Positions 1 to 38,463 of a stretch of DNA of 38,463 nt are shown in pieces. The stretch's first letter is position 1; each line of letters begins with the position of its first letter. The position numbers were made by a program, and so were the translations under genes. The notes under the pieces were generated by a model. The model saw only the letters and a list, made by a program, of their open reading frames with translations, was not told where the DNA came from and made no database searches. Source of the DNA: an uncultured Cellvibrionales bacterium (lineage in GTDB: Bacteria > Pseudomonadota > Gammaproteobacteria > Pseudomonadales > GM7GCV1); the NCBI GenBank assembly GCA_913063225.1, contig CAJXYP010000021.1:1-38463 (forward strand), written 5' to 3'.

Positions 1-1427
1 CGAACAACGACGACAACATCCTTGAAAAGCTCTCCAGCTTCAAAAGCCTGTTTTACTTGCTCTTGTGAATCAAATACTCGAGCTGGCGCTTCTACAAAAC
101 GAAATTGCGGGTCTACCGCTGAGATCTTGATTACGGCCTTGCCCAAGTTCCCGGTTAACAACTTCAAGCCACCATCCGCTTGGAATGGTTTGGCAAAAGT
201 TGCAACTACCGAAGTATCACCGCTTGTTTCAGGCAGTTCAGCCCAGAACAGGTTTCCGGATGCATCCATTTTTGGCGTTTTCTCGTATTCATCTAAACCG
301 GCACCGACAATATTCACTACATCTTCATTGAGTAATCCGCCACGGCGCAATTCTCTGACGACAAAGGGCAGCCCACCGGCTGCTTCAAAATGGTTTACAT
401 CCGCATGGCCATTTGGATATATGCGAGCGAGGAGAGGGACAGCGGAAGAGATTTCGTCGATATCTTCCCAGGTGAGATGGATTCCGGCTGAGCGCGCAAT
501 AGCTACCAAATGCAGTGCATGATTGGTGGAGCCGCCCGTGGCGAGTAACGCGGCGATTGCATTTACCAAGGATTTTTCCGTTACCACATCATAGAGTGGT
601 CGATAGTATTCGCTCTCAAAAGTGCAACTTAAGGCGGCGTCCACGGCTGCCTCGGTAAGTGCATTGCGGAGGTTGTTTCCGGGTTGCACAAAAGAGGATC
701 CGGGAAGCTGCACTCCGAAGAGCTCCATTAATACTTGATTCGAATTCGCAGTACCGTAAAAGGTACAGGTGCCGGGGCTATGGTAGGAGGCTGATTCTAC
801 GGCCAGCATTTGTTTGGTTTCGATTTTGCCTTCAGCAAATTTTTGTCGTTGCTCGGCTTTTTCTTTATTTGGCAATCCTGACGGCATTGGGCCAGAAGGA
901 ACAAAAATAGCGGGCAGGTGGCCAAATTCCAAAGCGCCGATCATCATGCCGGGTACGATCTTGTCGCATATACCGAGGAATAAATTGGCGTTGAACATAT
1001 TGTGGCTAAGGCCAATGGTGGTAGCCATGGCAATTACATCTCGGCTAAACAAGCTGAGTTCCATTCCCGCTTGGCCTTGAGTAACTCCGTCGCACATTGC
1101 GGGCACACCCGAGGCAATTTGCGCAGTCGCGCCTAACTTGTGAGCGTGGCTTTTGATGTGATCAGGGTAATCTTTATACGGCTGGTGTGCAGACAGCATA
1201 TCGTTGTAAGAGGTAGTAATGCCTAGATTTCCGGCCTTCTCTGAAGCGATATCTTTCTTGTCTTGCTCCGAGCAGGCTGCAAATGCATGGGCCAGGTTTC
1301 CGCAAGAAAGCCTTTTGCGAGGGGGATTAAATTCTTGAGTCCGGCGCATGCGCTCAAGATATTCTCCGCGGCTAGCCTCGCTGCGATCAATTATTTGCTG
1401 AGTAACTTTTTCAATAACGGGATTCAT
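1..1427 (-). CDS. edd: 6-phosphogluconate dehydratase (Edd), 3' end cut by window edge
   Basis: Edd dehydrates 6-phosphogluconate to 2-keto-3-deoxy-6-phosphogluconate, the first committed step of the Entner-Doudoroff pathway, using a [4Fe-4S] cluster in the cytoplasm. The minus strand is open from an ATG at 1427 to the window edge, giving about 475 residues of a family that is usually about 600. The reading contains SHNMFNANLFLGICDKIVPG, where the Cys-Asp-Lys is a cluster and active-site signature. The wording KIVPGMMIGAL followed by FGHLPAIFVPSGPM is Edd-like rather than the related dihydroxy-acid dehydratase IlvD. Other conserved patches are SYNDMLSAHQPY, MCDGVTQGQ and ATGGSTNHALHL. It lies 7 bases after the pgl stop, so it is the third gene of a zwf-pgl-edd operon. 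An eda gene would be expected beyond the left edge but cannot be seen. Confidence 0.96.
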   Translation of the reverse strand, partial: MNPVIEKVTQQIIDRSEASRGEYLERMRRTQEFNPPRKRLSCGNLAHAFAACSEQDKKDIASEKAGNLGITTSYNDMLSAHQPYKDYPDHIKSHAHKLGATAQIASGVPAMCDGVTQGQAGMELSLFSRDVIAMATTIGLSHNMFNANLFLGICDKIVPGMMIGALEFGHLPAIFVPSGPMPSGLPNKEKAEQRQKFAEGKIETKQMLAVESASYHSPGTCTFYGTANSNQVLMELFGVQLPGSSFVQPGNNLRNALTEAAVDAALSCTFESEYYRPLYDVVTEKSLVNAIAALLATGGSTNHALHLVAIARSAGIHLTWEDIDEISSAVPLLARIYPNGHADVNHFEAAGGLPFVVRELRRGGLLNEDVVNIVGAGLDEYEKTPKMDASGNLFWAELPETSGDTSVVATFAKPFQADGGLKLLTGNLGKAVIKISAVDPQFRFVEAPARVFDSQEQVKQAFEAGELFKDVVVVV

Positions 1428-1434
1428 TTGATGC

Positions 1435-2139
1435 CTACCATACAGAGCAATATACCGAGACAGGAGTTATGTCTTGGTGAATAAAGTGGCTAATGGGAAA
1501 TTGGTCTTGGGCTTGCGCTTGTTCCAAAATAGGTTCAAGTATCTTCCACTTGTCTTGACCAATAATATGGATGGCCAAAAAACTGGTTTTTAGAAGTTGC
1601 GGAAGGGTTTGAGTGATACGCATATGAGCGGCGGTTACCGGGTTAGTCATAAGGCTCAATCGGTTGCTTTCCCTGGATAGCGCCAAATCTCTTTCTTTAG
1701 CCTGCGGAAATATTGAAGCCGTGTGTGCATCAGTACCCATTCCAAGAATGACCACGTCATATCTGGGGAAATGCAGCGACAGTTTGTGTTCGGCAGCGAC
1801 CTCCTGATCGGCCGAAGTGCCTTCTTCGCAGGAAAGCGAGAAAAAGTTGGCAGCGGCGGCCCTGTTTTTAATCAGGTGCGTTTTTACCAATAAAGCATTG
1901 CTGTCAGCGTGTGTCTCTTCAACACAGCGATCGTCGACCAAAGTAACTTTCACTTTTGACCAATCAAGGTCTTGATTAGACAAGTATTCAAATACCGATA
2001 TCGGGGAAGACCCTCCCGAAACCGCCAGAAGCGCCTCGCCTCGACTAGCAATTGCTTCGGACAGGATAGCAACGATATCGTCGCCCAGCCTTTGCGTTAG
2101 CGCGGCACTATCTTTTTCACGAACAATATTAATCGTCAT
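1435..2139 (-). CDS. pgl: 6-phosphogluconolactonase
   Basis: This cytoplasmic enzyme hydrolyses 6-phosphoglucono-delta-lactone to 6-phosphogluconate, linking Zwf and Edd. The protein is about 234 residues, normal for the SolA/DevB-type Pgl family. Visible motifs are LLAVSGGSSP near the N-terminus, DDRCVEETHADSN in the middle and GMGTDAHTASIFP, the family's usual GxGxDGHTASLFP patch with Ala in place of the second Gly. I prefer the ATG at 2139 because it overlaps the zwf stop as ATGA, the classic arrangement for translational coupling. An ATG at 2157 would add six residues inside zwf. The gene sits between zwf and edd on the same strand and is almost certainly co-transcribed with them. Confidence 0.95.
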   Translation of the reverse strand: MTINIVREKDSAALTQRLGDDIVAILSEAIASRGEALLAVSGGSSPISVFEYLSNQDLDWSKVKVTLVDDRCVEETHADSNALLVKTHLIKNRAAAANFFSLSCEEGTSADQEVAAEHKLSLHFPRYDVVILGMGTDAHTASIFPQAKERDLALSRESNRLSLMTNPVTAAHMRITQTLPQLLKTSFLAIHIIGQDKWKILEPILEQAQAQDQFPISHFIHQDITPVSVYCSVW

Positions 2140-3590
2140 CTGCTTAATTCCGACCATTCTCTATTGTCTCGGGCGATCAGCACTACTGCTTGTGAAGGGC
2201 CGTCGGTTCCAGCGGAGTAGGGGTGTGCCTTAGAACTAGCAATCTCCCAGTTCGCCCGAATTTGATCAATCCATTTCCAAGAGGCAACCACTTCATCGCT
2301 ACTGACAAAGAGTGTCTGATCGCCGCGAAGCACCTCTAGCAATAATCGAGCGTAAGCGTCAAAGCTGTGTTTACGATTAGCGTCTGGTTCTTGCAGATTG
2401 AGGTCCAGTTCTTCTAGTGGAAGCTCACCCAGCCCTGGCTGCTTGTTTAAAAATCTCAGCTGAACGCCGTCATCTGGTTGCAAGCGAATGTGCAGGCTAT
2501 TGCCGGGCAAGGTTACCGACTGCTCAGCAAATATACTGTGCTTTGGCTTTTTAAACTGAATCACAATTTCCGCACAGCGTGAGCTAAGCCGCTTGCCGGT
2601 GCGAAGGTAAAAAGGTACGCCAGCCCAGCGCCAGTTATCTATTTCTGCCTTAATGGCTACAAATGTTTCGGTACGTGACTCTTTTTCACGGCCGATTTCA
2701 TCTTGATATCCGGGAGCGAGCTCTCCATCCGCCGTTCCGGAAGCATATTGGCCACGAACGGTTTTGGCATTTATCTCATCCAAAGTGATCGGCTTGAGGG
2801 ATTGGATAACTTTGAGCTTTTCTGAGCGAATGGTATCGGCGTTTTTGTTTGCCGGTGGATCTAGTGCAATAAGACAGAGAATTTGTAGAAGGTGGTTTTG
2901 CACCATGTCTCTAAGCGCGCCAACTTCATCATAAAATTCGTGACGATCTTCGACGCCGACGGTTTCAGCAACGGTAATTTGCACACTATCGATATGGTCA
3001 GAATTCCATATTGAGCTGAAGATAACATTTGCGAATCGCAACGTTAGCAAGTTCTGAACTGATTCCTTACCCAAATAATGATCAATTCGGTAGACCTGAC
3101 TTTCATCAAAAATCCCGTCCATATGCTTATGGATTTCTTCAAATGAATTGCAGCTGGTACCCAGTGGTTTTTCTACTACAACGCGAGTTGTAGGTACCAC
3201 AAGCCCCGCCGCTTGCATGGCTAGGCAAACGCCTTCAAATACCTTGGGCGGAATAGCGAAGTAGACAACCAGCTCAGTATTTTCAAGATTGATGGAGTCG
3301 CCAAATGCCCGTAAATCATCTGGATCTGTAGCGTCGCCAGTAAGAAAGTTTAGTTTTCCGGTAAAAGTGTCCCAGCTATCCGCGTTAAATTGGCCAGAAT
3401 CGGTCAATCTAGTATTGACCGCATTGAGAATTACATCTCGGTCCTTTGCGGAGCGGGATAGTCCGGTAATACGCTCTACTTGGCCAAACTCACCTGCAGT
3501 TTCGAGGGAGAATAGCGCAGGGTAGAGCTTGCGGATCGCGAGATCGCCGTCACCACCTATAATCAAAATATGCGTCTTAGCAGCTGACAA
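2136..3590 (-). CDS. zwf: glucose-6-phosphate 1-dehydrogenase
   Basis: Zwf oxidises glucose 6-phosphate to 6-phosphogluconolactone with NADP+, feeding both the Entner-Doudoroff and pentose phosphate routes. The 484 residues match the usual length. The dinucleotide-binding motif reads GGDGDLA (residues 12-18, against the common GASGDLA), KPLG is at 141-144, and the active-site signature RIDHYLGKE is at 168-176, including the catalytic His. The first codon is TTG at 3590; no ATG lies close enough to keep the Rossmann motif, and a GAGGG purine run sits 7-11 bases upstream. It is the first gene of zwf-pgl-edd. A HexR-like palindrome lies about 80-90 bases upstream, so repression relieved by KDPG is likely by analogy with HexR regulons. 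Confidence 0.97.
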   Translation of the reverse strand: MSAAKTHILIIGGDGDLAIRKLYPALFSLETAGEFGQVERITGLSRSAKDRDVILNAVNTRLTDSGQFNADSWDTFTGKLNFLTGDATDPDDLRAFGDSINLENTELVVYFAIPPKVFEGVCLAMQAAGLVVPTTRVVVEKPLGTSCNSFEEIHKHMDGIFDESQVYRIDHYLGKESVQNLLTLRFANVIFSSIWNSDHIDSVQITVAETVGVEDRHEFYDEVGALRDMVQNHLLQILCLIALDPPANKNADTIRSEKLKVIQSLKPITLDEINAKTVRGQYASGTADGELAPGYQDEIGREKESRTETFVAIKAEIDNWRWAGVPFYLRTGKRLSSRCAEIVIQFKKPKHSIFAEQSVTLPGNSLHIRLQPDDGVQLRFLNKQPGLGELPLEELDLNLQEPDANRKHSFDAYARLLLEVLRGDQTLFVSSDEVVASWKWIDQIRANWEIASSKAHPYSAGTDGPSQAVVLIARDNREWSELSR

Positions 3591-3642
3591 GTTTCGAGCC
3601 CTCTAATTGCCGTATAACCGGAGATTACGCTGATATAATGAA

Positions 3643-3673
3643 ATTATATTACATAAGATACATCTTATGTAAA
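3643..3673 (-). promoter_or_regulatory. putative zwf promoter
   Basis: Read on the minus strand, a consensus TATAAT lies at 3648-3643 and a TTTACA at 3673-3668, separated by 19 bases. The spacing is longer than ideal; TTACAT at 3672-3667 would give 18. The -35 region overlaps the HexR-like box, which fits repression by blocking polymerase. The -10 is itself half of a TATAAT-GAA-ATTATA palindrome at 3634-3648. This is inferred from consensus elements only. Confidence 0.45.
3649..3672. repeat. perfect 11-bp inverted repeat overlapping the HexR box
   Basis: TTACATAAGAT at 3649-3659 and ATCTTATGTAA at 3662-3672 are perfect reverse complements separated by two bases. The right arm shares its last five bases with the HexR-like box. 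Between the zwf -10 and -35 it could be a second operator or a cruciform-prone spacer. No known regulator is assigned. Confidence 0.6.
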
Positions 3674-3682
3674 TAAATTACA
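3668..3682. promoter_or_regulatory. HexR-like operator upstream of zwf
   Basis: The 15-base sequence TGTAAATAAATTACA has perfect TGTAA/TTACA arms around a 5-base AT centre. It closely matches the published gammaproteobacterial HexR motif (TGTAATNNNATTACA type), and HexR commonly controls zwf, pgl, edd, eda and glk. Its position at the likely -35 of zwf supports a repressor site. No hexR gene is visible in this window. Confidence 0.65.
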
Positions 3683-3768
3683 TTTTAAGCGTCTCCACTA
3701 AGCTTAGCCTTTCATAAAGCGTCGGATAAGACAAAGGGAAGTCGACATTCTGGCCCGATTGCACGCCG

Positions 3769-3788
3769 AAGGGGATCAGTTGCCCCTT
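3769..3788 (-). terminator. weak hairpin after glk
   Basis: AAGGGG (3769-3774) and CCCCTT (3783-3788) pair around an 8-base loop just beyond the glk stop on the minus strand. No T-run follows, so it is a poor intrinsic terminator and may only protect the glk mRNA 3' end. Confidence 0.3.
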
Positions 3789-3807
3789 AGTATTAAGTGC
3801 TGTTGCG

Positions 3808-4755
3808 CTAAACGCCTTTTTGGATCAGATATTGACGACAACCTAGCAAGCCCATTTGCTGCTCGGTGCAGATTCCAAGCGGTATTTCCGAGCAAAGCGT
3901 TTTGAATCTACCCTTGTCAGAAAAAATCTCACGGAACCGATCAGTGTCCAAAAACGGAGACAGTTTTTGTGCGGCACCGCCAGAGATAAAAACGCCACCT
4001 TTGGCACCAAAGGTTAGAGCGATGTCGCCGGAATAGGCGGCCAAAATATCCCAGAAATCTTGGATCGATCGATTCGCAATTTCTTCGCCGTTTTCAGCCG
4101 CTGTTGCGATATCGCTAGGGTGAGTGGATGGATCGATTTGAAGACCATTCTGCTCTTGATTGAACTGATAAATATTAACTAGACCGGGGCCGGAAATTAG
4201 CCGTTCTACCGATACTCGCCCAAATTTCTTGCGTGCATAATGGTGTAATTTTTCTTGATGTCCGGTAATGGGGGCGAAACCGATATGCCCTGCTTCTGAT
4301 GGAATTACTTGGCCGCTGGCCATCAGGGCACCCACGCCTGTACCCGTTCCGGGTCCGACGAGGGCCTTTGCCAAATTGGAAGAGGCACGAACTTGGTCCA
4401 TCCAGTCAAAGTCGGATTCACTCATGGCCGCTAAGGCTAAGGATTGCGCTGAAAAATCATTCAGAAGAAATACAGGAGCCTTTAGAATGGTCTCAAGATG
4501 CTTGGGATCTACAACCCAGTCGTTGTTTACAAAGCTAAATGTGCCGCCTTCGACCGGCCCAGGAACGGCCAAGCAAACACCTGCGAGTTCCTTTTCTACA
4601 TGTAGCTGCAGATATTCGGTAATCACCTCTTCGAGGCTAGCGCCGGTATTACAAGAATATATTTCCATATCCTGTGTCTCTTTTTTCTCACTTGAGCAAA
4701 GAGCCATACGGGCGTTTGTTCCGCCGATATCGGCGATTAAATAATGGTGATTCAT
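3808..4755 (-). CDS. glk: glucokinase
   Basis: Glk phosphorylates glucose with ATP to glucose 6-phosphate, the substrate of Zwf encoded just downstream. The 315-residue protein has the bacterial hexokinase-type fold: phosphate-1 motif ADIGGTNAR (residues 8-16), FLLNDF with the likely catalytic Asp at 100, VGPGTGTGVGAL at 133-144, and SEAGHIGF at 153-160 for sugar binding. FGAKGGVFISGGA near the C-terminus is the adenosine-binding segment. It is the proteobacterial Glk family rather than ROK, because the ROK zinc-binding cysteine cluster is absent. It lies on the same strand as zwf, with about 217 bases between the glk stop and the zwf start codon, and is separated from pfp by a short repeat array. 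Confidence 0.95.
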   Translation of the reverse strand: MNHHYLIADIGGTNARMALCSSEKKETQDMEIYSCNTGASLEEVITEYLQLHVEKELAGVCLAVPGPVEGGTFSFVNNDWVVDPKHLETILKAPVFLLNDFSAQSLALAAMSESDFDWMDQVRASSNLAKALVGPGTGTGVGALMASGQVIPSEAGHIGFAPITGHQEKLHHYARKKFGRVSVERLISGPGLVNIYQFNQEQNGLQIDPSTHPSDIATAAENGEEIANRSIQDFWDILAAYSGDIALTFGAKGGVFISGGAAQKLSPFLDTDRFREIFSDKGRFKTLCSEIPLGICTEQQMGLLGCRQYLIQKGV

Positions 4756-4774
4756 GAGTTGCGGCTCTCTATTT

Positions 4775-4848
4775 CCTCAGGGCTGTTTATTTGCTCAAAG
4801 CTGTCTATATAGCTTAGGGCTGTCAATTAGCTCAGAGTTGTTTATTTT
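4775..4848. repeat. four degenerate tandem repeats of about 18 bp
   Basis: Four consecutive units begin CCTCAGGGCTGTTTATTT (4775-4792), GCTCAAAGCTGTCTATATA (4793-4811), GCTTAGGGCTGTCAATTA (4812-4829) and GCTCAGAGTTGTTTATTTT (4830-4848). The shared core is roughly GCTCAGRGYTGTYTATT. The array fills the gap between the pfp and glk genes, and its last unit supplies the pfp stop codon. Slippage-type expansion is likely; a role in spacing or mRNA processing is only speculation. Confidence 0.7.
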
Positions 4849-6083
4849 GACCAAGGCGGGAGTTTTTTATTGACTAGGACTCCCTTTATCTTGGCATGGA
4901 CCGGAAGGCCGTTTTCCCATGGGGTAGCGGCTTCTCCCTCAATTAATGCCCCAAGGTAGGTTCTTGCGGCTTCGGTAATGCCGTATCCATCCTCAGAGAT
5001 ATATTCTGCCGGCAACATCTTTTCGATATTGGCGACTTGGTCTAGTGGTGCTGATTGTATCTCCCATGCGTAGGGATCATCACTTGTGCGAATGATGGCT
5101 GGCATTACAGCATTTTCGCCTGCGATGGCGTATTCAACCGCTTTTTCGCCGACAGCAATAGCGTGATCAACATCCGTTTGAGAAGAAAGGTGTCGGGCTG
5201 AGCGCTGTAAATAGTCGGCAAGCGCCCAGTGGTATTTAAGGCCAAGCTCATCGCGAATCATGGTGGCGATTGTAGGAGCAACGCCTCCTAGTTGCTTATG
5301 GCCAAAAGCATCCAGCGTTCCGGCTTCCGCCAAAAACTTGCCCTCTGCATCTTGTGCGCCTTCTGAGGCGACAATTACGCAATGTCCGTTATCTTCGACA
5401 GATTGCCGTACCTTGGCAATAAATTTAGTTCGATCAAAAGCCACTTCAGGAAAAAGAATAATATCTGGATTGGCTAGTCCGCCTGCTGCCGCTATCCAGC
5501 CGGCATGGCGGCCCATCACCTCGATAATAAATACTTTGGTGGAAGTCTCAGACATAGAGGCCACATCAGCAGTAGCTTCTAGGGTGGAAACCGCAACGTA
5601 TTTTGCAACGCTACCAAATCCGGGACAGCAGTCAGTTATAGGTAAATCGTTGTCCACGGTCTTGGGAACATGAATTGCCTGAAGCGGGTAGCCAAGTTTT
5701 TCGGCGATTTGCGAAACCTTTAAGCAGGTATCCGCTGAGTCGTTGCCACCGTTATAAAAAAAGTAGCCAATGTCGTGAGCACGAAATACCTCTATGAGCC
5801 TTTCATATTCGGCACGATTGTCTTCTAAGCTTTTTAGCTTGTAGCGGCAGGAGCCAAACGCGCCACCTGGGGTGTGTTTCAGCGCGGTAATAGTGGCCGC
5901 TGCTTCTTCACTGGTGTCGTAGAGCTCCTCACGCAATGCTCCCAGAATTCCGTTTTTACCCGCGTAGACTTTGCCAATTTGGTCTGGGTATTTCTTTGCA
6001 GTTTGAATTACCGCGGCCGCAGACGCATTAATGACAGAGGTAACTCCGCCAGATTGCGCGTAGAAGGCGTTTTTTGCGGGCAT
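4842..6083 (-). CDS. pfp: 6-phosphofructokinase, pyrophosphate-dependent type
   Basis: This enzyme interconverts fructose 6-phosphate and fructose 1,6-bisphosphate. The 413-residue form starting at the ATG at 6083 begins MPAKNAFYAQSGG and is preceded by AAGGAAG, a good ribosome site; an upstream ATG at 6176 would add 31 uncharacteristic residues. Diagnostic motifs are GGNDS at 112-116, PKTVDNDLP at 140-148 and MGRHAGW at 190-196. ATP enzymes read GGDGS and PGTIDND; Asp after the Asn and Lys in PKT are the changes linked with PPi use. The first Asp of the usual GGDDS is Asn here, a variant I have not tied to a subgroup. PPi enzymes are reversible, so it could serve gluconeogenesis and sugar recycling beside the Entner-Doudoroff genes. 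Confidence 0.9.
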   Translation of the reverse strand: MPAKNAFYAQSGGVTSVINASAAAVIQTAKKYPDQIGKVYAGKNGILGALREELYDTSEEAAATITALKHTPGGAFGSCRYKLKSLEDNRAEYERLIEVFRAHDIGYFFYNGGNDSADTCLKVSQIAEKLGYPLQAIHVPKTVDNDLPITDCCPGFGSVAKYVAVSTLEATADVASMSETSTKVFIIEVMGRHAGWIAAAGGLANPDIILFPEVAFDRTKFIAKVRQSVEDNGHCVIVASEGAQDAEGKFLAEAGTLDAFGHKQLGGVAPTIATMIRDELGLKYHWALADYLQRSARHLSSQTDVDHAIAVGEKAVEYAIAGENAVMPAIIRTSDDPYAWEIQSAPLDQVANIEKMLPAEYISEDGYGITEAARTYLGALIEGEAATPWENGLPVHAKIKGVLVNKKLPPWSK

Positions 6084-6219
6084 AATGCTTCCTTGGGATA
6101 ATGGGGCTTTGCTAAGCGCGCAATGATAGCGAAAATAGATAGCTCTTACATGGACCATTCGTCGCATTTTCAGCAATTAGTTGCGATGAATTGGGTCTTT
6201 TTAGCTTGTTGAGAATTTG

Positions 6220-7629
6220 ATGCATATTCATATTTTGGGTATTTGTGGCACCTTTATGGGCAGCTTGGCGCAGTTGGCTAAGCAGTCTGGTATGCGCGTT
6301 ACGGGTTGTGATGCAAATGTATATCCGCCAATGAGCAATCAGCTAGAGCTGGCTGGCATTGAGCTTATACAGGGCTTTGATACGGGTCAGCTCGATTTAA
6401 ATCCTGATATTTGGGTTATAGGTAATGCGTTAAGCCGCGGCAATCCTTTAGTAGAAACGATTCTAAACAGAGGGGATAAATATGTGTCGGGCCCGGAGTT
6501 CTTAGCGGAACAGGTTCTTCCCGGTCGTCATGTTTTGGCGGTTTCCGGTACCCATGGAAAAACCAGCACTTCTAGCATGCTGGCCTGGATTCTTGAATAT
6601 GCGGGACTCGCCCCCGGCTTTCTGATTGGTGGCGTGCCAGCCAATTTCGGCGAATCAGCGAGGTTAGGGCAGGGCAATCACTTTGTTGTTGAAGCGGACG
6701 AATACGACACGGCCTTTTTTGATAAACGCTCCAAATTTGTGCACTACCGACCACGTACTCTGGTTATAAATAATCTAGAATTTGACCATGCCGATATCTT
6801 CGAAAACCTATCAGCGATTCAGCGCCAGTTCCATCACTTGATTAGGACTATTCCTGCGCAGGGAAATATCTATTTTCCCGAGACAAGCGCAGCCATTGCT
6901 GAACTAATGAAAATGGGCTGCTGGTCGAAGAAGTGCGCCTTGGGTTTTGGTGACTCTGAGCAGGCCAAAACCGCCTCCTTCCGAGCAATTGCCAGCAAAG
7001 ATGATTTCAGTGAGTTTGAGGTTTTTCAGAATTCTGAGCTTGATTTCGACAGCCCTGAGCGTAATTTCGAAAGTGAAGTACTGCGTTGGAATTTAATCGG
7101 CGAACATAATATGCAAAATGCTTTGGGAGCTATCGCAGCGGCTTCTGACGCCGGTGTTGACCTCGCTACTGCGGTTGCTGCTTTGACTGATTTCAAAGGG
7201 ATAAAGCGCCGTTTGGAACTGCTCGCCAGTTCCAACAAGGTTACGCTTTATGACGATTTTGCCCATCACCCTACTGCTATAAAGACTACCCTCGAAGGAC
7301 TAAGAGCTACGGTCGGTGAGGACAAAATAATCGCAGTTATTGAGCCTCGTTCGAATACGATGAAGCTGGGTGTGCACAAAAGTGAATTGGCAGATTCTGT
7401 CGAAAATGCAGATCAGGCGATCTGGCTCCAGCCGGAAAATATCGACTGGTCGCTGTCGGATATTCTGGCTCCGCAGGATCTAATATTTTCGAGTATTGAC
7501 CAGATTCTTTCGGAAGTTTTAGAGCAAACCCGTGGCGAGCAAAAATCGCATGTTTTGGTTATGAGTAACGGTGGGTTTTCCGGAATTCATCAAAAGCTCA
7601 TTGATACACTCAATCTGAATATCGACTAG
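6220..7629 (+). CDS. mpl: UDP-N-acetylmuramate--L-alanyl-gamma-D-glutamyl-meso-diaminopimelate ligase
   Basis: Mpl reattaches the recycled murein tripeptide to UDP-MurNAc in the cytoplasm, bypassing MurC-MurE. The 469 residues fit the family. The Mur-ligase N-terminal Rossmann segment begins HIHILGICGTFMGSLAQLA, with the GTFM wording typical of Mpl rather than MurC. The ATP-binding P-loop GTHGKTSTSSML is near residues 110-121, EADEYDTAFFDKRSKF and NNLEFDHADIF follow, and the C-terminal domain has YDDFAHHPTAI and EPRSNTMKLG. The ATG at 6220 is preferred to an in-frame TTG directly before it. It is divergent from pfp, with about 135 bases between the start codons that must hold both promoters. 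Confidence 0.95.
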   Translation: MHIHILGICGTFMGSLAQLAKQSGMRVTGCDANVYPPMSNQLELAGIELIQGFDTGQLDLNPDIWVIGNALSRGNPLVETILNRGDKYVSGPEFLAEQVLPGRHVLAVSGTHGKTSTSSMLAWILEYAGLAPGFLIGGVPANFGESARLGQGNHFVVEADEYDTAFFDKRSKFVHYRPRTLVINNLEFDHADIFENLSAIQRQFHHLIRTIPAQGNIYFPETSAAIAELMKMGCWSKKCALGFGDSEQAKTASFRAIASKDDFSEFEVFQNSELDFDSPERNFESEVLRWNLIGEHNMQNALGAIAAASDAGVDLATAVAALTDFKGIKRRLELLASSNKVTLYDDFAHHPTAIKTTLEGLRATVGEDKIIAVIEPRSNTMKLGVHKSELADSVENADQAIWLQPENIDWSLSDILAPQDLIFSSIDQILSEVLEQTRGEQKSHVLVMSNGGFSGIHQKLIDTLNLNID

Positions 7630-7659
7630 CAAGAGTAAATAAAAGAAAGGCATCTTAAG

Positions 7660-10233
7660 TTGTTAAAAAATATAGAAAAAATATATTCATTCTTGGTATT
7701 GGAAAGACCGATATTTGCCTTACTTATGATTTTGGCGATTGTGGGGTTTGCCTCATTTGGGTTGCCGAATGTAAAACTGGATGCATCCTCAGACTCTTTG
7801 ACGCTGGAGAACGATAGGGCCTTGGACTTCTTTCGCGAGATCAATGATCGCTACAGCTCGGGTTCGATATTGGTGGTTACCTACCAAGTTTCGGGTGAAC
7901 TCTATAGCGAGCAATCACTAGATACTCTCAAATCTCTTCGTGATGATCTCGCGCAGTTGGATCATGTTGAAAAGGTTCAGTCAATTTTGGATGTGCCGCT
8001 GCTCTATAGCCCCGTGGTTGGATTGACTGGCTTATCTTCAGAGCTGCCGAGGTTGCTGGATGAAGGCGTGGATTTGGAATTGGCCCGACAGGAATTCCAT
8101 GTAAATCCTATTTACCGGGATACTTTAGTTAGCCCTGACAACAAGACAACGGCAGTGCTTATAAATCTAGAGGTGGATCGTCAGGCAATTGATCTGGTCC
8201 GCGAGCGGGATGCGTTGCTGCTGCAACAAAATCAATCTTCATTAAGCGCTGCTGAGCTTGATCGGTTAGAGCGAGTTAGTGCAGAATATTTAGTCCACCG
8301 AACGGAAGCAACTGAGCGGGACTTTGGTCGCGTGGAGCAGGTTCGCGCCATCGTTGATAGCTATCGAGATCGGGCCAACCTATTTGTTGGTGGGGCCGAT
8401 ATGGTCACTGCGGATATGTTGACCTTTATTCGCAGCGATATGATCAACTTTGGACTGGGTATTTTTGCCTTCATTATCGTCACTTTGGTAGCCATATTCC
8501 GACAGTCAAAACTGGTAATACTGCCCCTACTAAATTGTGCTTTTAGCTTAACTATTATGCTCGGATTTTTGGGCTGGATTGACTGGCGTCTCAGCGTAAT
8601 ATCTTCGAATTTCACCCTGATCCTAATGATAGTTACCCTGGCGCTTTCGGTGCATTTGATCGTTCGATTTCAGGAGGTGTGTAGGAACAATCCAGATAGT
8701 CCATTGCAAGACCGTGTCCGTGAAATGGTCTGGGCCATGGTGCGGCCTTGCTTTTACACGGTGTTAACTACAATGGTTGCTTTTGTATCCCTTGTGGTAA
8801 GCGACATTCGCCCGGTAATCGACTTTGGCTGGATGATGACCATCGGCATATCAATCGCGCTGATACAAACCTTCTTCCTAATACCTGCTGGCCTCATGTT
8901 TATGGGCGGAGCCTATAGCGGTGGCAGCGCCAAGGAGCCTCAATATACTTTGGTGTTTGCGAGAATCGCGGATCGACGATCAACTCTGGTGTTCTCGGTG
9001 GCGCTGATTTTTGGGTTGGTCTCAGTTTATGGTCTAAGCCGGTTGACCGTTGAAAACCGCTTTATCGATTACTTCAAATCTACCACTGAGATCCATCAGG
9101 GGATGGAATTAATTGACCGTAGTCTGGGCGGCACAATGTCTCTGGACGTAATAATTGATGCGCCGGGTGGCTGGAATGATGCGCCGGCCCTAGCGCCTGT
9201 GACCGACGCGCTAATCTCTCACGAAGCAGATCTCTTCGGTGGCGAAGGTTTTGATGACTTTGGCGCCGATGATCCCTTCGCTGAAGGAGATTTATTTGCC
9301 GGCGATGGTTTTGGTATGGGTAATGGTGAGCAGGATTCGAACTCAGGGTCAGAATTTAGCTATTGGTGGAACCGAACCGAAATGGCTACCATCGAGGCCA
9401 TGCACGCTTATTTGGAGTCATTACCAGATATTGGCAAGGTGAATTCCCTAGCAACTGCCACAGAGCTGGCAGCGGATCAAACCGGTTCGGTTCTTAATGA
9501 TATCGAATTGATATTCCTACGCCAGAACTTGGGCGCTGAACTGGAAGATACGCTTATTAACGCCTATCTGGATGACGAGATAGGTCAAACGCGCATAGCA
9601 ACGCGCGTAAAAGAAGCGGGTGACCAACTTCAGCGCGATGTGCTAATTGCTCAGGTACAAAACTACGCAGTAGAAGAGCTTGGCCTGGCGCCTGAGCAGG
9701 TACGGGTGACCGGTCTTATAGTGCTCTATAACAATATGCTGCAGAGTTTGTTTAGTTCGCAAATTCAGACTTTAGTAGCGGTATTTTTGGGGATCATGCT
9801 GATGTTTACCGTGCTATTTCGTTCTATTCCCATTTCCCTAATTGCTATGGTGCCCAATTTTTTGGCTACCGGAATTGTGCTGGGTGCCCTAGGGTTGTTT
9901 GGTATTTCTCTGGATTTAATGACTATTACTATTGCGGCTATTTCTGTCGGCATGGGTGTGGATAATTCGATTCACTACATTCACCGATTCAGAACAGAGC
10001 TGGCAGTCGATGGCGACTACCGGGCGGCTATGCACCGGTCTCATGCAACTATAGGTCGAGCACTTATTTATACTGCGACCACTATTATTGCGGGCTTTTC
10101 ACTACTGGCATTATCAAACTTTATCCCGTCGATTTACTTCGGGTTATTTACCAGCTTAGCGATGGCAGCAGCGCTACTGGGCTCTCTAACATTATTACCA
10201 GCGATGTTGGTGCTATTCAGGCCGATACGTTAG
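7660..10233 (+). CDS. RND/MMPL-family exporter
   Basis: This 857-residue inner-membrane protein belongs to the predicted RND-superfamily exporters (MMPL/COG1033 type), which use the proton gradient to move lipids or hydrophobic molecules. It shows the family's twofold layout: one TM helix near residues 15-35, a periplasmic loop, a five-helix block near 250-420 with RFQEV, then a second helix, loop and a final block near 690-855. That block contains ISVGMGVDNSIHYIHRF, the relay-like motif of the second half. The second loop carries an acidic, Gly/Phe-rich stretch (about 522-565) that looks disordered and is unusual. The start is TTG at 7660; GAAAGG lies upstream and no nearby ATG keeps helix 1. 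It is 30 bases after mpl and may be co-transcribed. Confidence 0.9.
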   Translation: MLKNIEKIYSFLVLERPIFALLMILAIVGFASFGLPNVKLDASSDSLTLENDRALDFFREINDRYSSGSILVVTYQVSGELYSEQSLDTLKSLRDDLAQLDHVEKVQSILDVPLLYSPVVGLTGLSSELPRLLDEGVDLELARQEFHVNPIYRDTLVSPDNKTTAVLINLEVDRQAIDLVRERDALLLQQNQSSLSAAELDRLERVSAEYLVHRTEATERDFGRVEQVRAIVDSYRDRANLFVGGADMVTADMLTFIRSDMINFGLGIFAFIIVTLVAIFRQSKLVILPLLNCAFSLTIMLGFLGWIDWRLSVISSNFTLILMIVTLALSVHLIVRFQEVCRNNPDSPLQDRVREMVWAMVRPCFYTVLTTMVAFVSLVVSDIRPVIDFGWMMTIGISIALIQTFFLIPAGLMFMGGAYSGGSAKEPQYTLVFARIADRRSTLVFSVALIFGLVSVYGLSRLTVENRFIDYFKSTTEIHQGMELIDRSLGGTMSLDVIIDAPGGWNDAPALAPVTDALISHEADLFGGEGFDDFGADDPFAEGDLFAGDGFGMGNGEQDSNSGSEFSYWWNRTEMATIEAMHAYLESLPDIGKVNSLATATELAADQTGSVLNDIELIFLRQNLGAELEDTLINAYLDDEIGQTRIATRVKEAGDQLQRDVLIAQVQNYAVEELGLAPEQVRVTGLIVLYNNMLQSLFSSQIQTLVAVFLGIMLMFTVLFRSIPISLIAMVPNFLATGIVLGALGLFGISLDLMTITIAAISVGMGVDNSIHYIHRFRTELAVDGDYRAAMHRSHATIGRALIYTATTIIAGFSLLALSNFIPSIYFGLFTSLAMAAALLGSLTLLPAMLVLFRPIR

Positions 10234-10248
10234 GTCTAGAAGCTTAGT

Positions 10249-10283
10249 CCTAATAGCCGAACAGTTTTCGTTCGACTATTAGG
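10249..10283. terminator. strong hairpin after the RND gene, no T-run
   Basis: CCTAATAG (10249-10256) pairs with CTATTAGG (10276-10283). Inside, CGAAC (10258-10262) pairs with GTTCG (10270-10274), giving 13 pairs with one mismatch and a 7-base loop. It sits 15 bases after the RND stop and overlaps the 3' end of the minus-strand gene remnant. The lack of a T-run makes intrinsic termination uncertain. Confidence 0.5.
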
Positions 10284-10660
10284 CTTCGAACTTCATCGGG
10301 TAGCTGTTGCTCCCAGCTTCCCGGACCGTCTGCAATTGAGCTGAGAAGTTTACGCGCAGAAAAATGCAGATTCTCTTCTAGACAATCCTCGCTCGGAAGA
10401 ATTATACCGTTATAAATCAAAAGCTTAAGAAGTTATTTGTGATGCTCTGGTACGCGCAGAGTATCTAGAGTAACTAGTTCATCCGCATCGTTAATGGCGG
10501 GGTAAATAAACATGCGGGTATCGTCGGCAAACAGTTTACCCATGGCTTCCATAATGCCGCCTTCCAATCCCTCATAAAAAGCCTCGTCGAACAAGAAATC
10601 GCAATCTGTGGCTTTGACCACCAAGACGATTGGAAGGTGAGTATATCGGCGAATCAGGCT
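10249..10660 (-). pseudogene. remnant of a broken gene, family not recognised
   Basis: The minus-strand frame reads SLIRRYTHLPIVLVVKATDC, then FLFDEAFYEGLEGGIMEAMG, then a segment ending RVPEHHK, then an in-frame TAA at 10435-10433. After that stop the same frame continues as a plausible protein tail (LLKLLIYNGIILPSEDC through SWEQQLPDEVRSLIVERK to LFGY) ending in TAG at 10251-10249. Upstream the frame is closed by a TAA at 10663 with no ATG, only a TTG at 10624. So the N-terminus is missing and the C-terminal part is cut by one nonsense codon. This looks like the C-terminal third of a larger soluble protein in decay. I do not recognise the family. A 63-residue protein starting at the TTG is possible but unlikely to be functional. 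Confidence 0.6.
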
Positions 10661-10731
10661 TTATCGTATTTACTGTGGATGTAGATTAGCGACAAAGCCC
10701 GTAGTGATTGTATTGGGGTATAGGTAAAGGC

Positions 10732-11040
10732 TTAGGCTTTGCCCTTCATTTTAGCAATCCACCAACGCAAACCGACAAATAGAAACCGCCAGTCTCTAAA
10801 AAATTCTGGCGGTTTTCCTTCATAGGCATGACCGATAAATTGCAGTATCCAGCCAATTACAAACAAGGCTAGGCCAATCCATAAAATTGTCGGCGACCAA
10901 ATACCCGCGATCAGTAATGGGATAGAAACAACAATTAGGGGAATGCCAATACTGTGGCATAGTCTATTTTTCGGGTGCTGGTGACTTTCGGCATATTCCG
11001 CGATCCAGTCGTCCCATGCTCTTCCAAAGAATGTACTCAT
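10732..11040 (-). CDS. DUF962/Mpo1-like membrane protein
   Basis: This 102-residue protein matches the small DUF962 family (yeast Mpo1/YGL010w relatives). The pattern HQHPKNRLCHSIGIPLI at about 17-33 and QFIGHAYEGKPPEFFRDWRF at about 67-86 carries the spaced conserved histidines. Two to three hydrophobic helices lie between, so it is an inner-membrane protein. Yeast Mpo1 is an iron-dependent dioxygenase in fatty-acid alpha-oxidation; whether bacterial members share this is not established, so the catalytic role is inference. ATG at 11040 is the only sensible start. It is divergent from the ABC exporter, with about 90 bases between start codons. Confidence 0.85.
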   Translation of the reverse strand: MSTFFGRAWDDWIAEYAESHQHPKNRLCHSIGIPLIVVSIPLLIAGIWSPTILWIGLALFVIGWILQFIGHAYEGKPPEFFRDWRFLFVGLRWWIAKMKGKA

Positions 11041-11128
11041 ACCGCAAGACTATCAGATTAGGTTGAAAATCCGGTAATTCACCCAACTAACTAGGCTATC
11101 CTGCAAACAAGCCAATAAAGGAAACTCA

Positions 11129-12922
11129 ATGCCCCCCGGCCGCAGACAAAACCCCGAAACCGCCTGGTCTGGTGACTGGAAAGTAGTTAAAAGCCTAGTG
11201 CCTTATCTGCTCGAATTTCCAGCGCGCGTGTTTTTTGCCATGGCGTTTTTAATACTCGCCAAGGTCGCCAACGTCATATTGCCGATAATTCTGAAGGGCA
11301 TTGTTGATGGCCTTAGTGGCGAAACAGCGCAACTTATTTCTCTGCCATTGGCGCTTCTGATCGCTTATGGATTACTGCGGTTTAGCACCACATTTTTGGG
11401 CGAATTACGCGACGTAATATTCAGCCGCGTAGCCGAGCGTGGTATGCGCCGTATCGGCCTAAAAGTTTTTAGTCACTTACATGCTTTAGATTTAGATTTT
11501 CATCTTTCGCGCAAAACCGGTGGCCTGTCGCGGGATATAGAAAGGGGTACCAGCGGCATCGCATTTTTATTGCGATTTATGCTGTTCAATATTATTCCTA
11601 CGCTATTAGAGCTGGTGATGATTTGCGCCATTTTGCTGTTCAATTACAGTATCTGGTATGTGGTAATTACCTTGGCGGCGGTGGTTTCGTATATTGGCTT
11701 TTCGGTGGTCGTAACCGAGTGGCGTTTACGCTTCGTTCGCGAAGCAAACCAGATGGACAACAATTCAAATACCAGGGCAATCGACAGCCTGTTGAATTTT
11801 GAAACGGTCAAATATTTTGGCAATGAAAAGTATGAGTCTGAACTGTATGACGATCAGCTATCTGAGTGGGAACAGGCGCGGCTAAAAAACCGATATTCCC
11901 TGTTTGCGCTGAACTCGGGGCAGGCAATTATTGTGGCGGTGTCTATGACCACCATGATGATTCTGGCCGCCAGTCAGGTGGTGGATGGGGAGATGACCAT
12001 TGGTGATCTGGTGCTTATCAATGCCTATATGATTCAGTTGTTTATCCCTTTGAATTTCCTCGGTTTTGTGTATCGGGAGATCAAAAACTCAATGGCCAAT
12101 ATCGAGCAGATGTTCAGGCTAATTGATACCGATCCCAAGGTTTCAGATATCGAAGATGCAGCGGAATTGGAATCGGATGGCGGTGCCATTCGATTTGAAA
12201 ATGTTAGCTTTGGCTACAAAGAAGACCGGACTATTCTGAAGGACATATCCTTTGAAATTCCGGCCGGTGACAAGGTCGCTATTGTCGGGCCGAGCGGCTC
12301 GGGAAAATCTACAATTGCGCGACTGCTTTTTCGATTTTATGACGCCACCCAAGGCAGCATTTATATCAATGATCAGGCGATCCAAGAGGTTACTCAGGAA
12401 AGTTTACGCAAGTCTATTGGCGTGGTTCCACAGGACACGGTTTTGTTCAATGACAGCATTCGCTACAACATCGGATACGGTGATACGCAAGCGAGTGAGG
12501 AGCAGATTGCCGCGGCGGCAAAGCTGGCTAATCTCGAGCAATTTATTGAGCAATTGCCCGAGGGCTACGACACTGTAGTTGGAGAACGCGGGCTGAAACT
12601 TTCCGGTGGCGAAAAACAGCGCATAGCCATCGCTAGAACACTGCTAAAAAACCCCGTTATTATGGTTTTTGATGAGGCTACTTCCTCTCTTGATTCGACG
12701 GCGGAAAAAGAAATTTTGGGCGCACTGCACCAGGCTGCGGAAAACCATACGACATTGGCTATCACCCATCGTCTTTCAACCATTATCGATTCCGATGAGA
12801 TCTTGGTATTGAAACAGGGCGAAATTGTTGAGCGCGGAACCCACAGGGAGTTGTTGGTGCTGCAAGGACTCTACGCAGAGCTTTGGGAGAATCAGCAGGA
12901 AGAGGTAGACGTCGAGGGCTAG
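11129..12922 (+). CDS. Atm1-type ABC exporter (fused permease and ATPase)
   Basis: This 597-residue half-transporter fuses a six-helix ABC-exporter membrane domain (about 30-310) to an ATPase domain (about 350-590). The ATPase has Walker A GPSGSGKST near 387-395, the signature LSGGEKQR near 491-498, Walker B IMVFDEATSSLD near 511-522 and the switch His in ITHRLST. The segment NFETVKYFGNEKYE is typical of the Atm1/ABCB7/HMT1 group, which exports glutathione or sulfur-containing conjugates and handles heavy metals. The protein would act as a homodimer in the inner membrane. AAAGGA precedes the ATG at good spacing. Its stop lies in a hexamer array that supplies five in-frame stops. Confidence 0.93.
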   Translation: MPPGRRQNPETAWSGDWKVVKSLVPYLLEFPARVFFAMAFLILAKVANVILPIILKGIVDGLSGETAQLISLPLALLIAYGLLRFSTTFLGELRDVIFSRVAERGMRRIGLKVFSHLHALDLDFHLSRKTGGLSRDIERGTSGIAFLLRFMLFNIIPTLLELVMICAILLFNYSIWYVVITLAAVVSYIGFSVVVTEWRLRFVREANQMDNNSNTRAIDSLLNFETVKYFGNEKYESELYDDQLSEWEQARLKNRYSLFALNSGQAIIVAVSMTTMMILAASQVVDGEMTIGDLVLINAYMIQLFIPLNFLGFVYREIKNSMANIEQMFRLIDTDPKVSDIEDAAELESDGGAIRFENVSFGYKEDRTILKDISFEIPAGDKVAIVGPSGSGKSTIARLLFRFYDATQGSIYINDQAIQEVTQESLRKSIGVVPQDTVLFNDSIRYNIGYGDTQASEEQIAAAAKLANLEQFIEQLPEGYDTVVGERGLKLSGGEKQRIAIARTLLKNPVIMVFDEATSSLDSTAEKEILGALHQAAENHTTLAITHRLSTIIDSDEILVLKQGEIVERGTHRELLVLQGLYAELWENQQEEVDVEG

Positions 12923-12946
12923 GGCTAGGGTTAAGGCTGAGGCTGA
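12917..12946. repeat. GGY-stop hexamer array at the convergent gene ends
   Basis: Five hexamers read, in the ABC transporter frame, GGC TAG, GGC TAG, GGT TAA, GGC TGA and GGC TGA. Each gives an in-frame stop, and all three stop codons are present. The opposite strand of the same array encodes the Gln-Pro tail and TAA stop of the small convergent protein. It may be a slipped hexamer repeat. Confidence 0.75.
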
Positions 12947-13218
12947 GGTGCTAGATTGATATCCAAACTAATCAATTTTATGCTGTTGTCTGAAGCGTCC
13001 GCGTCGGAGATCAGATCCAGTGCGGCAGAATCAAGGGTCAGGATTATCATACCGATGGTTAGTGCCAAGCTTAGAGCGGTGTATCGAACCGTTCCAGATC
13101 GCCTATGCCAACCACAGGGTTTTGCGCGCCAGCGAACGGGTGCTTCGTCAATTTCCTCACCCGAGCGAGTTTTGGGCAAAGAGCCAAATAAATGATATCG
13201 AATCAGAACAAGTTTCAT
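12931..13218 (-). CDS. small membrane protein of unknown function
   Basis: A 95-residue protein starts at the ATG at 13218 (MKLVLIRYHLFGSLPKTRSG); an ATG nine codons upstream is less likely. AGGAT lies about 10 bases before the chosen start. It has a basic, Arg/Lys/Trp-rich N-terminal half, one clear transmembrane helix (YTALSLALTIGMIILTL), and an acidic outer tail ending in a short Pro-Gln repeat coded by the hexamer array. The layout suggests a single-pass inner-membrane protein with N-terminus inside. I do not recognise the family. It converges on the ABC exporter. The two plus-strand frames here are shorter and have no protein-like features. Confidence 0.5.
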   Translation of the reverse strand: MKLVLIRYHLFGSLPKTRSGEEIDEAPVRWRAKPCGWHRRSGTVRYTALSLALTIGMIILTLDSAALDLISDADASDNSIKLISLDINLAPQPQP

Positions 13219-13410
13219 ACATTTATTATCCTGCCACGCAGGCAAAGTCTAAATAGACGAAACCGGAACCTCTTCACAGCTTTAAAAGTATCTATGTGGT
13301 ATTCGTCACACTTTTACTAAATAACTTATATTTTGTTTAGCTTTATGCGCGTTGACCTGTGCCTTTATGCCACAGATAATCCACACACCCTATTTGCGAG
13401 TTTGCCGTCA

Positions 13411-14337
13411 ATGAAAGTTTTTTATTGCGATCAGTTCGTGCTGCCTTTGCCCGAACAGCACCGATTTCCTATGAGTAAATATAAGTTGTTGCGAGAGCGA
13501 GTAGCCGCTAATTCAGATTTTGATCTATTGGTACCGGAAGCGGCCACTGAGGAGGAGTTATTACTCTGCCATTCACCAGAATATCTACGCAAGATCACAG
13601 AAGGAGAAATGACAAAGTCGGAACAGCGCGAATTGGGTTTTCCGTGGTCTCTGCAAATGGTTGAGCGATCTCGCAGATCGGTAGGCGCGACTATTGCGGC
13701 TGCAAGGGTTGCGCTAGAAGAGGGCGCCAGCGCCAATCTTGCCGGTGGAACCCACCATGCTAAATCCGACGCTGCTCAGGGTTTTTGCGTATTTAACGAT
13801 TGTGTTGTCGCCGCGCGTAAAATGCAGGCGGACGACCTGGCAGATCAAATTATGATTTTGGATGTGGATGTTCACCAAGGAAACGGTACGGCATCAATCT
13901 GCACCGGTGACGACAGTATTTATACCTACTCAATCCATGGAGAGAAAAACTATCCCACTCGCAAAGAGGCGGGCGATATGGATATAGAGCTTGAAGATGG
14001 TACAACAGATGAAACCTATTTAGATTCTCTGCGTCAGAGTTTGCATGTGGCTTTCAATGAAGCCTATCCCGATTTGGTATTCTATCTAGCTGGCGCTGAC
14101 CCCTTTGAGGGGGACCGTTTAGGTCGGTTGAGCTTAAGTAAAAAAGGACTGGAGCAGCGTGACCGAGTAGTTATGGAATTTTGTACAAGGCGCTCTTTGC
14201 CTTTGGTAATGGTTATGGCCGGTGGTTATGCCAAAGATGTAGAAGATATCGTTGATATTCACTACACCAGTTTGAAAGTGATAGCTGAGTATGCGAATGA
14301 GATGAAACTTGATGGAGAGAACTTCTCCTTTCAGTGA
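13411..14337 (+). CDS. histone deacetylase-family hydrolase
   Basis: This zinc hydrolase belongs to the arginase/deacetylase fold; bacterial members deacetylate acetyl-lysine, acetylpolyamines or acetoin-related substrates. From the ATG at 13411 (MKVFYCDQFVLPLPEQHRFP) it has about 308 residues, normal for the family, and the common HRFPM...KY opening is kept. An upstream frame start at 13333 would add 26 unlikely residues. The catalytic His pair is in AGGTHHAKSDAAQGFC (about 111-126). Zinc ligands are in DVDVHQGNG (about 151-159) and the Asp of AGADPFEGDRLGRL. AGGYA closes the site. The substrate cannot be told. The wording resembles the short deacetylase group common in proteobacteria rather than AcuC. 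Confidence 0.9.
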   Translation: MKVFYCDQFVLPLPEQHRFPMSKYKLLRERVAANSDFDLLVPEAATEEELLLCHSPEYLRKITEGEMTKSEQRELGFPWSLQMVERSRRSVGATIAAARVALEEGASANLAGGTHHAKSDAAQGFCVFNDCVVAARKMQADDLADQIMILDVDVHQGNGTASICTGDDSIYTYSIHGEKNYPTRKEAGDMDIELEDGTTDETYLDSLRQSLHVAFNEAYPDLVFYLAGADPFEGDRLGRLSLSKKGLEQRDRVVMEFCTRRSLPLVMVMAGGYAKDVEDIVDIHYTSLKVIAEYANEMKLDGENFSFQ

Positions 14338-14409
14338 TGAAATCAATAGTGATACCAAAAATAGTATTGAGTTGAGACAAACAATAGAAATGGGATTTAT
14401 AGATTAATT

Positions 14410-14853
14410 ATGAAAAGTAATTTTATGGCCTGGTTGGGGCTCGATAGCGATAATGAAGAAGAGGCGTCTGGTGTTGATACAAATCGCGCTGCAGCTGCCC
14501 TGATGGCGGAAGTAATGGCGGTTGATCACGATTGGCATGAACTTGAGGTCGAGCGCATAGAAGACTTAATGCAGGAAAGTCTTGGCTTGGATGCAGAAGA
14601 GGCACGCGAGATAGTGTCTGAGGTATTGGAGCAACAGAAGTCGCAGCATGATCTGTTTCAGTTCACCTCTGCTATTAATCGAGAATATAGTCAGGATCAA
14701 AAATTTGAGCTGCTAAAAAGCTTGTGGCTTGTGGCATACGCGGACGGCCGTGTGGACGCCTACGAGGAACATATCATCAGGCGTTTGGCAGATTTGATTC
14801 ATATGCCTCATAACCAATTTATTAAAGCAAAAATCGACGCACGCGATATTTAG
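14410..14853 (+). CDS. TerB-like tellurite-resistance domain protein
   Basis: The 147-residue, acidic, all-helical protein has the TerB layout: AAAALMAEVMAVDHDWHELE in the first half and LLKSLWLVAYADGRVDAYEE in the second. The paired acidic AxxDG-type helices are thought to bind metal in TerB. No other ter genes are near, so a tellurite role is not supported; such stand-alone proteins are common and of unknown function. It starts at the ATG at 14410, about 70 bases after the deacetylase-family gene on the same strand. Its stop overlaps the convergent membrane-protein gene by four bases. Confidence 0.85.
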   Translation: MKSNFMAWLGLDSDNEEEASGVDTNRAAAALMAEVMAVDHDWHELEVERIEDLMQESLGLDAEEAREIVSEVLEQQKSQHDLFQFTSAINREYSQDQKFELLKSLWLVAYADGRVDAYEEHIIRRLADLIHMPHNQFIKAKIDARDI

Positions 14854-15563
14854 GGAGCTGCACTATAGGAGGGCATGGCCTTAGGGGGCGTGATAAGTAG
14901 GCGTTTAGTAAGAAAATAAAGAATCCACAAGATCAACAAAGGCACAAGAAGCGTTTGCAGGGTAAAGATCACCATCAAATTAACTATGTGCTCGATGGTT
15001 CTATCCGCCGCAGCCTTTAACTCTTCTACTGGTGATTCAAAGCTTATGCTCTGGGACCAGATCCGAAGTCGTTCTAGTATTCCCTGATCCTGAGTGACTT
15101 CTGGCGCAGCCTGGCTATAGTCTTCGATTTCTCGAGAAGAAGAATCGACAAAAGTCTGGCTAGATTCATATTCCGATGCCATGAATTTTTCGAACAGTAG
15201 GTCGCTACCTAAGGTCACTATGGGTAGCGCGAATCGTATTAGCAGCAGCACCACCAGAAACTTGACCGTCCATGGCGAGTTGGCCCTATTGCGAGCACCG
15301 TTGTTTGCCCAGACAAGCGCCGTCAGTGTCAGTAGCAGAGAAACGCCCCAAAAGGCGCCAATACTGATGAGCATTTTTTGAACACCAAAGGAAACGCTCG
15401 CAACTAGCATCAGGTCAGAAAACTGTTCTACTAAATCGGTTGCCGGATCCAGTATTTCTCCCGGCGTGAAGGTAAATCCGACACCTGCGGGTTCTATGGC
15501 CGCCTCAGTCCCTTGAGCTACTGATATAGCTGCGTTTAAAGCTCTTGCGGAAGCAAAACTCAC
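14850..15563 (-). CDS. multi-pass membrane protein of unknown function, N-terminus uncertain
   Basis: The 237-residue reading from a GTG at 15563 has membrane segments near 45-90 (two), 95-115 and 200-225, with an acidic loop of about 70 residues between helices three and four. The opening segment ISVAQGTEAAIEPAGVGFTF and GEILDPATDLVEQFS look like a conserved extracytoplasmic region. The frame stays open and protein-like upstream (SIDRLATEQIDEGFQRALV) to a TAG at 15667, with only CTG available as a start there. So either the true N-terminus is longer or the gene was cut by a rearrangement with the divergent cyclase. I recall similar proteins in gammaproteobacteria but can name no function. 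Confidence 0.7.
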   Translation of the reverse strand: MSFASARALNAAISVAQGTEAAIEPAGVGFTFTPGEILDPATDLVEQFSDLMLVASVSFGVQKMLISIGAFWGVSLLLTLTALVWANNGARNRANSPWTVKFLVVLLLIRFALPIVTLGSDLLFEKFMASEYESSQTFVDSSSREIEDYSQAAPEVTQDQGILERLRIWSQSISFESPVEELKAAADRTIEHIVNLMVIFTLQTLLVPLLILWILYFLTKRLLITPPKAMPSYSAAP

Positions 15564-16387
15564 AAGGGCTCTCTGAAATCCCTCATCGATTTGTTCGGTG
15601 GCTAGACGATCGATGCTTGGCAGCCAAGAGCAAGCAGCCGGGGTTGCTTGAGCTGGAAGGCGAGTCTAAAGATATGACGGTTTTTTTCTGTGACCTTAAA
15701 AACTTTACCGGTTTTTCAGAGCAGCTTAGCCCGAAAGATTTGGTTAGCCTGTTAAATGAATACTTCACTCTGATGACGGAAATTCTTTATCGGCATGGAG
15801 CCACCATAGATAAATACATTGGCGATTCTATTATGGCTTTCTGGAGTGCTCCGGTGTCTCAAGAAGATCACGCGCGACGTGCCATTATGGCTTCGTTCGA
15901 AATGCATGAAGAAATCGAAAAACTCTCCGAGGATTTCATTGGGCGCGGCTGGCCCGGACCAACCATGGGTGTAGGAATCAACTCCGGTGAAATGAATGTT
16001 GGTAATATGGGTTCAAAGTACCGGCTTGCTTACACTGTTATTGGTGATACCGTAAATCTAGCCGCACGCGTGGAAGCAATGACACGGATCTACGGGGTGC
16101 CTACTATTGTCGGTGAAGGCACGGCATCAGCCGCGGATGATGTGGTATTTAGGGAATTAGATACCGTGCAGGCGAAGGGAAAGTCTAATACTTCGCGCAT
16201 ATATCAGCCTATATGCAGAAAAGATGAGCTAACGGAACAGCAGAAAAATATGTTGCATCAGCGCCGGGCGGCAATGGATAGCTACTATGCAGAAGATACT
16301 GAAGCGGCACTACAGGCATTTACCCAGCTTCTAGCTGATACCGATGAAGACTATTATCGCTACATGATTGAGAAGCTTTCTTGTTAG
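15545..16387 (+). CDS. class III adenylate/guanylate cyclase catalytic domain
   Basis: This protein makes a cyclic nucleotide from ATP or GTP. The catalytic domain fills residues 43 to about 225: DMTVFFCDLKNFTGFSE carries metal-binding Asp50, DKYIGDSIMAFW has Lys90 and metal-binding Asp94, and GDTVNLAARVEA supplies the transition-state pair Asn171 and Arg175. All key catalytic residues are present, so activity is likely. The start is unclear: the reading opens at a TTG (15545) whose first 35 residues overlap a divergent membrane-protein gene. Related proteins usually carry an N-terminal CHASE2 and membrane region, which is missing. A TTG at 15644 would give a catalytic domain only. Its stop abuts the convergent phosphoribosyltransferase stop with no gap. 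Confidence 0.85.
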   Translation: MRKQNSQGLSEIPHRFVRWLDDRCLAAKSKQPGLLELEGESKDMTVFFCDLKNFTGFSEQLSPKDLVSLLNEYFTLMTEILYRHGATIDKYIGDSIMAFWSAPVSQEDHARRAIMASFEMHEEIEKLSEDFIGRGWPGPTMGVGINSGEMNVGNMGSKYRLAYTVIGDTVNLAARVEAMTRIYGVPTIVGEGTASAADDVVFRELDTVQAKGKSNTSRIYQPICRKDELTEQQKNMLHQRRAAMDSYYAEDTEAALQAFTQLLADTDEDYYRYMIEKLSC

Positions 16388-16957
16388 TTATTCTGAGTCT
16401 GTTGTCAGCCTAGTCCTTAGTGCTTCAATACCAGGCTTATTGTTCAAAATTTCCTCTCGCGTTAATCCCACCAGCTCATGCGGGAATACCAGCCACTCTT
16501 CTGTTTCATGCAAATAGTAGTCGGGTATCCGATCGGTTTTATTGTTCTCTGGTTTGAAATAGGGCGTGGCAACGCGAATTTCAGGCAGGTTCTTGCCGCA
16601 GCTACTCTCAAGCTCAAGGACTATTTGATGTACGCTGCGCCCGGTGTCAAATACGTCATCTACCATTAGCAAGCGGTCTTCTGCAGTTAGGTGACTCACC
16701 AGATAATTTAGGCCATGCACGCGAACTTCTGATGATGGCGCCTCTATGCCGGTATAGAGCGAGGTGCGAATCGCTATGTGATCTGATTCCACACCAAAAT
16801 AACTGAGCAGCTCGTGCACGGCGATACCCACGGGAGTGCCGCCCCGCCAGACACCTACAATAAAGTTGGGCTTAAAGTCGCTCTCTAAAATCTCTAACCC
16901 TAGCTGGTATGAATCACTCAAAAGCTGATCAGCGCTGATATATCGTTTTGGTGTCAT
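16388..16957 (-). CDS. phosphoribosyltransferase (hypoxanthine/guanine type)
   Basis: The protein is a type I phosphoribosyltransferase. The PRPP-binding motif is LLMVDDVFDTGRSV, and the pyrophosphate loop region is VGVWRGGTPVG near the N-terminus. It probably salvages a purine base in the cytoplasm, most like hypoxanthine phosphoribosyltransferases of about 190 residues. The C-terminal EEWLVFPHEL is typical of the archaeal/proteobacterial XGPRT-like group. I chose the ATG at 16957 (MTPKRYISADQLL), giving 189 residues; the ATG at 17002 adds 15 residues that look non-conserved. Neither has a strong ribosome site. It is divergent from the DUF2272 gene. Confidence 0.85.
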   Translation of the reverse strand: MTPKRYISADQLLSDSYQLGLEILESDFKPNFIVGVWRGGTPVGIAVHELLSYFGVESDHIAIRTSLYTGIEAPSSEVRVHGLNYLVSHLTAEDRLLMVDDVFDTGRSVHQIVLELESSCGKNLPEIRVATPYFKPENNKTDRIPDYYLHETEEWLVFPHELVGLTREEILNNKPGIEALRTRLTTDSE

Positions 16958-17121
16958 CAAGATTTCTGGATATGGCCAGTTTCTAGTTAAATTTGCCTGC
17001 ATTATGCCATCTAGCTTTTAAGGGTGCAGATAACAGGTATTCTTTTATTATCGTAAAGCAGACTGTACTTCTTGGAGTACATGAGTTGTATTATGCCCCT
17101 GCCAAATATCGATTTAAACAA

Positions 17122-18042
17122 ATGCACTTCCGTTTTAATTTACTGATGCCCAAAACAGCTTCTCGTTCTGTTATTAGTCTTATTTTTCTTCTCTCTACCA
17201 CAGCTTATGCGCAACAGGGTCGATTGCCCCAGTCGGAGTTTGATGTCCGGGCTCCAGCATCTTGGGTGCATGGCTCCATCGGCACCATGGTGGTTTCTCG
17301 AGCTGAATGCCGGAGCTTCCCCGAGGACCAGTTGCGTCAACGCATAGTGGGTATCGCCATGCAGGAGTGGGCATATTTTGGATCACCAGAGTATGTGATT
17401 CGCGAAGATCTTGATGATTTGCCTGATGAAGACAGACGCCGTCGCCGGCCACAGCTTAGTCTGGAAGAATCAGTTCGGGTAGCGAGCTCTATTGCAGGGT
17501 ACTGGGCTTCAACCGCTGAGGGCGGATGGATAGTTGCTCGGCAAAATGACGAATGGAATGGGCCCGATGGCGAAGCCGCGCGCTGGCGCGATGCCTGGTC
17601 AGCAGCCTTTATTTCCTGGGTAATGTGCGAAGGCGGCATTGCGGAAGCGGAACAATTCGAACACGCTATCGCGCACCATAAGTATATTGATCAAGCGATA
17701 CGAGCCCGCGACGGCCAAGAAGCTAGTGCGTTGTATATTGCCTACGACTCTGGAGAAGCTGAAGTTCTGCCAGGAGATTTACTATGTACTGGATCACGTC
17801 CGCGTTACCTCAGCCTATCCGATAGGCGTTCTCAGATAGGCGTCGGTGCTAGAACCCATTGCGATATCGTGGTGAGTCTCGACTTGGAGGCAGGAACGAT
17901 AGATACCATTGGTGGAAATGTACAAAGTGCGGTAACACTAAAGACGATAACCATTGCAGAAAGTGGGGCGCTACTTAGCCCCGTAGACTTAGAGGGTCGA
18001 CCTGTATTTGCGCATCTCAAGCTAGAAATCGGCAGTTCCTGA
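17122..18042 (+). CDS. exported DUF2272 protein
   Basis: From the ATG at 17122 the protein has 306 residues and a signal peptide ending LIFLLSTTAYA-QQ; an ATG eight codons later is an equal candidate. The mature part matches DUF2272: RIVGIAMQEWAYFG, WSAAFISWVMCEGGI, HHKYIDQA, VLPGDLLC and CDIVVSLD, closing with TIGGNVQSAVT. This order, with Cys, His and Asp patches, resembles CHAP/NlpC-type papain-like hydrolases, so a cell-wall amidase role in the periplasm is plausible but inferred. It is monocistronic, followed by a 500-base gene-free stretch. Confidence 0.8.
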   Translation: MHFRFNLLMPKTASRSVISLIFLLSTTAYAQQGRLPQSEFDVRAPASWVHGSIGTMVVSRAECRSFPEDQLRQRIVGIAMQEWAYFGSPEYVIREDLDDLPDEDRRRRRPQLSLEESVRVASSIAGYWASTAEGGWIVARQNDEWNGPDGEAARWRDAWSAAFISWVMCEGGIAEAEQFEHAIAHHKYIDQAIRARDGQEASALYIAYDSGEAEVLPGDLLCTGSRPRYLSLSDRRSQIGVGARTHCDIVVSLDLEAGTIDTIGGNVQSAVTLKTITIAESGALLSPVDLEGRPVFAHLKLEIGSS

Positions 18043-18546
18043 ATAGTCGGGTTAACTGACGAGTAAGTGGTCGGGCAAGATACCCATTTGCTATAGATCA
18101 CCGTGGTCACTAGCAGGACCAATTGTTGCGTTTGCTAAGGCTAGCCGCTGAGTTACCAAAACCATTCAATACCTTCGAACTCGAAAATCTGCAGGTAAAT
18201 CTGGCTCAAGATTATCGGTTCATTAGATAAAATACGTGTATTGTTAAATAAAACTTTATGCACCGTTAAGTAGAGCTTAATGGCTGCCGGGCGATTTGAA
18301 GTGCGAATATTACATTTTTGTAATTATTATAAATAATTCATAACCTTCTGATTTTAAGCGTTTTTTGTTATTTTTAATAAAGAGGAAAACTATAGATATA
18401 GATGAAGTATTAAGAGATAATTACAAGCGTTAATATATGTAAATATTTTAAGAAGTAATAGTGTATTTCTTCTGATTTACGATGTTTTCACATTTAGAGG
18501 TTATAGAACCGTTGCATTTTTTTAAAACCCTAGGGGGGTTAGTTAT
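18043..18546. other. AT-rich gene-free region upstream of TonB receptor 1
   Basis: No convincing gene lies here. A 34-residue frame at 18126-18230 (TTG start) reads like a protein tail but has no start signals. From 18230 on the DNA becomes very AT-rich and holds overlapping palindromes near 18309-18338, and probably the receptor promoter and a long leader. I could not place a confident -10/-35 pair. Confidence 0.6.
18309..18338. promoter_or_regulatory. overlapping palindromes, possible operator
   Basis: ATTACA-TTTT-TGTAAT spans 18309-18324 and AATTATT-ATA-AATAATT spans 18322-18338; both are perfect inverted repeats sharing three bases. They lie about 210-240 bases before the receptor start, in the same relative place as the conserved blocks upstream of receptors 2 and 3, though the sequence differs. 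A regulator site is plausible; the AT richness makes chance palindromes more likely. Confidence 0.4.
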
Positions 18547-21294
18547 ATGAACAATATAAATAAATTTATGGTTGGGTCATTGGGGGCTGCTATTGCGATG
18601 ATGGCTCCAATGGTCGCCATTGCTCAAGATGGTGCCAATACCATCGAAGAAGTGCTGGTAACCGGCCGGAAGCGTGAAGAAAGTTTGACTGATGTGCCGA
18701 TTTCTATCTCGGTATTCAATGCGACTATTCTTGCGGAGCAAGGCATTAATTCAGAAGATGATCTTTTCGCGGCTACGCCCGGACTTGATTACAGTAACTA
18801 CAATGGTAGCCGTCAGGCTAACAATCCGGGTGTTCGTGGCGTTCAATCCAATCTACGTGCATCTAACCAACAGAAAGTAACTTCATTTGTTGATGGCATG
18901 CCTATCCTGGGTAATTCCGGAACATTGCAGTTTTCTGGTATTGATGCAGTCGAAGTTTATCGCGGCCCACAAAGTGCGGCCTTTGGTCGATCTACGTTCG
19001 CCGGTGCGATTAACTACGTTACTGCGGATGCCCCAGAAGAATTTGAAGGCAAGTTTCAAGCAGAGCTTTCAGAACACGGTCGTGAGCATTTCGGAATCCT
19101 ATTAGCTGGGCCATTGACGGACTCTTTAGGCTACCGGCTTTCTTATCAGCAAAACGACTGGGAAGGTCCGGATGAGTGGACGGCTACTGATGGCACAAAA
19201 ATGGGTAGTGAAGAAACTGAAGAAGTTCGGTTGAAGCTAAACTTCGAGTTTAGTGACAGGGCCTATGGCGAAATCGCTTTTAGCCGATTAGAAACCTTTG
19301 ACCAAGAAGGCGCGCAGTGGATAGCTCCTAGTGGTACCTGTGGTGCTGGCTCTGGTGTTTGGAGCTTTGCTATGGGCACTAATACCGAATTACCTTCCGG
19401 TGCTTGGGATTGTGATTTGGATATCCCCGGCGGAAGTGTTGCTCGTAACCATGATGTTTTGGGACAGTTCACTGATGTATATAACGCAAACGTCGCGTCA
19501 TATGAGGGCTCATTCATGGGCGGCTTTGCCGCGCTTGATACTGATCTGAACGGTTCTCTGTCTGTAGATGAGTACCTGGCTCAGGTATTAGCCAATGGCA
19601 CTACCTATCAGCAAGCCTTGGAAGCCCAGTCTTTTTCACCTGGTAACGAAAACACTAAGGATCGCGTACAGGCTGAACTTAACTTTGAAATTGGTGATGG
19701 CCTATTGCAGTTTATGGGTATGCATACCGACGATAGTTCATACCGCTGGAATCAGAACGGAAGCAACGATACGCATGCAGTTTTCGTTACTATGGGTATG
19801 AATGTTGCTCTCAACGGCAATGTTATGAATATGCTGGTACCTGTTGAAATTACAGAGGACTACCTTGAGGTTCGCTGGATTTCTTCTGAAGACGAGCGAT
19901 TGCGCTACACCCTAAGTGCTTCTAATTATGAGTACGAACTGCAGCAGCAGGTATATAACAACGGCGGTGCCTTGGCTTATGGTCAAATTATTGAAGCTCC
20001 GACGCCTGCGGGCCATCCGAATTTTGGGCAACCTGCTTTTGCGGCCACTGGCATCACCATCTCTGAAGTAGCCAAAAATATTGGCGCGTCCTTCGGTTTG
20101 CAATATGATCTGACTGCCCGCACTACGCTTTCCTTAGAAGCTCGTTATCAAATTGATGAGGTTTGCGGTATTGATGCAAACGGCGCAAATGTTGAGTTTT
20201 GCCAAGAAACTAAAGCCTTCTTGCCTCGTCTTTCTTTCAATACACAGCTTACCGACAGCTCTAGCATCTATGGCCAGATCTCTATCGGTAACAATCCCGC
20301 TGGCGTAAATATTGCCCATCAAGATCCAGGCAATGTCGAATCTCTGTTAGTTGCCAGCGGTCAAATCGCTGTTCCAAATTTAGCTAATGACGGCATTAGC
20401 GTTCCGCTACATGCGGGCACTGTCTATGATGGTACCGGCGGTAACTTCGGTACGGTTGATTATGATGCAAGTACTTTTCCAGAGTTTGAAGAAGAAACGC
20501 TGACCAACTTTGAAATTGGTACTAAGGGTAGCTTTGCGGATCGTCGTGGTGCTTATACCGCTGCCGTGTACTTTATGATCTACGAAGACATTATCGGTGC
20601 CGAGAACTTAGATTGGGACGACGATACTGTCGGTGGTTGGAATGAAGATGGCTGGAGTGACTTCACTGGCGAACGAACCTGGATCAATCAGGGTGATGGT
20701 GAAATGTACGGTATCGAGTTGACCGCTGATTATGCGCTAGACGATATATGGACAGTGGGTGGTTATGTAACCATGGGCTCTGCCAAATACACCGATTACT
20801 GCTCTATCCAAGCACCTAATTACCGCACTGGACCAGGTGGCGGGGCTCCTACGCTTCTGGACATACTTCGTCCGGGTACAGATGATGTAACTACGGCTTG
20901 TGCCACGGCAGATGGAAACTGGATACCTAAGCAGACTCCATTTACCGCGAGCTTTAACGTTAGTGCTACGCTGCCGAACGATTTGTTTGGCATGAGAACT
21001 AGTGTTCGGGCTGATATTCGCCACAAGGGTTCATACTTTGAAGATCAGTTGAACTTGCTTGAGCGTGAAGCGGTAACTCTGGTAAACATTTCAGCGAATA
21101 TGCGCAATGACAACTTGAGCCTGCGTTTCTACATTGACAATGTGACTGATAATCAAGCGCCGAGCCGAGTGGCCTTTGGTAACTATTACACCAATAATGC
21201 GAATCCAGCTGCGCGCACTACTCAGGCTGGTTCTTTCAATATTGTTCCGTCACGGCCACGTGAAATGGGCTTCACTGTTGGATATGATTTTTAA
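18547..21294 (+). CDS. TonB-dependent receptor 1, with EF-hand-like loop
   Basis: This 915-residue outer-membrane receptor imports a substrate using TonB energy. It has a signal peptide ending MVAIA-QDG, a TonB box and plug start IEEVLVTGRKREESLTDVP (about 33-51), the plug motifs PGVRGVQSN and VEVYRGPQSAAFGRSTFAGA, and a 22-strand barrel ending REMGFTVGYDF with the terminal Phe. Residues 331-342 (DTDLNGSLSVDE) form a perfect 12-residue EF-hand loop, Asp1, Asp3, Asn5, Gly6, Leu8, Glu12, in an insertion absent from receptors 2 and 3. AGGGGGG at 18532-18538 is a strong ribosome site 8 bases from the ATG and may pair with the CCC before it. The substrate is unknown. A terminator follows. Confidence 0.95.
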   Translation: MNNINKFMVGSLGAAIAMMAPMVAIAQDGANTIEEVLVTGRKREESLTDVPISISVFNATILAEQGINSEDDLFAATPGLDYSNYNGSRQANNPGVRGVQSNLRASNQQKVTSFVDGMPILGNSGTLQFSGIDAVEVYRGPQSAAFGRSTFAGAINYVTADAPEEFEGKFQAELSEHGREHFGILLAGPLTDSLGYRLSYQQNDWEGPDEWTATDGTKMGSEETEEVRLKLNFEFSDRAYGEIAFSRLETFDQEGAQWIAPSGTCGAGSGVWSFAMGTNTELPSGAWDCDLDIPGGSVARNHDVLGQFTDVYNANVASYEGSFMGGFAALDTDLNGSLSVDEYLAQVLANGTTYQQALEAQSFSPGNENTKDRVQAELNFEIGDGLLQFMGMHTDDSSYRWNQNGSNDTHAVFVTMGMNVALNGNVMNMLVPVEITEDYLEVRWISSEDERLRYTLSASNYEYELQQQVYNNGGALAYGQIIEAPTPAGHPNFGQPAFAATGITISEVAKNIGASFGLQYDLTARTTLSLEARYQIDEVCGIDANGANVEFCQETKAFLPRLSFNTQLTDSSSIYGQISIGNNPAGVNIAHQDPGNVESLLVASGQIAVPNLANDGISVPLHAGTVYDGTGGNFGTVDYDASTFPEFEEETLTNFEIGTKGSFADRRGAYTAAVYFMIYEDIIGAENLDWDDDTVGGWNEDGWSDFTGERTWINQGDGEMYGIELTADYALDDIWTVGGYVTMGSAKYTDYCSIQAPNYRTGPGGGAPTLLDILRPGTDDVTTACATADGNWIPKQTPFTASFNVSATLPNDLFGMRTSVRADIRHKGSYFEDQLNLLEREAVTLVNISANMRNDNLSLRFYIDNVTDNQAPSRVAFGNYYTNNANPAARTTQAGSFNIVPSRPREMGFTVGYDF

Positions 21295-21320
21295 TAAATA
21301 AAAATACATAGACCATTTAA

Positions 21321-21347
21321 ATGCCCGGTTCTGCCGGGCATTTTTTT
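21321..21347 (+). terminator. rho-independent terminator of TonB receptor 1
   Basis: ATGCCCGG (21321-21328) pairs with CCGGGCAT (21334-21341) around TTCTG, followed by six T. It lies 26 bases after the receptor stop, so the receptor is probably transcribed apart from the following genes. Confidence 0.9.
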
Positions 21348-21458
21348 GTCGAGTGTCCTGAAAATTAAATTGATATTTGTACAGATAAGTGGGATGGAGC
21401 GGCCATTAAAGTTATTATGGTGCGCACGCAAACTAAGTAGATTCACCTCGGCAAATAA

Positions 21459-24400
21459 GTGAACCAATCTAGAGTCAGTTCTCCAAATTTTCTTCTATTC
21501 GGTATTGCTGGATGTTTCCTGCTGTCCGGCTTTGCAGCTTTGCTCTATCAGATGGCTTGGATGCGGCAGTTCTCTACCGTATTTGGCACTTCTGAAATTG
21601 CGGTAGCCACAGTGCTTGCTGCGTACATGGGTGGATTAGCCTTGGGAGCCGCGATATCCGGAAAACTGGTCGAGCTTATTCGAAAGCCGGTATTTTTCTA
21701 CGGAATCCTCGAAGCGGCTATAGCCGCATCTGCACTATTTGTGCCGGTAGCTCTTTCAATAGCTGCCTGGTTATATGGTTCTGTTCTCGGCGGACAAGAG
21801 TCTCTGCCCAATGCAGAGGGCCTTGGACAACCCTTATTCTATTTCTTTGTGGCCTTTGCCGTATTGGTTATTCCAACGGCCTGCATGGGCGCAACACTTC
21901 CCGTACTAACGCGCTATGTGGTTACCCGGGACGATCAAATTAGCGGTCGGGTAGGTGGTTTATACGCGATAAATACTTTGGGCGCTGTTGGAGGTGCACT
22001 AATTGCGGGATTTGTTCTGCTACCCAAGCTGGGCTTGCAGGGCACTATCTGGTGTGGCGTTGCCATCAATCTATTGGTATTTGTTCTGGCGGTTTTGGTC
22101 GATAAGTTATCTTCCAATGATTTAGCCACGGCAGAAAACGAAGCATTAGCGGCCAGCCAAGAGCTTTCTGAGATTGCAGAGCAAGCGCCTAGTATGAGCA
22201 ACGCCTGGCTAATTTTGCCGATAATGACGCTTTCAGGTGTATGCACCTTCGTATATGAGGTGCTTTGGACCAGATTGATATCGCATATATTGGGCGGCAG
22301 CGTTGCAGCCTTTGCCATTATGCTTGGTAGTTTTCTAACCGGTATTGCTATCGGCAGTATTATTGCCAGCAGGTTAGCCAAAACCCGAAGCCAAGCCGCT
22401 ACTGCATTTGTGGTGAGTCAGCTTGGCATAGCGGTAACTTCCATCTTGATTTACTACTCGTTAAATCAATACGTAACTGCGGGTATTGAATATCAATCCA
22501 AGGTAATTCTGGCTTTCTTGGTGCTTATGCCAGCCACGCTATTTATTGGAGCGACATTTCCCTTAGCGGTGCGGGTCTATGCTTCTGGCGTAGGTTCTGC
22601 GGCTCGCTCTTCTGCCCGAGTTTATGCCTGGAATACGCTGGGTGCGATTGCCGGCGCGGCGATTGCCGGATTCTTCTTGGTGCCTCTGCTGAAGTATGAA
22701 GGCGCGATTCGCGCGATGGTCTTGCTCAATACCCTGCTAGCGATATTGGTGGCGGTTACTTTAGTTTCCAACCGTCGGCTACCCATTTTGATATCGGCGC
22801 TTTTGTTTCTGTCGATTGCCTTTGCGTACCACCCGCGACTTCCAGAAAATGTACTACGTTTTTCACCAATTGACTCGGTCGCAAAAGGTGAGATTCTTTT
22901 TTATGATGTGGGTCGCAGCTCTACAGTACTTTTGTATCAGGATGAGGGTTCTTTTGTCCTGCGCAACAACGGATTGCCAGAGGCAGGTGCACTGCCATTA
23001 GGCGCCCCGAATGCACTAGCCAATCAGCGCTTACTTGGGGCAATGCCCGTTTTGGCGAGGCCCGATATTAAATCGGCGCTTATCGTTGGATTGGGCGCTG
23101 GCAGTGCAGTCACCGGTGTGCCACCAACGGTAGAAGAAATAGATGTAATCGAGCTAGAGCCCAAGGTGATTGAAGCAAATCGTCTTATTACCGATAGACG
23201 CAAGTACCAACCGCTTCAAGATCCTAGAGTCTCCCTGGTTATCAATGACGCGCGAAGCGCCTTAGCGCTAACTTCCAAAACATATGACATGGTGGTTTCT
23301 CAACCGTCCCATCCATGGAGCGCCGGAGCCTCGCATTTGTATACACGTGAGTATATGCAAATGGTGTCTGATCATTTGAACGACGACGGCGTCTATCTTC
23401 AATGGATAAATAGTCAATTTGTTGACGAAGCTTTGTTAAAAAGCTTGTGCGCGACCATATTGGATGTATTCCCCAATGTGCGAATCTATCAATGGTCTCC
23501 GCAAGTTTTGTTCTTTCTGGCTTCTGATGCACCCATGGATATTGAGCGTCAGATATTGGAAACGGGCAGGCCCTTCACGGACGCTCCGTTGTTCTATTTG
23601 GAGTTAGGTGTAGCTGCTGTCGAGGATTCCATAGCAGCACTTATGATGGACGAAGAGGGCGTTCGAGATTTTGCCTTAGGCAGCCGAGTAATAACCGACG
23701 ACTTCAATATGATGGCAATGGAGTCTGCTCGAGTATCTCGAGAGGGGCGTGAGCTTAGTATTGAAAAATTGGCGGATACTTTCCGACCTTGGATCCCGGC
23801 CTTGAATCCCAATAGCTGGGTTCACCAAGAGCTCGGCAACGACTTGGTGTTTACGCGAATTGCTGAAAAGTATGCGGCCTTAATCACCCGAGAATATTCC
23901 TCTGAATTGGTTCTGACGTTGGGTGAAGCCCGCAACGCCAACTCACTGCTATTGGCTAGTACGTTGCTCAGGTCTCAGGGTGAAATTGAAAACGCAGAGG
24001 CAGCCTTGGCTGCGGCAGCTATCGCCATGCCAGGTAGTAATTATGCCAAATATGCCGTGGTAGAACCCTGGCTCCGTTTTATAGGCTTGGAAGATGCTCA
24101 GGAGCAGGTGCCCGCAGGAGTCCTGCAGACTGTTGAGACCATGACAGGTGTCAGCCGCGTGGTTGTAGATGCCGCAATGGCCCTTACGCGGCGCGACATT
24201 CAGATGGTAGCCGATCTAGACGCTCAGCTTAGTTCTGCGGGTACGGCCGATCCCTGGTTTGCGGAAGCGGTAAAGCTGAGAGTTGATTGGCGAAACGCGG
24301 TAACCAATCCGGGGCTCAAAGAGGAGTTCGCCGATCAGGCATGGCAGATACTAGATCTTGCTATGGCAAACAAAAATGACCACGAGTTCTTTGCTATGAG

Positions 24401-24683
24401 AATAGTTTCCGCAGCAGAGGCTGGGCGCGTAAACGAAGTTATGGAAAGTACGCGTGCTTACCTGAATGTTGTTGAGTTTCAGCTTTTGGGAGTAGAAGAG
24501 GGGCATGCATCTCCTGGTTCCTTTGAGCTAGGGCTGAAGCTGGGCCAAATTAATGCCATTTCACGTTTGGTAGCCGAGCAAGATGAGAGCGAACAATATA
24601 GTCCTTCTACAAAGACGGAAATTCAAGCAGGGCTCGCTGCTCTTTTGGATAGGTTTCAGCAGTTGCCGCTAAGCGCGCAGTAG
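21459..24683 (+). CDS. fused transporter-like / spermidine synthase-like membrane protein 1
   Basis: This 1074-residue inner-membrane protein starts at GTG 21459. Residues 10-460 hold about 14 helices in two related halves: SGFAALLYQMAWMRQ and GLYAINTLGAVGGALIAGF in the first recur as SGVCTFVYEVLWTRL and RVYAWNTLGAIAGAAIAGF in the second. Residues about 475-700 form a spermidine-synthase-like Rossmann domain: ALIVGLGAGSAVTG is the nucleotide loop near 540, IDVIELEPKVIEAN the acidic strand end, and VVSQPSHPW near 611 replaces the Asp-containing catalytic DSTDP motif of true spermidine synthases. Residues 750-1074 are Ala-rich helices, perhaps TPR-like. The missing Asp argues against aminopropyl transfer. 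The product and substrate are unknown. A paralog follows. Confidence 0.85.
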   Translation: MNQSRVSSPNFLLFGIAGCFLLSGFAALLYQMAWMRQFSTVFGTSEIAVATVLAAYMGGLALGAAISGKLVELIRKPVFFYGILEAAIAASALFVPVALSIAAWLYGSVLGGQESLPNAEGLGQPLFYFFVAFAVLVIPTACMGATLPVLTRYVVTRDDQISGRVGGLYAINTLGAVGGALIAGFVLLPKLGLQGTIWCGVAINLLVFVLAVLVDKLSSNDLATAENEALAASQELSEIAEQAPSMSNAWLILPIMTLSGVCTFVYEVLWTRLISHILGGSVAAFAIMLGSFLTGIAIGSIIASRLAKTRSQAATAFVVSQLGIAVTSILIYYSLNQYVTAGIEYQSKVILAFLVLMPATLFIGATFPLAVRVYASGVGSAARSSARVYAWNTLGAIAGAAIAGFFLVPLLKYEGAIRAMVLLNTLLAILVAVTLVSNRRLPILISALLFLSIAFAYHPRLPENVLRFSPIDSVAKGEILFYDVGRSSTVLLYQDEGSFVLRNNGLPEAGALPLGAPNALANQRLLGAMPVLARPDIKSALIVGLGAGSAVTGVPPTVEEIDVIELEPKVIEANRLITDRRKYQPLQDPRVSLVINDARSALALTSKTYDMVVSQPSHPWSAGASHLYTREYMQMVSDHLNDDGVYLQWINSQFVDEALLKSLCATILDVFPNVRIYQWSPQVLFFLASDAPMDIERQILETGRPFTDAPLFYLELGVAAVEDSIAALMMDEEGVRDFALGSRVITDDFNMMAMESARVSREGRELSIEKLADTFRPWIPALNPNSWVHQELGNDLVFTRIAEKYAALITREYSSELVLTLGEARNANSLLLASTLLRSQGEIENAEAALAAAAIAMPGSNYAKYAVVEPWLRFIGLEDAQEQVPAGVLQTVETMTGVSRVVVDAAMALTRRDIQMVADLDAQLSSAGTADPWFAEAVKLRVDWRNAVTNPGLKEEFADQAWQILDLAMANKNDHEFFAMRIVSAAEAGRVNEVMESTRAYLNVVEFQLLGVEEGHASPGSFELGLKLGQINAISRLVAEQDESEQYSPSTKTEIQAGLAALLDRFQQLPLSAQ

Positions 24684-24774
24684 CTCAAAATCCCAGCTCA
24701 GCTTTTAAAGTGAATGTTCAAAGCGAAAACTAGAACCAATTTGAAGACCAACCAATCAAAACAATAGAGATATC

Positions 24775-27700
24775 GTGCAAAACAAGAATCCACAGTTAAT
24801 CTACCTCGGCGTATGTGCCTGCTTCCTACTATCTGGATTTGCCGCACTGCTTTATCAAACCGCTTGGATGCGTCAATTCTCTACGGTATTTGGAACATCG
24901 GAACTTGCGGTTGCTACCGTGCTATCAGCCTACATGGGTGGTCTGGCTTTTGGCGCTGCACTTGCTGGCAAGTTTATCGGGCGGGTACGACGCCCCGTTC
25001 TAACTTACGGAATCCTCGAGGCTGCTATAGCTGGTTCTGCCCTTTTGGTGCCGGTTCTGCTGAGCCTAGCGGGCCTAGCCTATGCTGCGGTCTTAGGCGG
25101 ACAGCCTGAGCCACCTGACGCCAGTGGTATGGGCCAATCGCTATTTTACTTTGTTGTGGCCTTTATCGTGCTGGCTATTCCAACGGCGTGTATGGGCGCA
25201 ACACTGCCGCTCTTAACTCGTTACGCGGTTACCTCTGAGAGCCAAATTGGTTCTCGCGTGGGCGCGCTATATGCGATAAATACCGCTGGCGCTGTGCTCG
25301 GTACCATTACCGCTGCCTTTTTGCTTTTGCCTGCAATGGGTTTGTTCGGCACCGTTTGCTTTGGTGCAGCGGTCAATCTACTGGTGTTTTTAATAGCGGT
25401 AGTGATTGCTAAGAGCTCTTCGGAAATGATGCCTCAGGAAGATGATGAAATATCCGGGCAAGCATCACCCGTAGCTGAAGTAAGCGGGACAGAAGTGCTT
25501 TCCATTTGGAGGCGACCCAGTTTTATTCTGCCCATCATGCTGCTCTCTGGCACCACAAGCTTTGTATACGAAGTACTCTGGACCCGATTGCTCTCACATA
25601 TTCTCGGCGGCAGTGTTGCAGCCTTTGCGACAATGCTGGCTAGCTTTTTATCCGGTATCGCCATAGGTAGCGCTATTGCCTCTCGCTTTGCGGTTACTTC
25701 AGAGCGTTCCGTACAGATTTTTATTGGCGTGCAAGCGGCAATTGCTTTCACTTCTATGGGAATTTACCAGTGGCTACATTTGGCAATACCTAGTGACGAT
25801 AGCGCAACCGCAAATTTAGGCGTTGCTATCGCAGTGCTGCTGCCGGCAACGCTCTTTATCGGTGCTACCTTTCCCTTAGCGGTTCGAATCTTTGCCACAA
25901 GCGCAAACCGTGCTGGTAGTTCATCCGCTCAGGTCTATTCCTGGAATACCGTTGGCGCCATATTTGGTGCCGCATTCGCCGGGTTCTTTCTGATTCCTGC
26001 TTTGAAGTATGAAGGCGCAATCAAAGTCGTGGTATTGACCAATGTCTTTCTAGCTTTTGCCGCGGCGATATTTATTACTAAAGTTCGTCCTTCGATTGCT
26101 GGCGGTATGGCGCTTTTATTCGCTGGATTGGCTATTGGATACAACCCAACTATGCCCGAGGATATCTTACGCACCTCACCCATTGATGAGAGAGCTGAGG
26201 GAGAGATTCTCTATTACGAAGTTGGCCGCTCCTCTACCGTATTTATGACTCGTGATAGCGGAAGTATTGGCCTTAGGAACAACGGTCTACCTGAAGCGGG
26301 GTCGTTGTTTTTAGGTTCTGCACCATCAAAGAATACGCAAGAGGCACTGGCTACGCTTCCCGGATTAATTCGTCCGGATGCAGAGTCGGTCTTAATTGTA
26401 GGCTTTGGCGGCGGCAATGCGATCAATGGAGTACCTCCCACCGTTACAGAAATAGATGTAATTGAATTAGAACCCAGAGTGATAGATGCCAATGCGCTGG
26501 CTGGTGATATTAGATATAAGGATCCACTAAAAGATCCCAGACTGTCCATCTATATCAATGACGCTCGCAGCGCGCTCAGTCTTACCGATAAAACCTACGA
26601 CGCAATTATTTCTCAACCCTCTCATCCCTGGACTGCTGGCGCTTCTCACCTATATACCCGTGAATATATTTCTCTCGCTGCGGACCATTTGACTGAAGAC
26701 GGAGTGTTTTTGCAGTGGATGGCAGCTCAGTTTGTGACTGAGTCCTTATTACGCAGCCTCTGCGCAACTATGTTGGACGTCTTTGAATACGTGAAGGTGT
26801 ACCAACTATTCTCAGGTGTTTTGTTTTTTGTCGGTTCGCAGGAGCCAATGGATACCGAGCTAGAAATGGCAAGGACTGGTAGGCCAGTTATCGATTCGCC
26901 GGCCTTTTATTATCAGAGCGGGATCGCCTCGACCGAAGACTTGCTGGCAGCGTTACTGCTAGATACTCAGGGTGCTCGAGAGTTTTCTCAAGGTGCTGAG
27001 CTGCTCACTGATAATTTTAATCGCATGGCTACAGAATCGGCTAGTGCAACTGCTTCAGGAGATACTCTGGGCTTGATTGCCCTAAGTAAGTTGGTGCAGC
27101 CCTACGTTCCGGTACTTGATCCAGCAAGCTGGGTGCATCAGGACCTAGGGTTTATAAATTTTGCTTACATTTCTGAAAAGTACGAAGAATACAAGTTTCG
27201 CCCCTACGGAATCGCGCTGGCAAATACGCTCGCTAGCCTGGGTAACCCTCAATCGGAAATATTGACCGGGTTGGGCCTTGAGGCACAGGGCGACAGGGAT
27301 GAATCACAGCGAGTGCTGGCTCAGGCAGCAGCTAGCGCCCCACAAGGTGAATTAAGTAATCAGGCTATTTACGCGACAATAGAACCCTGGTTGATCCCAC
27401 TGATGCTAGGTCAGGCACCTGCAGATATTGCAGCGCTCGCCGGGCGTTTAACTGGCTCGGCGGCGGCAGTAGTAAAAGGCAGGGCCGCAGTAAGTAGACG
27501 TGAATGGCAGCAGCTAATAGACCTTGATCCGATATTTGCCCAATCTCGCCCGACGGACCAATGGTTTGTTGAATCAACAAAGTTGATGGTTGAGTGGCGT
27601 AATAATGTTGCGAGCCTTGAACGCAATACTGATCTTGCCGAGCAGGCTTGGCAGATAATTGATCTCGCGATTGCGGTCGCTCCCGTGCCGGACTTATATT

Positions 27701-27978
27701 CGGCTCGGATCACCTCTGCCTACTACGCAGATAGGCCAAACGAGGTGTTAGAAACATCACGTCGGATGGCTTATATAATCGAAAGCGAGCTCGACCTTAT
27801 TGAAGAAGAAGGCACAAATGTAGATGTCAGCGCTTGGCAATTCCGTAAGCAGCAGCTAGTGGTTATTGGGCAAGCCGTCGCAGATGTCGCGGCGCGTCAC
27901 GACCTCAATGAAACTTCAGTCCAGGAAGTCTTGGAGAGCCTAGAAAACTTGCAAGAAAGAGCCGCCAATATTAACTAG
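24775..27978 (+). CDS. fused transporter-like / spermidine synthase-like membrane protein 2
   Basis: A 1067-residue paralog of the preceding protein, starting at GTG 24775 with AGAGA upstream. It lies 91 bases downstream on the same strand and the two are probably one operon. The same domain order is present: duplicated membrane halves (SGFAALLYQTAWMRQ, then SGTTSFVYEVLWTRL), the synthase-like loop VLIVGFGGGNAING near 538, IDVIELEPRVIDAN, and IISQPSHPW in place of the catalytic DSTDP motif, then a helical tail of about 320 residues. The nucleotide-loop glycines are closer to the canonical GGG here. The membrane and synthase-like parts are strongly alike; the tails have diverged more, as expected if they bind different partners. 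Confidence 0.85.
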   Translation: MQNKNPQLIYLGVCACFLLSGFAALLYQTAWMRQFSTVFGTSELAVATVLSAYMGGLAFGAALAGKFIGRVRRPVLTYGILEAAIAGSALLVPVLLSLAGLAYAAVLGGQPEPPDASGMGQSLFYFVVAFIVLAIPTACMGATLPLLTRYAVTSESQIGSRVGALYAINTAGAVLGTITAAFLLLPAMGLFGTVCFGAAVNLLVFLIAVVIAKSSSEMMPQEDDEISGQASPVAEVSGTEVLSIWRRPSFILPIMLLSGTTSFVYEVLWTRLLSHILGGSVAAFATMLASFLSGIAIGSAIASRFAVTSERSVQIFIGVQAAIAFTSMGIYQWLHLAIPSDDSATANLGVAIAVLLPATLFIGATFPLAVRIFATSANRAGSSSAQVYSWNTVGAIFGAAFAGFFLIPALKYEGAIKVVVLTNVFLAFAAAIFITKVRPSIAGGMALLFAGLAIGYNPTMPEDILRTSPIDERAEGEILYYEVGRSSTVFMTRDSGSIGLRNNGLPEAGSLFLGSAPSKNTQEALATLPGLIRPDAESVLIVGFGGGNAINGVPPTVTEIDVIELEPRVIDANALAGDIRYKDPLKDPRLSIYINDARSALSLTDKTYDAIISQPSHPWTAGASHLYTREYISLAADHLTEDGVFLQWMAAQFVTESLLRSLCATMLDVFEYVKVYQLFSGVLFFVGSQEPMDTELEMARTGRPVIDSPAFYYQSGIASTEDLLAALLLDTQGAREFSQGAELLTDNFNRMATESASATASGDTLGLIALSKLVQPYVPVLDPASWVHQDLGFINFAYISEKYEEYKFRPYGIALANTLASLGNPQSEILTGLGLEAQGDRDESQRVLAQAAASAPQGELSNQAIYATIEPWLIPLMLGQAPADIAALAGRLTGSAAAVVKGRAAVSRREWQQLIDLDPIFAQSRPTDQWFVESTKLMVEWRNNVASLERNTDLAEQAWQIIDLAIAVAPVPDLYSARITSAYYADRPNEVLETSRRMAYIIESELDLIEEEGTNVDVSAWQFRKQQLVVIGQAVADVAARHDLNETSVQEVLESLENLQERAANIN

Positions 27979-28022
27979 AAATCTAGATTGAGCGGCCTTT
28001 CGTTCCATAAGGGCCCGTTTCA

Positions 28023-28083
28023 AATTGTGTAATTGCAACATTGCACCAAGATTACTTAGAAATTGCACCAAAGCTACACAATT
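28023..28083. promoter_or_regulatory. nested repeats, possible operator of TonB receptor 2
   Basis: AATTGTGTA (28023-28031) and TACACAATT (28075-28083) are a 9-bp inverted repeat. Between them ATTGCACCAAG (28040-28050) recurs as ATTGCACCAAAG (28062-28073), 22 bases or two helical turns apart, with a shorter ATTGCAAC at 28032-28039. Direct repeats on one DNA face are typical of activator sites. No regulator gene is visible nearby. Confidence 0.5.
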
Positions 28084-28167
28084 CGAATTCCTTACAAGAG
28101 TAGGGTGCTCCCACGCATCTATATATGGATGCGTCTGAGGCTGTCAGGGGGCAGTTTGGGTGGCAGA
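28077..28167 (+). promoter_or_regulatory. conserved upstream block with hairpin, copy 1
   Basis: The block begins CACAATT and ends GGCAGA, 180 bases before the receptor 2 ATG. It contains the perfect hairpin ACGCATC/GATGCGT (28113-28119 with 28128-28134) running into TCTGAGGCTG (28134-28143) and a G-rich GGGGGCAGTTTGGGTGG. The same order, with a different hairpin sequence, precedes receptor 3 at exactly the same distance. It may be a promoter plus leader element or an RNA structure. Confidence 0.55.
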
Positions 28168-28346
28168 GCATCGCCATTCCCAACGATTAAGTAATTTGTG
28201 CGCTCTATGCAGGTTGCAATCGAATAGCTACATCCCCTGCCATTTCTCTGGATAGGGCCGTCACGGTACTATTTTCTGTTTGTGCTGTTGGCAATTTGAA
28301 TTTGGCAATGTGCCCGGCTATTCAATATTAGTTATCGGGGAAATAC

Positions 28347-31028
28347 ATGAAAAATTTTAGCAAACTAACGGTCGGCGTTTTAGGCGCGACTATTGGCATG
28401 GTTGGCATTGGACAAGCTACCGCTCAAGATAATTCGGCGGCTTCGCTGGAAGAGATTCTAGTTACGGGTCGTAAAAGAGAAGAAAGCCTAACTGACGTGC
28501 CAGTTTCGATATCGGTATGGTCTGGCGTGAATTTGGCAGAAGCAGGTATTGCCAACCAACAAGATTTATTCGATGCCACTCCGGGCTTGAGCTTCGACAC
28601 CGCTACTGGTGATCGGAATTCTGCACAGCCAGCAGTTCGCGGCGTTCAATCAAATGAAATTGCTACTACTCAGCAAAAGGTAAATTCCTTTATTGATGGC
28701 TTGCCTATGCTTGGACAGGTTGGATCATTGACCTTTTCAGGAATTGAGCAAGTAGAAGTTTATCGCGGACCACAAAGTGCGGCCTTTGGTCGTTCAACTT
28801 TTGCCGGTGCGATTAACTACGTAACTGCCGATGCGACAGAAGAATTTGAAGGGATGATTTCTGGCAAACTTTCTGACTTGGGTGGTAATGAGATCGGGTT
28901 AGCCCTCTCTGGTCCGCTAACTGACAGCCTCGGCTATCGTCTTTCATATGTTAAAGATGAATTAACTGGCCCAGATGAATGGACAGCTTCTGACGGTACC
29001 GAAATGGGTACTCAAGAAACGGGTACTTTTTCCGCCAAGCTGAATTTTGAAGCTAGCGATACGATCTATGGCGAAGTTATGTATACACGGGTAGACCAGG
29101 AAGATAGTGCGGCGGCGGGATGGACTCTGAACGCAACTGATTGCGCTGGAGATTCTGGTGTTTACCTGAACAACATGGGTGCACGCACTGAGCTATTTAG
29201 CGGTGAGTGGGATTGTGATGTCTCTACAGATGGCATAGCCCGCAATCATGACGTTTATGGCCAGTTTGTTGATACCTACGATGCAGCCAACTTTGGCGGT
29301 ATGACGTTGGATACCTATTTGGCTCAAACAGATGCAAGCAACGTTACCTACGAGCAATTGTTGCTTGGACAAACGGTAGATCCCTTTACCGTAACTGAGC
29401 GTGATCGCTATCAAGGTGAGATTAACTTTGAATTTGGTGACAGCTTGCTAACGCTTTTGGGTATGAAAAATTCTGAGTTCTATCAACGATGGAACGATTC
29501 AGACGGCAACGATACTGTGGCAGTTATTACCGCAGGCATGCTGGGCATGAATGTCGGTAGCATGTCAGATCCTACGGATATTGAAGAGACTTATTTTGAA
29601 GCGCGTTGGGTGTCTCCAGACGATCAAAGGCTGCGTTATACCTTAAGTGCATCGCACTACGAGTATGACTTCCTAACCAACGTCTACTTTAACTACGGCG
29701 CACTTGCCTATGGTTTAGTAAACGAAACGACTGGCGAAGATGTTAGCCCGCAAAGAAATCTGATTATCTCCAATTCGACTTCGAACGACGGTGCTTCTTT
29801 TGGTGTTAACTACGATCTTACTGATCGCACGACACTGTCTGTTGAAGGTCGATATCAGACTGACGAAAACTGTGGTGAGGATGCGGTTAACAATCTAAGC
29901 GCTTGTACTACTACTAAGTCATTTGCTCCTCGCGTTTCTATCAACACAGCGCTAACTGACGACAGCAGCGTTTACTTTCAATACTCTCAGGGTACTAACC
30001 CTGCAGGCATCAACATTGCTTACGCAAACCCATTCTTTGTTGAGGCGCTGCAAATCGCTAACGGCACTATTGCGGTTCCAAACCTGGCTCCAGATGGTGT
30101 GAGCGTTCCTAGCAATGCGGGCACTATTTATGATGGTACTGACGGGATTCACTTTCCAACGGTTTCATACGATGCCTCAATCTATGACGCCTATGACGAA
30201 GAAGTGCTGACCAACTGGGAAGTTGGCTACAAAGGTTCATTCCTTGATCGTCGCGGAAGTATTACCGCTGCGCTCTACTTTATGGATTGGAAAGATCTTG
30301 TATCTGCGGGCAACCTTGGTTGGAACGATGACAGCTCAATTGCTGCTGGTGATACTTACGATGGTTGGGATCTAGAGGGCTACTGGGATGCATATGATGG
30401 TACTCGTACCTTTTACAACACGGGAGATGCAGAGTTTTACGGAGTAGAGGTTGCATCCTCTTTTGCAGTTGATGAGATGTGGACTGTTGGCGGTAATGTC
30501 TCGTTAACTAGCTCACGTTATACGGATTACTGCTCAGTAAATGGTGGCAACTACACTAGTATCGACACACCTCCTTTTACACCAGTGTTTGATATTCTGA
30601 CTCCAGAAGCCGACGGCGTTGAGTCGAACTGTGCATCGGTAGATGGCAATAACATGCCACGTACTTCCAAAGTTAAAGGCTCTCTGGATGTGACGGCAAC
30701 CTTACCAAATGAATTCTTTGGTATGCGAACTTCTATCCGTGCTGACTTGCGTCACACTGGGAAGAGCTTCGAAGATGACTTCAATATGATCGAAGTTGGT
30801 GCGGTTACTACTATGAACCTGTCAGCCAATATGCGTAACGACGATGGCCTTACGCTTCGATTGTTTGTAAACAATCTGACTGATGAGGATTATCCGCTGA
30901 ATATTGATACTACTAATTACTATACTCAGAACGCCGATACCTCTATTGCACCTACTCAGGATGCGTCTTGGTCGATTACTCCACGTCGTCCACGTGAAGT
31001 TGGTTTGTCTGTTGGCTATGAATTCTAA
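28347..31028 (+). CDS. TonB-dependent receptor 2
   Basis: An 893-residue outer-membrane receptor with signal peptide ending GQATA-QD, TonB box LEEILVTGRKREES, plug motifs PAVRGVQSNEIATTQQ and VEVYRGPQSAAFGRSTFAGA, and a barrel ending REVGLSVGYEF. It is highly similar to receptor 3 along its whole length and only moderately to receptor 1 outside the plug. Where receptor 1 has an EF-hand loop, this one has a shorter NFGGMTLDTYLAQ. Several Cys pairs in extracellular loops suggest disulfides. A long gap and its own terminator point to separate transcription. The substrate is not known; the downstream catabolic genes hint at an aromatic or ester compound. Confidence 0.95.
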   Translation: MKNFSKLTVGVLGATIGMVGIGQATAQDNSAASLEEILVTGRKREESLTDVPVSISVWSGVNLAEAGIANQQDLFDATPGLSFDTATGDRNSAQPAVRGVQSNEIATTQQKVNSFIDGLPMLGQVGSLTFSGIEQVEVYRGPQSAAFGRSTFAGAINYVTADATEEFEGMISGKLSDLGGNEIGLALSGPLTDSLGYRLSYVKDELTGPDEWTASDGTEMGTQETGTFSAKLNFEASDTIYGEVMYTRVDQEDSAAAGWTLNATDCAGDSGVYLNNMGARTELFSGEWDCDVSTDGIARNHDVYGQFVDTYDAANFGGMTLDTYLAQTDASNVTYEQLLLGQTVDPFTVTERDRYQGEINFEFGDSLLTLLGMKNSEFYQRWNDSDGNDTVAVITAGMLGMNVGSMSDPTDIEETYFEARWVSPDDQRLRYTLSASHYEYDFLTNVYFNYGALAYGLVNETTGEDVSPQRNLIISNSTSNDGASFGVNYDLTDRTTLSVEGRYQTDENCGEDAVNNLSACTTTKSFAPRVSINTALTDDSSVYFQYSQGTNPAGINIAYANPFFVEALQIANGTIAVPNLAPDGVSVPSNAGTIYDGTDGIHFPTVSYDASIYDAYDEEVLTNWEVGYKGSFLDRRGSITAALYFMDWKDLVSAGNLGWNDDSSIAAGDTYDGWDLEGYWDAYDGTRTFYNTGDAEFYGVEVASSFAVDEMWTVGGNVSLTSSRYTDYCSVNGGNYTSIDTPPFTPVFDILTPEADGVESNCASVDGNNMPRTSKVKGSLDVTATLPNEFFGMRTSIRADLRHTGKSFEDDFNMIEVGAVTTMNLSANMRNDDGLTLRLFVNNLTDEDYPLNIDTTNYYTQNADTSIAPTQDASWSITPRRPREVGLSVGYEF

Positions 31029-31055
31029 TTCAAAGCCCTAATAGACATTAAAGAG

Positions 31056-31080
31056 CCCGGGCATTGCCCGGGTTTTTTTT
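31056..31080 (+). terminator. rho-independent terminator of TonB receptor 2
   Basis: CCCGGGC (31056-31062) and GCCCGGG (31066-31072) pair around ATT, followed by eight T. The hairpin is the same as the one after receptor 3, part of the duplicated unit. Confidence 0.93.
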
Positions 31081-31267
31081 GCGTTGGATTTGAGGATGAA
31101 AGTTTCAGCAAGACCTGGAATGCGGCTTACTCGAACCGAACTAGACTCTGAATATTTTTCGATTAATATCCCCAGTTCAAATAAATATCGATAGCTATCA
31201 TTATTGAGGTCGATCGCATACTAAAAGCAATCTACACAGTTTATGCACACATGCCTTACAAAAAGTT

Positions 31268-31357
31268 CACAATTGCGTAATTAAAGGGTAAGGTACCACC
31301 TGTGGGGGCTTTATTGCCACATCTGAGGCTGGTATGGGGACGGTTTTGGAGGTCAGA
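31268..31357 (+). promoter_or_regulatory. conserved upstream block with hairpin, copy 2
   Basis: CACAATT opens the block and GGTCAGA closes it, 180 bases before the receptor 3 ATG, the same distance as in copy 1. TGTGG (31301-31305) pairs with CCACA (31317-31321) directly before TCTGAGGCTG (31322-31331), followed by GGGGACGGTTTTGGAGG. The hairpin stem differs from copy 1 while its flanks match. Confidence 0.55.
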
Positions 31358-31536
31358 TTTCTTAACTTCCTGTGGTCTATTATCTGTGTGATCTATCGCA
31401 GAGATAGACCTATAGCAACACCCATACTTTTTACTCGGAATAACGCCTCTAAAGCGTCAGCGCTAATTATTGCTCGTCAATGTTTAGCAAAGGACAATTT
31501 TAGTAGGTGAATCACTATTTTTACTGGGAAACTTAT

Positions 31537-34221
31537 ATGAAAAATCTATATAAAATAACTGCAGGCTTTTTAGGGGTAACCCTAGGGCTATTTGGCACTG
31601 GACATGCCATAGCGCAGAACGATGGCGATACCTTTTCACTAGAAGAGATTCTAGTTACCGGTCGTAAAAGAGAAGAGAGTTTGACTGATGTACCAGTTTC
31701 TATTTCGGTATGGTCAGGTACTAACTTGGAAGAAGCTGGTATCAGCAGCCAACAAGAATTGTTTGACGCTACTCCTGGCTTGAGCTTCGACACCGCTACT
31801 GGTGACCGTAACTCTGCTCAGCCTGCGGTTCGTGGTGTTCAATCTAACGAAATCGCAACTACACAGCAGAAAGTAAATTCATTCATTGATGGATTGCCAA
31901 TGTTGGGTCAAGTTGGTTCTTTGAGCTTCCAAGGCATTGAGCAGATTGAAGTTTATCGTGGTCCTCAGAGTGCGGCCTTTGGTCGTTCTACTTTCGCAGG
32001 TGCGATTAACTATGTAACCGCTGACGCGACTGAAGAATTCGAAGGCAAAATCAGCGGAAAAGTCTCTGACTTGGGTGGTAACGAATTTGGAGTTGCTATT
32101 TCTGGTCCGCTAACGGACAACTTCGGTTATCGCTTATCTTATATTCATGACGAACTGACTGGTCCGGATGAATGGACAGCGACTGATGGAGTTGAAACGG
32201 GTACTCAGGATACGGATACCTTTTCAGCCAAGCTTAATTTTGAATTCAACGACAATATGTACGGCGAAGTAATGTATACACGCCTTGAGCAGAACGACAC
32301 TGCTACCAATTCATTCGTTTTGGATCCAGAAAATTGCACCGGTGATTCTGGTGTTTTCTTGAACAACATGGGCGCTCGTACTCAGACGTTCAGCGGTGAG
32401 TGGGATTGTGACGTTTCAGATGGCGTTGTTCGTCGAAACCACGACGTTTTGAGTTCGTTTGTAGATGCCTACGACCCTGCTAATTTCGGCGGAATGACAT
32501 TAGATGCATATTTGTCTCAAACAGATATGGGCGGCGTTACATACGAGCAAATTATGCTTGGTCAAAGTGTTGAGCCCATGGCTTACACTGAACGTGATCG
32601 CTGGCAGGGTGAGTTCAATGTCGAATTTGGCGACAGCCTTTTAACCTTCCTAGGCATGAAAAACGAAGAGTTTTATCAGCGCTGGAACGATTCAGATAGC
32701 AATGACACCATTGCAGTAATCGACTCTATGTCTGGCATGCTGGGCATGAATGTAGGCAGCATGTCTGACCCTACGGACATCGAAGAGACTTACTTCGAAG
32801 CGCGTTGGGTATCTCCTGACGATGAACGACTGCGCTATACCCTGAGTGCATCGCACTACGAGTATGACTTTGTGACGAACGTTTACTTCAACTATGGTGC
32901 GCTAGGCTTTGGTCTGGAACTCCCGGATGGTACACCGGTCAATCCACGCAGAAATCTGATTATCGCTGCCTCCACTGCGAATGAAGGTGCTTCTTTTGGT
33001 GTGGACTACGACCTTACTGATCGCACGACGCTTTCCGTTGAAGGTCGATATCAGACTGATGAAAACTGTGGTTCTGATGCGGTTAACAATATAAGCGCTT
33101 GTACTACTACTAAGTCATTTGCTCCCCGCGTTTCAATCAATACGGCGCTAACTGACGATAGCAGTGTGTACTTCCAATACTCTCAGGGAACTAACCCAGC
33201 CGGTATTAACATTGCCTACGCTAATCCAGGTTTTGTTGAAGCCCTACAGATTGCCAATGGCAGTATTGCGGTTCCAGGTATAGCGCCAGACGGCGATGTT
33301 CCTTCAAATGTCGGTACTATCTATGACGGTACTGACGGGATTCACTTCCCAACAGTTTCATACGATGCATCTATCTATGAAGCATACGACGAAGAAGTAC
33401 TGACCAACTGGGAAATTGGCTACAAAGGTTCTTTCCTTGATCGTCGCGGAAGTATCACCGCTGCACTCTACTTTATGGATTGGAAAGATCTCGTATCCTC
33501 CGGTAACCTCGGTTGGAATGACGACAGTTCTATCGCTGGCGGTGACGCATATGACGGCTGGGATATAGATGGCTACTGGGATTCCTTTGATGGTACTCGG
33601 ACCTTCTTTAACACGGGTGATGCAGAGTTTTACGGCTTAGAGCTAGCATCCTCTTTCGCAGTAGATGAGATCTGGACTATTGGCGGTAATGTCTCGATAA
33701 CTAGCGCACGTTATACGGATTACTGCTCAGTAAATGCGGGTAACTACACTAGTATCGATACACCTCCTTTTACGCCAGTGTTTGATATTCTGACTCCAGC
33801 TGCTGATGGAGTAGAAGCTGATTGTGGTCTAGTCGATGGAAATAACATTCCGCGGACTTCTAAAGTTAAGGGCTCGATGGATGTAACTGCTTCATTGCCA
33901 AATGAAATATTTGGTATGCGAACTTCTATCCGTGCTGACTTGCGTCATACAGGCAAGAGTTTCCAAGACGACTTCAACCAAATTGAAGTTGCTGCGGTAA
34001 CTACGATGAATCTTTCAGCTAATATGCGCAACGACGAAGGCCTTTCAGTTCGTCTATTCGTTAATAACCTGACTGATGAGGATTACCCTCTAAATATCAG
34101 TGCTACTAACTTCTATACGCAGAATGCAAACTCTGCCATTCCTCCTTCACAGGAAGCGTCTTGGTCAGTAGTTCCACGTCGTCCACGTGAAATTGGATTG
34201 TCTATTGGTTACGAATTTTAA
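31537..34221 (+). CDS. TonB-dependent receptor 3
   Basis: An 894-residue outer-membrane receptor from the ATG at 31537 (MKNLYKITAGFLGVTLGLFG); an upstream TTG/GTG frame start would add ten residues before the signal peptide and is rejected. The signal peptide ends GHAIA-QN, the TonB box is LEEILVTGRKREES and the barrel ends REIGLSIGYEF. Long stretches match receptor 2 exactly, for example the strand FYNTGDAEFYG/FFNTGDAEFYG region and DVPVSISVWSG, so the two arose by recent tandem duplication. Differences cluster in predicted extracellular loops, as expected if they now take up different but related ligands. It is terminated separately and followed by the amidohydrolase gene. Confidence 0.95.
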   Translation: MKNLYKITAGFLGVTLGLFGTGHAIAQNDGDTFSLEEILVTGRKREESLTDVPVSISVWSGTNLEEAGISSQQELFDATPGLSFDTATGDRNSAQPAVRGVQSNEIATTQQKVNSFIDGLPMLGQVGSLSFQGIEQIEVYRGPQSAAFGRSTFAGAINYVTADATEEFEGKISGKVSDLGGNEFGVAISGPLTDNFGYRLSYIHDELTGPDEWTATDGVETGTQDTDTFSAKLNFEFNDNMYGEVMYTRLEQNDTATNSFVLDPENCTGDSGVFLNNMGARTQTFSGEWDCDVSDGVVRRNHDVLSSFVDAYDPANFGGMTLDAYLSQTDMGGVTYEQIMLGQSVEPMAYTERDRWQGEFNVEFGDSLLTFLGMKNEEFYQRWNDSDSNDTIAVIDSMSGMLGMNVGSMSDPTDIEETYFEARWVSPDDERLRYTLSASHYEYDFVTNVYFNYGALGFGLELPDGTPVNPRRNLIIAASTANEGASFGVDYDLTDRTTLSVEGRYQTDENCGSDAVNNISACTTTKSFAPRVSINTALTDDSSVYFQYSQGTNPAGINIAYANPGFVEALQIANGSIAVPGIAPDGDVPSNVGTIYDGTDGIHFPTVSYDASIYEAYDEEVLTNWEIGYKGSFLDRRGSITAALYFMDWKDLVSSGNLGWNDDSSIAGGDAYDGWDIDGYWDSFDGTRTFFNTGDAEFYGLELASSFAVDEIWTIGGNVSITSARYTDYCSVNAGNYTSIDTPPFTPVFDILTPAADGVEADCGLVDGNNIPRTSKVKGSMDVTASLPNEIFGMRTSIRADLRHTGKSFQDDFNQIEVAAVTTMNLSANMRNDEGLSVRLFVNNLTDEDYPLNISATNFYTQNANSAIPPSQEASWSVVPRRPREIGLSIGYEF

Positions 34222-34240
34222 TTCGAAGCTTTAAGCAGAT

Positions 34241-34272
34241 AAAAAGCCCGGGCATTGCCCGGGCTTTTTTTT
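34241..34272 (+). terminator. rho-independent terminator of TonB receptor 3
   Basis: AAAAAGCCCGGGC (34241-34253) pairs with GCCCGGGCTTTTT (34257-34269) around ATT, and the T-run reaches 34272. The A-run makes it work on both strands in principle. Core and loop are identical to the receptor 2 terminator. Confidence 0.94.
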
Positions 34273-34397
34273 GCCTAACATTCGCTCAAATAGCAACAAA
34301 CTATCTCCGGATTTAAAGCCAGCACGAGTATGTTGTAGACTGACGTAATCGGTAACTACGCCAGTTGATACTTTTATGGTTAAAAAGAGAAAGATAT

Positions 34398-35519
34398 ATG
34401 TTTTCCACTAGACGCAATTTCTTAAAAGCTTCTGCCGCTGCTTCTCTCACAGCTCCTGCAATCGCAATGCAGGGCTGTGTTGCAGCTTCTCAATCATCCC
34501 CTACACCGTTCAAAAAAATTGCTATTGAAGAAGCCTTTGTTACCCAGGATATCGCCGACGAGTGGAATAAAATAATTGCCGCGGGATCGCCAGGCGAACC
34601 CGGCTTTCGAAAAATGGGTGAGTCTATTCTTGCGGACAATCCCGGCACTCAAATAATTCATCAACGGTTGATTGATTTGGGCGCGGGGCGCATAGCGAAT
34701 ATGGATGCTAGCGGCATTGATATGCAGCTCATATCAATCACTTCTCCTGGTGTTCAGGTACTAGAAGCTGAATTGGCCAGAGATCTGGCGCAGGACGCCA
34801 ACAACCACCTTTCCGCGGCCGTAAAAGCCCATCCAGATCGTTTTGCTGGCATGACTGCCATCGCACCTCAGCTGCCAGAAGCTGCCGCTCTTGAACTAGA
34901 GCGAAGTGTGACTACTCTCGGATTAAAAGGCGCAATAATTAATTCGCATACCAATGGCGAGTATCTGGATGATGCAAAATATTGGCCGATTTTTGAGGCG
35001 GCTAACGCGTTAAAAGCGCCTATCTATTTGCATCCCCGCTCGCCGTCAGAGGGCATGATCGAACCTTACTTGGATTACGGATTGTATTTTGCCGGCTGGG
35101 GTTTTGCGGTGGAAACCAGCTTGCATGCTATGCGGCTAATAATGAGTGGAGTCTTTGATCAGTTTCCGGACCTGAAAATTATTCTAGGCCATATGGGCGA
35201 GGGTATTCCCTTCTATTTGCAGCGCATCGATAACCGCTACTTATTGCAAGTAAAGATTGGCGCAGTAAGAGAAATGCCCAGACTGCCCAGTGAATACTTT
35301 AAAGACCACTTTGTAATAACTACTTCTGGAGTAGCGCAGCAATCATCGTTGCAGTTGGCTTACGAAGAGCTAGGCGCTGACCGCATTCTATTTGCGGCCG
35401 ACTACCCCTATGAGTCGGTAGAAGAGGCCGTGCACTTTATGGATACCGCCGACTTAAATGTTGTCGACAAGCACAAAATCTACCACGGCAATGCCGAGCG
35501 TATGTTTGACCTAGGCTGA
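34398..35519 (+). CDS. Tat-exported amidohydrolase, decarboxylase-like
   Basis: From the ATG at 34398 (AGAGAAAG upstream) the protein has 373 residues. It opens STRRNFLKASAAASL, a twin-arginine signal, with Cys after AIAMQG as a possible but imperfect lipobox. The mature part belongs to amidohydrolase family 2 (ACMSD-like) and resembles 2,3-dihydroxybenzoate and gamma-resorcylate decarboxylases: IAIEEAF (metal Glu), DASGIDMQLISITSPGVQ, YLHPRSP (metal His), ILGHMGEG (catalytic His), TTSGV and ILFAADYPYE (metal Asp). All expected ligands are present, so a metal-dependent decarboxylase or hydrolase acting on an aromatic acid is likely. These enzymes are normally cytoplasmic; export is unusual. 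It ends 9 bases into the convergent cytochrome gene. Confidence 0.88.
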   Translation: MFSTRRNFLKASAAASLTAPAIAMQGCVAASQSSPTPFKKIAIEEAFVTQDIADEWNKIIAAGSPGEPGFRKMGESILADNPGTQIIHQRLIDLGAGRIANMDASGIDMQLISITSPGVQVLEAELARDLAQDANNHLSAAVKAHPDRFAGMTAIAPQLPEAAALELERSVTTLGLKGAIINSHTNGEYLDDAKYWPIFEAANALKAPIYLHPRSPSEGMIEPYLDYGLYFAGWGFAVETSLHAMRLIMSGVFDQFPDLKIILGHMGEGIPFYLQRIDNRYLLQVKIGAVREMPRLPSEYFKDHFVITTSGVAQQSSLQLAYEELGADRILFAADYPYESVEEAVHFMDTADLNVVDKHKIYHGNAERMFDLG

Positions 35520-36098
35520 TTTGTTGGGAAGCATGCGTTTCAGCACATCGTCTTTTTCGACAAAGTGGTGATATAGCCCTGCTCCTGCATGCACTGCGAT
35601 GACCATCCAAAACAAAAATGGGCCAGCGATGCGGTAATGAAAGAAATCAAAGGGTACTTCCCATTGCTCATTAGTCACTCCGAGTAGATCCATAACCCAG
35701 ATGCCGATAGCGGTGTACTGGAACCCCGGTATGTCAAAGAATACATAGCTTACGCCACTGCTGTTGCCAAAATAGCCGGAAACTGGCATGGCGATCAATA
35801 GCGCGTATAGGCAGAAGTGACTGGCATGAGAAGCTTTGATTTGCCAATTGGGCATGCTTTCAGGAAGTTTGGGTATGAGGTTTTTTGCACGCCACCAAAT
35901 TCGCAGTGCAAAAAATAAAAGTACGCTAAAGCCAATACCTTTGTGCAATCGAATAACCGGACTTCGCTGCGGCCCTTCGTGGTGAATTACGTATTCAAGA
36001 TACAAGACCAATAGATAGGCAGCTAGAACCAAAATTGCGGTTAGCCAGTGCAACCATTTAGCAACGCTGCCGTAGGTTATTTCCGTATTCCGAATCAT
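35511..36098 (-). CDS. cytochrome b561 family protein B
   Basis: A 195-residue, four-helix inner-membrane dihaem b561 of the YceJ/CybB type, moving electrons between the quinone pool and a periplasmic partner. I start it at the ATG at 36098 (MIRNTEITYGSVAKWLHWLT), preceded by AGGGGTG; an upstream frame start at 36185 adds 29 poor residues. Haem-ligand histidines appear in KWLHWLTA, RLHKGIGF, KASHASHF and AVHAGAGLYHHF. It closely resembles cytochrome A in this operon, sharing TYGSVAKWLHWLTA and the tail KDDVL-MLPNK. It is the last gene of the esterase-b561-Rossmann-b561 operon and lies 37 bases after the preceding gene. Confidence 0.92.
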   Translation of the reverse strand: MIRNTEITYGSVAKWLHWLTAILVLAAYLLVLYLEYVIHHEGPQRSPVIRLHKGIGFSVLLFFALRIWWRAKNLIPKLPESMPNWQIKASHASHFCLYALLIAMPVSGYFGNSSGVSYVFFDIPGFQYTAIGIWVMDLLGVTNEQWEVPFDFFHYRIAGPFLFWMVIAVHAGAGLYHHFVEKDDVLKRMLPNKSA

Positions 36099-36135
36099 TT
36101 CACCCCTAATACTGTCGTTTTTGGCTTTTTTATAA

Positions 36136-36849
36136 TTATTGTGTTCTGTCGCTTTGCGGATAATTCCACTCAAAATAATCGCCATTTAAGCGCGCGTTAC
36201 CTCGCAGCAAATACAGCCCTTCAACAATATGTGCATAGCGCACTGGGCCAAAATCCAGTGTTTCAAAACCAAGCTGATGGCAAATTTCCGCCACCACCGC
36301 TTTGGCGTCTGCGTCATTGCCGACCAATGGAATGGTAAGTGGGTGGTCCACAATAGTTGGATCAATCATGGTGTCTGAACTAATACTGCTAAACGCTTTG
36401 ACGACCATCGACCTAGGTGCAAGTGCCTGCAGGCGCTCAGCATTAGAAATAAAACTTGGGTAATCTACTCGGCCATCTTCGGCGACTATTCGCGGATTAA
36501 TAGGGTCAATAATGATTTTTCCGGATAGATCACCAAGGCTTATCAAAACGGCCTCGGCTACATTCCAGGGCACTGCCATCAACAGAATGTCTGGCATCTG
36601 TGCTGCCTCTGGTTGCGAGGTCGCAGAGGAATCACCAGATGTGGCTGCCACCAGCGCTTGCACATCATCTCGTTCCGGTGTGCGAGAGCCATAGATAACG
36701 GTATGGCCGATTTCTGCAAAGCGAGGGCCCAGAGCGGCTCCCACTGAACCAGTTCCGATAACCGCAATAGTCTCTGCAAAAAGTGCAGTGGGTAAAAATT
36801 GCATAAAGCTGGTTAACAGAATCGCTGATAAAAGTTCTCTAATGCTCAT
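36136..36849 (-). CDS. NADP-binding Rossmann protein (F420-dependent oxidoreductase-like) with signal peptide
   Basis: The 237-residue protein matches the NADPH:F420 oxidoreductase-like family (COG2085). The fold opens ETIAVIGTGSVGAALGPRFA with the GxGxxG motif, then YGSRTPER for the NADP phosphate, LLMAVPWNVAEAVL, IIIDPINPR, VVKAFSSISS and DFGPVRYAHIVEGLY. Before the Rossmann strand lies MSIRELLSAILLTSFMQFLP-TALFA, a typical Sec signal peptide, which cytoplasmic family members lack. So the protein is probably periplasmic, where free NADP is scarce; a reused fold or bound cofactor is possible. AAGGAG gives a strong ribosome site. The start overlaps the end of cytochrome b561 A by 11 bases, pointing to tight coupling. 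Confidence 0.85.
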   Translation of the reverse strand: MSIRELLSAILLTSFMQFLPTALFAETIAVIGTGSVGAALGPRFAEIGHTVIYGSRTPERDDVQALVAATSGDSSATSQPEAAQMPDILLMAVPWNVAEAVLISLGDLSGKIIIDPINPRIVAEDGRVDYPSFISNAERLQALAPRSMVVKAFSSISSDTMIDPTIVDHPLTIPLVGNDADAKAVVAEICHQLGFETLDFGPVRYAHIVEGLYLLRGNARLNGDYFEWNYPQSDRTQ

Positions 36850-37471
36850 TAATTTCTCCTTTTGAATTAAGTTGTGCGTCGCTAGATGCCTTTTTATTGG
36901 GTAGCATATTAGTCAACACGTCATCTTTGTGAATAAAGTGGTGATATAGGGCGGCGCCAGCATGTATCCCAATGAGTACCCATAAAATATAGGGGCCGAC
37001 TAAGTGATAGTGAAAATAATCAAAGGGAGCTTCCCACTGCTCCCAAGTTACATTCAATAGGTCCATAACCCAGATTCCGGGCTCGGTACGTCGAAAACCT
37101 TCTATGCTGAATATGCCGTAATTAACGCCACCGCCATTGCCTAGGTATCCAGATATCGGCATGGCCAACATAAAGAAATACAGTAAAAAGTGCATTGCGT
37201 GAGAGGCCTTCAACTGCCACCAGGGCATGCTGCCGGGAAGCTTCGGTTTAGGGTTGGTTGCTCGCCAATACAGCCTCATGAAGAAGAACAGCACCACGCT
37301 AAAGCCAACCGCTTTGTGCAGGGTTTGGGTGGTCCTCCAAGGCTCAGATCGAATCTCTAGGAAAAAGTGCAGGTAATAGACCAGTAGGTAGGCCAGCAAG
37401 AACGCAAGCGCGGTTAGCCAATGCAGCCATTTGGCTACACTCCCATAGGTTAATTCCGTGTTCTTCAACAT
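36839..37471 (-). CDS. cytochrome b561 family protein A
   Basis: A 210-residue four-helix b561 with histidines in KWLHWLTA, TLHKAVGF, KASHAMHF and GIHAGAALYHHF as probable haem ligands. It is a close paralog of the other b561 in this operon; both keep GSVAKWLHWLTA, PISGY/PVSGY and the C-terminal KDDVL tail. Its C-terminal SSDAQLNSKGEINEH extension is unique. It would pass electrons between membrane quinones and a periplasmic enzyme, here perhaps the signal-peptide-bearing Rossmann protein encoded next, whose start it overlaps. It lies 11 bases after the esterase gene and is translated from the ATG at 37471. Confidence 0.92.
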   Translation of the reverse strand: MLKNTELTYGSVAKWLHWLTALAFLLAYLLVYYLHFFLEIRSEPWRTTQTLHKAVGFSVVLFFFMRLYWRATNPKPKLPGSMPWWQLKASHAMHFLLYFFMLAMPISGYLGNGGGVNYGIFSIEGFRRTEPGIWVMDLLNVTWEQWEAPFDYFHYHLVGPYILWVLIGIHAGAALYHHFIHKDDVLTNMLPNKKASSDAQLNSKGEINEH

Positions 37472-37482
37472 CGAACTGCTCT

Positions 37483-38425
37483 CTATTCAGCTGTGTCCAT
37501 AACAAAATCGAGAATCGCGTCACTGAGCATGCGATCTGAAGTGCCTATGGAAATATTTGGCGAGTAGTGATTGTGACCAGCCAGCTGCCGAACGCGTGGC
37601 ACCGCGCCGTGCTCAGATGCCAATTCGTTTGCGAGTCTCAAGGTAGCCGTTGCGGTTGCACCCAAGTCGTATTGAGAACTGGTCAACATCACCGGAATGC
37701 TGGAGCGGCTTATATTGCCAAACACCTGTTTGTTTTCCAGGTCGCGCTGACTATTACCGAAATAGGCTTCGGTAGCTGCATCGTAGTTGGCGCTAATGAG
37801 GACCACGCCAGCCACTGTCGGAAACTCTCCGACAAGCACTTCTGGTCTAAAGGCATAGTTGGCCACATGACCACCACCGGCAGATTTACCAACAACAAAT
37901 ATGTTTTCCGGGTCTCCGCCGAACTCGCTAATATTGTCGCTTACCCATTGAACCGCAGCTGCCACATCATTTGCACCATCAGGCCAGTTGGCTTCTGGAG
38001 CTAAGCGATAGGTCGCGCTAACGCCAACCAGACCAATACTGGCGTAATATTCGCCAACATTTCGGGAGCCTTCTTTACTGCCTCTGGTATAGCCACCGCC
38101 ATGGAAGAAGATTACTACGGGCGCTAGGTTATCTCCCCGGCGCAGGGTATCGACATGTACATCCAGCTGCTGGCGTTCGTGATCGCCGTAAGCAATATCA
38201 GAGGTTGTCTTAACTTCGTCGGCGCCATAGCTTCTAGGCACGTCAACGTAGAGTTCATTTGTTTTCGCCAGCACGCCGTCTGCCATGCTTTCGTAGATGG
38301 AGACGATGCCTTGCTGAACTTCAATAGGCATTCCGCCTCGAAGCGCGTTGGCGGTGCCGCGAACATGTTCGTCATCTCGCCCCCAGCGAAAATCCTGAAG
38401 TTCGTCGCCGCGTTCGCGACAAGCT
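37483..38425 (-). CDS. HSL-type alpha/beta hydrolase (esterase), 5' end lost at contig end
   Basis: About 313 codons of an alpha/beta hydrolase of the hormone-sensitive-lipase family (esterase family IV) are present. The oxyanion motif is FFHGGGYTRG, the nucleophile elbow is VVGKSAGGGH (catalytic Ser in GKSAG), the acid is likely the Asp of SSQYDLGA and the base the His of LAGHNHYS. LAPEANWPDGANDV is also typical. The enzyme would hydrolyse a short-chain or aromatic ester. The apparent start MCIRDR is translated from sequencing adapter joined at 38426, so the real N-terminus, including any signal peptide, is unknown. It heads the minus-strand operon with the two b561 genes. Confidence 0.92.
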
Positions 38426-38463
38426 CTGTCTCTTATACACATCTGACGCTGCCGACGAATAGA
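38426..38463. other. Illumina Nextera adapter contamination at contig end
   Basis: CTGTCTCTTATACACATCT (38426-38444) is the Tn5 mosaic end used in Nextera libraries, and GACGCTGCCGACGA (38445-38458) completes the read-1 adapter. The last five bases ATAGA match the start of the reverse complement of the common i5 index CTCTCTAT. The piece is not genomic and should be trimmed. Confidence 0.98.

Follow-up and report, generated by a model that had tools for sequence, protein, structure and literature searches.

The window analysed here, a stretch of 38,463 nucleotides from an uncultured Cellvibrionales bacterium, carries from position 18547 onwards three TonB-dependent receptors, two large synthase-like membrane proteins (SPD1 and SPD2), an amidohydrolase, two cytochrome b561 proteins, a Rossmann protein and an esterase. 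Gene content, computed from the sequence, agrees with a first-pass annotation of this DNA, in which all of these genes had been placed correctly and assigned to the right families (Table 1). Its statement that no unrelated gene lies between them also holds, as no other ORF of at least 100 aa is located among the named genes, antisense ORFs inside genes aside. As a gene cluster, the locus as first read thus stands in its content, but not in the start of the esterase gene and the end of the locus. Positions 38426-38463 consist of 33 bases resembling an adapter, presumably the Nextera adapter, followed by five more bases, and the apparent esterase start is an artefact because this segment is adapter read-through. 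The locus runs past position 38425 onto contig C22 of the host genome, which encodes the N-terminal part of the esterase (ORF 1-468) and, in continuation, an EamA protein, an Amidohydro_3 protein, two DUF6152 proteins, a YceI protein, a fourth receptor and two metallo-beta-lactamase-fold proteins. In a congener (G003), the esterase ortholog has 503 aa and a Ricin_B_lectin domain in its N-terminal part.

Table 1. Features of the locus, with positions counted from the first nucleotide of the window
Feature	Position	Strand	Remarks
TBDT1, TonB-dependent receptor, 915 aa	18547..21294	+	Pfam Plug and TonB_dep_Rec
Terminator-like hairpin after TBDT1	21319..21343	+	11 pairs, then TTTT
SPD1, 1074 aa; MFS fold, spermidine-synthase fold and helical tail	21459..24683	+	NF037959, 114.7 bits
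SPD2, 1067 aa; architecture as SPD1	24775..27978	+	NF037959, 113.7 bits
TBDT2, TonB-dependent receptor, 893 aa	28347..31028	+	Pfam domains; recent duplicate of TBDT3 (82%)
GC hairpin after TBDT2, CCCGGGCATTGCCCGGG	31056..31072	.	Palindromic; listed on the minus strand in the scan
TBDT3, TonB-dependent receptor	31537..34221	+	ORF listed from 31507; homology begins at 31537
Terminator-like hairpin after TBDT3	34241..34270	+	Read by eye; separates TBDT3 from the amidohydrolase gene
Amidohydro_2 protein, LigW type, Tat-like signal	34398..35519	+	ORF listed from 34365; we place the start at 34398
B561b, prokaryotic cytochrome b561	35511..36098	-	ORF listed to 36185; homology begins at 36098
FNO, exported F420H2:NADP-oxidoreductase/STEAP-type Rossmann protein	36136..36849	-	Overlaps B561a by 11 nt
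B561a, prokaryotic cytochrome b561	36839..37471	-	Family match and E. coli b561 (5oc0)
Lectin-esterase, C-terminal part (Abhydrolase_3/BD-FAE), exported	37483..38425	-	Cut by the contig end
Sequencing-adapter read-through, artefact	38426..38463	.	Adapter identity presumed

In all three receptors, the plug and beta-barrel domains score above the Pfam cut-offs. Relatives of TBDT1 adjoin an SPD gene in the congener and in a further locus (L107), and the ortholog of TBDT2 and TBDT3 is found in the congener at the end of another contig (G003:C2), away from the receptor-SPD locus. By its appearance the cluster is not a single transcript, and one operon was rejected on the terminator-like hairpins after TBDT1 and TBDT3. 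Single hairpins prove little, however, because the scan returned 26 such sites versus 20.0 expected.

SPD1 and SPD2 share 51% identity, and the SPD2 ortholog of the congener is 73% identical. Both proteins exceed the cut-off of 40 bits of the "fused MFS/spermidine synthase" model NF037959, which comprises 480 positions, whereas the two proteins have about 1,070 residues. No function of a fusion of this type was found in the literature searched. In a structure model of SPD2 (pLDDT 90.8), the MFS fold was recognised with Z scores of 27.3-31.6 among the matches listed (best 50; VIA-align, mainly residues 1-438), and Foldseek matched the spermidine-synthase fold (human SpdSyn 2o06, TMt 0.74, E 4.5e-9). 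The tail is helical and TPR-like, the TPR match being weak (whole-sequence E 3.6e-8, with no single stretch passing alone). METTL13 and other methyltransferases are absent among the matches listed in the fold searches, an absence that excludes nothing. Thirteen membrane helices are predicted, and the loops that are cytoplasmic in the N-in orientation have a mean K+R count of 18.9 versus 4.9 in the outer loops. From this predicted topology, the spermidine-synthase-fold domain seems to be located in the periplasm. SPD would be an inner-membrane protein in which an MFS-type bundle is followed by a thirteenth helix that carries the spermidine-synthase-fold domain and the helical tail into the periplasm, and the MFS part may transport either the ligand of the receptor or the SAM needed by the domain. 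Points against this prediction are the shortness of helix 13 (439-455), the lack of a separate hydrophobic peak for helices 5 and 11, and an outer K+R count that increases to 7.3 when the 26 residues immediately following helix 13 are included.

The neighbourhood of receptor and SPD genes recurs outside the window. Of 80 SPD loci in other genomes, 19 have a receptor gene no more than 1.5 kb from SPD, in 14 of these 19 on the same strand. The computed receptor density is 8.9 per 100 kb within 1.5 kb of SPD versus 1.0-2.0 at 1.5-10 kb (ratio 5.7, p 1.2e-6). Dereplication at 70% left 55 loci with 13 receptors near and 8 far (rate ratio 6.7, p 2.4e-5), and dereplication at 60% left 45 loci with 10 near and 6 far. 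Moreover, receptor and SPD distances are correlated across 19 adjacent pairs (Mantel r 0.88; 0/5000 permutations), i.e. 18 loci and the window, L138 having been left out as a receptor fragment. The receptor-SPD pairs thus look co-inherited. Correlated pair distances could also be the outcome of vertical descent alone. The remaining 61 of the 80 SPD loci have no adjacent receptor, some of the contigs being short. No receptor was detected in seven loci of distant MFS/SpdSyn relatives (from 7 of 16 such genomes). A sulfatase gene adjoins SPD in 13 of the 80 loci, an association that becomes weaker once the loci are dereplicated (p 0.06 at 70% and 0.04 at 60%). According to the record titles, the close SPD family occurs in Proteobacteria, Planctomycetota, Myxococcota and one member of the Acidobacteriota. 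By title or abstract, no paper linking spermidine-synthase fusions to TonB receptors was found. The recurrent pairing suggests that SPD serves to handle material imported by the receptors or to modify exported proteins, in a way not found described in the literature searched. A first module would be a receptor-SPD unit composed of the TonB receptors, one of them older and two forming a recently duplicated pair, and the tandem SPD proteins.

What kind of enzyme SPD may be was addressed with an alignment of 48 SPDs, comprising 46 of the 73 full-length ones from the 80 loci and the two of the window. Spermidine synthases possess an Asp/Glu pair at the polyamine site. In a comparison with these enzymes, Q614 and H617 occupy the aligned positions in 48/48 SPDs, an invariance that is partly due to selection because the patterns F[VIL]YEVLWT and [IV]SQPSHPW had served to collect the SPDs and the motif is thus itself a search pattern. 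E564, E566 and D596, which presumably bind SAM, are likewise invariant in all 48. Furthermore, the acidic residue of the GxG(D/E)G motif, which serves decarboxylated SAM in spermidine synthases (PMC10349129), is replaced in every one of the 48 SPDs, by G in 39 and by A in 9. On the loss of this diagnostic acid, SPD as an ordinary spermidine synthase was rejected. Judged by its residues, SPD is unlikely to be a true spermidine synthase and is most likely a SAM-dependent transferase of the methyltransferase type rather than a polyamine synthase. The broader idea of SPD as a genuine enzyme or transporter of polyamines, with the receptors feeding polyamine uptake, is very improbable. It agrees with the family name and with certain nearby genes (names given by eye), namely SpeA-like and DHS-like ones at most 7 kb from SPD in 5/80 loci and agmatine-deiminase-like ones in 4/80, but only a minority of the loci have such a link to polyamines, and the ones included in the alignment (L119, L120 and L126) have the motif replaced as well. 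The family name, which is a polyamine-enzyme label, probably misleads because the diagnostic acid is missing and the domain is predicted to be on the periplasmic side.

The nearest precedent for SPD as a transferase is the fungal NHMT (AN4663), a membrane-anchored SpdSyn-like methyltransferase that resides in the ER, has lost the acid of GxG(D/E)G and methylates the N-terminal histidines of exported proteins (PMC10349129). NHMT and SPD have in common that membrane helices are followed by a spermidine-synthase-like domain with the GxG(D/E)G acid replaced, and that the number of helices is odd, which would place the domain on the exported side. However, NHMT has seven helices and no such tail, whereas SPD has 13 predicted helices and the tail. 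Moreover, NHMT is a fungal enzyme, while the SPDs are a bacterial family whose genes pair with those of TonB receptors and whose methyltransferase activity is putative. The SAM-binding glutamate of NHMT is E340, and its specific segment comprises residues 389-394; E564 and E566, invariant in the alignment of the 48 SPDs, are candidate counterparts of E340. A periplasmic SAM enzyme requires SAM outside the cytoplasm, a requirement that counts against this reading, and, if SPD is such an enzyme, the question would arise of how SAM leaves the cytoplasm.

Following this precedent further, SPD could be a bacterial N-terminal histidine methyltransferase, i.e. a periplasm-facing SAM enzyme with an MFS-type carrier for SAM supply. 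Its clients would be the massively expanded His-start DUF6152 proteins, which are predicted to combine OB-fold and fatty-acid-binding-protein-like features, could bind copper by means of a histidine brace and would serve receptors for hydrophobic substrates. We regard this proposal as unlikely. The host genome (2.26 Mb) has 59 DUF6152 matches, and a signal-like stretch followed by HH, predicting a His-His start after export, is present in 41 of the 44 DUF6152 ORFs of the genus that were checked. Besides the mature N-terminal His, a histidine brace has a second conserved His, for which H29 is a candidate, being invariant in 18/18 sequences, which had been chosen for HH. The best fold matches are FABP-like and OB. 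In the literature searched, no paper on DUF6152 was found. A close proximity of DUF6152 genes to SPD was rejected, since the 80 SPD loci revealed no enrichment near versus far (ratio 0.93, p 0.63); two matches were near and 16 far after dereplication at 70%, and none near and six far at 60%. There are 33 DUF6152 matches in 1374 kb of SPD loci versus 0 in 253 kb (38 loci) from genomes of the order that were searched and found to lack SPD, a contrast confounded by phylogeny because the control loci are mostly small, were fetched for other genes and belong to other lineages. The hypothetical SPD-DUF6152 link is thus weakly suggested by the genomes that the two share.

The second module would be the minus-strand operon for the exported lectin-esterase, b561, the exported NADP-type Rossmann protein and b561, extending onto the next contig with the Amidohydro_3 and DUF6152 proteins. 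This module may hydrolyse esters in the periplasm and exchange electrons with the quinone pool. The Rossmann protein matches F420H2:NADP oxidoreductase (5e-23) and STEAP3 (1e-16), and six of nine proteins compared, the FNO of the window included, have a signal-peptide-like N-terminus by eye. In STEAP metalloreductases, a cytoplasmic FNO domain and the STEAP membrane domain form a single protein. An FNO-type domain beside a b-type cytochrome is thus common to them and the window. However, in the window FNO and b561 are separate genes, the b561 family takes the place of the STEAP membrane domain, and a signal-peptide-like N-terminus is present instead of a cytoplasmic location. The operon could accordingly be read as a split, periplasm-facing STEAP analogue for iron acquisition, in which the receptors import ferric siderophores and the exported Rossmann protein and b561 reduce the iron. 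Besides the STEAP3 and FNO matches and the tight operon with two b561 genes, it can be cited for this reading that a siderophore-receptor model scores best for the receptors, yet it stays below its cut-off in three out of three. However, b561 is found beside the related Rossmann gene in none of seven loci outside the genus, within the DNA fetched, no gene for a siderophore permease or for siderophore synthesis was noticed in passing, and we know of no periplasmic source of NADPH, so that an iron function is quite unlikely. A general FNO-b561 pair was rejected on the same seven loci. The b561/lipocalin peroxidation defence LcoA-BcnA (PMC9113575) resembles the locus, taken with its continuation on C22, in the b561 genes and a YceI-like gene; unlike there, this YceI gene is located about 5.6 kb into C22 and does not adjoin b561.

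The amidohydrolase was correctly called decarboxylase-like, its best PDB match being the 5-carboxyvanillate decarboxylase LigW (1.3e-80 over 298 residues). The metal and active-site motifs of LigW are in register in the alignment. Unlike LigW, the protein has a Tat-type signal (TAT_signal, 19.4 bits; cut-off 16.7) and is probably exported, and its gene does not lie beside the lig-type genes of the host, which are on another contig. The host has LigB on G000:C5, in a neighbourhood that by eye looks like an operon for the 4,5-cleavage of protocatechuate, and a further genome (G004) also has LigB with ring-cleavage-type neighbours (names other than LigB by eye). These matches would suit a single pathway of uptake and periplasmic catabolism of an aromatic acid ester, as envisaged in the first-pass annotation, in which a substrate imported by the receptors is cleaved by the esterase and then decarboxylated by the Tat-exported LigW-type enzyme, with electrons passing via b561. 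The side-by-side arrangement of receptors and exported enzymes does recur in the genus (G003; host contigs C4 and C22). However, several of the genes are unlinked in the congener, and unlinked places in related genomes are what the annotation itself had named as speaking against one pathway. There, the amidohydrolase ortholog (80% identical) is located on another contig of 10.1 kb, flanked by genes on both sides but by neither a receptor nor SPD nor b561, the TBDT2/TBDT3 ortholog is on a third contig, and the receptor locus lacks SPD1 and the second b561. The congener keeps the amidohydrolase although it has no match to LigB, which weakens an aromatic acid as the substrate. In addition, a terminator-like hairpin separates TBDT3 from the amidohydrolase gene, and the 80 SPD loci of other genomes, some on short contigs, contain an amidohydrolase in two cases, an esterase in two, the Rossmann gene in one and b561 in none. 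A single pathway is therefore rather improbable, and the LigW-type amidohydrolase between the modules would be a lineage-specific neighbour.

The whole stretch looks like two neighbouring gene modules, receptor-SPD and esterase-b561-Rossmann, rather than one pathway. For this explanation in its entirety, including SPD as a periplasm-facing SAM-dependent transferase, we see about even chances of being right or wrong. The two modules may work together because they also adjoin each other in the congener, where SPD2 ends at 12784 and the Rossmann gene is its immediate neighbour at 12791. The single Rossmann match among the 80 SPD loci is apparently the congener itself.

The best-supported new point is a unit formed by a TonB-dependent receptor and SPD, together with a re-reading of SPD, the name used here for the two window proteins of ~1,070 aa that combine an MFS fold with a spermidine-synthase fold (SPD1, SPD2). 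When 84,980 species genomes were scanned, 266 SPD relatives came up; the 80 best loci were retained. In 19 of these 80, SPD has a receptor no more than 1.5 kb away, and receptor density is 8.9 per 100 kb within this distance versus 1.0-2.0 farther away (near/far rate ratio 5.7, p = 1.2e-6, before dereplication). Since many SPD loci are akin, they were dereplicated at 70% identity (55 loci; 13 receptors near versus 8 far, ratio 6.7, p = 2.4e-5) and at 60% (45 loci; 10 versus 6, p = 2e-4). Unbiased clustering of neighbours less than 7 kb from SPD ranked receptors (24 loci), sulfatases (20) and DUF6152 proteins (12) at the top, setting aside SPD itself and a 13-locus cluster resembling spurious reading frames over SPD. 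Moreover, receptor and SPD distances correlate over 19 adjacent pairs, namely 18 loci and the window, with L138, which has a fragmentary receptor, left out (Mantel r 0.88, a value reached in 0 of 5000 permutations). This correlation fits co-inheritance, yet vertical descent alone could also produce it. Among distant MFS/SpdSyn relatives, no receptor was found in seven loci of 5.6-19.5 kb each, covering 7 of 16 such genomes. Within the order, 19 of 194 genomes encode an SPD-like protein (E < 1e-30).

Several further neighbours of SPD were observed. A sulfatase lies within 1.5 kb in 13 of the 80 loci; for instance, the cultured Pseudomaricurvus alkylphenolicus (L154) has receptor, SPD and sulfatase genes together, and an Amidohydro_2 gene there runs divergently from the receptor gene. 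Arginine-decarboxylase-like and deoxyhypusine-synthase-like genes are found less than 7 kb from SPD in L119, L120, L126, L140 and L143, and agmatine-deiminase-like genes near it in L119, L133, L140 and L143 (all named by eye). In the source genome, SPD occurs a third time, with SnoaL-like, DUF6152 and cytochrome c genes nearby; 40 kb of sequence there revealed no receptor, and the contig stops ~0.5 kb past SPD on the other side.

The SPD structure model (pLDDT 90.8, built with 48 sequences) predicts an MFS part, a spermidine-synthase fold and a helical tail, the last of which matches TPR weakly. The acid of the GxG(D/E)G motif, a position in none of the scan patterns, is missing in 48 of 48 aligned SPDs, and Gln and His stand at the positions aligned with the acid pair of solved synthases. 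The residues presumed to bind the SAM nucleoside are invariant in the same alignment; the invariance of SQPSHPW is partly selected because this motif was itself a scan pattern. The predicted topology would place the spermidine-synthase-fold domain in the periplasm, because twelve MFS helices are followed by one more hydrophobic helix and the K+R distribution is that of an N-in protein (mean 18.9 in inner versus 4.9 in outer loops, the latter 7.3 once the first 26 residues past helix 13 are included). Since helices 5 and 11 lack separate hydrophobic peaks, the figure of 13 helices relies on the model. Fungal NHMT, the N-terminal histidine methyltransferase, is an ER protein anchored in the membrane and similar to spermidine synthases, in which isoleucine replaces the GxG(D/E)G acid and a glutamate is required for SAM binding (PMC10349129). 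SPD shares this layout of membrane anchor and spermidine-synthase-like domain, with the acid replaced in both. These features make a SAM-dependent transferase facing the periplasm the most likely identity of SPD.

The targets of NHMT are proteins with a mature N-terminal His and a second His, a combination also predicted for DUF6152 proteins. Among 44 ORFs that contain the N-terminal domain, taken from 21 fetched stretches of the source genome and its congener, 41 have a signal-peptide-like stretch that ends right before His-His; of the remaining three, two are without the N-terminus and the third has A-R-H-S. All 18 aligned proteins, a set chosen for His-His, also share H29, a further His. 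A copper histidine brace needs both a mature N-terminal His and a second His (PMC10952591). The DUF6152 model (pLDDT 84.7; residues 1-3 below 50) suggests an OB-type domain (PriB, Z 9.4 over 81 residues) with a barrel resembling fatty-acid-binding proteins after it (best Z 9.7 over 110 residues). The family has 59 matches in the source genome (57 above the curated cut-off; several matches can be fragments of a single gene), 58 in the congener (56 above) and none in 14 control genomes; a literature search for DUF6152 found no paper. We hypothesise that SPD and DUF6152 belong together. DUF6152 is not enriched as a close neighbour when near and far parts of the SPD loci are compared, and the genome-level control for the link is small and confounded.

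Coordinates of features in the window, in SPD and in fetched loci
Feature	Location	Coordinates	Remarks
Ten named genes	window	18547 to right end	
Adapter	window	38426-38463	gives esterase ORF a false start (MCIRDR...)
Predicted MFS fold	SPD	residues 1-438	Z 27.3-31.6, rmsd 3.4-4.2 among 50 matches listed
Additional hydrophobic helix	SPD	residues 439-455	
Predicted spermidine-synthase fold	SPD	residues ~477-700	
Third SPD copy	source genome, C16 (L019)	547-3747	
DUF6152, signal-peptide-like stretch ending before His-His	L193	3341-5583	other examples include L094, L018
Genes around LigB	source genome, C5 (L232)	5326-11714	LigC, LigA, LigI, LigJ, LigK-like by eye; TonB receptor ~3 kb beyond
Receptor pair	congener, C140 (L197)	7759-15843	

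The window spans contig C21 completely; the draft genome that it belongs to measures 2.26 Mb and is 97% complete. The ten genes named in the first-pass annotation are real and of the families it gave. Adapter read-through makes up the last 38 bases, and the esterase is therefore truncated at the window end. The full ortholog in the congener has 503 aa, with a ricin-B-type lectin domain ahead of the esterase domain. C22 very probably continues C21, because the missing N-terminal part of the esterase begins C22, where EamA, Amidohydro_3, two DUF6152, YceI, a fourth TonB receptor and two metallo-beta-lactamase-fold proteins follow. The minus-strand genes form a tight operon, with 11 nt between the esterase and cytochrome b561 B561a genes and an 11-nt overlap of B561a with the gene of the exported FNO-like Rossmann protein. 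Receptors TBDT2 and TBDT3 (82% identity) are recent duplicates; TBDT1 and TBDT3 each have a terminator-like hairpin downstream, and TBDT2 a GC hairpin.

One uptake and periplasmic catabolism pathway had been proposed for these genes; the theme of receptors beside exported enzymes is real, and a single catabolic pathway is unsupported. In the congener (170 contigs; C61 and C34 examined), C61 carries cyclase, DUF2272, TBDT1, a second receptor and SPD2, with the end of the Rossmann gene 6 bases on. On C34, three DUF6152 genes and Amidohydro_3 share a strand, and esterase, B561a and Rossmann occupy the opposite one. The core is thus conserved between the two species. Absent from that place on C61 and C34 are TBDT2/TBDT3, SPD1, the amidohydrolase and the second cytochrome, B561b. 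On C3, a contig of 10.1 kb, the amidohydrolase ortholog (80%) is accompanied by a DUF6152 gene, and no receptor, SPD or b561 is present. The TBDT2/3 ortholog (75%) lies at one end of C2, with a single flank readable; these places and the core are on separate contigs whose spacing the assembly does not give. A third genome (L107) has receptor, SPD1 and SPD2, then molybdopterin oxidoreductase, cytochrome c, DUF6152 and sulfatase; the Rossmann/b561/lectin-esterase set was not found within 22 kb. The window's other enzymes are rare in the 80 SPD loci (amidohydrolase 2, esterase 2, Rossmann 1, b561 0), the sole Rossmann-bearing locus (L106) apparently being the congener's own C61, to judge by equal length and gene order.

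The Rossmann protein matches FNO and STEAP3/4 by sequence. A signal-peptide-like N-terminus and a GSR motif, which we take to bind the NADP phosphate, are present in six of nine proteins compared, the window's included; the other three (G530, G435:C76, G485) begin at the Rossmann motif itself. Matches below 1e-24 occur in 5 of 369 genomes of the class, the source genome included; in the order, 40 of 194 genomes have matches below 1e-12, and the source genome, the congener and G007 alone have matches below 1e-20. No b561 lies beside the Rossmann gene in seven loci outside the genus. The amidohydrolase is LigW-like by sequence. LigB is present on contig C5 of the source genome (by Pfam), where the surrounding genes read by eye as a protocatechuate 4,5-cleavage operon; the congener gave no LigB match. 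The window's receptors differ from the congener pair on C140, each of which follows a sigma-factor-like and a FecR-like gene (by eye).
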